Shown piece by piece: positions 1-64,000 of a stretch of 64,000 nucleotides of DNA; positions within the stretch are counted from its first letter, which is position 1, and every line of letters starts with the position of its first letter. Below the pieces are notes generated by a model. That model was not told where the DNA came from, did no database searches, and saw only the letters and a list, made by a program, of their open reading frames with translations. Both the position numbers and the translations under genes were made by a program. Source of the stretch: Schaalia canis (lineage in GTDB: Bacteria > Actinomycetota > Actinomycetes > Actinomycetales > Actinomycetaceae); NCBI RefSeq assembly GCF_003858455.1, contig NZ_RQZF01000004.1, forward strand, positions 1 through 64,000, read 5' to 3'.

Positions 1-91
1 GGGAGATCTGGTCAGTCAAGCCACCGTTAATGATGGACTGAATCTGCTGGATAGCGGCCTTGGCCTGCTCGGTAGAAAGAACGCGAGACAT
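1..91 (-). CDS. Partial small WXG100-like protein (N-terminus only)
   Basis: Only the first 30 codons lie in the window; the gene runs off the left edge. The ATG (89-91) is preceded on the minus strand by GGGAG with a 7-base gap, which supports the start. The peptide begins MSRVLSTEQAKAAIQQIQ and continues INGGLTDQI. This resembles the start of the ~100-residue helical WXG100-like proteins common in Actinobacteria, some of which are mislabelled as pyrophosphorylases, but the W-x-G turn would lie outside the window. It is therefore an edge fragment whose family is inferred; the existence of the coding start is better supported than its identity. Confidence 0.5.
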   Translation of the reverse strand, partial: MSRVLSTEQAKAAIQQIQSIINGGLTDQIS

Positions 92-617
92 GAGTTAACT
101 CCCTACTGTTCTGGGCATTTAATGCCTGATGTATTGCTGAGTATTTTGAGCCTATCTCTGTAATTCTATATTCACAAGCCGTTTTGATCAGCTCTTTTGG
201 AGATCATGACGAACAGGTAATGCAGAATAAGAGAGGTGTAAGGGGATTCCTCACTCCGCGTTGAGCGCCGTATGCCCTATTGCATTCGCCCAGTTTCACA
301 CCATCTTTCCTTCCTATCCCCGCCCCCACTCCCCTGCAGGCACATACCCGGATCGGCTCCCACATGTGACCCCGCAGTAGGAAATGGCCTCATACTCTCG
401 TGTTGCCCTATGAAGTCCCATCCGGACGCACAGAGGCTCACCCGTGCTTCACGGCTCAATGCTGCGCTGACATAAGCCTGCGGGGGTGGAGCACACAATG
501 TGCTCCACCCCCGCAGCTGCAGATTCAGGCGGTATAGGCTCAGGCAATACCGGCCGAGGCGGGACTGATTCAGGCAGTACCACTCAGGCCGTAGTGATTC
601 AGCGGGTAAACGCTAGA
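92..617. other. Intergenic stretch upstream of the edge gene and downstream of the fucosidase operon
   Basis: No convincing gene. The left part must hold the promoter of the minus-strand edge gene. The right part holds a strong hairpin (480-514) and then an irregular direct-repeat patch (about 521-600) in which variants of 'attcaggcggta' recur three to four times. No function is seen for that patch. Confidence 0.5.
480..514 (-). terminator. Perfect 16-bp hairpin downstream of the fucose ABC operon
   Basis: Arms 480-495 (GCGGGGGTGGAGCACA) and 499-514 pair perfectly with a 3-base loop. It lies about 100 bases after the stop of the last gene of the minus-strand operon (618). No T-run follows on either strand, so rho-independent termination is inferred only from stem strength and place. 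Confidence 0.6.
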
Positions 618-1988
618 TCACGCCCCTGAAACCTTCGGTGCCACGACGATGAGCGGGGTATCAAACACCCCATGAACCGTCAGCGACCCATCAGCGTACT
701 CAGCGTCACTGCCAGTGATAGCGCCCTTAATGCGGGCGGAGGACCAATCAAAACCTTCAGGCAGACTGGACACGATAAATGTGCCTTTACAGTCATCGCT
801 CACACTCTCTGAGGCGATGAACACCGTGCCGTGATCCTCATGGCCGATCGCTCGCACCCACGCCGAGGTGCCGGTGAAGGCGCACACGGCTTCTGGCGCA
901 TCCATGGCATGTCCGCGAACCAGCTCTTCCTTACCAGCAACCATCCACGCTGCCATGCCTTCCAGGCAGTCGATCTGTTCTTGAGGCAGGGTACCGTCGG
1001 CGCGCGGACCCACATCAAGGAGCAGACGTCCACCCTTGCTGACGACGTTAATGAGGTGCTTGAGGGCAGCAGCGGAGCTGAGGTAGTGCTCGGGGCCTTC
1101 AGCGCGGTTGTAGCCAAAGGAGAGGCCAATACCTCGGCAGTTCTCCCAGGTTTCCTCACCTTCGTTCTCTGACATGTGCTGATATTCGGTGGTGAGGAAG
1201 TCGTGATGGACGCCGCCGTAGCGGTCATTCGTCACGCCTTCGGGGCATTTCGCGTAGAAGTACTCGAAGAGTCGCCCGAGGCCGTATTCATTGAAGTGCT
1301 TGCCTTCATCAGGCCACTCAATGTCATTCCAGAACACGTCGGGCGCATAGCGATCAATTAGGTCAACTGAATGGACGTAGCAGTAGCGGGCGTACTCAGC
1401 GTCCTTGGGGCGGCAGCGATCCATCACGTCATCTTGATGGATGATCGGGCGGAAGCGCCGGTAATGCCAGTCCAAACCACCCGAGTAGTACACGCCAAAG
1501 CGCATACCGGCTGCACGGGTCGCCTCGGCAATATCAGCAACGAGGTCCCGGCGCGGCCCACGACGAACCGTGTTGCGATCCCCTGTTTCAGGCGCATCCC
1601 ACAAGGTGACACCATCGTGATGCTTGGTGGTGGGCACGACGTAATCGGCCCCCGCTCGCTTGAAGAGGTCAGCCCAGGCTGCTGGGTCAAAGTTCACCGG
1701 GTCCCACATGTCGAGGAAGGCCTCGTAGGACAGAGTGCCGTACAGGTCGAAGTGCCGCTGAGCCGCCTCGGAACCTTCAATGCGGATGGTGTTGAAGTAC
1801 CACTCGGCGTAGGCATTGTGGGTGAACCACTTCTCCCAGTCTTCCTCTTCACCGAGTTCAGCGTAGGGTTCAGCCCAGGCGGGCACGGAGTATGGTCCCC
1901 AGTGGATGAAGATTCCCAAGGGGGTGTCGCTAAACCACTGAGGTGTGGGACGTTTGAGGTCGTCCCAGGTTGTTGCGGTGAACTCCAT
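618..1988 (-). CDS. Alpha-L-fucosidase, GH29, cytoplasmic
   Basis: 456 residues, the full length of a GH29 catalytic module. GH29 enzymes are retaining hydrolases that release alpha-L-fucose. Visible family signatures are the N-terminal FIHWGPYSVPAW segment, TTKHHDG around residue 120, YYSGGLDWHY, and VFWNDIEWPD, whose Asp after W-N is the expected nucleophile. There is no signal peptide, so it acts in the cytoplasm. It is the last gene of an operon with two permeases and a binding lipoprotein (2 bases after the preceding gene), which implies that short fucosylated oligosaccharides are imported and trimmed inside. The C-terminal ~90 residues look like the usual beta-sandwich. Substrate linkage cannot be read from the sequence. 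Confidence 0.92.
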   Translation of the reverse strand: MEFTATTWDDLKRPTPQWFSDTPLGIFIHWGPYSVPAWAEPYAELGEEEDWEKWFTHNAYAEWYFNTIRIEGSEAAQRHFDLYGTLSYEAFLDMWDPVNFDPAAWADLFKRAGADYVVPTTKHHDGVTLWDAPETGDRNTVRRGPRRDLVADIAEATRAAGMRFGVYYSGGLDWHYRRFRPIIHQDDVMDRCRPKDAEYARYCYVHSVDLIDRYAPDVFWNDIEWPDEGKHFNEYGLGRLFEYFYAKCPEGVTNDRYGGVHHDFLTTEYQHMSENEGEETWENCRGIGLSFGYNRAEGPEHYLSSAAALKHLINVVSKGGRLLLDVGPRADGTLPQEQIDCLEGMAAWMVAGKEELVRGHAMDAPEAVCAFTGTSAWVRAIGHEDHGTVFIASESVSDDCKGTFIVSSLPEGFDWSSARIKGAITGSDAEYADGSLTVHGVFDTPLIVVAPKVSGA

Positions 1989-1990
1989 GC

Positions 1991-2860
1991 TTATCGGCCT
2001 CCGAAAGCGCCCAGGGCAACGCCCTTTTCAAGCTGTCGTTGCAAGAATACGACGATGACAATTGATGGGAGCGTCGCCATGGTGACGGCAGCCATCATTG
2101 GACCCCAGTCGGTGCCTCGTTCACCGGAGAACATCTGCAGACCAAGGGGGATGGTGGCCAGGTGAGAGTCGTTAACGACGATCAGTGGCCACAAGAAGGT
2201 GGACCAGTAGTCAATGAAGGCGAATACGCCGACCACCAGAATGGGGGCTTTCAGTAGTGGCAGGAGGACGTGGAAGAGAATGCGCACGTCTCCGCAGCCG
2301 TCAATGCGTGCGGCTTCTTCAAACTCGCCGGGTAGTGAGAGCAGGAATTGGCGGATGAGGAAGGCGCCGAAGGCACCAAAGGCGAAGGGAACGATCAGAG
2401 CAAAGTAGCTATTGACCAGTCCGGCCTTTTGCATGCCGATATACAGAGGGATGACCAAGACTTCCTGCGGGAGGACGAGGGTACCCAGGAACAGGAGGAA
2501 GAGATGATCGCGGAAACGGAAACGCAGGCGGGAGAAGGCGTAGGCCGAGAGGACGGACACGGTCATAACCAGCAGGGAGCCTGCGGTGGCAACCAGCAGC
2601 GAGTTGAGGATGATTCGCCCAAAGGGCATGGATTGCAGGGCCGAGGGATAGTTCGACCAGGCGATCTCGCTACCCATGATCGAGGTTCCCGTAGAGAAAA
2701 CTTCGACGGTGGGCTTGAGGGAGGTGACGACCATCCAGAAGAAGGGGAAGAGGAAGAAAGCCCCGATGAGGGTCATTCCGATAGTGGAGATCGCCCGGTT
2801 GAGGATGCTGCGCTGAGTGACGCTGTGGTGGCTGGTAGTGGCGGTGCGAGTTTTAGGCAT
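1991..2860 (-). CDS. ABC sugar transporter permease (MalG/UgpE type)
   Basis: 289 residues with about six hydrophobic helices. The cytoplasmic-loop 'EAA' motif that contacts the ATPase is clear (EEAARIDGCGDVRILFHVLLP). This is the MalG-like member of a CUT1-family carbohydrate importer. Its start overlaps the end of the other permease gene by 8 bases, so the two are translationally coupled. No ATP-binding subunit is encoded here; CUT1 systems of Actinobacteria commonly share a MsiK-type ATPase encoded elsewhere, and that is inferred. Together with the GH29 fucosidase downstream, the likely substrate is a fucose-containing oligosaccharide. Confidence 0.93.
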   Translation of the reverse strand: MPKTRTATTSHHSVTQRSILNRAISTIGMTLIGAFFLFPFFWMVVTSLKPTVEVFSTGTSIMGSEIAWSNYPSALQSMPFGRIILNSLLVATAGSLLVMTVSVLSAYAFSRLRFRFRDHLFLLFLGTLVLPQEVLVIPLYIGMQKAGLVNSYFALIVPFAFGAFGAFLIRQFLLSLPGEFEEAARIDGCGDVRILFHVLLPLLKAPILVVGVFAFIDYWSTFLWPLIVVNDSHLATIPLGLQMFSGERGTDWGPMMAAVTMATLPSIVIVVFLQRQLEKGVALGAFGGR

Positions 2861-3812
2861 CGTAGTTCACCCACCTCTTTTGTTGCGTGAATTGGAGGGC
2901 GGTGATGAGCATGACGACGACGAAGAGCACCCATGCCATTGCTGAGGCGTAGCCGAGCTTGTCGAAGGAGAAGCCGTTGCGGTACAGGTAGAGCACCATG
3001 GTGTTGGTGGATTCGCCGGGGCCACCCAGGGTCAGGAAGTAGGGCTGGGCGAAGACCTTGAAGGCACCGATGACGGTCATGACCGTGCAGAAGAAGACGG
3101 TGGGAGAGATCATCGGGAACACCACGAGGAAGAAGCGGTTCCAGCCGTTGGTGCCGTCAATCTTGGCTGCTTCCAGTACGGAGGTGTTGAGTCCGTTGAG
3201 GCCTGCGGTCAAGACGACGATGTTGTAGCCCAGGCCCTGCCACAGGGACATGAGCAGCAGGGAGCCCATGGCCAGCGTTGGGTGGTTGAGCCAGGGGATG
3301 GGGTCGATCCCGAAGGTGCCCAGGGCGTTATTGACCACGCCATTGTCATTGAGCAGGAGGCGCCAGATGAGGGCGTTTCCTGCCATGGGGGTGACAACCG
3401 GGATGAAGAAGATGACGCGCATGAGGCGCGACCATTTTTCGGGGATTGCCTGGAGCCAGTAGGACAGGGCAATGGCGATGATGAGGTTGAGGATGGTGTA
3501 GAGGATGGCGAAGACCACGGTGTTGCGCATGACCGTCCAGAAGGCCGGGTCTGCTCCGCTCAGCATCCTCGTGTAGTTATCGATGCCGACAAATTCGGCT
3601 CCTCCGTGGAGTGACCACGAGAAGAAGGAGATAACAAGGGAGGCGATCAGGGGGATGACGATGAAGAACAGGAAGCCGAGCATGCCCGGGCCAAGGTAGA
3701 TGGCGGCTTTCAGGCCGTCACCCGTGCGGGTGTCCGCAGAGACTTTGTCCCTGCGGACACCCTTCCTGTCTCCATTGCGCGTGCCCTCAAGGGCTGCACT
3801 GGAAACACTCAC
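2853..3812 (-). CDS. ABC sugar transporter permease (MalF/UgpA type)
   Basis: 319 residues. A cytoplasmic N-terminal ~35 residues rich in charged residues is followed by six predicted membrane helices, starting at AAIYLGPGMLGFLFFIVIPLI. The EAA loop reads LEAAKIDGTNGWNRFFLVVFP. It is the MalF-like partner of the adjacent MalG-like permease in a CUT1 carbohydrate importer. It starts 42 bases after the binding-protein gene and overlaps the next gene, so all four genes look co-transcribed. Confidence 0.93.
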   Translation of the reverse strand: MSVSSAALEGTRNGDRKGVRRDKVSADTRTGDGLKAAIYLGPGMLGFLFFIVIPLIASLVISFFSWSLHGGAEFVGIDNYTRMLSGADPAFWTVMRNTVVFAILYTILNLIIAIALSYWLQAIPEKWSRLMRVIFFIPVVTPMAGNALIWRLLLNDNGVVNNALGTFGIDPIPWLNHPTLAMGSLLLMSLWQGLGYNIVVLTAGLNGLNTSVLEAAKIDGTNGWNRFFLVVFPMISPTVFFCTVMTVIGAFKVFAQPYFLTLGGPGESTNTMVLYLYRNGFSFDKLGYASAMAWVLFVVVMLITALQFTQQKRWVNYDA

Positions 3813-3854
3813 GTTGGGTCCTCGCTATTCGGTAGCGGTTTGAGGTGATGGCTC

Positions 3855-5099
3855 TTACTGTGCGCTACCGGCAATGGCGGCAAGCATGTCAGCTGCGGTT
3901 TGGGTGCCGCGGTAGCCTTCGGGGCTGTACTGGACGAAAGAGGTCGACACCTGGTTCCAGGAGTTGTTCGACACGAAGGGAATGCCCTTCTTGAGCAGTT
4001 CCTCAATGGCGGCAACGTTGTCTGCGGGCTTCTTGGCTGCCCAGCGTTCAATCTGAGATTCAACGGAGGGAACGGTGCCCTGCGTTTCAGCGACAGCGCC
4101 GATGACCTCGGGGGTGACCAGCTTCATGAGGACCTTGAAAGCGCCTTCCTTGTCCTGGCAGGTCTGGGAGATGCCGAAGCCGGAGCCCTGGATAACGCCA
4201 ATCGTGTCACCGGAAGGTGAGGGGACGACAGCTACGCCGAGGTCTTCGCCGAGTTCCTTTTCAAAAGCGCCGTACATCCAGGGGCCGTCGAAGATCATGG
4301 CGGCGGTGCGGGCGTTGAATGCGCCCTGGCCGACATCGTCACCGTCGGCTGCGGAGGGTGCGGCTGCGACCTTGTGGACATTGACGAGGTCGAAGGCGAA
4401 TTGGACGCCGTCAACGAATTCCTTATCGGTGATTCCCAGAGTGCCGTCTTCCTTGGTGACAACGCCGCCGAAGGAGTGGGCGAGGGTGCCAGGCGCGTTA
4501 TCCATGAAGCCAGACTTGATGGCGACGCCGTACTTACCGTCCTTGGTCATGGCTTTGGCATCGGAGAGGAACTGCTCGGTGGTGTAGTTCAGGCCGGGCA
4601 GTTCGAGGCCTGCTTCTTTGAACATGGCCTTGTTGTAGAAGAGGACGTCGGGTTCAGCGTCGTAGGGCAGGGCAAGAATCTGTCCATCAACAGTCATGCC
4701 TTGCATCATGGCGTCGTTGTACATGGAGACGTCGATATTGTTGGCCTTAATGAGGTCATCGAGGGGGGTGAGGATGCCCTTGAGTTCGTGGGAGCGTGCG
4801 GCCTGGGTGGTGAGGATGCAGGGGGCATCGGGGTCGGTCATGCGGGTCTTGACCTTGGTCCAGTAGTCACTGAAGGCAGGGCCGTCGAAGGTGAGGCTGA
4901 ACTCGGGATCGGCCTCCTTTGCGGCGTCTACGAAGGCCTGCCATTGTGCGCGGTCATTGGCCGTGGAGACCCAGGTGAACATTTCTTTGGTGTGGTCGGC
5001 ACCTGAACCGCTTTGCTCGCCGCCGCCTGAGCAGGCAGCAACACCGAGAACCATTACCGCTGTGGACGCGATGGCGGCAACCTTGTGGAACGTCTTCAC
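3855..5099 (-). CDS. Sugar-binding lipoprotein of ABC importer
   Basis: About 414 residues; extracellular solute-binding protein of the CUT1 family (SBP_bac type). The signal sequence ends in the lipobox GVAAC, followed by a Gly/Ser-rich linker, so it is a membrane-tethered lipoprotein. Later segments (FYNKAMFKEAGLELP, FDGPWMYGAF) are typical of maltose/oligosaccharide-binding proteins. Start choice: AGGAGG lies directly against ATG ATG (5103-5108), too close for initiation there, whereas the in-frame GTG at 5097-5099 sits nine bases after it. GTG is therefore preferred; the ATG starts add only 2-3 residues. It is the first gene of the fucose operon. Confidence 0.9.
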   Translation of the reverse strand: MKTFHKVAAIASTAVMVLGVAACSGGGEQSGSGADHTKEMFTWVSTANDRAQWQAFVDAAKEADPEFSLTFDGPAFSDYWTKVKTRMTDPDAPCILTTQAARSHELKGILTPLDDLIKANNIDVSMYNDAMMQGMTVDGQILALPYDAEPDVLFYNKAMFKEAGLELPGLNYTTEQFLSDAKAMTKDGKYGVAIKSGFMDNAPGTLAHSFGGVVTKEDGTLGITDKEFVDGVQFAFDLVNVHKVAAAPSAADGDDVGQGAFNARTAAMIFDGPWMYGAFEKELGEDLGVAVVPSPSGDTIGVIQGSGFGISQTCQDKEGAFKVLMKLVTPEVIGAVAETQGTVPSVESQIERWAAKKPADNVAAIEELLKKGIPFVSNNSWNQVSTSFVQYSPEGYRGTQTAADMLAAIAGSAQ

Positions 5100-5222
5100 T
5101 GTCATCATCCTCCTGAGGATGTCACCCCTTCGTGCGTGTTTGACGTCATCGTCACGAAAGTCATTCTGTGCTTATGTGGAGCGAACTCCGTAGTTCGCTG
5201 TGGCCCATGCCTTGACGCCATC

Positions 5223-5234
5223 GTTAGCGCTACC
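5223..5234. promoter_or_regulatory. LacI-type operator candidate in the fucose operon promoter
   Basis: GTTAGCGCTACC is an imperfect palindrome centred on the CG typical of LacI/GalR-family operators, with 10 of 12 positions symmetric. On the minus strand a TTGACA (-35 like, 5264-5269) lies about 30 bases upstream, so the operator would cover the -10/+1 region, as expected for a repressor. Two further palindromes follow in the leader: TGACGTCA (5141-5148) and a 7-bp inverted repeat GCGAACT/AGTTCGC (5181-5198). The cognate regulator is not in the window. Confidence 0.5.
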
Positions 5235-5559
5235 GGAGTTAGGCGACTACACCCTCCGTCGGGTGTCAACACTTGAATGTTACATGGCAACTCTATGTCA
5301 GGACAATAGAACGGGAGCTATTTTTTCAGACCTCTGTCAGATCTGGCGTAATTCCGTCGAAAAATCACGGTCCGCAAGTTTTCCATCACGCCGCGGACAT
5401 CTGTGCATGGCTACTAACAAAGATAGTTTGTACTGTCATTTAGCATCGCCTCCGCTCCCCCGCCACCAACTCCCCTCAAAGGGCCTCTGATAGGCAAAAA
5501 GGGTGCAGGTGGGTGACTCTCACTGCCCCGGCCACACCCCACACTCACACGCCCTCACA
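5235..5559. other. Intergenic region between the fucose operon and a PP2C gene
   Basis: About 325 bases. The left end carries the -35-like element of the fucose operon (5264-5269); the rest follows the stop of the PP2C gene. No hairpin with a T-run, repeat or small gene with a credible ribosome-binding site was seen. Confidence 0.4.
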
Positions 5560-6465
5560 TCACATGCCGTTGTCCTCGTGCATCTGCACAAGCGTGCGCC
5601 ACCTCGCGGCGCGGTCTTCAGGCAGGGTGTCACCATCAACGATTCCCAGATCCGCATCAATCACCATTTCCTCGGCAGAACTCGACGATGGCCAGGCTTC
5701 ACACACGTCGACCACCACCACTGTGACATTGTCTCTGCCGCCTGCTTCGATCGCGGACTTCACGAGGCACTGGGCGGCCTCTTGAGGCTCTTGCACGCCT
5801 GCGAGGATGTGCATGATGACCTCGTCGCTGACTTCACCATGCAGACCATCTGAGCAAAGAAGGTAACGGTCTCCGGTGACCGCAGGGAGAGTGAGTTGGT
5901 CAATGGCGAAGCTGGCACCAAAACCCGCACCCAGCGCCTTTGTCAGCACATGCTTTCGCGGCATCACCTCAGGAAATACCGATTCGACAAATCCCAGCGC
6001 ACAGAGCTCTTGGTATTCCGTGTGATCGACTGTCAGCTGTGTGAGCTCCCCGCTCCGATACCGGTAGACCCGAGAGTCCCCAATATTGAAGATCCGCACG
6101 CAGGGCAGTTCAGCATGTGTTGAGAAGACAATTCCGGTCATCGTTGATCCGGGTGCACCCTCTGACCGTCCGAGTTCAGACAGACTTCGAGTGGTGTAGT
6201 AGAGCGCGGCCAGCACATCACTTGAATCTGCGAAACCACCGTGAGGGATATGGGTGCTCATTTCCTCAATCACCTTGGCGGAGGCAACTTCACCCGCACG
6301 ATGCCCGCCCATTCCGTCTGCAACAACAAATAGCGGAAAGCGCGCAATATAGGAGTCTTCATTACCGCGTCGAACCAGACCTTGATCCGTTGAGACACCG
6401 GAAGCAACGGTCACCCCACACGGACTTTTCTCTCCATCCGTGGTGGCATTTGCATTTAAGAACAT
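5560..6465 (-). CDS. PP2C-family protein Ser/Thr phosphatase (stand-alone copy)
   Basis: 301 residues from the preferred start. PP2C metal-dependent phosphatase signatures are present: RGNEDSYIARF, VADGMGGH (metal-binding Asp), GDSRVYRYR, LLCSDGL and RDNVTVVVVDV. It is a close paralogue of the phosphatase inside the kinase/FHA cluster (29469-30476): both share NEDSYIARFPL and VADGMGGH. The start at 6463-6465 has GGAGG 8 bases upstream; a longer reading from 6507 lacks such a site. It is soluble with no membrane segment. Known bacterial relatives (PstP, PrpC) reverse Ser/Thr phosphorylation, so it probably acts on the same phosphoproteins as the kinase at 25.7-27.6 kb. Confidence 0.9.
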   Translation of the reverse strand: MFLNANATTDGEKSPCGVTVASGVSTDQGLVRRGNEDSYIARFPLFVVADGMGGHRAGEVASAKVIEEMSTHIPHGGFADSSDVLAALYYTTRSLSELGRSEGAPGSTMTGIVFSTHAELPCVRIFNIGDSRVYRYRSGELTQLTVDHTEYQELCALGFVESVFPEVMPRKHVLTKALGAGFGASFAIDQLTLPAVTGDRYLLCSDGLHGEVSDEVIMHILAGVQEPQEAAQCLVKSAIEAGGRDNVTVVVVDVCEAWPSSSSAEEMVIDADLGIVDGDTLPEDRAARWRTLVQMHEDNGM

Positions 6466-6808
6466 GCCACTTGCCTCCGATACGCGTAGGCCAGAAAAGG
6501 CATACACACAGGAGAAATGGGCGCATCAGCCCATAAGAGTATCCCCCTTTGTGTCTGGCCATCATCGTCGGTGGGCCAAGTATCCATATTTGCTTCCTGG
6601 GCGTCGTGGCATCAAACTCAGCGATCCTCGCAGCGCGTATCATCCCCCAGCCACTTTCATGTGACAGTCGAGGCCAACGCGCCGCCAGCAACACTACCGT
6701 GATTGTAGTCCCAGGAAAGAGTGCTGCGAAGGCACTCACAGATATCTTCTTCAGCATTTTTCCGATGTGCCCCTACGTGGTGCTTTTCCCCACGCGTAAG
6801 CTCGACGC
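6466..6808. other. Intergenic region between divergent genes
   Basis: 343 bases between the start of the PP2C gene (minus) and the YchJ-like gene (plus). It must hold both promoters. Reading frames here lack ribosome-binding sites and recognisable protein motifs. Nothing else seen. Confidence 0.4.
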
Positions 6809-7285
6809 ATGGCAATCTTTTCATCTTCCAATGCGAGATCTTCGGCAACTGCGCCCTGCCCCTGTCTTTCGGGTCATACTCTTGCGCAGTGCTGCCTGCC
6901 CTACCTTGAGGGAGCCCCCGCCCCCACGCCTGAAGTCCTCATGCGCTCGCGCTACACGGCCTTCGTCTTTGGCGACGAAGACCACCTTTTTCGCACCTGG
7001 CACCCTCGCACCCGCCCTCGCCCTCCCCTGTATGATCCGTCAATTCGTTGGCGAGGCTTGGAGGTAGTGCGTGCTGGCGTCGCGGAGGATGGCGCGCGTG
7101 ATAACAAAGAGGTGCACGGCGAGGGCGGCGCTGCGACTTCCACGGGAGCCGCAGCACCCATCGGTGTGGTGGAGTTTCGCGCCCATTGGAGCGACGCCAG
7201 CGGACGCAGTGGGGTTATGCACGAGGTGTCCCGCTTTGAGAAGCGCGGCGGGCGCTGGGTGTATGTGGATGGGAATGTCAAATAG
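6809..7285 (+). CDS. YchJ-family (UPF0225) protein with SEC-C-like zinc motif
   Basis: 158 residues. The N-terminus carries the cysteine motif CPCLSGHTLAQCC, the SEC-C-type zinc-binding signature, followed by LMRSRYTAFVFGDEDHLFRTWHP, which is the hallmark of the YchJ/UPF0225 family. The C-terminal half (VEFRAHW, RFEKRGGRWVYVDG) forms the NTF2-like part. The molecular role of the family is not established. The middle (about residues 95-115, an Ala/Gly/Glu-rich insertion) looks like a low-complexity loop. It lies alone and converges on the lipoprotein gene 7 bases away. Confidence 0.85.
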   Translation: MAIFSSSNARSSATAPCPCLSGHTLAQCCLPYLEGAPAPTPEVLMRSRYTAFVFGDEDHLFRTWHPRTRPRPPLYDPSIRWRGLEVVRAGVAEDGARDNKEVHGEGGAATSTGAAAPIGVVEFRAHWSDASGRSGVMHEVSRFEKRGGRWVYVDGNVK

Positions 7286-7292
7286 GGAGGTG

Positions 7293-7781
7293 TTACGAGA
7301 CGCGAGTGAGAACCAGCTTGGTTTCACCTCCACTGGTTAACTCAATGGTCGTGTCATCAACGACGTTGATAGTGAAGCTCGCGTTGCCACCGAGGGCGCC
7401 GGTGAGGTCCAAACGGAGCTTTCCTCCGTCTTCATAGAAGGCGTAGGTGTCTTTCGGGCTGAAGATATTTGTCTCTTGCCCATTGAAGATCACGATGCTT
7501 CCGGGCGTGACGATGCCCCACTTTTGGTCTCCTGTTGCCTTCCACTTTCCTTCGATGGCAATGTCACTCGTGTCGGCGGTTTCATTGACGGAACCGGTGC
7601 TTTCCTCTGCGGGCATTGGCGAATCGGGGAGATTTTCTGTCATTACTTGTTCGTCGGTCACCAGGCTGGGCCCGTCGGCAGAGGGCATCGACTGCGAGGA
7701 GCACGCGCTCATCGCAGTGGCGAGTACAAGGGCGCTAACTGCCGTACAGATGCGGGAAATATGGTGATGTCGAAGCGTCAC
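7293..7781 (-). CDS. Small secreted lipoprotein, beta-rich, function unknown
   Basis: 162 residues. The signal peptide (basic HH-rich start, hydrophobic ICTAVSALVLATAM) ends in the lipobox AMSAC, so a lipid-anchored envelope protein is predicted. After an acidic Ser/Pro/Glu linker the C-terminal ~85 residues (IEGKWKATGDQKWG ... ELTSGGETKLVLTRV) have alternating beta-strand character similar to small lipocalin-like 'W-K' domains, but I cannot assign a family. It is followed on the same strand by two small unknown genes' products upstream (7819-8469), possibly one transcription unit. Confidence 0.75.
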   Translation of the reverse strand: MTLRHHHISRICTAVSALVLATAMSACSSQSMPSADGPSLVTDEQVMTENLPDSPMPAEESTGSVNETADTSDIAIEGKWKATGDQKWGIVTPGSIVIFNGQETNIFSPKDTYAFYEDGGKLRLDLTGALGGNASFTINVVDDTTIELTSGGETKLVLTRVS

Positions 7782-7818
7782 AGCTCCCCCTCGATTTCTT
7801 GTATGTGTATGTTAAGGA

Positions 7819-8208
7819 TCAACGTTCAAGAGCTCGGCGGAGGCGAGCTGAGAGGATGCGGAAATCCCACAATCCTGGGGTGGTGTAGGGAGTCACGGGG
7901 ATGAAGTAAAAGAGATTGGTACGTGTGCGGAGCATTTCGACAACATCGAAACGTAGTCTCATATGACCATCTTCTTCGTAGTGAGTCAGAGCGAACTTCC
8001 CCAGGGTCCAAAACTTTAGATTGGTCAGTTCGTAGCCAATCATGGAGTCTGCGCCGTCATCATCTGTCATATGCCCGAGGGTTGTGACTCGGCGTCCGAG
8101 GTCACGAAATCCTGCAACGACATTCTCGGAGCGTTGGAGAACTTCTTCGAAGGACAGCGTGGTGGGAATGTCGAACTCGTATTCAGCGATCTTATCTTCG
8201 ATGCTCAT
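7819..8208 (-). CDS. Hypothetical protein (129 aa)
   Basis: Not recognised. An acidic, soluble N-terminus (MSIEDKIAEYEFDIPTTLSFEEVLQRSENVV) is followed by strands and a basic C-terminal helix (DFRILSARLRRALER). No signal peptide and no membrane helix. It sits 10 bases after the small membrane protein gene 8218-8469, which suggests joint translation with it. A partner of that membrane protein is possible but unproven. Confidence 0.6.
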   Translation of the reverse strand: MSIEDKIAEYEFDIPTTLSFEEVLQRSENVVAGFRDLGRRVTTLGHMTDDDGADSMIGYELTNLKFWTLGKFALTHYEEDGHMRLRFDVVEMLRTRTNLFYFIPVTPYTTPGLWDFRILSARLRRALER

Positions 8209-8217
8209 CGTTAGTCC

Positions 8218-8469
8218 TCAGTCTTCGTCGCGTTCAAGACGGATCTTTTGCCACAAGACATGGCCGTAGTAGGACAGACCGAGTCCGGCAAAGAAGAGAA
8301 GCGCCCAAAAGGATCCTGCACCCGATGCTGTGCCATAGTTGTCCCTGGTGGTTAGAAAGATGAAGAAGGCTATCACAGCGAGGACAAAACCCCCGTACCT
8401 GAATCCAAGGGCGATAGCGTGTTCAGTCTCCACAGTCGTCCACCTTTCTTTATGATCCATATCTCCCAT
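8218..8469 (-). CDS. Small two-helix membrane protein (83 aa)
   Basis: Two clear transmembrane helices (GGFVLAVIAFFIFL and FWALLFFAGLGLSYYGHVLW) joined by a Gly/Ser-rich external loop, with a charged C-terminal tail (KIRLERDED). Family not recognised. The first ATG is 8467-8469; an in-frame ATG three codons later is an alternative. The gene lies 63 bases from the palindrome at 8528-8553, so that element could act on this gene, on the divergent lipoprotein gene, or on both. Confidence 0.6.
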   Translation of the reverse strand: MGDMDHKERWTTVETEHAIALGFRYGGFVLAVIAFFIFLTTRDNYGTASGAGSFWALLFFAGLGLSYYGHVLWQKIRLERDED

Positions 8470-8527
8470 AGCTCTGCAACAGTTCTCAACTGTCGTCGCG
8501 TCAACTCTTCCACTCTCGATCCGATTT

Positions 8528-8553
8528 GCCTATGGGGATCGCTCCCCATAGGC
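8528..8553. promoter_or_regulatory. Perfect 11-bp inverted repeat, copy 1 of a shared operator
   Basis: Arms GCCTATGGGGA (8528-8538) and TCCCCATAGGC (8543-8553) with a 4-base spacer. The core ATGGGGA-N4-TCCCCAT (8532-8549) recurs at 20426-20443 and 42821-42838, each time in a promoter region. It lies between divergent starts, not after a gene, and has no T-run, so an operator is more likely than a terminator. GTGCCAAA (8612-8619), a word shared with the two other sites, also occurs in this intergenic region but at a different distance. Confidence 0.6.
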
Positions 8554-8670
8554 GCTGTCGCAATGAGCTGCTACGGTCGGTAATTATTGCAAGAATGGTG
8601 ACCAGGCTACGGTGCCAAACATCCCTGGATCCACGCTTGCATGGAACCACGCTTGCGATGGAGGGGTCCT

Positions 8671-10095
8671 GTGGAGACGAGCCGTAAGAGACAGCATCTA
8701 CTGATGGTCGTAGCGGCCTGTACCCTGGCAGGATGCGTTCCTAGTTTTCTCATCAATCCACCAGATTTTTCGGAGCAATCCGCACAAAGCGTGCCACCAC
8801 CACCTCGGAAGGTGAAGGTCGAAGCACCGAAGGTCACCCCCGTACCCGCAGAACCGCCTGCGGAAGTCAAGAAGTCGATACCTGACGTTATACCTCTTGG
8901 GGAATACGTCAGCGGATTTGACGGGTGGCGTGGAGGCGCTATCGTCTCCCGAGAGTTCACGAATGAGATGGGCACTCCACAAGCTATTGTTCGGGTGTGG
9001 ACACCCGAACTTGAGAGTTTCAGGGAATGCCGACTCAGCCCGTGGCTCAGTGGTGAAGAGCCAACAAACGACGACGCCTACAATGTCCCCCACGATTACA
9101 GGTACCTAGATGTTTCTGCGACAACAGCAGATGTGCCCGTTGTTGCTGTTGCCTATGACGTCAGGGTCAAGGGAACGGGGCTTGTGGGCGATAAGGCCAA
9201 CACCTACTTACAGACCCTCAACCCGAAAGATTGCACTCTCGGTCCGCGCCTTGATCTGGGAGTGAGCTACGAGGCGGCCAAGGCTGAGATTCCGGTTGGG
9301 TTCATCTCCTACTCCGAAGAGACTCTAGTCCTGCGCGTCGGAAGTGAGGCCATTGGCGTCAATCCGCAAAGAAGAGAAATTGTTTGGCGCGAGTCCTTCG
9401 AATGGGACACATACAGCTTTCCTCCCCACCATCCTCTAGGCGAGAACACCTTCCTCATTGACCCCTATAAAGAAGGTTTTCCCACCACCGTGAATAACGC
9501 CGATACGGGTCAGCCGATTTTCTCAGCACCATCAGAGGTTGAGCCCGCCTATACTTCATGTCAACATCCGCATGTCCACGGACGAATTGGCAAAGATTCA
9601 TACGTGATTTGTAGCGTGTACTTGCAACACCCATACCTTGTCTCTGGGGGCAACGTACAGCCATTATTCAACGAAGTAGTTGAGCCCAAGCTGACCCACC
9701 TATCACGGATCGACAAAGATCATTGGGCGACTTTCGGATTCCAACAGCCATTCGGAGACTACCTCTCTAGCGATCAGAGCCTCATTCGCCTGACAGACAC
9801 GGGTGAGATTGTCGAACTACTGTCGGCTGAAAGAGTAGAAGCACTCAATCTGAGCATCTTTGGAGCCTCAGGCGGAAAACTCTACGTCAAAACAACCTCC
9901 GAACTGGTCGAACTTGACACTGACGGTAAAGAAACCGGCCGGAAGTGGCCGCTATCGCGAGCCAATGACTTCTCCGTACCTGTTGAAGATCGTTTTATTG
10001 GTGGCGAGGTCTGGACGCTCTGGGGCCTCAATGCGTATGGGCATTCTCTGTACGTCACTCGAGCGGCAAAAGTCCCCTGGGACGCAACCTACTAG
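8671..10095 (+). CDS. Large secreted lipoprotein, possible beta-propeller
   Basis: 474 residues from the chosen GTG start (8671-8673), which follows GGAGG by about 6 bases; an ATG at 8641 has no such site. The signal peptide ends LMVVAACTLAGC, a good lipobox. After a Pro-rich linker the body consists of repeated strand-rich segments (for example ANTYLQTLNPKDCTLG, GVNPQRREIVWRE, LIRLTDTGEIVEL, ELDTDGKETGRKW) that resemble PQQ/WD-like propeller blades. This is an inference and no family name is claimed. It is first of a possible run with 10108-11301 and lies next to the shared operator at 8528-8553, which links it to the T7SS/surface regulon. Confidence 0.7.
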   Translation: METSRKRQHLLMVVAACTLAGCVPSFLINPPDFSEQSAQSVPPPPRKVKVEAPKVTPVPAEPPAEVKKSIPDVIPLGEYVSGFDGWRGGAIVSREFTNEMGTPQAIVRVWTPELESFRECRLSPWLSGEEPTNDDAYNVPHDYRYLDVSATTADVPVVAVAYDVRVKGTGLVGDKANTYLQTLNPKDCTLGPRLDLGVSYEAAKAEIPVGFISYSEETLVLRVGSEAIGVNPQRREIVWRESFEWDTYSFPPHHPLGENTFLIDPYKEGFPTTVNNADTGQPIFSAPSEVEPAYTSCQHPHVHGRIGKDSYVICSVYLQHPYLVSGGNVQPLFNEVVEPKLTHLSRIDKDHWATFGFQQPFGDYLSSDQSLIRLTDTGEIVELLSAERVEALNLSIFGASGGKLYVKTTSELVELDTDGKETGRKWPLSRANDFSVPVEDRFIGGEVWTLWGLNAYGHSLYVTRAAKVPWDATY

Positions 10096-10107
10096 GAGCC
10101 TCAAACA

Positions 10108-10560
10108 GTGTCTATTCCTGCAGCCTGGTACCCCGACCCAGACAACGCTTCTCTACTCCGTTGGTGGGATGGCACTGCCTGGACAGAGCATCGTCACCCT
10201 CTGCCTGCCAGTGCCATGCAGGGGGATGCCTCAAAGGCGCAGCACCCAGCCACATCGGCACCTGATCTTCTCGTGACTTCAACGCCGTCAGAAACACCAA
10301 CGTCACATAGCGTCGAGAGCCTAACGCCGATGACACCCGCAACTTCCGCTGTGGGTAACCTTCTCCTCTCCCTGTTATCAGTACTATTACTCATTACATC
10401 GGCCTTTATGCTCTACGTCTTTCACCATTCCGACAGTCTTGCTTCTTCCTACATAGATGATCTCGAACAACTGCACGCAACTGAACTGCAGATGAGTAAG
10501 GAAATTGCAGGACTCAAAGATGAGATTCAGCGTCTCGAAGACATTGCGAACGGGATGTGA
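10108..10560 (+). CDS. DUF2510 domain - transmembrane - coiled-coil protein
   Basis: 150 residues starting at GTG (10108), with AGGAG about 10 bases upstream. The N-terminal ~32 residues carry the DUF2510 signature AAWYPDPDN...LRWWDGTAWTEH, a short domain found near the ends of actinobacterial membrane proteins. A Ser/Thr/Pro-rich stretch follows, then one transmembrane helix (LLLSLLSVLLLITSAFMLYVF) and a C-terminal coiled coil (LEQLHATELQMSKEIAGLKDEIQRLED). With DUF2510 inside, the coiled coil would lie outside. Three bases separate it from the next gene, which has a similar TM plus coiled-coil design, so the two products may pair. Confidence 0.75.
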   Translation: MSIPAAWYPDPDNASLLRWWDGTAWTEHRHPLPASAMQGDASKAQHPATSAPDLLVTSTPSETPTSHSVESLTPMTPATSAVGNLLLSLLSVLLLITSAFMLYVFHHSDSLASSYIDDLEQLHATELQMSKEIAGLKDEIQRLEDIANGM

Positions 10561-10563
10561 ACA

Positions 10564-11301
10564 ATGGAAACGGAAGAGATGACAGTTTCTAGAGCTCCTC
10601 GCAGGGCGCGTACCTCAACACCCGTGAGGATCATTGCTGGTGTTTCAGCGGTGGTTTTCACGTTGACAGGTCTCGTTGCAGGGGTTAGGTTTGCTGAAAT
10701 CGTTGGGTTTCACCGGGAATCCTCCGCCCTCCATGCCCGAGTTGATTCACTCATCAGGGAACACGATCACTTGCGTGCGCGCGTTGATGAGCTTGAGGCG
10801 AGTCCTGAGATGGAGCAGTATCGTGAAGACCTCCAAAAGGCGAAGGACTTCTGCGACCAGAAGGGCCTGGGGGAATTGCCTGTAGGCTTGATTGAGCAGG
10901 CCATTTTGGCCGGAGACATGGCTGGCCGACTGGAGCAGGAGGCGCAACGCTTGTGCCCCGAAAAGATGACGCTCTTAGATTTGACCAATAAGGTTGTTGA
11001 TTCCGCGCGAGATGGCCTCGATTTTTCGTGCACATCATCGGATTCTCTGATGACGATCTCGGGAACATTGCAATACGGCCTACTGTCAGGATTCCCTGGC
11101 GGAGTATCAAACAGCCTGTTGGACTTCCGCATTGAAGGCTCTTCGGTCCGAGGCGAAGATACGCTCAATAGTGAAACCATTGATCTCACCCATGTTGTTG
11201 CCGGTGTTCCCCAGCCCTTCAGCATCTACGTACCCATTACCAGGGGAGATCCTGATCAGTGCTCAATTCGTATTGATAGTTGGTGGCCGTCAGGCTACTA
11301 A
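10564..11301 (+). CDS. Membrane-anchored coiled-coil protein with extracellular domain (245 aa)
   Basis: Not recognised. A short basic cytoplasmic tail, one transmembrane helix (IIAGVSAVVFTLTGLVAGVRF), a coiled coil (residues ~55-90, with heptads around HARVDSLIREHDHLRARVDELE), and a C-terminal extracellular domain of ~130 residues containing four cysteines (FCDQK, RLCPE, FSCTSS, QCSIRID) that could form disulfides. It follows the DUF2510 gene by 3 bases. Its end precedes the CxxC membrane protein 11374-12555 by 72 bases. Confidence 0.7.
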   Translation: METEEMTVSRAPRRARTSTPVRIIAGVSAVVFTLTGLVAGVRFAEIVGFHRESSALHARVDSLIREHDHLRARVDELEASPEMEQYREDLQKAKDFCDQKGLGELPVGLIEQAILAGDMAGRLEQEAQRLCPEKMTLLDLTNKVVDSARDGLDFSCTSSDSLMTISGTLQYGLLSGFPGGVSNSLLDFRIEGSSVRGEDTLNSETIDLTHVVAGVPQPFSIYVPITRGDPDQCSIRIDSWWPSGY

Positions 11302-11373
11302 GACTGGCGTTCACGCATGTCACCTCACCTCGTATTCCACCGCCGCCCTCGTCCTACCCCTCAAGAGGTACAT

Positions 11374-12555
11374 ATGAGTAACTCTCCCCTCAGCCCTGAA
11401 ACGGCCGCAGATGCGACCACCTCAATCCCTCTTGCAGCGAAGGTGACTCTGGGCGTTCTTAGTGTCCTGCTAGCGGCCGGAGCAGGAAGTGCCGCTGCTC
11501 TGTGGACTTCACCAGCGAGTGCTCCTGCGCGTGAGGTATCTTCACCTCAATCCGATGGGCGGGATACCCCGCCCATGAGTGAGACAGCTTCCGCACAGGA
11601 GGCGAAACCCGTGGATGCACCTCAGCCACCTACTTTTGACGAACTCAAGAACGCCGTCCTTGATGTCCCACGCAATGCCGTGGTTGATCTGGATCGCAAG
11701 GTCATCGGTGATCAGTCCGATGGCAAGTCTCCTGACACAACGCCCCGCCAGTTCCGCGACGGCCTTTTTATTGCCGAGGGTGCCGACTACGATCGTCTTG
11801 AGCTTGTCGAAGCGTTCCCCATGACACTCGGTGACACGCGCGTGACCTTGGTGCATATGATCCGCTCCTATGAGTATTGGAGCGCGCCACGCTCCTACCT
11901 GGTGGCCTATGCCCCTGACATGACCATCAAAGGCCGTCTGGTGCAAGTCAGTGAGGAAATGAAAAACTACGTTCCCCTGGTCGTCTCGGGTGCACCATTT
12001 TCGAAGGTAAGCGTCGAGGGCAACACCATCACCTTCGCCATCGAACAGATTCCTCTTGCCGAACCAGATCCCTGCTTTGATTGTCGTACTGTGGCTCGTG
12101 TTTTTGCTCAATGGGACGGTGAAGCTATCAATCTGACCGACTACTTTTTCGAATCCGACGGACTCCGTTACCGTCCCGCGAGCGTCGCCACCATCCAGGA
12201 TGTCGCGACAGCCCTTAGCGAGGGGAACGACGACGTTGCTCGTCCGTTCTTCCGTGACGATGCGTGGATGGACTGGGATAAGCCACATAGTCCCCTCGGC
12301 GGGCCAGGCGAGCGGCAAATCCTTTTCAAACCTGGCGTAACCATCGATTCATGTGAGCTGCTCTGGGACGTGCGCGACAAGCCAAAGGCCCGCCGCGACG
12401 GTTTGCAGATCGACTTTTCCACCTCGCAAGAGCTTCACCCAGGAGATCAAGCCTGCACAATCGTAAACCCAAATGGGGTGACCGGGTTCTTCCACGTTCG
12501 CCCCACCGGTCTGGATAGTTTCGAGATCATTAACTTCACGGGACTTTATGGGTAG
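11374..12555 (+). CDS. Membrane-anchored CxxC protein, paralogue A
   Basis: 393 residues from ATG 11374 (AAGAGG 5 bases upstream). One N-terminal transmembrane helix ([24 protein letters not shown]), a Pro/Ser/Glu-rich linker, then a ~290-residue extracellular domain with the motif [26 protein letters not shown]. It is clearly paralogous to the minus-strand gene at 15468: both share [12 protein letters not shown], a C-x2-C motif, the WDG...NL-DY block, a ...RP.F...W..WD block, and a terminal aromatic-Y-G. Function unknown. The classic terminator at 12612-12647 follows it. Confidence 0.72.
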
Positions 12556-12611
12556 CGGGTGATGGATTGGAAAGCGGAATCATCACACCGCACCCCACAT
12601 TCCGAGACACT

Positions 12612-12647
12612 CGCTCGTCATGCAAAAGCATGACGAGCGTTTGTTTT
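12612..12647 (+). terminator. Rho-independent terminator
   Basis: 12-bp perfect stem CGCTCGTCATGC (12612-12623) / GCATGACGAGCG (12628-12639), loop AAAA, followed by TTTGTTTT. It lies 57 bases after the CxxC protein gene, so it ends the plus-strand unit 8671-12555. Confidence 0.9.
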
Positions 12648-12717
12648 ACTAACGAACTACATTTGACATGCTAGTTTTCACGCTCTCTCAACTACTGCAT
12701 CAATGACGGGGACAATT

Positions 12718-12748
12718 ACCCATAGACAACCCCCCCCCCTTTTGAAAT
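12718..12748 (+). promoter_or_regulatory. Operator half-site and -35-like element ahead of the LAKTG surface protein
   Basis: ACCCATAG (12718-12725), 15 bases, then TTTGAAAT (12741-12748). The spacing and words parallel CCCCATTG-N15-TTTGGCAC found before the WXG100 and giant-protein genes. The 15-base gap is mostly a run of ten C (12730-12739). No clear -10 was identified, so this is a candidate only. Confidence 0.35.
12730..12739. repeat. Poly-C tract (C10) in a promoter region
   Basis: Ten consecutive C followed by four T, 93 bases upstream of the start of a sortase-anchored surface protein. Such homopolymer tracts are prone to slipped-strand length change; here the tract is the spacer between the two promoter words noted at 12718-12748. 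Confidence 0.85.
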
Positions 12749-12831
12749 AGTGACCATGCACTGTGTTGTCAGTTTTTTAAGAACTAAACAGGCATCACGC
12801 ACCCGTACTATTCCGGACGAAATGAGTAGCG

Positions 12832-14700
12832 ATGAAAAGACTTCCAATTCGACGCGCACTAGCAATATCCGCGACCTCCTCGTTGCTGAGCATGCTCTTA
12901 GTGAGTGGCGCCTATGCCGGTACTCCTGATGACGGCACTCCATCCGAGAATCTCAGCACGACCGTCAGCAGCGAAAGCAGCCCTCAGCAAGCGAATGAGA
13001 GTTCAGAGGAAGCGCCCTTAGACCCCTCGGAAACCGCCGAAAAGGTGGCGGATGAAGGTGAGAGTATTCCCAGCGAGCCTGCAGTCGCAGTATCATCCGA
13101 AGGTGCGGGATTCCGCTCAGCTGGCACAGCTACGCCGCCAAGCACACAGCCTCGCAATCCTGAAGCTCTGGTGAATTGGGAAGCAGACTTCCCCGATCCT
13201 ACATTCCGCGCTGTCGTACAGAAAGCGGTCAACCGGTCAGGTCGCAAAGATATCAACACAACGAAATACAAGCATATTGCCAATCTCATTGGTATTCGGT
13301 CCAGCGACATCGCCGATAAGAAGGCTCTATCTGACACCCGCGGCATCGAGCTGCTCACCAGTCTGAGGGAGGCAGACTTCCGCGAAACCTCCATCACCTC
13401 ACTGGATATCTCAAAGAACCCCTCGCTCGTCCGAGTTCGCCTTCAAGGTTCAGCAATGTGCCCCGCTGTCGACATTGTGCACGCCGGCCTTCCGCAACAG
13501 TATGATCCGGAGGAATGTGGCACCTCCTTCCACACTGTCGGCGATGTGCGTATGCCCTCCTGGGGTACCTACGTTATCAATGGGACTAAGCGATACTTCT
13601 CTTGGGATCACGGCGAGTCACCTCTGTTCAATATCACCCCCGATTCACGCGATGAACGTCGCCCACTGAAGTGGGAAAAGATTCCATCTGGCATTAAGTT
13701 TTCACACTTAGTCGGAGGAAAGTTCCAGCGTGACGAGGTTCGGACCGTTGATAATCACGGTACTATTCACTCTAAGGTAACGGTCACTAATATCACCGAT
13801 AAGACTCTTGGGACGCATCTTATTGAATGGTCCAGGGGGTCGATTAGAGCGCAAGCTTTGGGTGGAAACGCCCACATACGTACTGACGGGAATGTGACCT
13901 TCTACACGACCTTCTATGGAGATCTTCCTGCGGGAAAGGTCTACGTTGCTTCGGCCCATAACACAGCTTCGTCCTCTCACACAGGGGATGGGATGCGGGA
14001 ACAAATCACCCGGGAATCCGCCAAGCCGCTTGATGAGCTGAAGGAAGGCACCCCCGTTGAGGGAAACACCATTATGCTTCTTGATCCGCGCGCGATGGCT
14101 CCTGGAAACTCTCTTTCCTACTCCTACAGTGTAGGCCTTCAACGCATCAAGACCGTTGCATCCGTACGCATCGACTACATCAGCGTGAATTCATCTGGCG
14201 CAGAAACCGTTCTCGCTTCCACGTCGAACGAAGGTGCCCCCGGTAGTGTCTGGGATTTCTCCACCTACCCTGAGCTTCCCGTAGGCTACGAGCTGGACCC
14301 TCAACGTCCGTCCCCCACCGGAATTGCCTACGGTAAAGACGGTGCTTTGACCATCGTCAAGGTCTACATTCGCAAGAAGGGCGCTTCCTCACCCGGCGAC
14401 ACTCCCAACCCCGGAACCACTCCTCCGGCCAACCCCGGAACCACTCCTCCGGCCAACCCCGGAACCACCCCCGGAACCACTCCTCCGGCCAACCCCGGAA
14501 CCACTCCTCCGGCAACGCATACACAGCAACCTGACACCACAATCACTGTGAAGCCGAAGGAGCGCACGCATTCGCGCAGCACTGAAATGAAAACCAGTAG
14601 CAAGGAGCTTGCCAAGACTGGCTTCGATGGCAGTCTAATCATCCTCGCAACAGTCTTGACCGCCAGCGGTGCGGGACTGATGTATCGTCGTCGCAAGTGA
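12832..14700 (+). CDS. Sortase-anchored surface protein (LAKTG) with leucine-rich-repeat-like domain
   Basis: 622 residues. Signal peptide MKRLPIRRALAISATSSLLSMLLVSGAYAG; acidic Ser-rich linker; residues ~115-215 read like short leucine-rich repeats (IELLTSLREADFRETSITSLDIS); a beta-rich central domain of ~250 residues (VTNITDKTLGTHLIEWSRG); a PGTTPPAN tandem-repeat stalk; and a C-terminal sorting signal LAKTG, hydrophobic helix, MYRRRK. LAKTG is a usual variant of LPXTG, so a class-A/E-type sortase would attach it to peptidoglycan. Ligand unknown. The LRR-like part suggests adhesion. Upstream lie a poly-C tract and operator-like words; downstream a strong hairpin. Confidence 0.85.
   Translation: MKRLPIRRALAISATSSLLSMLLVSGAYAGTPDDGTPSENLSTTVSSESSPQQANESSEEAPLDPSETAEKVADEGESIPSEPAVAVSSEGAGFRSAGTATPPSTQPRNPEALVNWEADFPDPTFRAVVQKAVNRSGRKDINTTKYKHIANLIGIRSSDIADKKALSDTRGIELLTSLREADFRETSITSLDISKNPSLVRVRLQGSAMCPAVDIVHAGLPQQYDPEECGTSFHTVGDVRMPSWGTYVINGTKRYFSWDHGESPLFNITPDSRDERRPLKWEKIPSGIKFSHLVGGKFQRDEVRTVDNHGTIHSKVTVTNITDKTLGTHLIEWSRGSIRAQALGGNAHIRTDGNVTFYTTFYGDLPAGKVYVASAHNTASSSHTGDGMREQITRESAKPLDELKEGTPVEGNTIMLLDPRAMAPGNSLSYSYSVGLQRIKTVASVRIDYISVNSSGAETVLASTSNEGAPGSVWDFSTYPELPVGYELDPQRPSPTGIAYGKDGALTIVKVYIRKKGASSPGDTPNPGTTPPANPGTTPPANPGTTPGTTPPANPGTTPPATHTQQPDTTITVKPKERTHSRSTEMKTSSKELAKTGFDGSLIILATVLTASGAGLMYRRRK
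14407..14513. repeat. 24-bp tandem repeat encoding NPGTTPPA
   Basis: Four near-identical 24-bp units beginning at 14407, 14431, 14455 (this one carrying a 12-bp partial duplication) and 14491. They encode the Pro/Thr cell-wall-spanning stalk of the LAKTG protein. Copy number is likely to vary between strains without breaking the frame. Confidence 0.9.
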
Positions 14701-14719
14701 TAGCTAGCTAGCTCTCTAA

Positions 14720-14754
14720 GGTTGCCCGCCTCTCCATTGGGGAGGCGGGCAACC
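14720..14754 (+). terminator. 13-bp GC-rich hairpin after the LAKTG gene
   Basis: Arms GGTTGCCCGCCTC (14720-14732) and GAGGCGGGCAACC (14742-14754), loop of nine bases. It lies 20 bases after the stop codon. No T-run follows, so it may act as a terminator or an mRNA-stabilising end. Confidence 0.7.
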
Positions 14755-14806
14755 TGCAATACGCCACCTGATCCCGCAAGACTCTGGTAACTGATTGGCT
14801 TTCCTT

Positions 14807-15400
14807 ATGAATATTAAGAAAATTGCACTCCTTGGCACCTGGAGCGTTTTAGTAGTCGCAGTGTTTGCGGGTACATTTTTCGTGGTCCGCCACTGGACCG
14901 CGCAACGCGCACTCGATGCACAACCGCTTCCGACCACTACTGCAATGACCTCAGTTGACAGAGGCACTACGGTCGGGCAAGGTCCTCAATCCAGTGAGCA
15001 GAACCTTCCCGGTAGCAAAGATGCCAAGAAAGCCCAAGCGCAAGCCCAACGCCAAGCAGAAGAGAGTCAAGCTGCAGCTCAACGCTACGAACATGAACAC
15101 TTCACGATTAGTGTTCCCAGCGAGTGGGAAGGCCAATGGACTATAGAGCAGAAACCATCCACACAGACAGCTGATGGCCGCCCTATCCTTCAGTTCTTTG
15201 CACGCTATGACGCGGGGCAGGGTATTCAAGGACCGCACGGATCGCTGATGTTTGCCCTGGTTCCTATTCATGCCGAATGGACCAAGATTGGCGGCCCTAA
15301 ATTTGTTGGTCAAACAACAACCGGCTATGAGTTCTGGACTCTGACAGGAGATGGCAACCTGTTCATTGGCGCGGGACAAGCGGAGCTTACCCTACATTAG
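14807..15400 (+). CDS. Membrane-anchored secreted hypothetical protein (197 aa)
   Basis: Not recognised. Start taken at ATG 14807; no strong ribosome-binding site is visible, so the start is uncertain. One N-terminal transmembrane helix or uncleaved signal (ALLGTWSVLVVAVFAGTFFVV), a coiled-coil/Ala-Gln-rich stretch (KKAQAQAQRQAEESQAAAQRY), then an ~110-residue beta-rich extracellular domain (FTISVPSEWEGQW, FVGQTTTGYEFWTLTGDGNLF). The last part looks like a single compact domain of the Mog1/PsbP type (inference). It converges on the paralogue-B gene. Confidence 0.6.
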   Translation: MNIKKIALLGTWSVLVVAVFAGTFFVVRHWTAQRALDAQPLPTTTAMTSVDRGTTVGQGPQSSEQNLPGSKDAKKAQAQAQRQAEESQAAAQRYEHEHFTISVPSEWEGQWTIEQKPSTQTADGRPILQFFARYDAGQGIQGPHGSLMFALVPIHAEWTKIGGPKFVGQTTTGYEFWTLTGDGNLFIGAGQAELTLH

Positions 15401-15467
15401 AGTGACGACATCTCATCTTGACGCATCTCGTTTGTTACTAACGGCACTCGGCAGGGGATCTTTCACT

Positions 15468-16667
15468 TCACCCGTAGTAGCGGTTGAAGGCGACAATCCG
15501 AACGTCACCGTCATCGAGTGGGCGCACAACGAGCAGGGACTGAGCGGTGACCTCATCACTTCCTATGTTGTTCTGGTAGATCGGGCAGACGTAATCTCCT
15601 GCCTCGAAGCCCAAACTTTGGGGCACAGTGAAGTTCATGCCATCGTTTCGGTAATAGGTGTACGTCCTATCTTGGAGAGAACCAATAAGCCTACAGTTCC
15701 TGATGTGGGGGTTGTGGTCAAACGTCACTGTACGTAACGAGGCTTTGCGGGTAGACCCTGGGAAGATCGGGGCATCCCACTCTTGCCAGGCACCTTCGAG
15801 GAATAGAGGGCGGATACTGTTGTAGTCCCCTGCAGCGATGGCATCGACAACCTCCTGCACGCGCGCTTCATTGAGGCGAGGAAGGGTGCGCCCATTGGCC
15901 TCGTAGGTGTAATCCTCAAGGTTGAGGTACTGCCCGTCCCAGGAGGCAGTCACATGCGCACTCGCATGCCCACACTCCTCACACTGAAGATCTTCAGCGA
16001 GGCGAATCTTGGGAATGGTGAAGCCAACGGCGTTCCCATCAACTGCTATATCCGCAAAAAGCCTGGAATTACCGCTGGCCGGAATGAAATCAGTTATTTC
16101 ATCGGATCCGGCATAGAGGTTACCTTTTACGAGCATCTCCGGCGAGTACACGGTGAGGAAGGATTGGAAGTCTCCCCTTGGGTACTGGCACTTGAAATGG
16201 ATGAGGGCGCCTCGGTCATTCCCGTTGCTTACGACGGCATAGTCCTCGATAGAGAGGCGCACGGCTAGTTCAGCACCCGTGGCCAAGGCTTTCCCATCCG
16301 TGAAGGCGACCTTGACGGTATTAGGGGAAGCCCCGTATTCCCCCACCAGGTAGGTGCATCCAAGGGGGACATCGAGGGTCATATTGCCCATCTCTTCGCG
16401 AGTAGGGGGAAGTTTCACTTCCGGTTCTGATGTCGCAATCGTCTCGGTTGAGGGGGCGGACTGTGGAGCGTTGGCGGCCGATGCAGTCGACTGAGGTCTG
16501 TCGCTGTGAAGCGAGTCGACCTGCTGGGGAGTGAAAAGCTGGTAGGCGATAGTGCCTCCCGTGATCGCAATGACCACGCTGAGCACGCCGAGCGTTACTT
16601 TGGCAGCAAGAGGCACGCCCGTTGTCGCGCCGGATGCGCCTACGTTTGCGCCTGATTCAAGAGGCAT
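15468..16667 (-). CDS. Membrane-anchored CxxC protein, paralogue B
   Basis: 399 residues from ATG 16665-16667 (AAAGGTG upstream); a longer frame to 16850 has no supporting site. N-terminal transmembrane helix ([28 protein letters not shown]), Ser/Ala/Pro/Glu linker, then an extracellular domain with CEECGHASAHVTASWDGQYLNLEDY. Paralogue of 11374-12555 (shared blocks described there); here the C-x2-C is preceded by LAEDLQ. Unlike paralogue A it has further cysteines (GCTYLV, FKCQY, RNCRL, YVCPIY). The pair lies on opposite strands around the LAKTG protein, pointing to an old inverted duplication. Function unknown; co-location suggests envelope roles linked to the T7SS module. Confidence 0.72.
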   Translation of the reverse strand: MPLESGANVGASGATTGVPLAAKVTLGVLSVVIAITGGTIAYQLFTPQQVDSLHSDRPQSTASAANAPQSAPSTETIATSEPEVKLPPTREEMGNMTLDVPLGCTYLVGEYGASPNTVKVAFTDGKALATGAELAVRLSIEDYAVVSNGNDRGALIHFKCQYPRGDFQSFLTVYSPEMLVKGNLYAGSDEITDFIPASGNSRLFADIAVDGNAVGFTIPKIRLAEDLQCEECGHASAHVTASWDGQYLNLEDYTYEANGRTLPRLNEARVQEVVDAIAAGDYNSIRPLFLEGAWQEWDAPIFPGSTRKASLRTVTFDHNPHIRNCRLIGSLQDRTYTYYRNDGMNFTVPQSLGFEAGDYVCPIYQNNIGSDEVTAQSLLVVRPLDDGDVRIVAFNRYYG

Positions 16668-16746
16668 AGCAGCACCTTTACTGAACTTCATCTCGCATCG
16701 CAAATGGATAGCGTTCCTGTAGCAGACACTTTTCCACACTAGTTCA

Positions 16747-16768
16747 GTGCTCCAGAATCCCGAGCACT
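16747..16768 (-). terminator. Weak hairpin downstream of the WXG-CHAP gene
   Basis: 7-bp arms AGTGCTC (16747-16753) and GAGCACT (16762-16768), 8-base loop, 6 bases after the stop of the effector gene on the minus strand. No T-run; low confidence. Confidence 0.35.
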
Positions 16769-16774
16769 TCACCC

Positions 16775-17605
16775 TTAGGAAGTAGGTAGTTTGACCTTGA
16801 TCTTGTCGGCTTTTGGCCTGAGATAGCCTTGAACATGCCTTAACTGCCACTCTGAAAGTCGGTGGATTTTAGGGCTGCGTCCCGCGTCGGTAGCTGCTAA
16901 ACCATCTTGATCTGCAACTAGATAGGAGCCGTCGTCATTTACCTTGGTAACCACCGCGACATGCCCATATGCTCCCCCACCCAGACATACAATGTCGCCG
17001 ACCTTTACCGGGTCATTTAAAGAAATCTTATCGAAGTAAGCTGGATCAGCTCGCGAGAAGAGCGTAGAAGCATCTCCTGCTCCCGTCGCCGCCACTGCTT
17101 CTTTCGGATTTAGACCATAAATATGTCCTGTGTATGCCTGCACATAATCAACACATTGATATTTGTAGCCACGGCCATATCTCGCATCACCGTTATACTC
17201 AACCGGTTTTCCCGGCGGATAGGCTCTGAGGAAGCTCTCAACAGCACTATGTCGCATGATTTCGCCGCGCACAGTTTTTTCCGCATCTCTCATCGCTCTA
17301 GCAATGCCATAACCAAGGGCGTCGAGCCAAGTCTTCGGCGCTTCATGAGAGCTCGCATCGTCCTGTTCATTCAGGTGCTTCCTTATCTTCATGGCCAGCT
17401 CGTTAAGCGCATAGACAACCGCGGTCATTTGTCCAAGTAAAACCGAAGACCATAGAAAGAGGAACTGATCGGCATCACGCCCTTGCCATGACGCATTCCG
17501 TATAAGGGCATTAATCTCGCCTTTTTCTCCATCAAGACGCTGCGCTGCTTGCTGCACTACCTGCGCAAGCCTCTCCATATCTTCAAGATTCGCTCCGTAC
17601 ATCAT
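16775..17605 (-). CDS. WXG-CHAP protein: candidate T7SS effector, peptidoglycan amidase/endopeptidase
   Basis: 276 residues from the ATG pair at 17600-17605 (GAGGTG upstream). Residues 1-90 form a WXG100-like helical hairpin with the turn W40-Q-G42 followed by RDADQF, the same turn as in the neighbouring WXG proteins. Residues ~140-265 form a CHAP domain: YQC151VDYVQAY holds the catalytic Cys, YGH215VAVVTKV the catalytic His, and VADQDG a possible third acidic residue. CHAP enzymes cleave peptidoglycan cross-links or amide bonds. There is no Sec signal, so export through the adjacent T7SS is inferred. The next two genes upstream on the same strand encode small soluble proteins that may be chaperones or immunity proteins. 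Local base composition is more A/T-rich than the ATPase gene. Confidence 0.85.
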   Translation of the reverse strand: MMYGANLEDMERLAQVVQQAAQRLDGEKGEINALIRNASWQGRDADQFLFLWSSVLLGQMTAVVYALNELAMKIRKHLNEQDDASSHEAPKTWLDALGYGIARAMRDAEKTVRGEIMRHSAVESFLRAYPPGKPVEYNGDARYGRGYKYQCVDYVQAYTGHIYGLNPKEAVAATGAGDASTLFSRADPAYFDKISLNDPVKVGDIVCLGGGAYGHVAVVTKVNDDGSYLVADQDGLAATDAGRSPKIHRLSEWQLRHVQGYLRPKADKIKVKLPTS

Positions 17606-17645
17606 GATGACACCTCGTTGTGTTTCACTTTTGTTGTGGAATAGA

Positions 17646-18380
17646 TTACGAACTCTCAGATACTGCGAACCACGAAGAAATCTCGAACCATGCCACCATC
17701 GGAGGAATCGCAACCGCGAGGCAGCCAGACTCCGTCTCTTCCAGGTCAACAAGGAAGAATCGTCCACCAACCTTTAGTCCGATAAAGAGCTCGGTATTAA
17801 CAGAGTCCTCTTCTCCTTGAACAACCTTGCTTCCTGCGTGAACAGACCAGCTCCCCCCATTGACTGCCTGCAGGAAAGTCTCATCTTCAGCGCTGACGTT
17901 CCGCAGGAGTGTTTCGAGGCGTTCGCACTCTCCCAACAGCGCTGCGGACACAAACTCTTGAGGAAGATACACCGCGCTAGGAGCACCCACCGGTTGAGCC
18001 AGCAGTCGAAGAGCGTCCGCGAAATGCATAATCATTTCGGCTCTACTAAGAGCCATAAGGCGGTACTGATTATCCCCTTGAGTCGTCACTACCGTCGATT
18101 GTTCAGATCCGTTATACCCCGAGGTGCGAGTATAGCCATCCTTGGTCGTCACGATTGTTTCGATGACTTCTTGCGAAGTTGCCATTCCATAAAGGATGAT
18201 CCTTGCAAGTTCTGTCATACCTTGATGATCAAGTAGTTTTTTGTCTCTCAGGCCCTCGAGGATGCTTTCATGAATGCCCTCAATATCACTCCCATCGTCC
18301 TCAGAAGCATACTGAATGAATGCGTTGAGCTCCTCACGGTTAAGGAATACCGTCGGAGCTTCCTCCCGATTCTCTGTCAT
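17646..18380 (-). CDS. Hypothetical protein of the effector module (244 aa)
   Basis: Not recognised. Soluble, no signal peptide, mixed alpha/beta. Acidic N-terminal half (ESILEGLRDKKLLDHQGMTELARII), a beta segment with repeated Thr (ETIVTTKDGYTRTSGYNG) and a C-terminal hydrophobic half ending VAIPPMVAWFEISSWFAVSESS. It lies 40 bases upstream of the WXG-CHAP gene and 3 bases downstream of the LpqN/DcrB-like gene. Size and place would fit an EspG-type T7SS chaperone or an immunity protein, but no diagnostic motif is visible. Confidence 0.6.
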   Translation of the reverse strand: MTENREEAPTVFLNREELNAFIQYASEDDGSDIEGIHESILEGLRDKKLLDHQGMTELARIILYGMATSQEVIETIVTTKDGYTRTSGYNGSEQSTVVTTQGDNQYRLMALSRAEMIMHFADALRLLAQPVGAPSAVYLPQEFVSAALLGECERLETLLRNVSAEDETFLQAVNGGSWSVHAGSKVVQGEEDSVNTELFIGLKVGGRFFLVDLEETESGCLAVAIPPMVAWFEISSWFAVSESS

Positions 18381-18383
18381 TTC

Positions 18384-18851
18384 TCATCGCTCCTGGCAAG
18401 AATTCGCAACATCAAAAAATACCTCGGTCATCGTGCTCAGTTCTGAGGTGGCACACGTAGCATCCAAAGTGAATGTGCTTGTCTCACCAATCAGCAGCCA
18501 TCTCAACAGGGTGACAGCCGTTCTTTCCATAATGTAAGTTCCGCACACAAGAGCACCTGAGTAGTAGTCAGATGCCCAGGGCTGCTGATCAACAACAAAG
18601 AACCCCGGAATCTCATCAACTAGAGATTGAATCGATTCTTGTAGCCATTCCTCAATATTCTGTGGGATCGAAGGAGTCGAAAGGACCACCATGTTGGCCA
18701 CGAAATCTTCTACAGCTTCGGGTCCCACATATATCGCTTCGACGATTTCCTGGGTTTTACCCTGATATTCGGAGGCATCTACCGCCGCCCAACCCTTGGG
18801 GAGTGGAACCTTTACAAGTGACTCAGTGTTATTCACGCTCGACACCAACAT
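18384..18851 (-). CDS. Small soluble protein, LpqN/DcrB-like (Mog1/PsbP fold) candidate
   Basis: 155 residues. The pattern VKVPLPKGWAAVDASEY, then FVANMVVLSTPSI, then a helix (IEEWLQESIQSLVDEI) and finally FTLDATCATSELSTM is what Mog1/PsbP-fold proteins of the LpqN and DcrB/DUF1795 groups look like. Unlike LpqN it has no signal peptide or lipobox. DUF1795 proteins (EagR) are known chaperones of T6SS effectors, so a chaperone role for one of the adjacent WXG effectors is a reasonable guess. Start is uncertain: GGAG lies too close to ATG 18851 but 7 bases before an in-frame GTG at 18843-18845. Three bases separate it from 17646-18380. Confidence 0.6.
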   Translation of the reverse strand: MLVSSVNNTESLVKVPLPKGWAAVDASEYQGKTQEIVEAIYVGPEAVEDFVANMVVLSTPSIPQNIEEWLQESIQSLVDEIPGFFVVDQQPWASDYYSGALVCGTYIMERTAVTLLRWLLIGETSTFTLDATCATSELSTMTEVFFDVANSCQER

Positions 18852-18864
18852 ACTCCATCAGTTT

Positions 18865-19950
18865 CTATCGGAAGAATCCGCCAAGAAAGTTTCCAACTTT
18901 CCCGGCAATTTTGGCTCCACCTCGGATGACGTGTGCAGCACCTGAAACGACCGGGGAGACCCGTTCGAGCACTGACACCACTGGGGCAGCTGCTTTCACA
19001 ATATTTGTCGCTGCACCACCAATCGCTTTAAGGGCTGGGGCTGCGGATTGAGTAACGAACTGCCCAGCAATGTCACCTAAAGCTCCTCCTGCGAGGTTAC
19101 CGCCGACCGCTCCGATGACACCACCAACAACTGCACCTACTGGACCTCCAATCACAAATCCAAGCGCAGCGCCACCTGCAGCTCCACCCTTCGCTCCAGC
19201 CCAGGCAGAAACAGTTTTCACACCGGAGTAGACACTCGCATGAAGGATTCTTTCTCCTTCGCTCATATTCGCATTTGAGCGGAGTTCCTGATACTTCGAG
19301 AGCCCATCAGAGGCAAAGGTTAAAGCGGTCGAAACCCTCCCAGCATATTTTCCGACTTTATTGAATCCCCTCGCGATCTTCTGAATCTGTCCCGCATGCC
19401 CTACACGATCAGCACCCTGAATGAAATCCTTTACGAATCTCTCTGGTCGGAAACCGTCTCGAATTTGCTTTATTCGACCTAGGAAAGTTGATGCAGCAAC
19501 CCCAGGCATTCCAAGTGCGAGTCCGCGAACCACCCCGTCGGCAACGTTGGCCCCAAAATTTTCAATAAGGTTACCGGACTTGCCAAGAACCTTGCTCCAT
19601 CCTCGGATCGCACCACTGTCAGACGCCTTCACGCTACGATCTTCGCTTCTCGCAACATTGCTGGCTCCAACGCTGCCACCAGATACCGCCGACGCCTGAT
19701 CCTGCTGATTTGCATTCCGTTCAAGACGATCAGCCTGTGCACGCAAGCTTGCTGCAGAAGCGCGTACTCGGGGGGCTAGAGCTGAACCCCATGCGCCACG
19801 AAACCCATCGGCATCGCGACCTTGCCACGGAGACGAGGAGAGTGCATACGTGACAGCAGGAATCACATCACCTTCTAGAACATCAGCCTTTTGGCGGAAT
19901 GTCGCCGCTAGGCGCCGAAGATCATCAACATTTGCGCCGACCGCTGTCAC
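18865..19950 (-). CDS. WXG protein with C-terminal glycine-zipper membrane domain: candidate T7SS effector
   Basis: 361 residues. Residues 1-90 form a WXG100-like hairpin with the turn PWQGRDADGF and two amphipathic helices. Residues ~95-230 are a polar/helical linker. Residues ~260-305 are a glycine-zipper region (GGAAGGAALGFVIGGPVGAVVGG and onward), a composition typical of proteins that insert into or cross membranes. The C-terminus is hydrophobic and Gly/Ala/Val-rich. No Sec signal. It resembles long WXG/LXG effectors whose C-terminus is the active part, possibly a membrane-active toxin or a channel. It is read with the two small genes that follow it on the same strand. A strong hairpin separates it from WXG100. 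Confidence 0.75.
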   Translation of the reverse strand: MTAVGANVDDLRRLAATFRQKADVLEGDVIPAVTYALSSSPWQGRDADGFRGAWGSALAPRVRASAASLRAQADRLERNANQQDQASAVSGGSVGASNVARSEDRSVKASDSGAIRGWSKVLGKSGNLIENFGANVADGVVRGLALGMPGVAASTFLGRIKQIRDGFRPERFVKDFIQGADRVGHAGQIQKIARGFNKVGKYAGRVSTALTFASDGLSKYQELRSNANMSEGERILHASVYSGVKTVSAWAGAKGGAAGGAALGFVIGGPVGAVVGGVIGAVGGNLAGGALGDIAGQFVTQSAAPALKAIGGAATNIVKAAAPVVSVLERVSPVVSGAAHVIRGGAKIAGKVGNFLGGFFR

Positions 19951-19999
19951 GAGCTCACTCTCCTACATTTTTCATTCACAGTAGCGTGTCTGCAAATAA

Positions 20000-20030
20000 G
20001 GTGTGTGGCCGGTGAACCCGGCCACACACC
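20000..20030 (-). terminator. Terminator/attenuator between WXG100 and the downstream effector genes
   Basis: Perfect 13-bp stem GGTGTGTGGCCGG (20000-20012) / CCGGCCACACACC (20018-20030), 5-base loop, 10 bases after the WXG100 stop. On the minus strand it is followed by TTATTTGC, a short U-rich tail. It would cap the WXG100 mRNA, with partial read-through into the effector module. Confidence 0.8.
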
Positions 20031-20039
20031 CCACCTTCG

Positions 20040-20315
20040 TCAGTGGCTGTTGTTGGATGTTTGCTCCTGCTCCTGAGCATTCTTGTTGGCACGCTGCTGT
20101 GCATTGCGCAGAGCCTGTGCAACGTTGCGCAGCTGAGTGCTCAGGGTAGTGTTCCAGTCATTGCGGAACTGATCAGCATCCGGGCCCTTCCACTCCGTGG
20201 TGCCAAGCTGGTTGGTGATCGTGGAGATCACTTCATCAATCGTCTGAGCCTTCTGTTCCAGCTGCCTAGCCAGTTGACGTACCTGCTCGATGTTCATCCC
20301 GTAGAACCCGGCCAT
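20040..20315 (-). CDS. WXG100 (ESAT-6-like) secreted protein
   Basis: 91 residues from ATG 20313-20315, which has GGAG six bases upstream. A longer frame to 20363 lacks such support and would give an atypical N-terminal tail. Two helices joined by the canonical W-x-G turn (TEWKGPDADQFRNDW), ending in a polar Gln/Asn/Ser-rich tail (NAQEQEQTSNNSH). Typical WXG100 length. The Y-x3-D/E export signal seen at the C-terminus of some partners is not present, so it may homodimerise or pair with another WXG protein. It is the gene directly downstream of the EccC-type ATPase but has its own promoter region with the shared operator and its own terminator, consistent with high, separate expression. Confidence 0.92.
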   Translation of the reverse strand: MAGFYGMNIEQVRQLARQLEQKAQTIDEVISTITNQLGTTEWKGPDADQFRNDWNTTLSTQLRNVAQALRNAQQRANKNAQEQEQTSNNSH

Positions 20316-20400
20316 GACCTTCTCCATTCTCTGTGTCTGTTCCCTTGGATCACGGTGATCCAAGTGTGTTTTCAGGACTCCATCGCCCTATGCCTCTAGC

Positions 20401-20457
20401 GTGCCAAAGCGATGAAATATCAACAATGGGGAGGACTACCCATGGAGAACTCCCCAT
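20401..20457 (-). promoter_or_regulatory. WXG100 promoter region with shared operator, copy 2
   Basis: ATGGGGAGGACTACCCAT (20426-20443) is a near-palindrome of the same 18-base length as copies at 8532 and 42821. A second overlapping copy-like element lies at 20442-20457 (ATGGAGAACTCCCCAT). Reading toward WXG100, CCCCATTG is followed after exactly 15 bases by TTTGGCAC (20401-20408), the same words and spacing as before the giant surface-protein gene. The element sits between the stop of the ATPase gene (20469) and WXG100. Confidence 0.6.
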
Positions 20458-20468
20458 CGAAAGCTCGT

Positions 20469-23400
20469 CTACATCAGCGGAACTTGAACCTTCCACACCT
20501 TGCCGGCTTGCGTGAAATAGCCTCGACCGGGTGTGAGTTCACGGCTGCCAATAGCGGGCACAGTCACTCCTAGGGCACTGTCACCGTCTCCCGCGCCAGG
20601 GCAGAGAATCAGGCCCGAACGCGACTGTTTGAGGGTGGCAGTCAGCTGGCTTCCTCGATTCCATCCAGCAAGATCAGCCTCAACGATCACAAGGTGCCCG
20701 TTGCTCTTGGCAAGAGACAGCAACCCAACCACCTCAGGTTCCAGCGTGTAGTCGAAGCTAAACCCGCCCAGGTCTTCAATAACCAACACCACCCCGGGGC
20801 TATTCTCAGGAGCCTCAGCCTCGAAGAGCGCCCGATGTTCTTGTAGCATCTCCGCCAAGCCAGAGGCCCCCTGCGCGGTCGCATGCCATACACTGCTGCG
20901 GCTCAACGCAGAACGTCCAGACGAGGCATGCAGGAAACGGGTCTGTGCATTACAGGTGCGCAGCGAGTGCACCATCCACGCCAATGCGTTGCTGCGGCCT
21001 GTTTGTGCACCGCCGGCCACCGACACTGTTCCCACAGGCCGGAAGGGCAGGGGGGAGAGGGATTCACCCTCCACACCGATAACGGGCATCCCCTGTACGG
21101 ATGCGGAGACTTGCGCAGCAGGAATCTCCATCGGTAGCGATCCGATAGCCTGTGGGCGCACTCGACCTTGAGAGGTCATAAACTCACCGAGCTGGGCCAT
21201 CAGTCGAGCCTGAGCAAGAGCATTGATATTGTCGCCAAGGATCGCCAATTGCATGAGATCCGGCCGCCCCACCTGCATAGCGCGTCCGGGCAGGCTAGTG
21301 GGATTCAGAACATCCTTAGGCAAGCCGAAGTTCATGTAGGCGTCTTCATCGGTCTGCCGCAGAACGACCTTGCGTTGGAAGTTCGAGGCTACCGAGGTTG
21401 GAATCGCTGCAAATCGATCCGCCGTTACGGCAACATGCACACCAACAGCTCGTCCATCCAGCAAAATCTGCTGGAACTTGTTCCATGTGGGAATATGACG
21501 GGTCACCGACTGATATTCCTCCACGAACACGCCCACCGAATCGACGAGCAGTAGGATGCGGGGCTCATCGGGTAGGCTGGCAATCCGTCGATAGTTCGTC
21601 AGGTCTGCGGCATGAACAGCCGAGTATCGAGCTGCACGCTCTTCAACGATGGACGACAGGTGGGTTAACAGGCGTGCAACACGTTCCTCGTCATCTCCGG
21701 GTACAACGTCACCCACGTGAGGCATAGCCTTGAGCATGTCTAGGCCGCCACCAGCAAAGTCCAGGCCGTAGACATCGACAGGGCCACCCTTGGGTGTGAT
21801 TGCCGCAGCAATAGCCAAGGAGCGCAGGGCCGTGGTTTTTCCTGACCCGGAGGCTCCATAGTAGGCGATATTGCCTTCCCTATCGGGGAGGAAGTATTCC
21901 GGCACCTGCGCTTGATGTTCGGGCACATCAATAACACCCAGCACCAGTTCCGTGTCGGTGCGTTGGCGAAGGTTACGGATGTTATAGGTCTGCGCAAGTT
22001 CCTCCAGCCACGGTTTACGAGGAGTGGGGATCGCAGCCTTTTCTGCGGCTGCGCGCACAGTGGTGACGACACGATCGATGTCGGTCTCCACCTCGCCACC
22101 AACCTTCGGCAGTTCCGGAAGACGCCACTTTCGAGTCTTCCCAAAGCCAAGATCTTCAACATTGACGGCCACGGCCTTAATCTCTTCCGAAGTACGCGCC
22201 CCCGGATAGGCCGACTGGAAAGTGGTGATACGCCCCGGCCCCGTCTTAGCGGCACCACGCCCGGGAGCATTCTGCGGGAAGTGGGCGGCCATCCTGTCGC
22301 CAAGCACATCTTGGGAATCGTCCGTATCAGCCATACGCAATGCCACACGCAAGTTGGTGTTCGCACGCAAATTGTCCTTAATGACGCCAGCCGGGCGCTG
22401 CGTGGCAAGGATCAGATGAAGACCAAGGGAGCGGCCTCGTTGAGCAACGTCCACCACGCCATCAACGAACTCGGGCACTTCGCTGACCAGCGCTGCGAAT
22501 TCGTCTACGACGATCACCAGAGATGGCGGGCATTCTGGATCGCCACTCTTTTCAAGAGTGACCAGGTCTTTTGCGCTCTTGCGGTTCAAGAGTTTCTCAC
22601 GGTAGTGCAATTCGGCGCGCAGTGAATCGAGTGCGCGCCGCACAAGGAATGGCGACAGGTCAGTCACGAGGCCCACGCAATGAGGAAGCTCGGTGCATCG
22701 CGCGAAGGCTGCACCGCCCTTGTAGTCAACGAAGAGGAAGGTTAGACGATCGGGGGAGACAGCCTGTGCCATGCCCAGCACCCAGGCCTGCAAGAACTCT
22801 GACTTACCTGCACCGGTCGTTCCGCCGACGAGGGCGTGCGGGCCCTGAGAGCGCAGGTCGAGAGCAACAGGGCCAGCTGAGCCCTGGCCAACGAGGGCGG
22901 CGAGGCTGACGGCTGGGCCTGGAACTATCTCGGCGCCTGGAGTGCGGTTAATGAGGGAGTGTGTTGCCTTCCAGCGTTCGATCTGAGTGTCAGGGTTGTC
23001 GGCCAAATCTTTGCCGGTGAGTTGGACATAGGAGATGGAACCGGGGAGGTCAGAGTCATCGTCAACCGGAACGCCCGCATCCACCACTGGTGAGAGCGCT
23101 CGACCAAGTCTGGCCACATCTTCTAAGCGAACACGGTCAAGCTCAAGGGGAGTGATGATGCGGGACCCTCGAACATCACCCACGAGGCTCTTCTTCTCTT
23201 CAGCGACGACGAAGCTGCGGCATGCTGCTGGCAGAGCAGCGAAGTCTGGGCTGGTCCACACCATGTGAATGCCATAGTCGGGGCCGAGCTCGGCGAGACG
23301 GTTGAGTCGTGCTTGATCGACCACCACATCGTCAACGAGGACTACAACTGCGGGGATGGGGGCTGCTGGAGCCCCCTGTTCTTTGTCGTGGTTTCCGGGG

Positions 23401-24920
23401 ATCACCGGACCGCGCGAGAACTTCTGCCCTTGTGATGATTCTGCACTCTTGCGTGCTTCAAGCACTCCTTCAAGTGCTGAGAGCAGTTCCTGACCGGAGG
23501 CAGCGTCATCAGCGAGATGAAGGGAGGATCCCAAAGGTGAATGTGGTGACGTCACATGTGGGAGCCATTCAAGCCACTGTAGGGATGCGCGACGCTGAGC
23601 TGAGGTGAAGCAGGCGAGGGTGACCTCGGCGGGAGAATACTGACAGACAAGCTGAGCTGCGACTGCGGCTTGGGCCTGATCGAGCCAGGTACGATCCCCG
23701 CACATCCCCATTGAACCTTCCCGACGAAGGTCAACGACAATCGGCACTTGGTGAATTTCGATGAATTCTTCTTGCAGTGCTCGTGCTGCTTCGAGGCACT
23801 CGGGAATACCCTGGCCTGTTGAGGCCGTCTCAAATTCAATAGCTGCCTGATCCGTTCCGATACCCACTCGCAGTTTGAGGAACTCAGGATGTTCAGGGCG
23901 GCGCATCCACAGCGAGCCGTCACGAGATAGCGCACCATTGATGACCTGTTCCACGGGAGGATGTTGGGCCATTCGTGCAGAACGCTCGTCCTTGTGGTGT
24001 TTTTCCAGATCCTCGCGCAGTAGCGCGAGTGCAGCAGCGTGAGAGGCCTTGCCCTTCTTAATAGCTTTACGTGTCTGGCTCCACTGATCGAACCAGTTAC
24101 CAATCATCAGTAGCGGGCTCAGCGCCATGAAGACAACGGAGAGCATCTGACGGGTCATCAAGTACATGACACCGCCCATAATGAGGGGGGCGATGATAGC
24201 CAGAATCGGGAAACGCCCTTTATCTGGGACATTCGGATTCTCAGGAAGCTTGAACTTCTTGACGCCTACGTGCGGGATCACCTGAGGGGGACGAATAAAA
24301 CCAATGTCGGTTGAGTCGCCAAGTCCTTCTTCTGGTTGACGTAAGTGGACGAACTTCACCTGAGTGTCACCAATGGTAATGACATCATGGGGCCCAACGA
24401 CGCTACGCTGTACACGCTGATCACCCAAAAGCACACCATTAGCTGAGTTGAGGTCGTGTACTTCTATCTGGGATCCCACCACTACACGCATGTGCTTCTT
24501 AGAAATCATGGGATCTGTGCATGTCACGGTCGCCGATTGGGCGCGTCCAACTGTTGTTGAGCCGAAGGGGAGGGAGACAACCATCCCCTTGTCGGGGCCG
24601 GAGACAATGTGCATCTCAGCGGCTTTTGCCGCACCGGTGCCGATATTCTGCTCGGCTCCGGCAATGTCCACCACCGCGCCAGAGCGCAGGCCCGATTCTG
24701 TCACGTAGGCGGTGGGAGCGAGAACAGAAAGCACTCGTCCGCTTGCTGGCTCCAGTAGTCGCAAGGTCACAGATTCCGGATCGATCGCGGGCGCTGCCCC
24801 TTCGGGTCCCGCAGTAGCCAGAGTGGCGGCAATATCACCGATAGTGGCGGTATTGTCAGTGGTTACCAGCAGGTCAATGTCGGAAGGGCCTCGCCCTCTC
24901 AGGGTCAGTTTGATCCTCAT
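20469..24920 (-). CDS. EccC/EssC-type T7SS ATPase with fused ubiquitin-like and FHA domains
   Basis: 1483 residues. T7SS motor ATPase that recognises and drives export of WXG100 substrates. Residues 1-95 have a ubiquitin-like pattern ending YVTESGLRSGAVVDIAG (YukD/EccD-like; inference). Residues ~100-190 form an FHA domain (STTVGRAQSA, ISKKHMRV, DLNSANGV). Two transmembrane helices follow around 230-270. Three FtsK/SpoIIIE ATPase modules: Walker A GGTTGAGKS near 700 with Walker B VIVVDEFAAL near 805; Walker A GASGSGKTT near 1027 with LLLVDSVGV; a degenerate third P-loop GGAQTGRSNA near 1310 with VLVIEDLGGF. FHA at the N-terminus is an EssC feature and is not found in mycobacterial EccC. It lies in the kinase/FHA gene series, 48 bases after the FHA-HTH gene. 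No EccB, EccD, EccE or mycosin gene is in the window. Confidence 0.93.
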   Translation of the reverse strand: MRIKLTLRGRGPSDIDLLVTTDNTATIGDIAATLATAGPEGAAPAIDPESVTLRLLEPASGRVLSVLAPTAYVTESGLRSGAVVDIAGAEQNIGTGAAKAAEMHIVSGPDKGMVVSLPFGSTTVGRAQSATVTCTDPMISKKHMRVVVGSQIEVHDLNSANGVLLGDQRVQRSVVGPHDVITIGDTQVKFVHLRQPEEGLGDSTDIGFIRPPQVIPHVGVKKFKLPENPNVPDKGRFPILAIIAPLIMGGVMYLMTRQMLSVVFMALSPLLMIGNWFDQWSQTRKAIKKGKASHAAALALLREDLEKHHKDERSARMAQHPPVEQVINGALSRDGSLWMRRPEHPEFLKLRVGIGTDQAAIEFETASTGQGIPECLEAARALQEEFIEIHQVPIVVDLRREGSMGMCGDRTWLDQAQAAVAAQLVCQYSPAEVTLACFTSAQRRASLQWLEWLPHVTSPHSPLGSSLHLADDAASGQELLSALEGVLEARKSAESSQGQKFSRGPVIPGNHDKEQGAPAAPIPAVVVLVDDVVVDQARLNRLAELGPDYGIHMVWTSPDFAALPAACRSFVVAEEKKSLVGDVRGSRIITPLELDRVRLEDVARLGRALSPVVDAGVPVDDDSDLPGSISYVQLTGKDLADNPDTQIERWKATHSLINRTPGAEIVPGPAVSLAALVGQGSAGPVALDLRSQGPHALVGGTTGAGKSEFLQAWVLGMAQAVSPDRLTFLFVDYKGGAAFARCTELPHCVGLVTDLSPFLVRRALDSLRAELHYREKLLNRKSAKDLVTLEKSGDPECPPSLVIVVDEFAALVSEVPEFVDGVVDVAQRGRSLGLHLILATQRPAGVIKDNLRANTNLRVALRMADTDDSQDVLGDRMAAHFPQNAPGRGAAKTGPGRITTFQSAYPGARTSEEIKAVAVNVEDLGFGKTRKWRLPELPKVGGEVETDIDRVVTTVRAAAEKAAIPTPRKPWLEELAQTYNIRNLRQRTDTELVLGVIDVPEHQAQVPEYFLPDREGNIAYYGASGSGKTTALRSLAIAAAITPKGGPVDVYGLDFAGGGLDMLKAMPHVGDVVPGDDEERVARLLTHLSSIVEERAARYSAVHAADLTNYRRIASLPDEPRILLLVDSVGVFVEEYQSVTRHIPTWNKFQQILLDGRAVGVHVAVTADRFAAIPTSVASNFQRKVVLRQTDEDAYMNFGLPKDVLNPTSLPGRAMQVGRPDLMQLAILGDNINALAQARLMAQLGEFMTSQGRVRPQAIGSLPMEIPAAQVSASVQGMPVIGVEGESLSPLPFRPVGTVSVAGGAQTGRSNALAWMVHSLRTCNAQTRFLHASSGRSALSRSSVWHATAQGASGLAEMLQEHRALFEAEAPENSPGVVLVIEDLGGFSFDYTLEPEVVGLLSLAKSNGHLVIVEADLAGWNRGSQLTATLKQSRSGLILCPGAGDGDSALGVTVPAIGSRELTPGRGYFTQAGKVWKVQVPLM

Positions 24921-24968
24921 CGATCGGTTTCCTTACTGTGTAGATGGTCTGAAGTGGTAATCGCGTCT

Positions 24969-25733
24969 TTACTGGCCGCTTGCGTTGTTGCGCTTATACT
25001 CCTCGTCAAGCAGATAAAGGTCGTCCCGGGTGACAAGTCGCGCAGCCACTGCATATTCCACGAGGCGCACACGGCGATGGGTTGCGTGGGAGGAAGGGCC
25101 TCCTCGTAGGCCGGACACTCCGAGCCGGTCGAGCTTGTCAGCAACATTGTCGAGCTTGCGGTTGAAACGCGTCATCGACCATCCCAAACGCTTTGCTGCG
25201 GCAGAACTGCGAGGAATGTCGACCGGTCCCGAGCCTGCGCGCAGGAGCCACGGCTCTGCCAGAGAGAGGATGAGGAGGAATTGCGAGGGAGTGAAAGTGA
25301 CCTCCCCAACAGTGGTTTCGCCATTTCCGACCTCGGGTATTCCTGCACGTTTGTAGGACACACCGTTGACTTCAATGTCGAACTCGTAGGTGGTTGGGCC
25401 TGCGGAGAACACGACGGTTACCGCATCAAAGGCGATGGGGAGGCGGGCATCTGGGCCCACCCAGGCCTGCATCATGCCTGAAGCATCAGCAACGGTTGCT
25501 GAGGTTCTCGAGCCGATATTTTCTATCCACCACATGCCATTGTCATAGCTAATGGCAAGGAAGCGGCGGTGCAGGAATGGATTATCGTCCACGGAGAGGT
25601 CTGCTTCACGGCCAACAACAAACGTTGTCTCTGGATCGATCCGATATTCTTCCCCACAGTAGGAAACAACAGCGCAGGGAGTCTCTGAGGCCCCACAGGC
25701 ACGGCGAGCGGGTGAGTGTTGTTCAGCGCTCAT
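24969..25733 (-). CDS. FHA-HTH regulator-like protein
   Basis: 254 residues. Start at ATG 25731-25733, which overlaps the kinase stop as ATGA; a start five codons earlier would overlap more. Residues ~20-120 form an FHA-like domain (TTFVVGREADLSVDDNPFLHRRFLAIS ... IENIGSRTSATV). The C-terminal part contains a helix-turn-helix-like stretch (AAAKRLGWSMTRFNRKLDNV) and a basic end (HATHRRVRLVEYAVAARLV). An FHA domain binds phosphothreonine, so this could be a DNA-binding protein controlled by the kinase encoded just upstream, perhaps acting on the shared palindromes. That link is inference. It is translationally coupled to the kinase. Confidence 0.75.
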   Translation of the reverse strand: MSAEQHSPARRACGASETPCAVVSYCGEEYRIDPETTFVVGREADLSVDDNPFLHRRFLAISYDNGMWWIENIGSRTSATVADASGMMQAWVGPDARLPIAFDAVTVVFSAGPTTYEFDIEVNGVSYKRAGIPEVGNGETTVGEVTFTPSQFLLILSLAEPWLLRAGSGPVDIPRSSAAAKRLGWSMTRFNRKLDNVADKLDRLGVSGLRGGPSSHATHRRVRLVEYAVAARLVTRDDLYLLDEEYKRNNASGQ

Positions 25734-27565
25734 GGTGTGTCCACACATCCCGTTGTCGGATCAGAGGTCTTTCCGTTGCTGTGTCGAACGATGACTTCCA
25801 AGCACGTACGTCCATCAAGCTTGTTGACAGACACCGTGGTGTCTTGCGTCTGGCGTACCTGATGGTTCTCCAGGGGATCGATCAGGCGGTACAAATACTC
25901 AGCCCCCTCACCCTGGCTGTCCCAGGAAAACTCAACGCTGCCATCGTCTTTAAGGGTTCCCACTAGGCCGGTCACGGGTTCAGCATTATTCGAGGTCGGC
26001 AGTGCGTCGGGGCGTTCAGTTGTTGATGTATCTCCCGCAGGATTTTCAGTGCCGCCCTCGTCACGTAGGACGCTCCATACGCCAAAGACGATGGCACCCA
26101 CAAGGATCAAAGTTGCGAGCACGGCGATGATCACTTTGAGGGGAGAACGCGCGGGAACCTCGCTTGGCGTCTCCTCAACGATCTCTTTCTCTGAGCTCTG
26201 GTGAGCAGAGAGTTCCTCCATTGGCGCCGACGCAGTTGAGGCTGCGTACGCTGGCACACTCGCTGCGGGAATGCTCGGTTGCTGCAGGCCAACCGGTCGA
26301 GCAACAGTGGCATCGGAAACCTCAGCATATGCCTGCATGCCTCCGTCCCACGAGGCCGGAGCCGCCGCTGGAGTGATGGGAGGAGCCGAAGGCGTAGATG
26401 CACCACTTGTCGTGGTGTCACCGGCGAATCGCTGCGCGGCGGGTGCCCATGCTGAGGGTTCACTCGGCGGTAATGCGGCCCGGCCCACGCGGGTGGCCTC
26501 GTCGACTTCAACGGCAAACTCACCGTTGCCCCCAACGGGGTCAATACGACGAATAACCGAACGTGTCCCGTCATCGGAGGGAATGTCACGAACATTCCGG
26601 GTCGGACCAGGGCCCGTGATGGGACCATCGGGATCGATGCTCATGAAAGCACGAGCCCGTGTGGCGTCATCGCCCTCGTCAGACAGATCGTCCACCACTC
26701 GGTCTTCGAGGACGTCAATGGGGGTGGTGCGCTGGTGCATGTCGACTTGCACCTGCTGGAGGGCAAGGGCAAAGTCCATCATTGACGGGTAGCGCTGCCC
26801 TGGATCCTTCGCCATGGCGATGGTCAGGATACGTTCGAGCTCTGGTGGCACATCGGTGCGCCCGGTTTTGGGCACTGGGGAGCGCAGCACTCGGTTGAGC
26901 ATGGAGATTTCGCGGTTGTCTCCGCCGGGAATCTCGAAGGGGGAGTGTCCCGTGAGGAGCGTGTGGATAGTCGCCGCGAGGGAGTAGACATCCATCCCTG
27001 GTCCGAAGGGTCCTTGGCCGGTGGCTTGCTCGGGTGGTGCCCACGGCACAGAGAATCCGGAATCGCCCTGATTAGCGCCAGGTTGTGTGGAGACGGCGAT
27101 ACCGAAGTCCGTCAGCACGGGGTGACCAAATTGGGTGATGAGGATATTGGCGGGCTTGATGTCGCGGTGCAGAATGCCTGAACGGTGGAGGGTTTCCACT
27201 GCGCCAGCGATCCTAATGCCAATGTCAAGGACGCGAGGCACTGGCAATTGTTGCTTCTTCGCTCGCACCCCAAGATGAGGAGGCGGGCAGTACTCCATAA
27301 TGAGGTAGGAGCGGTTATCGTCACTCACCCCAGCACCGAAGACAGAGAGAATCGAAGGGTGGGCGGACATTTTCGCCATGAGGTTCGCCTCGGCTTCAAA
27401 AGCGCCGTTTTCTTCGGCGGAAGCGTCTGGGCGAATCACTTTCACGGCAATGTCGCGCTCAGGCATACGTTGCCGGTAGAGGAAAACATCGGCGAATCCG
27501 CCACTTCCGAGGTGCTTATGGTATTCGGAATTAGGGATTCTCGGGGGGACGATCCGATCTGACAT
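25730..27565 (-). CDS. Transmembrane Ser/Thr protein kinase with extracellular FN3-like domain
   Basis: 611 residues. PknB-type kinase domain: glycine loop LGSGGFADVF, Lys42 in DIAVKVI, catalytic HRDIKPAN (Asp135), DFG 153-155, APPE 176-179. Residues ~300-470 are a Pro/Ala/Ser-rich linker, then one transmembrane helix (VIIAVLATLILVGAIVFGVW). The outside part (~95 residues: GSVEFSWDSQGEGAEYLYRLID ... CLEVIVRHSNGKTSDPTTGC) reads as a fibronectin-III domain in place of PASTA repeats. It overlaps the FHA/zinc-ribbon gene (TGATG) and the FHA-HTH gene (ATGA). It corresponds to Pkb2 of the bifidobacterial PFNA cluster by architecture. Likely targets are the four FHA proteins and their partners around it. 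Confidence 0.92.
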   Translation of the reverse strand: MSDRIVPPRIPNSEYHKHLGSGGFADVFLYRQRMPERDIAVKVIRPDASAEENGAFEAEANLMAKMSAHPSILSVFGAGVSDDNRSYLIMEYCPPPHLGVRAKKQQLPVPRVLDIGIRIAGAVETLHRSGILHRDIKPANILITQFGHPVLTDFGIAVSTQPGANQGDSGFSVPWAPPEQATGQGPFGPGMDVYSLAATIHTLLTGHSPFEIPGGDNREISMLNRVLRSPVPKTGRTDVPPELERILTIAMAKDPGQRYPSMMDFALALQQVQVDMHQRTTPIDVLEDRVVDDLSDEGDDATRARAFMSIDPDGPITGPGPTRNVRDIPSDDGTRSVIRRIDPVGGNGEFAVEVDEATRVGRAALPPSEPSAWAPAAQRFAGDTTTSGASTPSAPPITPAAAPASWDGGMQAYAEVSDATVARPVGLQQPSIPAASVPAYAASTASAPMEELSAHQSSEKEIVEETPSEVPARSPLKVIIAVLATLILVGAIVFGVWSVLRDEGGTENPAGDTSTTERPDALPTSNNAEPVTGLVGTLKDDGSVEFSWDSQGEGAEYLYRLIDPLENHQVRQTQDTTVSVNKLDGRTCLEVIVRHSNGKTSDPTTGCVDTP

Positions 27566-29469
27566 CACGCCTCCATTCGGACAGTGACAGCATCTCCCAG
27601 GTCAAGGATGTCGCCGGGGCGCAGAATCATTGGCGCAGAGTCCGTGACTCGAACAGGGGATTGTCCCGGACGAAGGAGGAATGTGCCGTTATTTGATCCG
27701 AGATCGCGGATACGCACATCCCAACCATCAATCTTGATCTCACAGTGTGTGCGGGAAATTTCCTGGTTAGGGCTGGGCACAAGCACAACATGGGCGTGAG
27801 GTCTGCCCGGTTGGGGGGTGTAGCTGGGGCGACGTCCGATCACCACATCTCGATCAAGGGTGATGACCTCGCCTGTGGAAACGTGAAGCGTTCCCAAAGG
27901 TGGGCGAGGAATATTCACCGTTTGCTCGGTCATTGCCCCCTCACACGTGCGACACACTTGCACATGCGTAGGGTTGGGGTGGCCGTGGACGCATAGGCAG
28001 GCAACAACGAGGGGACCCGCTTGCGCATCCGTTTCGGGCGCACTGGTGCTTTGGGCGATAGCTTGGGCGTGTTCACGCAGGTGGGAGAGTTTATTTGATC
28101 GAACAGTATGTCCGTCGTGGAAGCCTTCGTCAGGAGTGCTGGCCGCACTATTCGGCGCACCGGAATGATTGGCTGCACCCGGAGTAGGAACATTGTCAAT
28201 CAGGGAGGGTGTTGCTGCTGCGTGACTATTGTGTGCGCGAGGCACCTCGTCAATAAAGAATCCATTAGCTTGGCGAGGGAGCTCGGGCTCTGGGGGTGCA
28301 GGTGACATCGGAGGTGCTGGGGGTACGTAGCCGATGTTGCCCTGCGGCATGGCGTATGCGGCTTCGTCAACGGCATCCGTCGACTCACCGGCAGTGAAGG
28401 GGGCGGGCTCAGGCACGGCGGTGGGCACGTTGGCGGGTGCTTCGGGAGTCGCGTTGCTTGGGTCGGAGTAGGGGTTATCGTCGTTGCGTACCTGCCGAAC
28501 TGCCGCTTCTTCGACAGAGCGAGCGCGGGTGTGTTCCAAAAAGAGATCTGAGAAATCTTGCTGAGGTTCAACGGGTGACAAGCCTTGCTCATCAACGAGG
28601 TGACCATCGGCAGCAGTAGCAGTGCCGATACCTTGGTTAAGGTGGTCGCTTTCCCCATCTCCCTCATTTTCGTCATCTTCGGGATAGGCTCGGGTGAGGT
28701 TCATCATGTCTTCACTGAGGGTATATCCAGCCCGCTCTTCGGCACTCACCTCGGGCAGGTTGATGACCTCTGGAGTGTCGTCAAAGCTCCTCGTCTCGAT
28801 CGCCCCGCTATCGGGATCCTCAGAATCGTCTAGGGCAGCGCTTAGTGGGGCTAATTCTGACGCAGTCTCGTCGATCCGTGGTGCCGCGAGCGCTAATTCA
28901 TCCGAAGATGCTGCGGTAGGCGCAATACTTGGCATCATGCTCGACATTCCGCTGGAGGTAGTTTGTCCAGGAATAAGCTGTTCAGCGGTGGAGGTCTGTC
29001 CGTCGACGGTAGCGGCAAGTGTGCCATAGCTCAGGGTAGATACGGGGATGACGGCGCTCGCTGCGATGAATTCTGTCGGTTGCGGGAGGGTAAGAACCTC
29101 CTCTCCAATGGGCGCATTGATCCTCCAGCCATTGAGTTGCTGAACGCGTTTTTCCTCCCAGGTGATGACATTGCCGCTGGTGAAGGATGAGGTACCCTCG
29201 TGGGTGTCAAGGCTGAGTTCAAAGGCACCGCGCACGGCAATGTGCATGGTGTCGCCTTCTGGAACAATGGCAACGAAGTTGGGAAGGGCTGCCAGATTTG
29301 TCCCACATGCGGAGGTAAGCGCCTGTAGAAGGGTGCCAAGATCTACGCCTTCTTCGAGGAGTGTCCAAAACTCTGCGCCGAGTCCGCTTGCTGGATTTTC
29401 AAGAACAATGACCCCGTTTCGCGTGATGACAGCAAGGTTGGTGCCGGGGGTCCACATGCAGTGTTCCAT
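27565..29469 (-). CDS. FHA domain protein with zinc-ribbon and long disordered linker
   Basis: 634 residues. Residues 1-150 form a folded N-terminal domain (PGTNLAVITRNGVIVLENP ... MHIAVRGAFELSLD) seen in actinobacterial FHA proteins of this locus. Residues ~170-490 are acidic, Pro/Ala/Ser-rich and probably disordered, with many Thr/Ser that the kinase could modify. A four-cysteine zinc ribbon (CLC...CRTC) near 510 precedes a C-terminal FHA domain (VVIGRRPSY, ISRTHCEI, DLGSNNGTFL). It is cytoplasmic. Start overlaps the phosphatase stop by 1 base (TAATG). Probably an adaptor that bridges phosphorylated partners. Confidence 0.88.
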   Translation of the reverse strand: MEHCMWTPGTNLAVITRNGVIVLENPASGLGAEFWTLLEEGVDLGTLLQALTSACGTNLAALPNFVAIVPEGDTMHIAVRGAFELSLDTHEGTSSFTSGNVITWEEKRVQQLNGWRINAPIGEEVLTLPQPTEFIAASAVIPVSTLSYGTLAATVDGQTSTAEQLIPGQTTSSGMSSMMPSIAPTAASSDELALAAPRIDETASELAPLSAALDDSEDPDSGAIETRSFDDTPEVINLPEVSAEERAGYTLSEDMMNLTRAYPEDDENEGDGESDHLNQGIGTATAADGHLVDEQGLSPVEPQQDFSDLFLEHTRARSVEEAAVRQVRNDDNPYSDPSNATPEAPANVPTAVPEPAPFTAGESTDAVDEAAYAMPQGNIGYVPPAPPMSPAPPEPELPRQANGFFIDEVPRAHNSHAAATPSLIDNVPTPGAANHSGAPNSAASTPDEGFHDGHTVRSNKLSHLREHAQAIAQSTSAPETDAQAGPLVVACLCVHGHPNPTHVQVCRTCEGAMTEQTVNIPRPPLGTLHVSTGEVITLDRDVVIGRRPSYTPQPGRPHAHVVLVPSPNQEISRTHCEIKIDGWDVRIRDLGSNNGTFLLRPGQSPVRVTDSAPMILRPGDILDLGDAVTVRMEA

Positions 29470-30476
29470 TAGAGTTCTTCCTCCTCTGGAGTGTTACTTC
29501 CCTGGAATTGAGAGGCGTATTCGGCAAGTGCTCGAAGATGGATCACACGCTCACCTGGCAGGGTGTCGTCGCCATCGTCAGCATCATCGACTTCTGGTGC
29601 GTTGTGTGACTCTTGGATGTCTTGCCCGTCTGCCTGCTTCTCATCTATTTGATGTCGAGCGTCGTCTCGGCGGATAGTGTCGCCTGCGCCCCGAGCCTGC
29701 CATAGGGGGTGGACGTCGTGAGCGTCAACAACGATGACTGTGGCGTTGTCATTTCCGCCTGCGCGTAATGCCATGTTGATCAGTTCATCAGCGAGGTCTT
29801 GAGGATCGGCGATATTGCGTGCAGCCATCTCAATGAGTGCGTCGGTTACCTCTCCGCTGACCCCATCAGAACAGATGATGTAGCGGTCTCCATCTGCGAT
29901 TGGCGCAACGAAGTGATCAATGGGAATAGAGGGGCTAAATCCCGCACCGAGTGCTTTAGTGAGGACATTACGGTGAAGGTAGTCGCGTGCGTCCTTTTCA
30001 CTTAATGCACCCGAATCTTTGAGTTCTTGGAACTCGGAGTGATCGACTGTGACCTGTGAGAACTCGTTCTCTGCAAGGGCATAGGTACGCGAGTCACCGA
30101 TATTAAAGATGCGGATACAGGGGATTCCCGAATGGGTGGAGAAAACCAGGCCGCTCATCGTTGAGCCTGGACTCCCCTCGTTCATTCCAAGCTCAGACAA
30201 TGCCCGGGTGGTTTCCATCAGGGCGTGATTGAGCTCTTCTTGGGTGACGAAGTCTTCGCTTCCAATGTGGGCACCCATTTGGGCAATCACCTCAGCTGAG
30301 GCGATGTTTCCTCCGCTGTGCCCTCCCATGCCATCAGCAACGAGGTAGAGCGGAAAACGCGCGATGTAAGAGTCTTCGTTGAGCTTACGACGACACCCCA
30401 CGTCGCTGCGTGCGCCGTGGGTGACTCTGACGTGGGGTGTCGTTGAGTGTGCCTGAGAGAGTTCGTTATCAGCCAC
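29469..30476 (-). CDS. PP2C-family Ser/Thr phosphatase of the kinase/FHA cluster
   Basis: 335 residues from GTG 30474-30476, which overlaps the previous stop (GTGGCTGA). PP2C signatures: NEDSYIARF, VADGMGGH, GDSRTYAL, ICSDGVSGE, GGNDNATVIVVD. The C-terminal ~90 residues are acidic and probably disordered (DDADDGDDTLPGE ... EEEEL). No membrane helix, unlike PstP. It is the counterpart of PrpC in PFNA-type clusters and the likely antagonist of the kinase. It is paralogous to 5560-6465. Confidence 0.92.
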   Translation of the reverse strand: MADNELSQAHSTTPHVRVTHGARSDVGCRRKLNEDSYIARFPLYLVADGMGGHSGGNIASAEVIAQMGAHIGSEDFVTQEELNHALMETTRALSELGMNEGSPGSTMSGLVFSTHSGIPCIRIFNIGDSRTYALAENEFSQVTVDHSEFQELKDSGALSEKDARDYLHRNVLTKALGAGFSPSIPIDHFVAPIADGDRYIICSDGVSGEVTDALIEMAARNIADPQDLADELINMALRAGGNDNATVIVVDAHDVHPLWQARGAGDTIRRDDARHQIDEKQADGQDIQESHNAPEVDDADDGDDTLPGERVIHLRALAEYASQFQGSNTPEEEEL

Positions 30477-31857
30477 CAATTTTTACCGATCGATCTCCGA
30501 AGTAAACAGTTGCACCTGCGGGTGCCAGAACAGGTGCCCCTGGCAGCACTGCTTGAGTGGTACCTGAAGGCAGCATGACGGTGGTCCCATTTGTGGAGTG
30601 CATGTCCTCAACAAGCACGGCGCCGGATTGGACGCTGAGTGCGATGTGAATCTTGGAGATGGAACGTCCTGGATCGTGAAGGCTGACCATCTGTGCGTTC
30701 GGGTGTCCTGGTTCAGGTTCGGGAGCGCGTCCAACAAGTGCCTGGCCTGAAAGGAAATGGTGAGATCCGTCATCGAAGGTAAGCAGGATTGAGTCCACAG
30801 GGCGGCGGGCTACTGTGCGATCAACCTCTTCGACTGGTGTTTGTGGGGCAGTAAAGGGATCTGCCTGCACGCTTGGCGTGATGGAGGGTTGCGGGGTTCC
30901 AAAAGGATGCGTGGGCAGGGATGGGGGTGTGACTGCGGCCGTTGCTGCAGGAGGAGCGTAGGGCGAGGGTGCCTCGGGCGCGGGAGGCGTATGCGTCATG
31001 CCAGTCGGGGCTGGCGGCTGGTAGGCGGAGGGCATGCCTGTGGGAGCGGGTGGTGTGTGTGCTTCTACCGGGGGCGCGTAGGGGTTTGCCGGGGCAGGTG
31101 GTGTCAGGGCTGAGGGGGTGGGGCTAGAGGATATGCCTGGCACTTCTGTAATGGGAGCAGAGGCACTTGAAGAATTAGGTGTTCCCACGGGTGGAGTGGC
31201 TGGGGTGCTGGGCAGAACCGGGGGTGAGGGAATGTTGTCGGTGATCATTGGTCGTGGGGTGCCGGAGGTGGGACTCCACGGCTGGTTGGAGTCTGTCTCG
31301 GGTTCATCACTTTCAAGGCGTGGAGGAACAAAAGCTGTGTCACGGCCGTCTTTGATATTGATGGTGATGAGGTTGGTGGTGCGCGCGAACCAGTGACGAT
31401 TCATATTGTCTTGGCTGACCAGCCAGATGATGGGGGTGGCCAGACCAAAGCTAACACTGTTAATAACGCCTTCAAGTAGGGTCTTACCGAAAGCTGAACC
31501 GCCGTTGATATTGCCATCAAGAAAAGACACCCACCGGAGGCCGGTAATATTCATCGCAATAGTCTGGCCTTTGGTCAATATAAGAGCCAGCTGAGCGATC
31601 CCCAAGGCAATCAGTGCGAGCATACCAAGCGTCCACATGGTGGCGGCAGTGGAAAGAGCGCTCTCTAGAGCATCAAAGTTAGCTGCATTGCTGATACCCA
31701 TGGTTGGAAGAATCATGAAGAGAAGGTAGATCGCAACAACAATCCCCGCATCAATAACGTGGGCAACGATTCGCTTCTCATTACCAGCAGCAACGGCTCC
31801 TGAGAGGTGGCGTGGCACCTCAACGGGCACCTTGCCTTCGACCTGCATCTTAGCCAT
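30469..31857 (-). CDS. RDD membrane domain - Pro-rich linker - FHA protein
   Basis: 462 residues. Residues ~20-190 form an RDD domain with about three to four transmembrane helices (ahead of the first: RIVAHVIDAGIVVAIYLL, where Arg and Asp are the family's conserved residues). Residues ~190-350 are strongly Pro/Ala/Thr-rich (repeats of PPAP, TPP). The C-terminal ~100 residues form an FHA domain (ALVGRAPE, SISKIHIALS, DMHSTNGTTV). It is therefore a membrane docking point for phosphothreonine proteins and could anchor the kinase/T7SS complex. The start overlaps the transglutaminase-like gene stop by 8 bases (ATGGCTAA). Confidence 0.9.
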   Translation of the reverse strand: MAKMQVEGKVPVEVPRHLSGAVAAGNEKRIVAHVIDAGIVVAIYLLFMILPTMGISNAANFDALESALSTAATMWTLGMLALIALGIAQLALILTKGQTIAMNITGLRWVSFLDGNINGGSAFGKTLLEGVINSVSFGLATPIIWLVSQDNMNRHWFARTTNLITINIKDGRDTAFVPPRLESDEPETDSNQPWSPTSGTPRPMITDNIPSPPVLPSTPATPPVGTPNSSSASAPITEVPGISSSPTPSALTPPAPANPYAPPVEAHTPPAPTGMPSAYQPPAPTGMTHTPPAPEAPSPYAPPAATAAVTPPSLPTHPFGTPQPSITPSVQADPFTAPQTPVEEVDRTVARRPVDSILLTFDDGSHHFLSGQALVGRAPEPEPGHPNAQMVSLHDPGRSISKIHIALSVQSGAVLVEDMHSTNGTTVMLPSGTTQAVLPGAPVLAPAGATVYFGDRSVKIGG

Positions 31858-34363
31858 TATTCTTCCTCCTTCGTGACCGCTTCATTTTGCGGCTCTTGTG
31901 TGGTGCGGAGCGAGCAGCTTCTTTGTTGCGCGCCTCAAGTTTTTGGATGAGTTTTTCGATACGCACCCGCATAGGGATTCTGCGGGCGCGTAGTGAGCGT
32001 GTTGAGACAAGTGCGCGCACGCGGCGATACCACGGCACCCGACTCTTAATTGAGCGAATAGCCTGCTTGCCAGAGACCCACGCGTGCTGACAGACGTCCT
32101 CATCAGGCATGCCCTCACCGAACACGGCTGAGTCGAGGGTGAGTGCAAGTTGGGCCAGAGGGGTTCGCTCCGCGTTGTAGCGGTGGAAACCGACGCTCCC
32201 TGTGAGGTCCTTGCCGTCAAGGTGGGCATCAATCCTGCGAGCCTGTTCCTGTCGAGTTGCGCCGGTCGTGACTGTCACTCCAAGGTCGGTGGCCTCGTCA
32301 ATCACTTCATCCCAAGCGCCGGCAGCTCGCGAGTCTTCACGTCCCTTCGTGCGACGGCGCTTGCGGCGCAGTGCCTTAAGGGTCACAAGGAGGAGCAGGG
32401 GAGACAGTACCAGGAAGCTCACGCCCGCAATCTTGGCGATGAATACGACCCAGGCGAGCCATGCTCCCGTTCCTTCTTCGTCATCCTCAGGTTCTTCGAC
32501 AACGTCGGGTGGAACTTCGGCAGGTTCTTCGGGTGGCTCTGGGGGTTGAAGCACCTGAGGCTTGGGATTGGGCTTGGGCTTGGGGGTTTCCGTTTGCGGA
32601 GTCTGATCCTTCGGTGGGGTGGGATCGAAAGGCACCCAGCCGACTCCTTCGAAGGGCACCTCAACCCACAGGTGAGTGTCCTTGCCGGTAAAGGTTACCG
32701 CTCCACCAGCGGCGTTATCTTGGTAGAAGCCCATGACCACGCGGGAAGGAATCCCCAGGGAACGCAGCATGAGGGCCATGGCTGGTGCGTATTGATCGTC
32801 GTCACCGATCATCTGGTCAGCGGTGATGAACTTGTCGAGGCGATCAGCGCGGTGGCCCGGTAGTGACAGGCCATCGGAGCCGTCAGAGTAGAAGCCCTTC
32901 GTATGTAGGGCATTCTCAATGGCGCGAACCTGTTCAATCCCTGGCTCCACATTGGCGGTAAGGGTTGCTGCGACTTCGCTGAGGGCCTGGGGGACATTGA
33001 GGTCTTGAGGTGTGACAACTTTCGCCACAGCTTTTCCGTCAAGTTCTGCATCGCTCCACGCGCGCTCGGTGACGTTCACAAGGCTGTAGGTGTCCCCACC
33101 GGCGAGCTTCGCAGTGCTCAGACCGGTGCCGTACAGGTCAGCGTAGTAGAGGTTCTCTGCCAGCTCTGAAGCACGCTCAGAGGTGAAGGTCAGTGCGCGT
33201 GTAGCGGCAACGCCTGGCAGCCAGTAGCCCGAGTATTCACCGATGGAGACAGACAGTGTCTCGGTTGAGCTCCCTTCGGGAAGGGGGGCGTCAGTAAAAG
33301 TGGTGCCGACGTGACGGAAGCCTGAGCCGGCGTCGTTTCCGACAATCTGGAAAATCGTGCCGTCATAGTGGTCGAGGGTTGCCAGACGAACGCGCGCTCC
33401 TTGAGCCAGGCCGTCAACGCTAAAGAGTGCGGTGTCTTTCTCGGTGGTGTTCCAGTGGCGGAAGGTTGATGCTGGCGAGTGGTATTCGCGTAGGTCAAGC
33501 GGGGGCTCAACGTAATCGCGCAGGACGGTTCGGTGCTGGCCAGCCAGCAGGAGCATATTGCCAGCGAGCGCGGCAATCACCGCTGCTGTCACCATAATGC
33601 CCGAGGTCACCCACCGGCTCACAGATCCTGTACGGGATGCGCCGGAAAACTCCACTGTTCCGCGTGCCTCACTGGCGCGGTTCTGTGCGACCTTCACGCT
33701 TGCCCACACGAGGGCAACGACAGCGATTCCAATGCCCAGCACTGGGGCGGTGGGGGCGTTTTGAGACCCCCACAGGATGCCGGTCACAAGCAGAATAGCC
33801 ACCGGCAGCAGTGCCCACAGGGGGCGGCGGCTTCGTAGCGTAATGGTGAGGGCCAGGAAGGCGGTGAGCAGGGCACTGAGGTAGGGCATGATGGCCGGGC
33901 CAACAAACACTCCTGCCGGTGGCTGTACGGTGAGTAGGTCCTTCCATGTGGCCAGGGTGCCTACGACAAGCATTTGCAGGGTGCGTAGCGTGGGGAGGAC
34001 ACCGTAGAGGGTCGTTTGAGGAACGGCAATGAGGCCGCCAAAGAGAATGTAGGCCAGGAAGAGGGTGACAATGCTTAAGAGCACGCCCAGGCGCAGGCGG
34101 TAGGTCAAGGCTGCTACTGCGAGCCCCAGAGCAACGCCACCAAGGGCTGCCACGTATCCGCCGAAACCACCAAAGACGGGGCCGTGCGTAAGTGCGGCGG
34201 CAATCAGTAGGATGGAAATGACGAGGATATCGGGCAGGGTGCGGGCGAGGTGTTGTTTGCGTGCTCTGGCCTGCGCCTTAATGGTCGCTGTGCGTTCGCG
34301 TTCGTGTTCCTCACGGGCTTGTTCGGCCCAGGATTTGGTTGCAGTCGTCGTGGAATCGCTCAT
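31850..34363 (-). CDS. Transglutaminase-like membrane protein (TgpA/DUF3488 type), catalytic Cys absent
   Basis: 837 residues. Basic coiled N-terminus, about six transmembrane helices up to ~220, one more near 255, a large extracellular transglutaminase-core region, a Pro/Glu stalk, a last transmembrane helix near 655 and a cytoplasmic C-terminus ending in a very basic tail (SRKMKRSRRRKNNG). The core reads MIGDDDQYAPAMALMLRSLGIPSRVVMGF ... DTHLWVEV ... GWVPFDPTP. Position and context match the papain-like fold, but the nucleophilic Cys (usual G-x-C-x-Q/E-x-A) is replaced by Asp, while the His-bearing block is kept. It is probably a non-catalytic binding protein. It is coupled to DUF58 by ATGA. 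Confidence 0.88.
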   Translation of the reverse strand: MSDSTTTATKSWAEQAREEHERERTATIKAQARARKQHLARTLPDILVISILLIAAALTHGPVFGGFGGYVAALGGVALGLAVAALTYRLRLGVLLSIVTLFLAYILFGGLIAVPQTTLYGVLPTLRTLQMLVVGTLATWKDLLTVQPPAGVFVGPAIMPYLSALLTAFLALTITLRSRRPLWALLPVAILLVTGILWGSQNAPTAPVLGIGIAVVALVWASVKVAQNRASEARGTVEFSGASRTGSVSRWVTSGIMVTAAVIAALAGNMLLLAGQHRTVLRDYVEPPLDLREYHSPASTFRHWNTTEKDTALFSVDGLAQGARVRLATLDHYDGTIFQIVGNDAGSGFRHVGTTFTDAPLPEGSSTETLSVSIGEYSGYWLPGVAATRALTFTSERASELAENLYYADLYGTGLSTAKLAGGDTYSLVNVTERAWSDAELDGKAVAKVVTPQDLNVPQALSEVAATLTANVEPGIEQVRAIENALHTKGFYSDGSDGLSLPGHRADRLDKFITADQMIGDDDQYAPAMALMLRSLGIPSRVVMGFYQDNAAGGAVTFTGKDTHLWVEVPFEGVGWVPFDPTPPKDQTPQTETPKPKPNPKPQVLQPPEPPEEPAEVPPDVVEEPEDDEEGTGAWLAWVVFIAKIAGVSFLVLSPLLLLVTLKALRRKRRRTKGREDSRAAGAWDEVIDEATDLGVTVTTGATRQEQARRIDAHLDGKDLTGSVGFHRYNAERTPLAQLALTLDSAVFGEGMPDEDVCQHAWVSGKQAIRSIKSRVPWYRRVRALVSTRSLRARRIPMRVRIEKLIQKLEARNKEAARSAPHKSRKMKRSRRRKNNG

Positions 34364-35673
34364 CCCAGTGCCTTCCAGATTGCGACGCTGACATCGTCGA
34401 GGCCGGGAGCGGTGACCACGGGGAATCCTCCGATGGTGCGCAGGTCGAGCGTTTGAGAGGCGTCGAGGCGGATAGCGGCGACGATCATATTGAGTGGCAG
34501 GTGTGCCAGTGCGACGTGCATATCGTTGGGGGCTGTTCGGGAGCCGGTGATGACGACGGCCACGGAGGCTTGGGGGACGTCATTGCCAGCTTTGTGGGTA
34601 AGTTCAGGCAGGCGCTCAGCGGCGATGACACGCTCAATGCCGGAGAGGGAGTCGAGGGCGTGCATAACACTGGGGGTTTTGAGTTGGCCAGCCTGGGTGA
34701 CGATGGAGACCTCTTTTGATTCGGTCATCGTGGCGCGGGCCAGGGAAGCCGCCGCCGAGACACCGTCTTCGAATTCCTCGTCGCTGCCCCAGGCATCCTG
34801 GTCAAGATCGAGGATGATGAGCAGGTGGGAGCGTCGGGTTTCCTCGAATTGGCGGACCATGAGCTTGCCGGTACGGGCAGTGGTTTTCCAGTGGATATTG
34901 CGCCTGTCGTCGCCGGGAATGTAGTCGCGTAGGGCGTGGAAGGAGACGTCTGCGGAGGACAGGTCCTGCGTGGTGACGCCCTCAACGTCGCGGATAAAGC
35001 CGATGGCGGTGGCCGAGACATTCACGGTGCGCGGGTGAATGTAGAGTTCCGTCGCCTCTGACCAGGTTTGTGTCCGGCGTACAAGGCCCAGGGCATCACC
35101 GCGCACGGAGCTGGCTGGGCCGACGGGGATAATGCCGCGACGGGTAGTAGCAATACCAAAGGGTTCGGCGTGGCTGTCTCCTGCAGCGAGCCTGGTGGTG
35201 GTGAAGGAGGCGGCGCCGGCACCAACTTGCAGCTCGATGCGAGCGGCTGGGAGGGCGCGACTGGTGGGGTTGGTGACGGTGAGTTCACCGAGGGCACGCT
35301 CGCCCACACTGACCCGCGTTCGTTCGAGGTTCAGGTCAATGGCGTAGCCGGAGCGTCCGATCGACCAGATGAGGGCGATGAGGACGGTGACGACGAAGGT
35401 GGTGCCGATGCCAGCGATCTCCATCCACGCATGCTGCCAGCCTGCGAGCATCGCCACTACGCCCGTTGCCAGAATGCCCCACCCCAGGGGGGTGATGCCT
35501 TCGGTGAGGGACAGAAGGGAGCCGAGGACGGGTATTGCGCGCGCGGCATTGCGGAGCCTGTGGGCGTAGGCTGATGCGGCACTCCAGCGCTCGCTGAGCG
35601 CAAGGCGTAGCCGCATCAGCGGGCCAAGGTTACTCCGCCTATAGCGGGTAGAGGCGATGGATCGGCGTGCCAC
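34360..35673 (-). CDS. DUF58 domain protein
   Basis: 437 residues. Two transmembrane helices near 55-110 (GWGILATGVVAMLAGWQHAWMEIAGIGTTFVVTVLIALIW), a beta-sandwich region (LGELTVTNPTSRALPAARIELQVG), then the DUF58 signature DVSFHALRDYIPGDDRRNIHWKTTARTGKLMVRQFEE and a vWA-like end (LLIILDLDQDAW). DUF58 proteins are partners of MoxR ATPases in many bacteria. The gene lies 2 bases after moxR and overlaps the transglutaminase-like gene, so the trio MoxR-DUF58-transglutaminase is complete. Exact role unknown; assembly or maturation of surface complexes is the usual proposal. Confidence 0.92.
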   Translation of the reverse strand: MARRSIASTRYRRSNLGPLMRLRLALSERWSAASAYAHRLRNAARAIPVLGSLLSLTEGITPLGWGILATGVVAMLAGWQHAWMEIAGIGTTFVVTVLIALIWSIGRSGYAIDLNLERTRVSVGERALGELTVTNPTSRALPAARIELQVGAGAASFTTTRLAAGDSHAEPFGIATTRRGIIPVGPASSVRGDALGLVRRTQTWSEATELYIHPRTVNVSATAIGFIRDVEGVTTQDLSSADVSFHALRDYIPGDDRRNIHWKTTARTGKLMVRQFEETRRSHLLIILDLDQDAWGSDEEFEDGVSAAASLARATMTESKEVSIVTQAGQLKTPSVMHALDSLSGIERVIAAERLPELTHKAGNDVPQASVAVVITGSRTAPNDMHVALAHLPLNMIVAAIRLDASQTLDLRTIGGFPVVTAPGLDDVSVAIWKALG

Positions 35674-35675
35674 TG

Positions 35676-36641
35676 TCAGGCCTTCGTGGTGGGGATTTGC
35701 ACGGACTTCAGGGCTGCATCAATGACGCCGTCGCGGGTGGCGCCGCCAAATTCTGCGTCGGGGTCGAGAACCAGGCGGTGTGCCCAGACGCGGTGGGCGA
35801 GGCTTTGAATGTCGTCGGGGATGACGTGGTTGCGGCCCTGGGCCATGGCCCACACGCGGGCTGCGCGCATCATGGCGATGGCACCGCGAGTGGAGACACC
35901 AATGCGGACAGTGGCATCGTCACGGGTGGCGCGGCACAGTCCGTGGACGTAGAGGGCGACGGAACGGTCAACGTAGTTCTCAGCCGCCAAGTCAGCCATG
36001 TCGGCCACAGCCTTGGTCGAGATGACAGGGGTGAGCTGGGTGGAGCGGTCCGGGGCGGAGGAGCCCAGGATGATTTCCACGCTGGCGTCTTCGTCGGGGT
36101 AGCCCAGTTCGGTCTTCATGAGGAAGCGGTCGAGCTGTGCTTCGGGCAGCTTGTAGGTGCCAGCCTGCTCCACCGGGTTCTGGGTAGCGATCACCATGAA
36201 GGGGCGACCGGTTTCGTGGCGGACGCCGTCAACAGTGACGCGGGATTCTTCCATGACTTCCAGCAACGCCGACTGGGTCTTGGGCGAGGCGCGGTTGATT
36301 TCATCAGCGAGCACGATGGAGGCAAAGATCGGACCCTTGTGGAAGTCCCATGTGCCGGTGCGCTGGTCGTAGATGGTGACGCCCGTAATGTCGGAGGGCA
36401 ACAGGTCAGGGGTGAACTGGATGCGCGAGTGCGTGCCCTGCACGGTGGCGGCGATAGCGCGGGCGAGGGCGGTCTTGCCGGTGCCCGGGGCATCTTCGAG
36501 GAGCAGGTGGCCTTCTGCCAGCATGGTGGTCAATGCCAGGCGGATGACATCTTCCTTACCGAGCAGTGCTTTTCCGACATTTTCCACAATGCGTTCGAAG
36601 GTATCTGAGAACCATTGTGCATTTTCCTGTGTGACGGTCAT
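35676..36641 (-). CDS. MoxR-family AAA+ ATPase
   Basis: 321 residues from ATG 36639-36641 (AAAGGA upstream). A six-codon extension to a TTG is less likely. Walker A EDAPGTGKTALARAI near 45, Walker B IVLADEINRASPKTQSALLEVM near 112, sensor segment ATQNPVEQAGTYKLPEAQLDRF, arginine-finger region and a C-terminal lid (ALAHRVWAHRLVLDPDAEF-like). A chaperone-type ATPase that works with DUF58/vWA proteins. It follows the giant surface-protein gene by 45 bases and is likely co-transcribed with it. It corresponds to the 'aaa-atp' gene of PFNA clusters. Confidence 0.93.
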   Translation of the reverse strand: MTVTQENAQWFSDTFERIVENVGKALLGKEDVIRLALTTMLAEGHLLLEDAPGTGKTALARAIAATVQGTHSRIQFTPDLLPSDITGVTIYDQRTGTWDFHKGPIFASIVLADEINRASPKTQSALLEVMEESRVTVDGVRHETGRPFMVIATQNPVEQAGTYKLPEAQLDRFLMKTELGYPDEDASVEIILGSSAPDRSTQLTPVISTKAVADMADLAAENYVDRSVALYVHGLCRATRDDATVRIGVSTRGAIAMMRAARVWAMAQGRNHVIPDDIQSLAHRVWAHRLVLDPDAEFGGATRDGVIDAALKSVQIPTTKA

Positions 36642-36686
36642 TTGAGGTTTTCCTTTCAAGCTTTCGAGCGGTGGCTCCAGGTCCTT

Positions 36687-39600
36687 CTATCGACGATTAC
36701 CCTCACAATGAACATTGACTAAGTATCTATCTGCGGCCGCGAAGATTCCGGCTCCGAAGAAGGGCGGTATTGAGTGATAGAAACCATTGGAGTCAACGGT
36801 GATGATTTCGTCATCATCGCCCAGGTTTTTGCTCCATGCACCGGTGGTCCAGCACTTCACCTGACTGTGGGGGGGCCAATCCTCGAGTCTGATTCTCACC
36901 CACTGACAACCGGCACCACAGTTGGGCACATAGCCGCTGATATTGTGGGTACCACCGAAACGGTCAACGCTGTAGTAGCGGCCATAGCTACGTGCATTCG
37001 CTTCTGCGCAGACAGTCTCAGAGGTTCGACGTCCTAATTCATCTGAGGTCTGAACAGCTTGGACGCAGAGTTGCCCACGATTACCTTCGCCGACGTTAAA
37101 TGGCCGGTGACCTTCAGCGCTGTGTGCAATGGTTTCCGAAGCGCTTCCCGAAAGGACGAGTTGCGTTCCTCGGCCACCATTTGTTGATCCCTTCCACGTG
37201 CAATCGACCCATCCAACTCCACCTGCCCAGCATGAGACTTGCGGGTTTGACGGCGGCCCAAAGGGTGACACTGATGCACTCGCGACTTCAGTGGAGTACA
37301 CAGCACTACCAGTCTTTTCACCGACTGCACGAATCCGCACGGTGGTGGCCTGTCCATTGCTGAGACCATTGCCTGAGAGCACGCTGCCGTCCAGCGGCGC
37401 CCAGCCTCCACCTGCGCTCCATTCGTAGCGCAGTTGTCCGGGACTCCAGCCTTGACCGGCAGGGCTGCCTGAGTACTCAATACGCACCTGGTTGTTCTCA
37501 CCGGTTGCCCGCACAGAAGCGATGCTCGGCGGCAGGGGCTGGCCCACCACCCAGGTGCTCACGTTTGCTGCCTCAGAGGTTCTGGCAACAGCGTTTGCCC
37601 CGTCATTCGTGGCGGTCACCGTGAATTGCACCTGTTCGGCGTTAAAGCCCACTCCTTCAAGGGAGGTAGATGTTGCCGGAGCCTGCACGGTCTTTGTCAC
37701 CCCACCGGCGCTCACCGTGTAATACTCGATCTCACGGCCGTTAATATTCGCTGGGCGTGTCCAGCTGACATCCACGCTGGCCACCTGACCAGTGCCACTC
37801 CCCAGGCCGCCGTAGCTTGCGGCCAGGCTACCAACAGGCCCAGGCGCACCGTAGGGCACCATAGCGGGGCTGGCCTGCGACGCAGGCGATGATCCCTTGC
37901 CATTACGCGCCGTCACCGTGGCAACATACTCAGCGCCATTGGTCAGGCCCGTGAAGGTGACACTCTGGTTTGAGGCAGAAACCGTCTGCGTACCCGCTGG
38001 TGAGAGCGTGACCTCGTAATCAATCAAGGCCGATCCCTCATTGTGGGGCGGCTGCCAACTGACGGTCAGCTCCCGGTCTCCTGCCTTCAGTGTCGGCGCA
38101 GCCGGTGCCTCAGGCTCAATATCAATCATGGTCGTGGCCTGATTCGACGCCTCCGACACACCAACCTCGTTCGTCGCCGTCACCGAGAAGGTATGCTCCA
38201 CGCCGTTCTTACGGTTCGGGATAAGGCAGGTGGTGACCAGCCCACACTCTTGGGTATCACCCTGGGTATGGTCGGTGACGGTAAAGCCGGTGATAGGCGT
38301 GCCATTGGCTGGGCCTGCCGTCCAAGACACCTGAGCGGTTCCCGAAGAGTTCGACACCACTGAGGCATTGGTAGGAGCCCCAGGCTTATCGCGTACGGTG
38401 GCTGTCACAATCCCGCGGACTTCGCGTGAGGGATCCTTCGTGACGTCCACAACGGTGTAGCTCACCGTGAAGGTGCCATTAAAACCAGTATTGGCACTGA
38501 TACTCAGCTGCGTGCCATTAGCGGTCACTGCGCCACCCTCGCCAGCGCTGGGCGCGCCAACCAGGGTAATAGCGCCCTGATCCTGGAAGGGGTTCGTTGC
38601 GTACTGGGTGACATCCACCGTCGTTGACTTGCCCGCATCCAAGGTCACCTGAGCCTCGGAGGTCTGAATGAGCGGACGCGAGGAGGAAACGATCGTCACC
38701 GGCACATCAGCCTCGGTAGTCCCTCCGCGCCTATCATCGACGCTGATCCGAAGCGAACCAGCGCTACCGCGCTGGGCATCTGCGGGGGCCGATACCGACA
38801 GTTTCGTGCCCGACACCGATGCACTCAGACCGGCAGGCGCATTCCCCACGATCGTGTAGCTCATCGACGCTGGATCGTCCTTATCGGGATCGGTCACCAT
38901 TAGCGCCAGGTCAGCCACCGCTGCTTCCTCGCCAGGAGCTACTTCAACTGCCGTAGGCGTAAAGGTCGGCGGGCGGTTATCAGCCGGTTCAACCTCAATC
39001 GGTAAGGTGACCACCGCGGTGCGTCCCTCTGAGTCATTAAGGTCCTTGCCGTCGGTGACTTCCAGGGTGATCGACGTCAGGCCAGAGAAATCCTCCTTAG
39101 CTGTAAACACCAAGGTCTTGGCGTCCTTGACTAGGGGATCGCCATTCGTGCCCAAACCGGCACTCACCTTGTCATTGGAGGTAATGAGCACCGAGCGTCC
39201 ATCCCTGGCAATGATGTGATCATTGATCGGGATTTCCTTCTTTTGGCCAGCCTTGACTTTGATCGGCACGCTCGTCGTATCGACGGTCGGACGAGTAATG
39301 TCCGTTCCGGGAACGCGAATCACGGCCGATGCCTTCTTGCCCGTTGGATCAGTCACGGTATAGATCAAGATCTGGGCTTCGGGGGTCAGACTCACTGACA
39401 CGGTACCGTCAGTATTGACGCGCACATTGGCGTCACTGGAGCTAATCGTGGCATCTGCAATGTCACCGTCAGGGTCTTCATCATTGACCAGGACGGGGAC
39501 CGTGACTGCATTGTTCTCTGCGGTCTGAAGGTCTTCGCTGGTCACCGAATCGTCACGTGCGATTGGTGCGAGCTCGGGAGCCTCGTTCTTGACGATCACT

Positions 39601-42600
39601 GTCAAAATGCCCTGGGCTGAACCGCCTTTACGGTCACTCACAGCGTAGGAGATCACATGACTACCCTCGGCCTCTGGCGCCACAACAACTACGCGTCCTG
39701 AACGCTCGGACAGGTCCAGTCCGGCAGTCTGGGACGACAGGGAGTCCTTTTCCAACACCACATCATCGCCGTCAGGGTCAATGTCATTGCTCAGCACGGC
39801 AACGGCAACCTTGGTCTTGGGGCGCACCTGAACCTGGTCAGGCAAAGCCACAGGATTTTGATTGGTGCCCGCGCGGGGAGCCACACCGACACGCACTGTC
39901 GCGCTCGCCTGCTTACCTAGGCGATCTTCAACCAGATAGGTGAAACTGTCAGTGCCCTTGGCATCTTCAGCGGCGGTGTAACGCAGAAGCGTTCCCTCCT
40001 GGGTGACGGTGCCCAACTTTGGCGCACTTGCCAAACCAACCAGGCTCACTGAGTCGCCCTCGGGGTCAATATTGTCCAGGGGCACGAGAATATCCACCTC
40101 ACGCCCCGCGATCGTGCGGGCCGTCAGATCCTTCGGACGGGGGGCTGTGTTGGTATCAGCATCCATTGCGACCACCACCAGGTTAACCACAGCGGAGGCG
40201 ACATTTCCCATGGCGTCATGAACGGTATAGACGATTTTCCCTGAGCCGCCGCGCTCACCACCGCGCACGCGGATGACATTGTCGGAGATAAACACCGTAC
40301 CCAGATCAGGCTTGATTTCATGCTGCAGATCATTCGACACGGTCAGCTTCAAACCCGCAGGCGAGCGGTCGTTGGCAAGAACGGCCACCGAGGCCACGTC
40401 ACCCGCTCGGACAATGATCTGATCATCATTGAGCTCAGGTGGCTCATTGCCGGTCTGTGCAGGCTTTGGCAGCACGGTGACCGTCGCTGTTGCAGAGGCA
40501 ACACCGTTGGACACCGTGTAGCTGAAGGTCTCGGGACCATTCAGACCACGCGGCGCCGTCACACGCACCATCTGGTTATTAATGAGTGCCACCACCAGCG
40601 GCGATGTTGCAGGTACATCAAGCTTCTGAACGGTGAGTACGCCACCGGTGGGATCAGAGTCATTCGCCAGAAGATCAACCAAAACCTGGCCACCTTCAGG
40701 CAGGACACCCAAGTCAGGTTCAGCGCTGGGCGGTGCTTCCGTTGCAGCATCAATGACATCAATACGGATAACACCCGGGCCTGTTGCTGGGCCGTCAGTA
40801 ATGACGTAGCCCAAGTAGTAGGTGCCCACGGCATTACCCTGAATGCTGATCGTGCCAGCGGCGCCATCCATTGTGGCCGTCACACCAGCAGGGGAGTTCT
40901 CAATCTGAACCAAACGTAGTGGATCACCATTGGGGTCAGTGTCATTGGTCAGTGGAGAAAACGACGTTGAGGAACCCTGCCGGACAATCACATGGTCAGC
41001 GTTCGCAACAGGGGCTTCATTACCCGATTCCTTAACGTTGACAACAATCTGCCCCTCACCTGTATCACGTCCATCAGAGACGAACAGGGTGACCTGATCC
41101 TTTCCTGGCCCGTGTCCAATCTCGGCCACATCCACGCTGCCATTAACGTGCGTGCGCACGCTAATGCCTGCAGGTGCTGTTGCACTTTCAAGGTAGAAGG
41201 GATCGCCATCGGGATCCACCCAATTCGCCAGCGCGTTAATTGTTGCCTTGCGTCCCGTCCCCAGTGAGATGGTGGGGACAATGGTTTGAGTTGGAGGAGA
41301 GTTCACGTCGTCGCCGTGCACGCTTAGGGTGACGCGGGCTTTTGCTGTACCGCCACGCCCATCGGATACCTCGTACTCGAAAGAAGCCGCTCCGGAGGCA
41401 TCAGGGGCAACGTGGATTTGCAGTACAGAACCGTCCCGAGCACTCACCACTTCACCGATTGAAGGCTGACTCACGGCTATTGCGGTGAGGAAGTCTCCAT
41501 CAATATCAGAATCGTTCTGAAGGACAGGAAGGATCGCGGTGCGCCCTGCTCGTACACCGAACTCATCGTCAACAGCTACGGGGGGAGTGTTCTGCTCCGA
41601 ACGTTCCGGTAGAAGTGTCTGCTCGGTTTCATCGGGAGACTCTTCTTCGGTGTCGTCCTCAGATTCGATAGTGGATTCAATCTGATCCCAGTTATCGACC
41701 AGCAGCATATTTTCATCTGGAAGCCACAGGCCACCAGACTTCACGTCGTTTAGGACAATCACGTCACGGTTGACGCGGAATACTGCCTGTTCGGCAGACT
41801 TCATCGTGTCAACGGTGAGAGCAACAGTGTCTTCTTCGACTGCACATTGACGTAAGAAAGCGCCGGTTCCAGCCCATGCACCATACATGCAACTCTGATG
41901 ACGGACGGGGCGTGAAGGATTGCCAGCTTGTTCCATGGCAGGGTAGGTGGTCACAGTTCCACCGCCCATTGGCACCTCAAGCAATGCAGCGTCGGAGGCG
42001 ACAAGAACACTTTCTGCCTGCGGGCCGGATTCCTGGAGGGTCAGATTCTTTCCTTCAAGAACCTGTGTCTTCCCATCAGCAAAAATAAGTGTCGATGTGT
42101 TCCGGTCAAGGACCACCGGAGTTGAACCAACTGCGGCGACCTGAAGTGTCGAATCACCATTGATTCCACTTCCACTGAGGTCGTGTTCAACGGTCTCTTT
42201 CACCTGCCCCTTGGGAATTACACTGACCAGTTTTGATCCTGCTGAGGAGGCAACATGTACCGATCCGTCTAGACCAACTGCAGTGAGCGCTCCCGGCATC
42301 TCCGTCACATCCGGATCGGTTTCTTCAGGAAGAAAAGACGCGGGTGCAGCGGCATCTTGAATCCATACCTTGCCTGATACACCATCGGTGATAGCCACTG
42401 TTGGACCACCAGCAGTTGTCGCCATGCCGGCATACTCAACCGGTGTAGTAAGCGCAGCGTTGGAGACGTCGATACCAGTCAGCGTTGAGGCCTCGCCGTC
42501 AGAGAGCAGAACCTGTTCACCGTTTTGGAAGACGTTGAAAACAGCTGACGCGGCACGTAATCCCGTGTCGAGGAGACGCGCGGGGTAGTTAAGGTGTGCA

Positions 42601-42761
42601 ACCAGACGCAAGTTGGCGTTCGTCACCCATACGCCACCGTCGTTCAGATCAACCTCTGTGGTGTGAACACCGGGGTTCAAGAGTGCAACAACTAACGAGG
42701 TCACAGCTCCAACAGTGGCTGATACACCCGCCACCTTACGTACACGTGAACTCCGCGCCAT
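36687..42761 (-). CDS. Giant surface protein with tandem cadherin/Ig-like and FN3 repeats
   Basis: 2024 residues from ATG 42759-42761 (GAGAGG 8 bases upstream; a TTG 20 codons earlier lies inside the operator and is rejected). N-terminal anchor helix (VAGVSATVGAVTSLVVALL), residues ~35-390 with propeller-like segments (VWVTNANLRLVAHLNYP), then about eleven ~95-residue repeats with the pattern N-x-PPVA-DD ... VL-NDSDPDGD, typical of cadherin-like/Ig bacterial repeats. Three to four fibronectin-III domains follow (PGAPTNASV, APAAPTLKAGDRELTVSWQPP, APGPVGSLAA), and a C-terminal ~190 residues with several Cys (CWAGGVGWVDCTW, VPNCGAGCQWV). No sortase signal, so membrane-anchored by its N-terminus. 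It corresponds to 'fn3' of PFNA clusters, proposed to act in host contact. Confidence 0.9.
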   Translation of the reverse strand: MARSSRVRKVAGVSATVGAVTSLVVALLNPGVHTTEVDLNDGGVWVTNANLRLVAHLNYPARLLDTGLRAASAVFNVFQNGEQVLLSDGEASTLTGIDVSNAALTTPVEYAGMATTAGGPTVAITDGVSGKVWIQDAAAPASFLPEETDPDVTEMPGALTAVGLDGSVHVASSAGSKLVSVIPKGQVKETVEHDLSGSGINGDSTLQVAAVGSTPVVLDRNTSTLIFADGKTQVLEGKNLTLQESGPQAESVLVASDAALLEVPMGGGTVTTYPAMEQAGNPSRPVRHQSCMYGAWAGTGAFLRQCAVEEDTVALTVDTMKSAEQAVFRVNRDVIVLNDVKSGGLWLPDENMLLVDNWDQIESTIESEDDTEEESPDETEQTLLPERSEQNTPPVAVDDEFGVRAGRTAILPVLQNDSDIDGDFLTAIAVSQPSIGEVVSARDGSVLQIHVAPDASGAASFEYEVSDGRGGTAKARVTLSVHGDDVNSPPTQTIVPTISLGTGRKATINALANWVDPDGDPFYLESATAPAGISVRTHVNGSVDVAEIGHGPGKDQVTLFVSDGRDTGEGQIVVNVKESGNEAPVANADHVIVRQGSSTSFSPLTNDTDPNGDPLRLVQIENSPAGVTATMDGAAGTISIQGNAVGTYYLGYVITDGPATGPGVIRIDVIDAATEAPPSAEPDLGVLPEGGQVLVDLLANDSDPTGGVLTVQKLDVPATSPLVVALINNQMVRVTAPRGLNGPETFSYTVSNGVASATATVTVLPKPAQTGNEPPELNDDQIIVRAGDVASVAVLANDRSPAGLKLTVSNDLQHEIKPDLGTVFISDNVIRVRGGERGGSGKIVYTVHDAMGNVASAVVNLVVVAMDADTNTAPRPKDLTARTIAGREVDILVPLDNIDPEGDSVSLVGLASAPKLGTVTQEGTLLRYTAAEDAKGTDSFTYLVEDRLGKQASATVRVGVAPRAGTNQNPVALPDQVQVRPKTKVAVAVLSNDIDPDGDDVVLEKDSLSSQTAGLDLSERSGRVVVVAPEAEGSHVISYAVSDRKGGSAQGILTVIVKNEAPELAPIARDDSVTSEDLQTAENNAVTVPVLVNDEDPDGDIADATISSSDANVRVNTDGTVSVSLTPEAQILIYTVTDPTGKKASAVIRVPGTDITRPTVDTTSVPIKVKAGQKKEIPINDHIIARDGRSVLITSNDKVSAGLGTNGDPLVKDAKTLVFTAKEDFSGLTSITLEVTDGKDLNDSEGRTAVVTLPIEVEPADNRPPTFTPTAVEVAPGEEAAVADLALMVTDPDKDDPASMSYTIVGNAPAGLSASVSGTKLSVSAPADAQRGSAGSLRISVDDRRGGTTEADVPVTIVSSSRPLIQTSEAQVTLDAGKSTTVDVTQYATNPFQDQGAITLVGAPSAGEGGAVTANGTQLSISANTGFNGTFTVSYTVVDVTKDPSREVRGIVTATVRDKPGAPTNASVVSNSSGTAQVSWTAGPANGTPITGFTVTDHTQGDTQECGLVTTCLIPNRKNGVEHTFSVTATNEVGVSEASNQATTMIDIEPEAPAAPTLKAGDRELTVSWQPPHNEGSALIDYEVTLSPAGTQTVSASNQSVTFTGLTNGAEYVATVTARNGKGSSPASQASPAMVPYGAPGPVGSLAASYGGLGSGTGQVASVDVSWTRPANINGREIEYYTVSAGGVTKTVQAPATSTSLEGVGFNAEQVQFTVTATNDGANAVARTSEAANVSTWVVGQPLPPSIASVRATGENNQVRIEYSGSPAGQGWSPGQLRYEWSAGGGWAPLDGSVLSGNGLSNGQATTVRIRAVGEKTGSAVYSTEVASASVSPFGPPSNPQVSCWAGGVGWVDCTWKGSTNGGRGTQLVLSGSASETIAHSAEGHRPFNVGEGNRGQLCVQAVQTSDELGRRTSETVCAEANARSYGRYYSVDRFGGTHNISGYVPNCGAGCQWVRIRLEDWPPHSQVKCWTTGAWSKNLGDDDEIITVDSNGFYHSIPPFFGAGIFAAADRYLVNVHCEGNRR

Positions 42762-42795
42762 GAATGACACCTCTCCTTGGGCAACTGAGACCACG

Positions 42796-42840
42796 GTGCC
42801 AAAAGAGCGCGCCTTTCCCAATGGGGATCTTTCCCCATTG
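42796..42840 (-). promoter_or_regulatory. Promoter region of the giant surface-protein operon with shared operator, copy 3
   Basis: 9-bp arms CAATGGGGA (42819-42827) and TCCCCATTG (42832-42840), 4-base spacer. Reading toward the gene, CCCCATTG is followed after exactly 15 bases by TTTGGCAC (42796-42803), the same arrangement as at WXG100 (20401-20431). The palindrome is about 60 bases from the ATG. It may be an operator with a -35-like word beside it; no clear -10 was found. Confidence 0.6.
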
Positions 42841-43309
42841 CTGCGACAGACTCCTCAAGGATGGACTCAGCAACGACTCCTGTATCTAAACATGCACGCA
42901 ATGAAAATATTTTCAATAAATACATATAGGAAAATGTCGCATACTGCTGGGAAATCTCTCAAACTCACCTGACCTGCATATACATTTCTTTAAATGACAC
43001 TACGAAGATCTCCAACCCTTCAAGATGGACGCTAGTTTGTGGCAAACATCACCGATCTCAGATACTTCCCCGCGTCCAACAGATCTCACTAGGTAGACAG
43101 ATCTTTTCAGCAAACACCCATAGTTCCCCAAGGAGATTCATTGCAGAAATCCAGGCTACGGGGGTAGTGGAGTCTTATGGTCGGGAAGCAAGTCCGCTTC
43201 GTGCGACTGGTAAGCCGCGCCAAGCAGCTTCGCTTCTTCCAGCAGGTGCGATCAAACTCTTTTGAACAGGCGTGGAACGCACTCTTGACCTGTATATTCG
43301 CCCTTTAGA
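42841..43309. other. Divergent intergenic region, AT-rich, with a perfect 14-bp palindrome
   Basis: About 470 bases between the giant-protein gene and the second fucosidase. The part 42880-42990 is distinctly AT-rich compared with its surroundings and contains TGAAAATATTTTCA (42902-42915), a perfect palindrome and a possible binding site. Further right, ACCCATAGTTCCCC (43120-43133) resembles half of the shared operator. No gene was found. Confidence 0.45.
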
Positions 43310-43311
43310 AT
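43285..43311 (+). promoter_or_regulatory. Promoter candidate giving a leaderless fucosidase mRNA
   Basis: TTGACC (43285-43290), 15-base spacer, TAGAAT (43306-43311, fits the TANNNT consensus of leaderless actinobacterial promoters). A transcript would begin near 43318-43319, at the second in-frame ATG (43319). No ribosome-binding site precedes either ATG. Confidence 0.4.
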
Positions 43312-45946
43312 GGCAGCCATGTTCGCAGCCAATGACGTTCCTGCCTCTACCGCCCTCCCTAGCGCTCCCGCCCTCGCCTCACCAGCCCCCACCCCACCTG
43401 TGCCCGCGCTCCCCATTCGCGGCGTGGACGGTATCGTGCCTCTCAATAGCGACCCCCGCATTGCCGCCTGGCAGCGCCTACAATTTGGCCTCTTCGTCCA
43501 CTGGGGGGTCTACTCCGTCTACGAGGGTTCCTACAAGGGAGTAGCGCAGGGCATCGGATACCCTGAGCAGATCAAGGCGTGGATGCAGATTCCTGACGAG
43601 GAATACCTTCACGCCGCCCACGAATGGCAGGCCACCGAGTGGGATCCAGCCGCCCTGTGCGCTGCTGCGAAGAACGCCGGCATGACCTACGTGATGATCA
43701 CAACGAAGCATCACGATGGTTTTTGCATGTGGGATACGTCCACAACGGACTTCAATATCGTCGCTCAGAGCGCGTTTGGCCGCGACCCCCTGGCGGAGCT
43801 GGCCAAGGAGTGCGCGGCTCAGGGCCTGGGCCTGGCCTTCTATTTCTCGATTATTGACTGGACTCAGCACGAGGCTGAGCCCTACGCCAACCTCAATGCC
43901 ATCCCTGAGTCGATGATGCCCTTCATTGAGGCTCAGATTGAGGAATTGCTGACCAAGTATGGGCCGATTGTTGAGTTCTGGTTCGACATGGGCGGCCCCA
44001 CGCCCGATCAATCGGATCGCCTGGCGGCCACGGTGCGCCGCTGCCAACCTGACACGACGGTGATGAATTCGCGGGTGTGGAATGACCGCGGGGATTTCGA
44101 GGTTGGCGGCGACAATGACATTCCCGATTTCTTCCAATACGGCCCTTGGGAGTCGGTGCGCTCGATCTTCCCCGCCGCGTGGTCCTACTGCACGACGGAC
44201 AAGTGCGACCGCTCGCCCGAGACAATCATTCCCCAGATCAGGGCCGCAATTTCTGACCTCGTAACCGTCATTTCTGGGGGCGGCCAGTTTGCCTACAACA
44301 TTGGCCCAATGGGCTCGGGGGCGATTGACCCTTACGACCGGCAGGTGCTGGAGGGGATCGGCGCATGGATGGATCGCCACCCGCGAGCGATCCGGGGGGC
44401 GCGCCCCACGTGGCTGCCGATAGAGGCAGCCTCTGGCGGGTCGTGGGGGCAGGCGACCGCCGCAGGCTCGGAGCTTTACCTTTTCCCCGCCCGCTGGGAA
44501 GAGGAGGTGGAGATCCGTCTGCCGGGCGTAGCGAACGCGGTGTTGCGGGCCAAGGTTGACGGCATTGACCGCAACGCTGGCGATCACGCCACCTCCAACG
44601 AGGCCGCCCGCGACCTTCCCGTCCGCCGCGAAGGGAACGACTGCGTGGTGACTCTTGTTGGCCCCTGCCCTGATGACATCCAGCCGGTTATCCGCCTCGA
44701 CCTTGATGGACCGCTGCGTGTGTTGCCGGCCTCGGCGGTCGTCCTCACCGCTGCGACAGACGCCGGATTATCCTCTGCCGCCCTTGATACGGCTGAGACA
44801 CTCATCCCCTCCCCGGAGGGTACTCCTTCCATCACCCCCGACCAACAGCACGCCGCACACCGCGACACCGCGCCCTCTCGTGCTCGGGCTCAGGTGCGCG
44901 CGCATGACCTCGTGGCTCACCGCAGTGCGAAGGGCTACAGCGGGGGTGTTGCCGCCTATGACGCCGTGGTGGTCAATCCTTCGGACGCTGCGTTCCCACA
45001 TGTGCGTCTACGCTTCTCCTTCGACGAGGGCGCCCTCCCCTCCCCCACTACCATGTACCGCCTGACCTGGGGTGATACCTCGCTTGAGGTCAGTGGCGCT
45101 GAGCTGTCTGCTGGCCCTCTTCATGTGGGCGCACATGTGGGTGCACATGCTGCTGCACGCTTACGGATCGAGTACGCCCACCCCTTCTATTACGCGGACG
45201 CCCTTGACCTGCGTGTGGCAAGCATTGAGGTGGAATGCTCAGAGCAGGCCCCCTCCCCCACCGCGCCGGTCGTTTGTGCCGAGCCCGCCAGTGTTGAGGC
45301 CTACAGGGGCGAGCGTGTGCGCCTGGCCGCTGCTATTGATGCGTGGCCGCCACCCACCTACCAGTGGTACCGCTTGGAGATCAAGGCAGACCTGCCTGAC
45401 GAAAGCCAGGACGAACCACGTGACGTTCACCTGTACCTGAGCGACGAGCTGCCCAGTCACAACGCACTTCCCGGCGCAACAACCTCGGTGCTGGAGGTTG
45501 AAGCACCTGAGAGCGTAACCTCGCCTGCCCGCTACGTCCTCGTTGCGACCAATGAGCGCGGCAGCGTCCGCACCCAGCCCGCCAGCGTTTCCCTGCGTTC
45601 GGGCGAGGCCCAGCGCGGCGTCCCTGCGCGTGTGGGGGCGATTACGGTGGAGGCTGTCATGGGTGAGAACCTGTCCATGTCCGGCGATGGGGCAAACCGT
45701 ATTGTCACCATCAGTGCGGGCACCGTGCTGGGCTGCTCGGTGGAGGTCAGTGGGGACCCCTACCCCACCCTGCAGTGGCAGGTGCTGCGCAGCGGGGCTG
45801 TGGATTGGGAGGACCTTCCCGGACAGAGCGCCACCACCTGGACGCGCATCATTGACACCTCCTTCAACGGTGCCAAACTACGCGTACAGGCCACCAACCC
45901 CGCAGGCACAGCAACGAGTGGCATGGTCACCTTACGGATTCAGTAG
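43310..45946 (+). CDS. Second alpha-L-fucosidase, GH29 plus C-terminal Ig-like domains
   Basis: 878 residues from ATG 43310; ATG 43319 is the alternative if the mRNA is leaderless. Residues ~45-400 are the GH29 catalytic module: FGLFVHWGVYSVYEG, MITTKHHDGFCMWD, FYFSIIDWTQHE, VEFWFDMGG (nucleophile Asp), FAYNIGPMGSGAI. Residues ~400-480 form the usual C-terminal sandwich; ~520-640 a beta-domain; ~640-878 two Ig-like domains (PTYQWYRLE, YVLVATNERGSV; PTLQWQVLRSG, LRVQATNPAGTATS). The first 35 residues are Ala/Pro-rich without a hydrophobic core, so no Sec signal is visible although Ig-like domains are usual on secreted glycosidases. Only distantly related to the first fucosidase, which suggests a different linkage preference. 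Confidence 0.9.
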   Translation: MAAMFAANDVPASTALPSAPALASPAPTPPVPALPIRGVDGIVPLNSDPRIAAWQRLQFGLFVHWGVYSVYEGSYKGVAQGIGYPEQIKAWMQIPDEEYLHAAHEWQATEWDPAALCAAAKNAGMTYVMITTKHHDGFCMWDTSTTDFNIVAQSAFGRDPLAELAKECAAQGLGLAFYFSIIDWTQHEAEPYANLNAIPESMMPFIEAQIEELLTKYGPIVEFWFDMGGPTPDQSDRLAATVRRCQPDTTVMNSRVWNDRGDFEVGGDNDIPDFFQYGPWESVRSIFPAAWSYCTTDKCDRSPETIIPQIRAAISDLVTVISGGGQFAYNIGPMGSGAIDPYDRQVLEGIGAWMDRHPRAIRGARPTWLPIEAASGGSWGQATAAGSELYLFPARWEEEVEIRLPGVANAVLRAKVDGIDRNAGDHATSNEAARDLPVRREGNDCVVTLVGPCPDDIQPVIRLDLDGPLRVLPASAVVLTAATDAGLSSAALDTAETLIPSPEGTPSITPDQQHAAHRDTAPSRARAQVRAHDLVAHRSAKGYSGGVAAYDAVVVNPSDAAFPHVRLRFSFDEGALPSPTTMYRLTWGDTSLEVSGAELSAGPLHVGAHVGAHAAARLRIEYAHPFYYADALDLRVASIEVECSEQAPSPTAPVVCAEPASVEAYRGERVRLAAAIDAWPPPTYQWYRLEIKADLPDESQDEPRDVHLYLSDELPSHNALPGATTSVLEVEAPESVTSPARYVLVATNERGSVRTQPASVSLRSGEAQRGVPARVGAITVEAVMGENLSMSGDGANRIVTISAGTVLGCSVEVSGDPYPTLQWQVLRSGAVDWEDLPGQSATTWTRIIDTSFNGAKLRVQATNPAGTATSGMVTLRIQ

Positions 45947-46027
45947 CACCCCACCAGATGCGTTGCGCCAGGTTCGCCAGGCACGGTGCACCGGGCCACC
46001 ACCGGCTCCCTTCCGCAGTCACGGAAA

Positions 46028-46082
46028 TCCCCCTGGCCGCTATGGGCTGACGCGCAGCGCCACCTCGTAGCAGCCAGGGGGA
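46028..46082. terminator. Possible hairpin between convergent fucosidase and gnd genes
   Basis: 10-bp arms TCCCCCTGGC (46028-46037) and GCCAGGGGGA (46073-46082) separated by 35 bases that can fold further. It lies between two convergent stops (45946 and 46111). The long loop makes it uncertain. Confidence 0.4.
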
Positions 46083-46110
46083 CCTCTAAAAAGCCAGGGC
46101 TAAAGGAGTA

Positions 46111-47580
46111 TCAGCTCCACTGTTCCTCGGGACGACTCTCCTGCGCCCACAGGGTGTGGAAGACACCCTCGCGGTCCACGCGGAAGTAGGTGTGCGAGCC
46201 GAAGAAGTCGCGCTGACCCTGAATGAGGGCAGCAGGCAGACGCTCGGCGCGGATCATGTCGAAGTAGGACAGGGAGGAGGCAAAGACCGGGATCGGCACG
46301 CCGCCAGCGGCCGCGAGCGCCACCACGCGACGCAGGGAAGGCATAGCCTCCTGGATGCGCGAGGCGAAAGGCTCAGCGGCCAGCAGCAGGGGCAGTTCGG
46401 GGTTGGCCTCGTAGGCTGTGGTGATGTCGTCAAGGAAGATGGCGCGAATAATGCAGCCCGCGCGCCAGATCTTGGCCAACGCGCCCTTGTCGATCTGCCA
46501 GTTGTAGGCGGCAGCGCCGGCGCTGATCTCGTCAAAGCCCTGCGAGTAGGCGACGATCTTCGAGGCGTACAGGGCCTGACGCACGTCCTCAATGAAGGCT
46601 TCGCGGTCGGCCTCATCAATGATGACGGGCGTAGCCCCGCCGTCAAGGGCGCGGGCAGCCTGACGCTGCGGGCGCGAGGAGGACGCGCCGCGGGCGAAGG
46701 TGGCCTCACCGATGCCGGTCACCGGCACGCCCAGGGACAGGGCGGTCTGCACAGTCCATGCGCCAGTGCCCTTCTGGGAGGCTTCGTCGACGATGAGGTC
46801 CACCAGCGGGGTGCCGGTCTCGGCATCCACCTGGCGCAAGACCTCAACGCTGATTTCCATAAGGTAGGAGTTGAGTTCACCTTCGTTCCACTGGGCGAAG
46901 ATGTCGGCGACCTCAGCGGGGGTGATGCCCAGGCCTCGGCGCAGCAGGTCGTAGGCTTCGGCGATCACCTGCATGTCGGCGTATTCGATACCGTTGTGCA
47001 CCATCTTGACGAAGTGGCCTGCGCCGTCGGCGCCAACGTGGGTGCAGCAGGGTTCGTCTCCGACGTGGGCGGAGATTTTCTCGAACATGGGGCCCAGGCG
47101 GTCGTAGGATTCAACGGTGCCGCCGGGCATGATGGAGGGTCCCCACAGGGCGCCTTCCTCGCCGCCGGATACGCCAGCGCCCACGAAGTGCAGGCCGCGG
47201 TCGCGCGCCCAGGATTCTCGGCGGACCGTGTCGGAGAAGAGGGCGTTTCCGCAGTCGACGATGATGTCGCCAGGCTGCATGTAGTCAGCCAGTTGGATCA
47301 TCGCAGCATCAGTAGCCTCGCCAGCTTGAACCATGATGATGGCGACGCGGGGCTGTTCCAGAGAGGCAACGAATTCTTCAACGCTTTCAGCGGGAATGAA
47401 GGTGCCCTCGGAGCCGTCGCCGTGGTTGCTCATGAGTTTTTCGGTGCGCGCCAGGGTGCGGTTAAAGACAGCTGTGCGGTAGCCGTTGCGGGCGAGGTTA
47501 CGGGCGAGGTTGGCGCCCATCACTCCCAGGCCGTACACGCCGATGTCAGCAGAGGCTGCGGCAGGCGTAGGGAAACTCAT
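46111..47580 (-). CDS. gnd: 6-phosphogluconate dehydrogenase, decarboxylating
   Basis: 489 residues, usual length. Converts 6-phosphogluconate to ribulose-5-phosphate with NADP+ in the oxidative pentose phosphate pathway. Rossmann motif GVYGLGVMGANLARNLA, then VFNRT; substrate signature VGAGVSGGEEGALWGPSIMPGG; catalytic KMVHNGIEYADMQ; C-terminal domain with FDEISAGAAAYNWQIDKGALAKIWRAGCIIRA and a terminal SHTYFRVDREGVFHTLW (usual 'HTYERID' region). GGAG 6 bases before ATG. It is a single gene converging on the fucosidase. Confidence 0.96.
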   Translation of the reverse strand: MSFPTPAAASADIGVYGLGVMGANLARNLARNGYRTAVFNRTLARTEKLMSNHGDGSEGTFIPAESVEEFVASLEQPRVAIIMVQAGEATDAAMIQLADYMQPGDIIVDCGNALFSDTVRRESWARDRGLHFVGAGVSGGEEGALWGPSIMPGGTVESYDRLGPMFEKISAHVGDEPCCTHVGADGAGHFVKMVHNGIEYADMQVIAEAYDLLRRGLGITPAEVADIFAQWNEGELNSYLMEISVEVLRQVDAETGTPLVDLIVDEASQKGTGAWTVQTALSLGVPVTGIGEATFARGASSSRPQRQAARALDGGATPVIIDEADREAFIEDVRQALYASKIVAYSQGFDEISAGAAAYNWQIDKGALAKIWRAGCIIRAIFLDDITTAYEANPELPLLLAAEPFASRIQEAMPSLRRVVALAAAGGVPIPVFASSLSYFDMIRAERLPAALIQGQRDFFGSHTYFRVDREGVFHTLWAQESRPEEQWS

Positions 47581-47708
47581 GATGTTCTCCGTTCAGTAAT
47601 CCGTGCGGATGTTCTGGTTTAAGCCTATGCGGAGAGGTGTCTGTCGTGCTCGCCGCATTTATTGGTGTGCGTCACGTGGGCACACTGTTTCACGCGGCTA
47701 GTGCGTCA

Positions 47709-49262
47709 CTAGCGTGAGGCCCACCATTCCAGCAGGGCAGCTTTAGCGGACTCCTCACCCATAGGACCATTCTCAAGGCGCAGGTTCAGAAGGAATGTGC
47801 GCGCCTCACCCACCTCACGGCCCGGGGTGAGTCCAAGAATCTCCATAATCTGAGCGCCATCAAGGTCGGGTCGGATCGCGTCGAGTTCTTCCTGCTCGCG
47901 CAGCGCCTGAATGCGCGATTCCAGATCGTCGTAGGCGGCCGACAAGAACTGGGCTTTACGACGGTTGCGAGTGGTGCAGTCCGCGCGAGTCAGACGGTGA
48001 AGACGCTCCAGCATGTCACCGGCATCGGTAACGTAGCGGCGCACAGCCGAATCCGTCCAGGACGCCTCTCCGTACCCGTGGAAGCGCAGGTGCAGGGCAA
48101 CTAGGTGGCACACTTTTTCGGTGGTGGCCTTATCGAAACGCAGGGCTTTCATGCGTTTGCGCGTCATCTTTGCCCCCACAATCTCGTGGTGGTGGAAAGA
48201 GACGACATTCGCACCTTCGAAACGGCGAGTGGCGGGTTTACCCACATCGTGCATGAGGGCGGCAAAACGCAAAATGAAGTCTGGGCCGGGGACGGGTCCG
48301 TCGGGCCCTGTTTCCAGGTCAATAGCCTGATCGAGGACGGTCAGGGTGTGTTCGTAGACGTCCTTGTGGCGCTTGTGCTCGTCCTTGGTGTCCTGAAGTG
48401 CTGACAGTTCTGGTAGCACGATATCTGCCACGCCTGTGTGCACCATCAGTTCAATACCGCGGCGAGGGTAGGGCGAAATAATGAGCCTTTCTAGCTCGGC
48501 ACGGATTCTTTCGGCAGAGACAATCTCCAAGCGGCGCGCCATGACTTCCATGGCGTTCATGACGTCCTCATCGACATCAATACCCAGCTGGGCAGCAAAG
48601 CGTGCGGCACGCATAATGCGTAAGGGATCATCGTCGAAGGACTGCTCAGCGGTGACGGGGGTGCGTAGCCGTCCCTGCTGCAAGTCTTCCAGGCCATTAT
48701 GTGGATCAACCAGAACCATGCCTGGTAGGCGCATGGCCATGGCGTTGACAGTGAAGTCGCGGCGGGTGAGGTCGCCTTCAAGGGTGTCGCCGTAGGTGAC
48801 TTCGGGTTTGCGGGAGCCGACCTCGTAGGAATCAGTGCGGTAGGTGGTGACCTCAACGGTCAGGTCTTTCTTGCGCGCACCGATGGTGCCAAAGTCACGG
48901 CCGACATCCCAGGTGGTGTCAGCCCAGGAGGAAAGAATTTCCTCCGTGCGGTCGGGGTGTGCCGAGGTAGCAAAATCAAAGTCATGGGGGGTGACGCCAA
49001 GGAATGCGTCACGGACGGGCCCACCAACAAGGGCGAGCTCCTCACCTGCGGCTTCAAAGACGCGTCCGAGTTCGAGCACTCCGGCTGGGAGCTGAGCAAA
49101 GGCGCGTTGAGCGTTAGCCATGAGGGTTGCCATGTCGGCGGTGCCCGGGACAGTAGCTGAGGTTGTGCCGACCGTGCTACCGGCAGCGGCTTCACGTTCA
49201 TGTGCATGCAGCCCTGGGTGTGCCTTGGTGGCGGTGTTCATGTCGCTCGACGTGGAATCCAC
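47709..49262 (-). CDS. CCA tRNA nucleotidyltransferase (PcnA-like) with HD domain
   Basis: 517 residues starting at GTG 49260-49262 (AAAGGA upstream). Nucleotidyltransferase motif LVGGPVRDAFLGVTPHDFDFAT, with the Asp pair for metals; RRDFTVNAMAMRL; an RNA-binding head (RAARFAAQLGIDVDE); and an HD-type segment (FAALMHDVGKPATRRFEG, FHHHEIVGAKM). It adds or repairs the 3'-CCA of tRNAs. In M. tuberculosis the homologue (Rv3907c, pcnA) is likewise divergent from mutT4-Rv3909-mviN, the same order seen here. The N-terminal ~40 residues are a non-conserved tail. Confidence 0.94.
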   Translation of the reverse strand: MDSTSSDMNTATKAHPGLHAHEREAAAGSTVGTTSATVPGTADMATLMANAQRAFAQLPAGVLELGRVFEAAGEELALVGGPVRDAFLGVTPHDFDFATSAHPDRTEEILSSWADTTWDVGRDFGTIGARKKDLTVEVTTYRTDSYEVGSRKPEVTYGDTLEGDLTRRDFTVNAMAMRLPGMVLVDPHNGLEDLQQGRLRTPVTAEQSFDDDPLRIMRAARFAAQLGIDVDEDVMNAMEVMARRLEIVSAERIRAELERLIISPYPRRGIELMVHTGVADIVLPELSALQDTKDEHKRHKDVYEHTLTVLDQAIDLETGPDGPVPGPDFILRFAALMHDVGKPATRRFEGANVVSFHHHEIVGAKMTRKRMKALRFDKATTEKVCHLVALHLRFHGYGEASWTDSAVRRYVTDAGDMLERLHRLTRADCTTRNRRKAQFLSAAYDDLESRIQALREQEELDAIRPDLDGAQIMEILGLTPGREVGEARTFLLNLRLENGPMGEESAKAALLEWWASR

Positions 49263-49631
49263 AGTGTGTCCTTTCAGCCCTCAGGCTTCTATCGTCCCAC
49301 ACCGCGATCCTTGCCCCCAGGCTCCCGGGTGTGAGTTCACCCCCTTGATCGGACGTGGTCGACCATAAAACTGCGTGGGTGCACAGGTGGGAGCGTGCAG
49401 CCTGGGCATCTACCGTGTTCGCCTGGGAGTTACTTCTTCAGATCATGCCCCCAGTCAAACCTGGCAGCTCAACACTGAGCCATCGGGTGTTATGCGCGCT
49501 GGAAAGAAAGGGGACTTTCGCCACGGGAATGCTCGTGCTTTGGCGCGATTTTGCGCCTACGGTCTGCTCCGCGACGTGCGCCACGCTCGGGCGTATGGGT
49601 GTTTGAGGCCAAAGCCGCCTAAAGTTGAACC
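49263..49631. other. Divergent intergenic region between CCA-adding enzyme and Nudix gene
   Basis: 369 bases that must hold both promoters. A 10-bp palindrome TGGTCGACCA lies at 49356-49365. No small gene, repeat or RNA structure was recognised. Confidence 0.4.
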
Positions 49632-50165
49632 ATGCCTGCCTATTCCACGGAGAGACGCCCAGGGGTCCCACGACCCCCACGTCGCCATGTCTCCAAGGGG
49701 GTTCATGCGCAGGCCACGCATCTGCCGATCGTGGGTGAGACCTCCGCTGGTGGCATTGTCGTTGATGTGAAGGGGGGCATCCCCTACGCGGCGATTATTG
49801 CCCGACGTAACCGTGCAGGACGCATCGAATGGTGTCTGCCAAAAGGTCATGTGGAACATGGCGAGACGCCCGAGCAGGCGGCACTGCGTGAAGTCTTTGA
49901 AGAGACAGGCATCCAGGGGCGCATTATCAGTCACCTGGCAACCATTGACTACTGGTTCTCAGGCCATGACCGTCGCGTTCATAAGGTCGTCCACCACTAC
50001 CTCATGGATTACCTGTCAGGCCATATCACCGTTGAGGGCGATCCTGACCATGAGGCAGAGGACGCCGCGTGGATTCCTCTGCGCGAGATGACACGCCAGC
50101 TTGCTTACCCCAATGAACGTCGTATCGTCGGTATTGCGTTGGATCTGCTGTATCAGGGGGACTAA
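49632..50165 (+). CDS. Nudix hydrolase (MutT4-like)
   Basis: 177 residues. The Nudix box G-x5-E-x7-R-E-U-x-E-E-x-G-U is complete (GHVEHGETPEQAALREV, then FEETG). The N-terminal ~35 residues are a basic Pro/Arg-rich tail. Core strand GETSAGGIVVDVKGGIPYAAIIARR. It hydrolyses a nucleoside diphosphate linked to another moiety; the exact substrate cannot be read. The position matches mutT4 (Rv3908) upstream of the DUF6049 and murJ genes. The three genes run with 0-3 base gaps, so they are one operon. Confidence 0.92.
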   Translation: MPAYSTERRPGVPRPPRRHVSKGVHAQATHLPIVGETSAGGIVVDVKGGIPYAAIIARRNRAGRIEWCLPKGHVEHGETPEQAALREVFEETGIQGRIISHLATIDYWFSGHDRRVHKVVHHYLMDYLSGHITVEGDPDHEAEDAAWIPLREMTRQLAYPNERRIVGIALDLLYQGD

Positions 50166-52415
50166 GTGGTGTTCTCCCGACTGTTTGCCGCATTGACGTC
50201 AGCCGCTCTTGCCGCCCTCTCCCTGCCGATCCTTTCGGCTGCCGCCCCTGTTGCACTGCCTGCTGCTGTCACTTCGCCTTCGGCTCGCCCGTTGACTTTT
50301 GCGGAGGAGTATCGCGAACAGCAGGATTTAGTGGTTTCTATTAATAATTTGGAACCTCGCGTCCTCACTGACGAGTCCTCGCTTGTGGTGTCGGGAATGG
50401 TGGCAAATCATGGCACCTCACCCCTTCCTGCTCCCACATTGCAGCTTTTCATGCAGGCAACTACTCCGGTGTCGATGGAGGAAATGTCGCATTTCTTTGC
50501 CGGTCTTCTGTGGAATGGGCCTCTTATTGCCACTGATGCTCTGGCGGGCACGCTGGCACCGGGAGAGTCACGCTCTTTCACAGTGACAGTGGATCGTGCT
50601 TCCCTGCCGTTGGAGGGCCAGTGGGCGTGGGGTCCTCGTGGCCTCACTGTCGAGGCTTCCGCCGGCGACCATCGCGTGAATGATCGTTCGTTGGTGGTGT
50701 GGGATGCGGGTCAGAACTTTGTGCCAGCTCGGCTGAATGTACTTGTCCCGTGGACAGCAACGAATGCTCCTCTTGCCGCGTACGCGCCTGCGATTGCAGG
50801 ACAGCTTCAGAGCCGCCCAGGGGTGACTCTTGCCGTTGATCCAGAAGCTTTGGATGTTGGCGATGAGGTGATGAGCGGAGTGGTTCGTGAGCGGCTTTTA
50901 ACTGGCACTCACGAGGTTATTCCCCTGCTTCCCTTTGACGCGGATCCTGGGTTAACGATGGCGATGTCAAGCGAGTGGATTCAGCAGTTATGTGATCGCT
51001 CCCGCGAGGGTTTTCCTGCTCTGCTATCTACCACTACTGATGAGGATGCTAACGCCCCCCAAAGTGGAGAGAGCGCCCAGTTAGCACCTGATGGTGACTC
51101 TGCGCAGAGTCCTCAAAGCGGCTCCACTCATCCAACGACACTTGCGAGCGTTTCGGACCTGTTGAAACGCCGGGATGCTGCCCGGATTCTTCGTGATGTG
51201 CGCTGGCCATCGGATGAAAGTTTCGGTGTTGACTTCCTGGCACATGCATCCTCTGCGATCACTGTGGCACCCGCTGGAGCTTTGGCCGCAACAGAAGATG
51301 TGAGTTTCTTGCCCGCTCCTCGCGTTGAGGTTGATCCCGTCTCAGGCGGCACGCTGATCGGAGGCCATGCGGATGTGGGGGCAACGGTGTTGACAAGCCC
51401 GCAGTATCTGTCGGATTTATTGGGGTGGGGATCTTCGACGCCTGCCGACACTTTGGACCGGGATCAGTTGCTTAGTGCTGCAGGGGCGATTATCACCCGC
51501 GAGCGCCCTCAAACCGAGCGTTCTTTCCTTGCTGTGATGCCGCGTCGCTCTCAACTCAGTGATGATGCTTTAACCAGGTTGCGTGCGCTTACTGAGCACC
51601 GTTGGGTTGCGCCAGCGACCCTGAGTGCAATTGCAGGCTCGGTTCCAACGGATATTGAGCGCCTTCCGGTCGGGCCAACGCACCTTGATGATGCAAGTGT
51701 GCAGGCTATTGCAACCCTTGACGCGGTACTTGAAAACGGCAAGGCCACGGAGGCTGCGCTGGTGGATCCCCAGCCTTTGCGTGAAGAGTTAACGCGTCAC
51801 ACCTTTAAGGCTTTGAGTGCGTCCTATGAGCCTCGCCAGCGTCAGGTCGCGGCAAATCTTTTACGCATCAGGACCTCAGGCTACGCCCATGCTGTTCATG
51901 CGGAGCCTTCTGCTCCGGTGAATGTCATCTCAACGTCGGTGAACTTCCCGGTGCGGATCGTGAATGCTTTGCCGTGGGAGGTGCGTGTGCGCGTCGATCT
52001 TGATCCTTCAGATCGTCGCATGCGTGTCGTGGAGATCCCTGAAGTGACGATTCCGGCAAACTCTTCTCGCACGGTTGAGGTGCCGGTTAAGGCCATTGGT
52101 TCTGGCGATATCAATGTCACCTACAGGGTCTTGACCGCTGATGGGACACTTCTTGATAACACTCATTCCGTGAGCGTACGTCTGCGTGCTGACTGGGAAG
52201 ACGCCGCGACAATGGCGATCGCTGTTGTCGTTGGCATGGCCTTTATTGGTGGTCTTTTGCGCACGCTTCGTCGTCGAATACGAGGCTCAACGGGCCTGCC
52301 AGGTGCGGGTGGTTCCACTCCGACAGATACAGTGATTCCTGTTTCTGATGCTTCCCCATCCTTGACGGCCCCGGATACTCTTACTGACGACCCTAGTTCC
52401 CCATTACAAGGATGA
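50166..52415 (+). CDS. DUF6049-family secreted membrane protein (Rv3909-like)
   Basis: 749 residues, GTG start directly after the Nudix stop, with GGGGG upstream. Signal peptide (LFAALTSAALAALSLPILSAAAPVALPAAV), a large extracellular region with an Ig-like N-terminal part (VVSINNLEPRVLTDESSLVVSGMVANHG) and a C-terminal beta-sandwich (VNFPVRIVNALPWEVRVRVDLDP), then one transmembrane helix (MAIAVVVGMAFIGGLLRTL) and a short Ser/Thr/Pro tail. Always found next to murJ in Actinobacteria, which suggests work in peptidoglycan or envelope assembly; no enzymatic motif is seen. Confidence 0.88.
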   Translation: MVFSRLFAALTSAALAALSLPILSAAAPVALPAAVTSPSARPLTFAEEYREQQDLVVSINNLEPRVLTDESSLVVSGMVANHGTSPLPAPTLQLFMQATTPVSMEEMSHFFAGLLWNGPLIATDALAGTLAPGESRSFTVTVDRASLPLEGQWAWGPRGLTVEASAGDHRVNDRSLVVWDAGQNFVPARLNVLVPWTATNAPLAAYAPAIAGQLQSRPGVTLAVDPEALDVGDEVMSGVVRERLLTGTHEVIPLLPFDADPGLTMAMSSEWIQQLCDRSREGFPALLSTTTDEDANAPQSGESAQLAPDGDSAQSPQSGSTHPTTLASVSDLLKRRDAARILRDVRWPSDESFGVDFLAHASSAITVAPAGALAATEDVSFLPAPRVEVDPVSGGTLIGGHADVGATVLTSPQYLSDLLGWGSSTPADTLDRDQLLSAAGAIITRERPQTERSFLAVMPRRSQLSDDALTRLRALTEHRWVAPATLSAIAGSVPTDIERLPVGPTHLDDASVQAIATLDAVLENGKATEAALVDPQPLREELTRHTFKALSASYEPRQRQVAANLLRIRTSGYAHAVHAEPSAPVNVISTSVNFPVRIVNALPWEVRVRVDLDPSDRRMRVVEIPEVTIPANSSRTVEVPVKAIGSGDINVTYRVLTADGTLLDNTHSVSVRLRADWEDAATMAIAVVVGMAFIGGLLRTLRRRIRGSTGLPGAGGSTPTDTVIPVSDASPSLTAPDTLTDDPSSPLQG

Positions 52416-52418
52416 GTG

Positions 52419-55400
52419 ATGAGTTCACCTGCATCTGACACGACCACGCCCCAGGCTCAGCGTTCATCGTCATTGCTGCGCTCAAGTGCCGTGATGGCTT
52501 CGGGCACGCTCGTGTCACGCATTCTGGGATTCATTCGCGCAAGTATGCTGTTGGCGGCTTTAGGGTCGGTCGCCGGCGGTGTCATGGCGTCCTTCCAAAC
52601 AGCAAACACCTTGCCCAATATGGTGTTCAATATTTTGGCTGCGGGCGTTTTTGATGCTGTTCTCGTTCCGCAGATTGTGCGGGCGATGAAGCGTAGTCAG
52701 GGCGATGTGTATGTCAACCGTTTGATCACCTTGGCGGGCACCATCCTTTTTGCCGTGACGATGGTGGCAATGGTTCTCTCACCTTTGTTGATCCTCATTA
52801 CCGCAGCCGGTTATGACGCTGAAATTCGCGCCCTTGCCATCGCTTTTTCTCTCGTGTGCTTGCCGCAGATTTTCTTCTATGGCCTGTATAACCTCCTTGG
52901 AGAGGTTCTCAACGCCCGGGGTGTCTTTGGCCCCTACATGTGGGCGCCGGTAGTCAATAACATTGTCGGCATTGCCGGTCTGGCAGTATTCCTAGCAATG
53001 TGGGGCGTGGAGCCTACTCTTTTACCGATTGCAGATTTCACGGGTCCACAGTTTTGGGTACTCGCCGGCTCATCAACGCTGGGCGTGATCTCTCAGGCCC
53101 TTGTTCTCATCATCCCCTTGCGCGCGGCAGGTATTCGACTTCGACCGGATTTCCATTTCCGTAACACGTCTTTTGGTTCGGCCTCAAAGGTTGCGGGATG
53201 GACCTTCGCCACCTTGGCTGTCAGTCAGGTGGGTGTGCTGTCAACGTCGAATATTGCCGCCCAGGCTGATGCGTGGGCTCATCGTTATCAGCCCAATCCG
53301 AGCGCTGTGGCAGATGCCGCGCAGGTGGTCGTGGGCAATGCCGCCTATGCCACAGCTTTTATGATTTTTATGGTTCCGCAGTCGTTGATTGCAGTGTCCT
53401 TGGCGACGGCCGTGTTTACGCGACTGAGCCATGCTGCTGCACAAAATGATGATCGGACAGTGGCGGAGAATTATTCCTTCGGCGTGAAGGCGATCTCGAC
53501 TCTGACACTCTTGGCTGCCGCGATTTTGATGGCCGGCGCAATTCCGATGATGCAGATGGTGGCGCCAACCACTCAGCCGCCCGTGGTGGAGGGATACGCG
53601 TGGGTCCTTTTGGCTCTCATGCCGGGCGTGGCCTCCACGGGCATGATTCTCATGAGTCAGCGCGTCTTTTTTGCTTACGAGGACGCTAAGCCTGTCTTTC
53701 TTATGGGTATCGCGCCCACGCTCCTCCAAGTCATCGTTGGGTGGTCGGTCTATTTCGCCACCGGCCCGCGCTGGTGGGTGGTTGGTGCGGCACTGGCCGA
53801 GACAGTGTGCCGCGTAGTGCAGGGCGTGATTGCCATTGTGTGGGTGGCGCGTCGTAACGCCTATGTCAATCAGCGTCAGCTTCTGTTGTCCTACGGGTAT
53901 TCTTTTGCAGCCTCTATTGCCGCCCTTTTCGCGAGTCTTGGGGCGATGATGCTCATGGGGTGGCACACGGCGGCTGGAAGTGTATTGGGCCGCGTCGGCG
54001 CCTCAATGGGCCGTCTTGTGGTGGTTTCAATCGTTGCGACAATTGTGTTCTGGCTTGTCATGCGCTTCCTAACCCCCGCTGAAACTGCTCGGGTGGGTGC
54101 TCTGATTGCGCAGCGTCTTCCTCTGCCTACTGGACTGGCCCGTTTTATAGTTGGTCGGCAGGGGGAGGATTCCGTGTCCTCTGACAGTACTGACCGAAGC
54201 GATACTGGCGAGTCGGGAGATCTCATGAACCGTAATGAGTATGACGAGCACGAGGAGCAGGGTGCTGTTCCCGAATCTTTCGCGCCTCCGGCCGTCCCTC
54301 GGGATGCTTTCCCCTCTCCTGCTGGTGACACTGAGGATCAACAGCATCTTCCCGATCTTTCCTTCCCCGAGTGGATGCAGTTAACTCCCACCGAGGTCGC
54401 TGACCTGTCAGCACTGTCAGAAAATCCTGACGTTTCCGATGATGCGGTCATGGGTGATGACTTCAGTGAGGATTTGCGCGCCTTTAATGACGCTTTAGAG
54501 GATTCTCTCAGTGACGATGATGAGCCGGCTACGCGACCAGCGGGTATCCCGATCTACCCTGATGCGATTCCAGCTTCTGCCGATACCGGGGCCGACCAGC
54601 CAGGAGAAGCTGTCCCCTTTGACGAGCCTGCACAGGTCGACGAGGTTGGCGACGCCCCCATTGCCCTGCCAAACGACCCAGATGAGGCCAACACCGGTGA
54701 CAACGCAGACGGTGATACCGGCACGGATTCGTCGGATTCTGTCGGCACGAAGGAAAAAGTGGCTGCTGCTGCCTCAGCCGTAGGTGCGGGTGCCGCGACG
54801 GCTTATGCAGCGACAGCACTTCATGCGCGTAAGGCCTTGAGCGCCGTTCAGGGAGCTTTTAGTAAGGCTGCAGAAAAAGCACGTACCTCGGCTGCCTCGG
54901 CAACACCTGTCCCGGCTTCTAGCCAGCCTGAGGGGGACAGTATGGACGACACGCTAACGACCACGCCTCGCTTCAGCGCCGCATCAGCGGCCACGCCCGC
55001 CGGATCTTCTGACAGGGCAACGGTTGAGGCCACACCCGGTCGTTTTGATCCGACTCGCCCGACGATTATTTTCTTCGTCATCTTCACCATCGTTGCGTTC
55101 GTGTGGGCAGTGATGACGGCGACAGCTCCTTTGGAGAAGCCTTCTATTAGTCGCCCAGATGAGGTGCCCCTGCAGGACCAGTCCGCTGCTCAATCTGATG
55201 CCCCAACCGAACAGGAACCTACGCCGGATGAACCTGTCCCCGGCCCGGTTATTTCCTCGGTTACAGTGTTGTCCTGGCGTGATGACCAGGGTGATTACGA
55301 AAATCGTGCGATCAACATGATTGACGGCGATTTTGAAACCGAGTGGCATTCTCGTGAGTTCGATCGCCCCTTTGGTGACGACACGTCTTTGTCTCTGGTG

Positions 55401-55667
55401 GTGCGTTTCAAGGAAAAGACCACCCTGTCAGAACTGACCTTGCACATGCCTGAGAGCACCACCGGTGGTGAGCTTATGCTCAAGGCACCTAACCCGGACC
55501 AGCCTCGACGCGGTGAAACTCTGGTGACCACAGAAATGAGCCCCACGACGACGATCACCTTGCCCTCGCCGATTGAAACTGATTCTGTTACCTTGTCCTT
55601 CCGGCAAGTTCCACGTTCAGTTGATGACGCAAATTGGGCGTGGATTTACGAGATCACAGCGAAGTAA
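52419..55667 (+). CDS. murJ: MurJ-type lipid II flippase with C-terminal F5/8-like domain
   Basis: 1082 residues from ATG 52419 (AAGGA six bases upstream, overlapping the previous stop region). Residues ~15-540 are the MurJ/MviN core with about 14 membrane helices (SGTLVSRILGFIRASMLLAALG, PQIFFYGLYNLLGEVLNARGVFGPYMWAPVVNN). Residues ~565-790 are acidic and disordered; ~790-840 an Ala-rich helix; a transmembrane helix follows (IIFFVIFTIVAFVWAVMTA); the last ~140 residues form a discoidin/F5/8-C-like domain (ENRAINMIDGDFETEWHSREFD). It flips lipid II for peptidoglycan synthesis. Mycobacterial MviN has a pseudokinase between core and C-terminal domain; no kinase fold is visible here. Confidence 0.93.
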   Translation: MSSPASDTTTPQAQRSSSLLRSSAVMASGTLVSRILGFIRASMLLAALGSVAGGVMASFQTANTLPNMVFNILAAGVFDAVLVPQIVRAMKRSQGDVYVNRLITLAGTILFAVTMVAMVLSPLLILITAAGYDAEIRALAIAFSLVCLPQIFFYGLYNLLGEVLNARGVFGPYMWAPVVNNIVGIAGLAVFLAMWGVEPTLLPIADFTGPQFWVLAGSSTLGVISQALVLIIPLRAAGIRLRPDFHFRNTSFGSASKVAGWTFATLAVSQVGVLSTSNIAAQADAWAHRYQPNPSAVADAAQVVVGNAAYATAFMIFMVPQSLIAVSLATAVFTRLSHAAAQNDDRTVAENYSFGVKAISTLTLLAAAILMAGAIPMMQMVAPTTQPPVVEGYAWVLLALMPGVASTGMILMSQRVFFAYEDAKPVFLMGIAPTLLQVIVGWSVYFATGPRWWVVGAALAETVCRVVQGVIAIVWVARRNAYVNQRQLLLSYGYSFAASIAALFASLGAMMLMGWHTAAGSVLGRVGASMGRLVVVSIVATIVFWLVMRFLTPAETARVGALIAQRLPLPTGLARFIVGRQGEDSVSSDSTDRSDTGESGDLMNRNEYDEHEEQGAVPESFAPPAVPRDAFPSPAGDTEDQQHLPDLSFPEWMQLTPTEVADLSALSENPDVSDDAVMGDDFSEDLRAFNDALEDSLSDDDEPATRPAGIPIYPDAIPASADTGADQPGEAVPFDEPAQVDEVGDAPIALPNDPDEANTGDNADGDTGTDSSDSVGTKEKVAAAASAVGAGAATAYAATALHARKALSAVQGAFSKAAEKARTSAASATPVPASSQPEGDSMDDTLTTTPRFSAASAATPAGSSDRATVEATPGRFDPTRPTIIFFVIFTIVAFVWAVMTATAPLEKPSISRPDEVPLQDQSAAQSDAPTEQEPTPDEPVPGPVISSVTVLSWRDDQGDYENRAINMIDGDFETEWHSREFDRPFGDDTSLSLVVRFKEKTTLSELTLHMPESTTGGELMLKAPNPDQPRRGETLVTTEMSPTTTITLPSPIETDSVTLSFRQVPRSVDDANWAWIYEITAK

Positions 55668-55700
55668 AACGAGTTGTTCAACGAAGTAGAGGAAAAGGAA

Positions 55701-56633
55701 ATGTCGGAAAAAGTCCATGATGTCGTGATCGTGGGTTCGGGTCCTGCTGGCTACACTGCCGCCATTTACACGGCTCGTGCAGGTTTGGCTCCCGTGGTGG
55801 TTGCCGGTGCGATCAGCGCAGGCGGTGCCCTGATGACAACAACAGATGTGGAAAACTTCCCCGGTTTTCCTGAAGGCATCATGGGGCCTGACCTCATGGA
55901 GAATATGCGCGCCCAAGCCGAACGTTTCGGTGCCGATATTCGTTTCGAGGACGCTTCGGCTGTTGACCTCACGGGCGAGATTAAAACCGTGACGATTGAC
56001 GATGAGACCCTGCAGGCTCGCGCTGTTATTCTCGCCACCGGTTCGGCTCATCGTCAGCTCCATGTGCGCGGCGAGGAACTCCTCATGGGCCACGGCGTGT
56101 CCTACTGCGCCACGTGCGATGGTTTCTTCTTCCGCGACAAGGTTCTTGCCGTCATTGGCGGCGGCGACTCGGCAATGGAAGAGGCCACCTTCCTTACCCG
56201 TTTCGCTTCCAAGGTCTACGTTGTTCACCGCCGCGATCAGCTACGCGCTTCCAAGGTGATGGCTGACCGTGCCATGAATGACCCCAAGATCGAGTTCGTG
56301 TGGAACTCGGCTGTATCCGAAGTGCTTGGTGGCGCTCAGGTTGAGGGCCTGCGTCTGGAATCTACTGTGGATGGATCGGAGTCCACCCTTCCTGTCGATG
56401 GCGTCTTCGTGGCTATCGGTCACCTGCCCCGCAGTGAAATTGTGGCCGGTCAGGTTGAGCTCGACGACGCAGGCTACGTCCGTGTTGAGGAACCAACGAC
56501 GCGCACCAATCTTCCTGGCGTCTTCGCCTGCGGTGACCTCGTCGATCACAGCTACCGTCAAGCGATCACAGCCGCCGGCTCAGGCTGCCGCGCAGCGTTG
56601 GACGTTGAACGCTGGCTGGCAGACCAGGGATGA
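55701..56633 (+). CDS. trxB: Thioredoxin-disulfide reductase
   Basis: 310 residues from ATG 55701, preceded by AGGAAAAGGAA. FAD-binding [19 protein letters not shown]; redox pair C136-A-T-C139 in [16 protein letters not shown] motif [16 protein letters not shown]-terminal FAD motif [29 protein letters not shown]. It reduces thioredoxin with NADPH. It follows murJ by 33 bases. In mycobacteria sigM and an anti-sigma gene lie between murJ and trxB, and trxC follows; neither is present here, so thioredoxin must be encoded elsewhere. Confidence 0.96.
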
Positions 56634-56677
56634 GGTTTCCCGCATAATACGGGCGTTTTCACTCATTAACGCATCCT

Positions 56678-56734
56678 CAAGTGTCGCCACTGTTTGGCTC
56701 TGATCGCTTTCAGAGCCCGACAGTGGCACACTTG
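56678..56734 (+). terminator. Long imperfect hairpin after trxB
   Basis: Outer CAAGTGT/ACACTTG, middle CCACTGT/ACAGTGG and inner GGCTCTGA/TCAGAGCC segments pair with small bulges around a 6-base loop. It lies 45 bases after the trxB stop and ends the murJ-trxB unit; GTTTAG follows. Confidence 0.75.
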
Positions 56735-56787
56735 GTTTAGCCTCGTATCCCACGAGGCCGTCTATCTCTCAATGTAAGGAAGGTCCC

Positions 56788-58074
56788 GTGAGCGGAGAGC
56801 ATCGCCTTTCGGGTGACACGCAAGGAACTCGTCTTGATCCATGGTTTGGCGCCTACGCCGAGCGAGCGCACAACCTGCGAGCCTCCGAGATCCGCGCGCT
56901 CTTCTCCGTCGTGTCGCGACCCGAAGTGGTGTCTTTGGCCGGCGGTATGCCCAACCTGAAGGATCTTCCTCTCGACGCTTTGGCCGAATCCGCCAAGAGT
57001 CTCATTGCCAATCACGGCGCGCAGGCAATGCAGTATGGCTCGGGGCAAGGATGGGCGGTGCTCCGCGAGCAGATCTGTCACGTCATGACCTATGACGGCA
57101 TTGTTGGGGGCGACCCCGACGACGTGGTGGTGACCACCGGCTCCCAGCAGGCCCTCGACCTAATGACCCAACTTTTCGTCGATCCAGGCGATGTCGTCCT
57201 GGCTGAATCCCCCACCTATGTTGGTGCCTTGGGTGTATTCCGCGCTCAACAGGCTCATGTTGTCCACATTGATATGGACGCTGACGGCATGATTCCTCAG
57301 GCCTTGGAAGAGACTATTGCTCGGGTGCGTGCTGAGGGTCGCACCATTAAGCTGCTCTACACGATCCCGAACTATCACAATCCCGCTGGCGTGACTCTTT
57401 CGGCTGAACGTCGTCCACTCATTGCCGAGATCTGCCGCCGCGAAAATATCCTCATCCTTGAGGACAACCCTTACGGTTTGTTGGGTTTTGATGCCGACCC
57501 TCTGCCGGCACTGAAGTCCTACAGCCCTGAGGGCGTCGTGTACCTGGGGTCTTTTTCCAAGATGTTTGCCCCTGGTTACCGTATTGGGTGGGCCTATGCC
57601 CCTCATGCGATCCGTGACAAGCTTATTCTTGCCTCCGAGGCTGCGATCCTCTCACCCTCAATGATCGGTCAGATGTCGATTGCGCAGTACCTGACTGACT
57701 ATGACTGGTACAGCCAGGTCAAGTCCTTCCGTTCCATGTACAAGGAGCGTTGCGACGCGATTTTGGGCGCCTTGGACGAGTATCTGCCCGAGTGCACGTG
57801 GACGACACCTCAGGGTGGCTTCTATACCTGGGTGACTCTGCCGGAGGGTTTGGATGCAAAGTCCATGTTGCCTCGCGCAGTGCGCGCTCAAGTCGCGTAC
57901 GTGTCAGGGACGGCCTTCTACTATGACGGTCGCGGGGCGAATCATCTGCGTTTGTCCTTCTGCTACCCCACGCCGGAGGATATTCGCGAGGGCGTTCGCC
58001 GCCTGTCCACGGTGGTGAAGGCAGAGAAGGAACTGGTGGATATGTTCGGCGCGGGCTTCCACCACGATAACTAA
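56788..58074 (+). CDS. PLP-dependent class I/II aminotransferase (2-aminoadipate/MocR-like)
   Basis: 428 residues, GTG start with AAGGAAGG upstream. Fold-type I aminotransferase: YGSGQGWAVLREQICH, VTTGSQQALDLMTQLF, IPNYHNPAGVTLSAERR, ILEDNPYGLLGF, the PLP-binding Lys in LGSFSKMFAPGYRIGW, and Arg near the end (NHLRLSFCYPTPEDIREG). No HTH domain, so it is an enzyme and not a MocR regulator. Closest by pattern to 2-aminoadipate/valine-pyruvate type enzymes; the amino acid cannot be read. It is followed 40 bases later by the ATP-grasp ligase, in the same orientation. Confidence 0.92.
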   Translation: MSGEHRLSGDTQGTRLDPWFGAYAERAHNLRASEIRALFSVVSRPEVVSLAGGMPNLKDLPLDALAESAKSLIANHGAQAMQYGSGQGWAVLREQICHVMTYDGIVGGDPDDVVVTTGSQQALDLMTQLFVDPGDVVLAESPTYVGALGVFRAQQAHVVHIDMDADGMIPQALEETIARVRAEGRTIKLLYTIPNYHNPAGVTLSAERRPLIAEICRRENILILEDNPYGLLGFDADPLPALKSYSPEGVVYLGSFSKMFAPGYRIGWAYAPHAIRDKLILASEAAILSPSMIGQMSIAQYLTDYDWYSQVKSFRSMYKERCDAILGALDEYLPECTWTTPQGGFYTWVTLPEGLDAKSMLPRAVRAQVAYVSGTAFYYDGRGANHLRLSFCYPTPEDIREGVRRLSTVVKAEKELVDMFGAGFHHDN

Positions 58075-58114
58075 TCAAACACTTTTGACCTGCGAATATA
58101 CTGTGGAGATGACA

Positions 58115-59155
58115 ATGGCTGACATTCCTAAGGTTCTCATTATCGCCGGTGGCCTCACCCACGAACGCGAGGTTTCCCTGCGTTCAGGACGCCGCGTGGC
58201 CAATGCTCTGACCCAGCTCGGCCACGAGGTACGTGTGTGCGATCTTGATTCTGCACTGCTTGCCTCGATCGAAGAGTTTGCCCCCGATGTCATCTGGCCT
58301 CTCGTTCATGGTTCTGTGGGTGAGGATGGCTCCCTGCAGGCCCTCCTGGAGACGCTGGACATTCCCTTCGTTGGCACGGGTTCTGTCCAGGCGATGATGG
58401 CATCTAATAAGCCCACTGCTAAGGGCCTGGTGGCCTCTTCAGGCTTTGATACTCCCGGCTGGATGTCCCTCCCCCAGCTTTTCTTCCGTCAACTTGGAGC
58501 GAGCCAGGTGCTGGGGGCCCTTGAGGGTGCCATCCACTTCCCCGTGGTCATTAAGCCTGCTGACGGCGGTTCGGCGCTGGGGATTTCGAAGGCGGAGGAT
58601 TTTGCGCAACTTCGTGCCGCAATGGTTGATGCCTTCGCTTACGGTGAGCGCGTCATGATTGAAGAGTTTGTCGCTGGTCGTGATGTGGCCGTGTCGGTGC
58701 TTGATTTGGGTGATGGCGTGGTGGCGTTGCCTCCGGTGGAGATCTCTACTGATTCTGGCGAGTACGACTACGACGCGCGCTACACCACTGACGAGACCGA
58801 ATACTTTGTTCCGGCCCGTCTTTCTGACGAGGTTATCGCCGAGGTTCAGTTGGCCGCGATGGATGTTCACCGTATTTTGGGTTTGCGTGATCTTTCGCGT
58901 ATTGATTTCGTGGTGAGCGAAGATGGTACCTGCTGGTTCATTGACGCTAATGTGTGCCCGGGTATGACAGATACGTCTTTGCTGCCTCAGGCGGCCGAGG
59001 CTGCGGGTTCATTCCCTGATGTCTGTTCTGAGATCGTGCATTTTGTCGCTCAAGGTCGCCCGTTGAGCGATCCTCAGGAGCTAGAGGACGCAGGCACCAA
59101 GATCATCGACGCAGACGGAATTGCTGCAGATGACGCTTCGGAGATCGAGGTCTAA
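58115..59155 (+). CDS. D-alanine--D-alanine ligase-family ATP-grasp enzyme
   Basis: 346 residues from ATG 58115 (GGAG six bases upstream); earlier in-frame codons are less well placed. N-terminal LIIAGGLTHEREVSLRSGRRVANAL and WPLVHGSVGEDGSLQALLETLDIPFVGTGS match the Ddl substrate/hinge region; VVIKPADGGSALGISK is the ATP loop; MIEEFVAGRDVAVSVLD; RIDFVVSEDGTCWFIDANVCPGMT holds the metal-binding E/N equivalents (here D and N). C-terminus is acidic. The family joins D-Ala or similar amino acids using ATP. Whether this is the main Ddl or a paralogue is open: such a gene next to trxB/parB is conserved in Actinobacteria while the main ddl lies elsewhere. Confidence 0.85.
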   Translation: MADIPKVLIIAGGLTHEREVSLRSGRRVANALTQLGHEVRVCDLDSALLASIEEFAPDVIWPLVHGSVGEDGSLQALLETLDIPFVGTGSVQAMMASNKPTAKGLVASSGFDTPGWMSLPQLFFRQLGASQVLGALEGAIHFPVVIKPADGGSALGISKAEDFAQLRAAMVDAFAYGERVMIEEFVAGRDVAVSVLDLGDGVVALPPVEISTDSGEYDYDARYTTDETEYFVPARLSDEVIAEVQLAAMDVHRILGLRDLSRIDFVVSEDGTCWFIDANVCPGMTDTSLLPQAAEAAGSFPDVCSEIVHFVAQGRPLSDPQELEDAGTKIIDADGIAADDASEIEV

Positions 59156-59201
59156 ATCCTTTTCAGCGCGCCTTGCGGTGCTCCTCAGTGCTTTGACAAT
59201 G

Positions 59202-59246
59202 GTGGTGGGTCCTTCAGATGCTGTTCGCATCTGAAGGACCCACCAC
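59202..59246. terminator. Perfect 20-bp hairpin between convergent genes
   Basis: Arms 59202-59221 and 59227-59246 are exact reverse complements, with a 5-base loop TGTTC. It lies between the stops of the ATP-grasp gene (plus) and the sialidase gene (minus), so it can serve as a bidirectional terminator. Confidence 0.85.
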
Positions 59247-59363
59247 TATGCGCTGTCAACACCATGCGGCGCTAACACTGTGCGCTGCCAACACCGGGCG
59301 ATTGATCTACCCGGCATTGTCCAGCATGTTCATCCCATGCGTGCTGGCTGTGTCATCGCCTTC

Positions 59364-62300
59364 TCAGTACCGGCGTCTCATCAGGTACACACCCGTGCCA
59401 CAGGCGCTGAGTACGACGACGAGTACTCCGGCCATAAGGGTGGATGCGCCGGTGCGTGCCAAGGCAGTGTGCGAACCAGTGGACGTCGTGTGATCCTTCG
59501 CTGTAGGTGACGTGACCTTCTTGCCTGTTTCACCAGGCTTCTTCGTCTCACCACCCTGTGTACCCGGCTTCTTGGGTTCCCCATTGTCTGCTCCTGGCTT
59601 CTTGGCATCGCCGCCATCTGATCCCGGAGTTGTCGAATCAGTGTTCTGGTCACCGGGCTTCTGTGGAGGTTGAGGCGTGCCATTACCGCCTGGAATATGT
59701 GGAGTGCCTGGGTGCGTTGGCGGATTTGCCGAATCATTCGTGCCGGTAATGACGATGGGTTGGCGGACTTCCTTACCCGTCGTATCGCGGGCAACGATCG
59801 TGTGTGCGCCAGCAGGGAAGGTTGTCGGAATGGTCCAGGTAATCTCGGCGACCCCCTCGTCATTCGCGGTCGTCGTGCCGATGATCAGGGGGTCAGAGTG
59901 CACTTCGAAGGTCACCTGACTTGTGGGCGTGAAGCCCTTGAGCACGATTCGCACCTCACTCCCCTGTGCGTAGGACGGCGATGCAGGAGGCTCCTGTGAA
60001 GGAGGCTCTTGCGCAGGCGGCTCTGGGGCCGGCGGCTCCTGCGGGGTGATAGGCGTTGACGGCTGAAGGGGTGTTGCCGGAATCTCATCGTGAAGATCGC
60101 GTGAGGGGTAGACCTCACGCACGCACAGTTCCGCCAGCGAAGCGAAGGTGTTACGCTGTGCGGTGGACTCGGCATCAGTGCCGGTAATGTGCAGACGCAG
60201 TGTGGCCTTTTCACCGATCGCTACTCGTTCAACGACAGGGGCGAGGTTAATGCGCGTTGTCAGTCCCATCTCGGCAATGGTCGCTACGGGATGAGCCTCG
60301 CCATTAGTCAGGAGGCTGAGTTCGGCCTCGCGGATACGTCCGTTCTTCGAATCTGCGCGGTTGGTCAAAATGAGGTCCGTGAGGGACTCACTGCGCGTCA
60401 GGCTGAACTCAACATCAATGGGCACATGGCGCTCCCCCCAGGGCGTATGCCAGAAGGTCGCGAGGTTGCCGTCAAGCATATTGGTGTAGTTGGTAGCCTC
60501 GTTGCGTGTTTCTGAGGGGGGATTATTGGTGATGGCAACCCCTGCCTGGCACATGGCGTTCTTTTCGCCCTTGCTCTCATCCATGACCACTGTCAGCGTG
60601 ACCGTGCCATTCGTGGTGGTGTCTGCACTGGTCAAGGTCAGTGGAATGGGCACGCTACCGGCATCCTGGTCGGCCGGAACAAGGATCTTGGCAGAAATTG
60701 CCGCTTTTTCACCTGCTGGGATGGAAGCCGGTAGGGCGAGGTTGACCCGTCCTTCGCTCGCCGTCGCGTCAGCCTGGTCAATGGGGGTGCTTGGGCTCTG
60801 CGCGAGCTTCCATCCGGCAGGCAGGACAGCTGTGAGAGTGGCTCCCTCAAGAGTGGATGTTCCACGGTTTTCCACATTGAAGGTGACGATATTGCCTCCG
60901 CGTTTGACGTCGCGGTCCTCGCCTGAGGGGAACGCGCGGTACAGTCCTAGCCATTCTGCCGAGATCTGCATGTAGCTGATCCCCGTGCCATCCTTTTCAA
61001 AAAGGATGCCGTACTTGCCGGAGTTGTGCGTTCCATCCTCGGCCAACAGCGGTGTGATCGTTGAGTAGCCGGTGTGCTCCGTGTAGAACTCCTTAGCGAT
61101 AGCCCAAGTCTTGCCATCGTCATAGGAGACTTTCGCGGTGCCATTGTTACGTGCGGAAGCATTGGCGGTGTTCGTGAAGATGATGACCTTTGCACGCCAG
61201 TCATCGGCAGGAACGTCAGGGAATGCGCGGGTGAGCCCAGCATTGTTGTTCTGATCGACGAGGTCATGGCGGATAGTGACCTCTCCGTAGCTGTGGCCAC
61301 CGTCGCGCGAGTAGGTGACTCTGCGGGCCTTCACGCCCGGTGCTCCCCCGCCGGATGCGCGGGAGTTGAGCATCACGGTTCCGTCGGAGAGTTCCACGAC
61401 CTTGTTTTCATCCATTCCTGCGCCAACGGGCACGCCCGCCTTCCACGTCTGGCCATGGTCATCAGAGTAGACAGAGACTGCTTTCCATTCCTCAGATGCG
61501 CCCGGTCGGGTGACGGCGTACGTGAATTGCTGGATGAGGCGTCCCTTGTGGCTGGGGTGGCGCAATTGGATACCTTCACCAGAGGCAGCAAAACGTGAAC
61601 GCATATTGACCAGATCAGGGGTGATGTCTGCGGTAATGGTTCTGATAGGGCCCCAGGTGACACCGTTGTCGCTCGATTCCATGACTGCGGCGTGGAGAAC
61701 GTTGCGTTGGTTTTCGTCGGTACCCGGGCGCGATCCGAAGTAGCTTTGGTCGTAGGACTTCACGAAGAACATGAAGATCTTGTTGGCCTCGCGGTCTACC
61801 ACGTAGGAAGGATCCGAATAGCCGTACTTGGCATGGCCCTTCACGCCTTGTGCGATGACAACGGGGGCGGACCATGACTGTCCGCCATCTCGCGAGATGC
61901 GTTGAACAATAGAGTTCGGATTAGGGGCATCGTTACAGTTGTCGGGTCGCCCGTCCCAGGCTGCAAGAAGATCACCATTGGGTGCGGTTGTCAGCGCTGG
62001 AATCCTGTAGCAGGAGAATCCTGCCTTATTGTGCCGTGCAAGTTCGATGGCCTGGCCATCCACGCGGGGCGTTGGTACCTCACTGGGATCTCGGCGTTGT
62101 CCTTCTTTGACGGTGAAGGGGGTTCCACGTACAACGTAGTTCTCGGCAATGACCTCGTCACCCTTTTTCACCGTGAAAGTTACTTCGGGCGTAATGGTTT
62201 GACCAATGTGGGCCTGTGTGATTCGTAGGAATGCGAGGTTGTTCCCGCGGCAGTGCGCGCTTTGACCGGGCTTGAGGCTACCCCACCGGCAGAATCCACG

Positions 62301-62807
62301 GCCTCCTGAGATTGCGGTGTTCTCGATAGTGGCACGGACGGGATGGAAGCTGAGAGTGTCGCTTGTTGTTTTATTCGTGTAGGTAATATCCCATTCCACG
62401 ATATCGCCAACGTAGACGCTATCGTCGTCTTTATTTGCATCAAAACGTTCCATGGTGATGCTTGCAAAGGCGTGGAGCGGATCGTCGTTTTGTACTGGGA
62501 TAGGTGGCGTGTCGTCGACAGCGTTTTCTGCCGCAGCGGGTTCTGTGAGTTTTTCAGGCTTCTCAATCACCCCCTGCGGATTTCCTGACGCTAATTCGAC
62601 ATCATTTTCTTCAGCCTTTACGGTGACGTCAGTGGATGCGTTTTCCGACGGTGTTCCCGGCTGGCTTGTCGATGTGTTGGATAACGGCTCATCTGCTTCT
62701 ATATGAACGGGAAGAGCATGCGCATGTCCGCTCATTCCCAGTAGCAGTGCCAGTGTCAGTGTCGCGCTTGGAAGGATTTTCCGCGCGCGGCGTTGAGGGG
62801 TATTCAT
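59364..62807 (-). CDS. Cell-wall-anchored sialidase (GH33) with accessory domains, LARTG
   Basis: 1147 residues from ATG 62805-62807 (GGAG five bases upstream). Signal peptide ending GHAHA; acidic linker; residues ~95-210 a beta-domain; ~250-640 the GH33 propeller: FSCYRIPALTT (Arg triad start), Asp-boxes SRDGGQSW, SSDNGVTW, SDDHGQTW, SRDGGHSY, YDDGKTW, and TGYSTITPL with the nucleophile Tyr. Then NEW3-like (VENRGTSTLEGATLTAVLP), F5/8-C-like (YTNMLDGNLATFWHTPWGE) and Ig-like domains, a KPG-repeat stalk and the sorting signal LARTG plus helix and RRRY. It releases sialic acid from host glycans at the cell surface. It complements the fucosidases in glycan foraging. Confidence 0.94.
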   Translation of the reverse strand: MNTPQRRARKILPSATLTLALLLGMSGHAHALPVHIEADEPLSNTSTSQPGTPSENASTDVTVKAEENDVELASGNPQGVIEKPEKLTEPAAAENAVDDTPPIPVQNDDPLHAFASITMERFDANKDDDSVYVGDIVEWDITYTNKTTSDTLSFHPVRATIENTAISGGRGFCRWGSLKPGQSAHCRGNNLAFLRITQAHIGQTITPEVTFTVKKGDEVIAENYVVRGTPFTVKEGQRRDPSEVPTPRVDGQAIELARHNKAGFSCYRIPALTTAPNGDLLAAWDGRPDNCNDAPNPNSIVQRISRDGGQSWSAPVVIAQGVKGHAKYGYSDPSYVVDREANKIFMFFVKSYDQSYFGSRPGTDENQRNVLHAAVMESSDNGVTWGPIRTITADITPDLVNMRSRFAASGEGIQLRHPSHKGRLIQQFTYAVTRPGASEEWKAVSVYSDDHGQTWKAGVPVGAGMDENKVVELSDGTVMLNSRASGGGAPGVKARRVTYSRDGGHSYGEVTIRHDLVDQNNNAGLTRAFPDVPADDWRAKVIIFTNTANASARNNGTAKVSYDDGKTWAIAKEFYTEHTGYSTITPLLAEDGTHNSGKYGILFEKDGTGISYMQISAEWLGLYRAFPSGEDRDVKRGGNIVTFNVENRGTSTLEGATLTAVLPAGWKLAQSPSTPIDQADATASEGRVNLALPASIPAGEKAAISAKILVPADQDAGSVPIPLTLTSADTTTNGTVTLTVVMDESKGEKNAMCQAGVAITNNPPSETRNEATNYTNMLDGNLATFWHTPWGERHVPIDVEFSLTRSESLTDLILTNRADSKNGRIREAELSLLTNGEAHPVATIAEMGLTTRINLAPVVERVAIGEKATLRLHITGTDAESTAQRNTFASLAELCVREVYPSRDLHDEIPATPLQPSTPITPQEPPAPEPPAQEPPSQEPPASPSYAQGSEVRIVLKGFTPTSQVTFEVHSDPLIIGTTTANDEGVAEITWTIPTTFPAGAHTIVARDTTGKEVRQPIVITGTNDSANPPTHPGTPHIPGGNGTPQPPQKPGDQNTDSTTPGSDGGDAKKPGADNGEPKKPGTQGGETKKPGETGKKVTSPTAKDHTTSTGSHTALARTGASTLMAGVLVVVLSACGTGVYLMRRRY

Positions 62808-62900
62808 TGTGTCTCCAGATGGCAACGTTGACATCATGCGCGTTTGCGCACTACCCCACTCTACTTGTCAGACAACCTTATTATCTGATAATTTCGAGAT

Positions 62901-62906
62901 ATTATA
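62901..62906 (-). promoter_or_regulatory. TATAAT -10 box for the sialidase gene
   Basis: Perfect TATAAT on the minus strand, about 95 bases from the start codon, in a strongly AT-rich stretch. No good -35 at 17 bases. Downstream of it lies TTATCTGATAA (62881-62891), a small palindrome that could be an operator. Confidence 0.5.
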
Positions 62907-62942
62907 CTGGGAATTAACTGGATTTATAGAAATGTACCAGCT

Positions 62943-63560
62943 CTATTCAGCTCTTGATTTATTTTCTTTTTCGCTCCATAGCATTGTTTTCATTCCAAGA
63001 TATTGCGCACCCCGCAGATGTTTTTCACGGTCGTCGATAAAGAGAATTTCCTCGGGTTCTCTTTCGGCCGCCTGCGCAGCTAAACGGTAGATCGTCGATT
63101 GAGGCTTTCGTTGACCACATTCTCCTGAGATGATGAAGTGGGTAAAGCGCTCTTTGGCCCACGGAGCATTCCGTAAAGCCTGTGCCACACAGGCGGGAGC
63201 ATTAGCGAGCACCCCAACCGTACATCCGGCCCCAAGCGCTTGATCAACCCAGTTCAGTGCCCGCTCATTGGGGCTGAGCATACGACGCACATCGGCTTCG
63301 ACAAGGGCATCAATCTGTGCACTGCTAAGTTCTGCGTTACCACAGTCTCCTGCAACCGCATTCCAGAACGTAGAGTCACTGCCCCCAGCATCATGTTCAT
63401 CTCGGTGTGCCCAGATGGCATGATCCACAAGCGAGACGATGACAGGATCGGTGCAATCGAGGGAGAGAAGGCGACAAATCTCTTCAGGATCGGGTCTTTC
63501 AGTCACAAGCACTCCGGTGATGTCGAAGTAGACCGTATGGATACCAGTAAAAGTCGTCAT
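62943..63560 (-). CDS. HAD-superfamily hydrolase (subfamily IA)
   Basis: 205 residues; GGAGAT upstream of ATG. HAD motif I FDITGVLV (first Asp is the nucleophile; the usual second Asp is Thr, as in several IA members), motif II region LANAPA, motif III Lys in GQRKPQSTIYRLA, motif IV FIDDREKHLRGAQYLGM. The cap region is helical. A small-molecule phosphatase of unknown substrate; the Thr in motif I leaves dehalogenase-like chemistry possible. The gene is alone, 135 bases upstream of the sialidase start on the same strand. Confidence 0.88.
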   Translation of the reverse strand: MTTFTGIHTVYFDITGVLVTERPDPEEICRLLSLDCTDPVIVSLVDHAIWAHRDEHDAGGSDSTFWNAVAGDCGNAELSSAQIDALVEADVRRMLSPNERALNWVDQALGAGCTVGVLANAPACVAQALRNAPWAKERFTHFIISGECGQRKPQSTIYRLAAQAAEREPEEILFIDDREKHLRGAQYLGMKTMLWSEKENKSRAE

Positions 63561-64000
63561 GGGGATCTCCCTTTCTGAAGGCTCTTGTCACCACCGAAGA
63601 ACACCGCCTTGGGTGTGCTGTGGCGACAATAGTGCCTGCGCATCTTCCATTTTGCCGTTTTCTTGTGGCTGAGGAGGTGCTGTGGACAGAAGGGAGATAC
63701 TTGTCACCGTTCCTCAAGGCTCTTTTTCGGCACGGACAGACTTTCTTATCCTCTACCTGAGTCCAAAGGCCTGAGTTTCGATGCTTTTTTGTCAGTTGTC
63801 TGACGATTGGGCAGTTCGCTCCGATAATGTTTCACGTGAAACGACGTCGGTCCACCTCTTGATGGCGACACGCCGCGTCTCTGGCGCCCGACATTTCACA
63901 CGCATCGGTAGAGGATACGCATTGCGCGTAGTCATAAGAACTCTTGGTGCGCGAGCGTGGCGCCGTCTTGAGCAATGCGCCGCTAAAGGCCAGACAAATG
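63561..64000. other. Intergenic, origin-proximal region to the right edge
   Basis: No credible gene. A 30-codon frame (GTG 63682 to stop 63774) has a good GAGGAGG site but no recognisable product, and an open frame from 63781 runs off the edge with low-quality, Arg-rich content. The stretch contains a parS site. Since parA/parB usually lie next to this gene order in Actinobacteria, they probably begin just beyond 64000. Confidence 0.45.
63828..63843. other. parS site (ParB-binding centromere)
   Basis: TGTTTCACGTGAAACG: the 14-bp core GTTTCACGTGAAAC is a perfect match to the conserved bacterial parS palindrome, and 15 of 16 bases match the full consensus. ParB loads here for chromosome segregation. 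It marks the region as close to oriC. Confidence 0.92.

Follow-up and report, generated by a model that had tools for sequence, protein, structure and literature searches.

Gene content of the locus

Does the T7SS motor ATPase encoded next to a set of PFNA genes in Schaalia canis belong to the same machine as its neighbors? The PFNA operon of Bifidobacterium, as described in the available sections of PMC8430577 and PMC6803598, brings together a kinase, a giant FN3 protein, MoxR, DUF58 and a transglutaminase-like protein (TG), joined in certain species by PP2C and FHA genes. In the window, by which we mean the whole stretch of 64,000 nucleotides that was analyzed, 11 minus-strand genes occupy positions 20040-42821, with a WXG100 gene and an FHA-bearing EssC/EccC-type ATPase at one end and a giant Ig/FN3 protein at the other. 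A sequence-only reading had described a continuous run of T7SS-ATPase, kinase, FHA, MoxR and FN3 genes, and gene calls together with domain matches confirmed it. The features, including two downstream candidate substrates, are the following:

16775..17770, minus strand, candidate substrate with CHAP (4.1e-14); its WXG100-like region (E 0.076) is below cut-off
18865..19950, minus strand, candidate substrate of 361 aa, with a WXG100-like N-terminus (WQG, by eye) and a Gly/Ala-rich hydrophobic C-terminus
20040..20315, minus strand, WXG100 protein of 91 aa (Pfam), ATG at 20315, open reading frame to 20363
20469..24920, minus strand, T7SS motor ATPase of 1483 aa, with ubiquitin-like and FHA domains, two hydrophobic segments and three P-loop domains
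24636..24920, minus strand, putative ATPase domain 1, YukD/EccD-like ubiquitin-like, from profile-profile comparison alone
24969..25748, minus strand, FHA-like protein, motif GR..HR..N..G, no Pfam match
25730..27568, minus strand, Hanks Ser/Thr kinase, one hydrophobic segment (479-497), C-terminal part extracellular
27565..29469, minus strand, zinc-ribbon-like FHA protein, CxC..CxxC (by eye), canonical C-terminal FHA, no TM predicted
29469..30479, minus strand, PP2C-type Ser/Thr phosphatase, metal-binding motifs intact
30469..31857, minus strand, RDD-FHA protein: RDD membrane domain, Pro-rich linker, canonical FHA
31850..34363, minus strand, TgpA-type membrane pseudo-transglutaminase (TG), Asp522 in place of the catalytic Cys
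34360..35673, minus strand, DUF58 protein, two hydrophobic segments
35676..36659, minus strand, MoxR AAA+ ATPase, Walker motifs intact
36687..42821, minus strand, giant surface protein of 2044 aa, N-terminal hydrophobic segment, 11 Big_9 and 2 fn3 Pfam stretches

Six gene junctions in the window overlap. Promoter-like and terminator-like sites were close to the shuffled means, and we base no claim about transcription units on them. The kinase keeps its catalytic motifs, and the RDD-FHA and zinc-ribbon FHA proteins, as well as the FHA domain of the ATPase, keep their phosphothreonine-binding residues. The gene at 24969..25748 had been called FHA-HTH; its FHA-like motif was found in 103 of 103 rows, while the C-terminal HTH could not be confirmed. 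Because the residues of the kinase, the PP2C phosphatase and the FHA proteins are intact, phosphothreonine signaling through the FHA proteins is plausible, and Ser/Thr phosphorylation is predicted to act as the switch of secretion across many common actinobacteria.

Conservation of the gene run

Of 248 genomes from the order, 72 have an ATPase orthologue by a threshold of our own choice (at least 770 bits). MoxR, DUF58 and TG were found by HMMs upstream of the ATPase and on the same strand in 44 of the 72 loci, in nine families, a recurrence that rules out chance adjacency of the ATPase and the PFNA genes; to this extent the supercluster behaves as the single unit that had been proposed. These 44 linked loci also encode the giant FN3 protein (41), the FHA-like protein (41), the zinc-ribbon FHA protein (39), the kinase (38), PP2C (36) and the RDD-FHA protein (36). 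Seven of them are permuted, with FN3-MoxR-DUF58-TG adjoining the ATPase and the FHA-like, kinase and zinc-ribbon FHA genes lying beyond, the reverse of the usual order, which indicates that the blocks move yet stay together. Among named loci with at least 9 kb of upstream sequence (n=67), TG lies upstream in 57, and TG, the FHA-like protein and the kinase in 50. With kinship ignored, the genome-wide matches listed include TG at E<=1e-40 for 61 of 72 clade genomes, compared with 58 of the 176 genomes outside the clade.

The ATPases of relatives do not lie consistently away from the PFNA genes, the outcome that had been named as speaking against the proposal, yet 22 of the 72 are apart, with no MoxR, DUF58 or TG upstream. 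Two of these 22 have less than 9 kb of upstream sequence, one (G217) has a TG match 10 kb downstream of the ATPase, and 13 keep an RDD-FHA-family match. PFNA clusters without the ATPase were located in the same genome as the window (C13), in a same-genus genome (twice) and in G246, so the presence of PFNA does not require this motor. All in all, a T7SS ATPase, a kinase, phosphopeptide readers and a giant surface protein appear to be co-encoded in many actinobacteria.

The motor ATPase and its N-terminal domain

The ATPase is composed of a ubiquitin-like region (residues 1-95), an FHA domain (about 105-192), two hydrophobic segments within 237-277 and three P-loop ATPase domains, which is the arrangement of two TM segments and three P-loop domains of the EccC/EssC-type FtsK ATPases. 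EssC (top) and EccC were its best NCBIfam matches, with all NCBIfam T7SS scores below the curated cut-offs, and its PDB matches include EccC and YukB.

For the N-terminal region, 139 ATPase N-termini were kept, after dropping those under 650 bits or with alignments starting after residue 10, and the YukD profile comprised 29 of 30 loci (L142 was left out). In profile-profile comparison the window-clade N-termini matched the EccD/YukD profile with a score of 25.4, reached by none of 150 permuted and none of 121 decoy slices; the probability for this clade alone (Prob 49) is modest. The other FHA-ATPases, of the T7SSd type (19 of 23, the rest having no recognizable start), gave an N-terminal ubiquitin-like match with Prob 94.6 and E 6.7e-8, a level that none of 120 permuted sets reached, and when the two sets were compared directly, domain 1 matched at E about 4e-13. 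FHA controls stayed under Prob 1 against domain 1, and a degenerate first FHA domain, as in EssC, was rejected on the same value against the clade FHA profile. When the YukD HMM was run against single sequences, the matches were weak, the best row of the clade reaching E 0.009 in a set of 158. Pfam YukD was found in 2 of 47 N-termini (best E 0.036) and a PDB profile search returned weak ubiquitin-like matches only (E 0.34 and 0.65), neither of which is by itself evidence for the domain. Going by the profile-profile results only, the N-terminus of the ATPase seems to be a cis-fused ubiquitin-like domain of the YukD/EccD kind, through which the locus would have the ubiquitin-like component of a T7SS; in T7SSd-type ATPases, such a fusion would account for the reported lack of a ubiquitin-like protein in T7SSd.

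The transglutaminase-like protein

MoxR, DUF58 and TgpA form a known triad, and the identical three-gene block is found here; the window copy of TG keeps the fold, His and Asp and has lost the catalytic Cys. With the Cys column fixed by PDB 6g49 and rows under 100 bits omitted, this residue was absent from TG in 103 of 103 rows. Judged by its residues, TG is a pseudoenzyme, which indicates that cysteine catalysis is out of reach for the "transglutaminase" of PFNA clusters and that the PFNA operon calls for a different line of study. The sequence-only reading had foreseen neither this loss, nor the fused ubiquitin-like domain, nor a published relative in T7SSd.

WXG100 proteins and candidate substrates

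The WXG100 protein co-encoded in the window, as in other T7SSs, scored 27.8 bits with WXG100_2 (cut-off 27) and 22.1 bits with WXG100, below the 27.3 required, and is likely a structural substrate in the TsxA position. An iterated HMM recognized WXG100 up to 1.2 kb downstream of the ATPase in 34 of 50 linked or partial loci and up to 3 kb downstream in 43 of 70 named loci (29 and 33 with a first, less sensitive HMM), candidates over 700 aa being excluded from the counts. No WXG100 was recognized near the ATPase in 16 of the 50, nor within 10 kb downstream in 19 of the 70; the iterated HMM still misses Pfam matches beside the ATPases of G114 and G043. All 20 clade genomes checked have WXG100 matches, 19 of them above cut-off. 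The WXG-domain fusion proteins encoded downstream, one with CHAP, are likely substrates; the product of 18865..19950 has no Pfam match and was matched, downstream of the ATPase, by the A-family HMM.

Search for canonical T7SS components

The proposed absence of EccB, EccD and mycosin agrees with our searches of the window's own genome, which yielded no EccB (2 of 72 clade genomes and none of 14 controls were positive), no EccD (a search without a positive control) and, for mycosin, a single subtilase at 128.5 bits against a cut-off of 278.75. Neither stand-alone YukD, present in 6 of 72 clade genomes, nor YukC/EssB was detected in this genome, with B. subtilis controls positive for both. A full ESX core elsewhere in the genome is thus rejected for the EccB, EccD, YukD, YukC/EssB and mycosin families. 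By EccB, EccD and MycP the system is no T7SSa (ESX), and by EssB (YukC) and stand-alone EsaB/YukD no T7SSb.

A proposed model and its alternatives

We propose, with a probability of about 0.6, that the locus encodes a phospho-regulated T7SS variant, in which the motor ATPase and WXG100 are built and regulated with the PFNA module, whose genes would be envelope parts. The linkage and the residues come from computation; secretion and assembly are our reading of them. The ATPase would serve as membrane pore and as motor, and its ubiquitin-like domain would take over in cis a role played in trans by EsaB/YukD or by the EccD domain. The kinase would phosphorylate Thr on partner proteins, FHA domains would dock on the phosphorylated Thr so that the machine is assembled or licensed, and PP2C would reset it. 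MoxR and DUF58 may act as a chaperone pair for the maturation of both the pseudo-transglutaminase and the giant Ig/FN3 protein; the latter could provide the cell-wall path or anchorage and replace EccB/D/E or EsaA/EssB. RDD-FHA and TG might also take the place of missing membrane parts, as the sequence-only reading had suggested. The WXG-domain fusions downstream, including that with CHAP, would be exported as likely substrates.

The locus could instead be the published T7SSd in another host, its PFNA genes being neighbors missing from the list of Garrett et al. According to the available sections of that work, T7SSd consists of an FHA-ATPase (TsdC), a WXG100 (TsdA), a kinase (TsdD) and a giant Ig protein (TsdI), and has no EccB/D/E or EssA/B/EsaA (Garrett, Higginson and Palmer, 2024; PMC11217815). 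Four of its five component types (TsdC, TsdA, TsdD, TsdI) have counterparts in the window, the kinase being compared by type, the Ecc parts are likewise lacking, and phosphothreonine-binding residues are conserved both in TsdC (PMC11217815, sections available) and in the window clade. Nevertheless, the window ATPases form a separate clade (72 rows, SH 99) in a FastTree phylogeny with long branches, apart from L113/L117, which stand proxy for T7SSd by their layout in place of Olsenella uli sequences. These two loci encode a 147-aa one-TM protein, a giant of about 1800 aa (that of L117, the one scanned, with hydrophobic segments near both ends), the ATPase and a WXG-like protein, and the available flanks show no MoxR, DUF58, TG or FN3 giant. 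By eye their phosphothreonine-binding residues look degenerate, against conserved ones in TsdC, which weakens them as proxies. Moreover, a further ATPase, which belongs to the other clade, is encoded on C8 of the own genome; there is no room between the operon genes for TsdH, a short one-TM protein, nor was one found among the scanned window proteins; and a TsdI-type C-terminal TM was missing by hydropathy in 20 of 20 long giant homologues, including that of the window. We consider this explanation unlikely.

If PFNA were an independent envelope or adhesion module, with which the T7SS merely shares kinase/FHA regulation and an operon, the ATPase-less PFNA clusters (L111 and L114-L116, L114 being of inferred bifidobacterial origin) and the 22 clade ATPases without MoxR, DUF58 or TG in cis would be expected, and the available part of PMC8430577 indeed treats FN3 and PKB2 as host-signal genes. 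The blocks that permute without separating, the overlapping junctions and the TG matches in 61 of 72 clade genomes, among the matches listed, argue for a closer tie, and this reading seems to us doubtful. Far less probable is that the ATPase is an FtsK-like pump of cell-wall growth rather than a secretion motor, with WXG100 as a bystander. The 19 named loci with no WXG100 recognized within 10 kb would fit such a pump, but not the EssC, EccC and YukB matches, the WXG100 and WXG-domain genes that follow the ATPase in the window, their recurrence no more than 3 kb away in 43 of the 70 named loci, or the matches in every clade genome checked.

Comparison with known systems

Like T7SSa/ESX, the phospho-regulated variant that we favor has an FtsK-type ATPase and WXG100, and EccD contains a similar ubiquitin-like domain; it differs in that EccB and YukD were not found in its genome and in that the EccC of L166 has, by eye, no ubiquitin-like N-terminus. 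With T7SSb it shares an ATPase with N-terminal FHA, for which EssC is the top NCBIfam match, and a single adjoining WXG100. The T7SSb EssC has two FHA domains and EsaB is separate (PMC11217815, available sections), whereas the window ATPase has one FHA and a fused ubiquitin-like domain, and EssB was not found in the own genome.

As in the bifidobacterial PFNA operon, pkb2, fn3, aaa-atp (MoxR), duf58 and tgm lie side by side, in an operon as judged by gene layout; the kinase comes first there and is the eighth gene here. The available sections of PMC8430577 and PMC6803598 describe no secretion ATPase or WXG100 in it, and "FtsK" and "secretion" had no matches in them. Our analysis joins two literatures, on T7SS variants and on bifidobacterial PFNA, that are silent on each other's genes in the texts searched.

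T7SSd is the closest published system, having in common the FHA-ATPase, WXG100, membrane kinase and giant Ig-like protein. The window locus adds MoxR, DUF58, TG, RDD-FHA, PP2C, zinc-ribbon FHA and FHA-like genes, and the main text of PMC11217815 has no matches for MoxR, DUF58, transglutaminase, Arthrobacter or Microbacterium. Tentatively, and at somewhat less than even odds, the PFNA genes would supply the envelope side of an additional T7SS subtype, with phosphothreonine-FHA assembly, a cis ubiquitin-like motor domain, a dead-TG membrane scaffold and a giant Ig/FN3 wall conduit; orphan bifidobacterial PFNA operons, studied as host-cytokine sensors, would be relatives or remnants, and actinobacterial FHA-ATPase T7SSs including T7SSd would carry the "missing" ubiquitin-like protein as ATPase domain 1. 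In the available sections of PMC11217815, the lack of a ubiquitin-like protein is a stated puzzle and an N-terminal ubiquitin-like domain, which the T7SSd-type ATPases appear to have here, is not mentioned; the fused domain offers an answer to that puzzle.

Gene content of the cluster

The minus-strand genes between 20040 and 42821 are packed almost without gaps, and six of their junctions overlap. All the genes of the sequence-only reading, from the giant FN3 protein to the FHA-bearing ATPase and WXG100, were recovered in this stretch, as were the six overlaps it had described. Pfam and NCBIfam supported Big_9/fn3, MoxR, DUF58, TgpA_N with a transglutaminase core, RDD with FHA, PP2C, FHA, protein kinase, FtsK_SpoIIIE with FHA, and WXG100-like assignments. 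The following protein gave no match in the Pfam scan:

24969-25748, minus strand: FHA-like protein of 259 aa, with the motif GR..HR..N..G in 103/103 rows

It had been described as an FHA-HTH protein; the motif bears out the FHA part, and the C-terminal HTH was not confirmed by any Pfam match. The WXG100 gene probably starts at the ATG at 20315, downstream of what looks by eye like a GGAGAAGG-like site. The nearest ATPase from a named organism is that of Actinomyces mediterranea (Actinomycetaceae), at 65%.

Linkage of the ATPase and PFNA genes in relatives

We searched 248 genomes of the order for the ATPase, setting an orthologue threshold of at least 770 bits, which 72 genomes reached; the 71 matches other than the window's own share 40-48% identity and are mostly full-length. 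The eleven gene families of the window were then mapped with HMMs in up to 20 kb of flanking sequence around these 71 orthologues. In 44 of the 72 loci, which span nine families, the ATPase has the MoxR, DUF58 and transglutaminase genes upstream, all on its own strand. The co-occurrence of an FHA-bearing EccC with these genes, proposed as a check, was found well beyond the window. Further genes in these 44 linked loci code for the giant protein (41), FHA-like protein (41), zinc-ribbon FHA protein (39), kinase (38), PP2C (36) and RDD-FHA (36). Six loci are partial, with two or more cluster genes each, and 22 are unlinked, although upstream DNA is shorter than 9 kb in 6 of these 28. Upstream of an unlinked ATPase there is at most one of the giant, MoxR, DUF58, transglutaminase, kinase, FHA-like, PP2C and zinc-ribbon FHA genes, and never MoxR, DUF58 or transglutaminase; a match to the RDD-FHA family is retained in 13 of the 22, and one unlinked genome (G217) has a transglutaminase match 10 kb downstream of the ATPase. 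The commonest order outward from the ATPase is FHA-like, kinase, zinc-ribbon FHA, PP2C, RDD-FHA, transglutaminase, DUF58, MoxR and giant protein, exact in 20/44 linked loci. In 7/44 the transglutaminase-DUF58-MoxR-giant block is nearest the ATPase, followed by the FHA-like, kinase and zinc-ribbon FHA genes, which indicates that blocks swapped places and stayed in the cluster.

A second sample comprised 80 loci from named organisms, among them Arthrobacter, Pseudarthrobacter, Microbacterium, Cellulosimicrobium, Brachybacterium, Nocardioides, Demequina and Propionibacteriaceae. Of the 67 with at least 9 kb of upstream sequence, 57 have the transglutaminase upstream, 50 the transglutaminase together with the FHA-like gene and the kinase, and 10 neither the transglutaminase nor the FHA-like gene. 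Among the matches listed, a transglutaminase at E<=1e-40 occurs in 61/72 clade genomes versus 58/176 others (Fisher 4e-14, uncorrected for kinship). One locus labelled Sporosarcina beigongshangi (L191) holds an actinobacterial cluster with Arthrobacter-like scores and is probably a contaminating contig. Loci of Mycobacterium sp. GA-2829 (L219), Mycolicibacter acidiphilus (L221) and Rhodococcus yunnanensis (L239) carry the clade ATPase and WXG100-type genes; apart from an RDD-FHA-family match, no PFNA genes were found in their flanks.

PFNA clusters lacking the ATPase, within the flanks examined, were found on contig C13 of the S. canis genome, twice in a genome of the same genus and once in genome G246. 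The C13 cluster (L111) is paralogous and runs giant protein, MoxR, DUF58, transglutaminase, RDD-FHA, zinc-ribbon FHA and kinase, its transglutaminase being 48% identical to that of the window; within its 20 kb, genes for the ATPase, PP2C, the FHA-like protein and WXG100 were not found. Therefore, PFNA is not strictly dependent on an ATPase of the window type.

Residues of the enzymes and FHA domains

Linkage, domain architecture and residue states were all established computationally. In the alignment with PDB 6g49, a protein-glutamine gamma-glutamyltransferase that we take to be TgpA, the GFC motif, whose Cys is the catalytic one of the family, aligns with GDD in the window protein, placing Asp522 in the Cys column. 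Across 103 rows, including the copies from ATPase-less PFNA clusters (L111, L114-L116), this column holds D in 83, E in 15, Q in 4, S in 1 and Cys in none; the transglutaminase His is retained in 70/103 and the Asp in 80/103. On these residues, the window transglutaminase is a pseudoenzyme. The giant protein has a single, N-terminal hydrophobic segment, and a C-terminal one is absent from all 20 long giant homologues, the window protein included. Its Ig-like units, a dozen or so at least, could allow it to span the cell wall.

In the kinase, HRD and DFG are invariant in 99 rows, and in PP2C the metal-binding DGMGGH (except Met) and DN are invariant in 92. FHA binding residues are kept in at least 98/101 rows of RDD-FHA and at least 95/97 of the zinc-ribbon FHA protein. 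The ATPase FHA domain retains R126 in 68/72, S140 in 68/72, H143 in 70/72 and N161 in 66/72 clade members, and in 9, 8, 10 and 5, respectively, of 23 other rows, one of which is EccC. In two loci that serve as T7SSd proxies by layout (L113 and L117), the ATPase FHA appears degenerate by eye, which does not match TsdC, the T7SSd FHA-ATPase, whose residues are reported as conserved in PMC11217815.

WXG100 proteins and candidate substrates

Using an iterated HMM, we found a WXG100 gene no more than 1.2 kb downstream from the ATPase in 34/50 linked or partial loci and 13/22 unlinked ones. In the named sample, 70 loci had sufficient flank; the WXG100 gene lies within 3 kb in 43 of them and within 10 kb in 51, and 13/70 combine a short and a long (at least 290 aa) WXG-domain ORF, both within 5 kb; in many Arthrobacter-type loci this HMM recognised no adjacent WXG100. 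Two candidate substrates are encoded in the window:

Downstream of WXG100: 361 aa, WXG-like N-terminus and Gly-rich tail
Downstream of WXG100: 331 aa, WXG-like region and CHAP domain

WXG100 matches occur somewhere in all 20 clade genomes searched, 19 of them over the cut-off. One in the S. canis genome, distinct from the window gene (G000:C2:231474-231725), scores 61.9 bits, above the window WXG100, and others of the 20 have similar high-scoring matches distant from the ATPase. The window also encodes a sialidase-like protein that combines BNR repeats with F5/8 type C domains (59364-62837) and an alpha-L-fucosidase with Ig-like matches (43310-45946), both predicted to act in glycan degradation.

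ESX components and the N-terminus of the ATPase

EccB was found in 2/72 clade genomes and YukD in 6/72. The sequence-only reading held that ESX core parts are missing. In the S. canis genome this stands for EccB, with the two EccB-positive clade genomes as working control (0/14 control genomes matched), and for EccD, which gave no match, but no control matched either; for mycosin the sole candidate is a subtilase on contig C68, far under the mycosin cut-off. Neither YukD nor YukC/EssB was found in this genome with searches that matched the B. subtilis control.

Pfam assigns no domain to residues 1-95 of the ATPase. We compared a profile of 139 clade N-termini with one of 29 EccD/YukD ubiquitin-like domains, and they aligned over residues 3-86 (score 25.4, Prob 49, E 1.7e-4). 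All 150 column-permuted YukD profiles stayed below this score (maximum 17.3), as did all 121 decoys, which were real slices of other cluster proteins (maximum 20.8); for the clade's FHA profile, Prob was 0.8. Nineteen FHA-ATPases of the order from outside the clade, T7SSd-type included, matched YukD at Prob 94.6 (E 6.7e-8, 53 columns; permutations 0/120), and the clade N-terminus and this set matched each other at E ~4e-13. When only the two T7SSd-type rows were used, Prob was 90 (E 1.7e-6) against YukD, 43 against domain 1 of the clade and 0.2 against FHA. Weaker matches came from a single-sequence YukD HMM search of 158 sequences (best clade row E 0.009, best other row 5e-5), from Pfam YukD (2/47 N-termini, best E 0.036) and from a PDB profile search, which returned ubiquitin-like folds. 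The simplest explanation would be that the ubiquitin-like protein described by Garrett et al. as missing from T7SSd is fused to the ATPase. According to passages of PMC1779556, YukD domains in actinobacteria invariably occur in fusion with a 12-TM protein.

Comparison with known type VII systems

Among the literature matches listed, none linked PFNA to T7SS or described an FHA-ATPase with a fused ubiquitin-like domain, and PMC11217815 was the only paper with the word T7SSd. MoxR, DUF58 and transglutaminase go unmentioned in its main text, and its supplementary accessions may include the window clade; the available portion of PMC7159879, on MoxR systems, mentions neither DUF58 nor type VII nor WXG. 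Actinotignum schaalii, according to the part of PMC5720513 available, has a T7SS that contains EccB, plus a second ATPase of the FtsK type.

The S. canis genome encodes a second FHA-bearing T7SS-type ATPase of 1424 aa on an 11.5-kb contig (G000:C8; L110:625-11209), together with a kinase-like protein (672 aa), a protein of 432 aa that has a hydrophobic segment close to its start, and one of 993 aa, and we regard it as a T7SSd-like second system. A third FHA and FtsK-type ATPase (1170 aa; G000:C35:134493-138005, L112:4494-8006) has neighbours that look unrelated.

Finally, 95 ATPases were compared in a FastTree tree, which is limited by its method and its long branches. It placed the 72 orthologues in one clade (SH 99), and L113, L117 and the C8 ATPase in another, of 19 members (SH 97); two more loci, L118 and L167, adjoin the window clade, with branching not firmly resolved. 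The layout of L113 and L117 is T7SSd-like: a one-TM protein of 147 aa, a giant protein (about 1800 aa), the ATPase, a small FHA-like protein and one that is WXG-like, and the giant scanned, that of L117, has hydrophobic segments close to both ends. We infer that the parts of the window cluster together form one secretion machine, and we place it within type VII secretion as a new variant, outside T7SSd.
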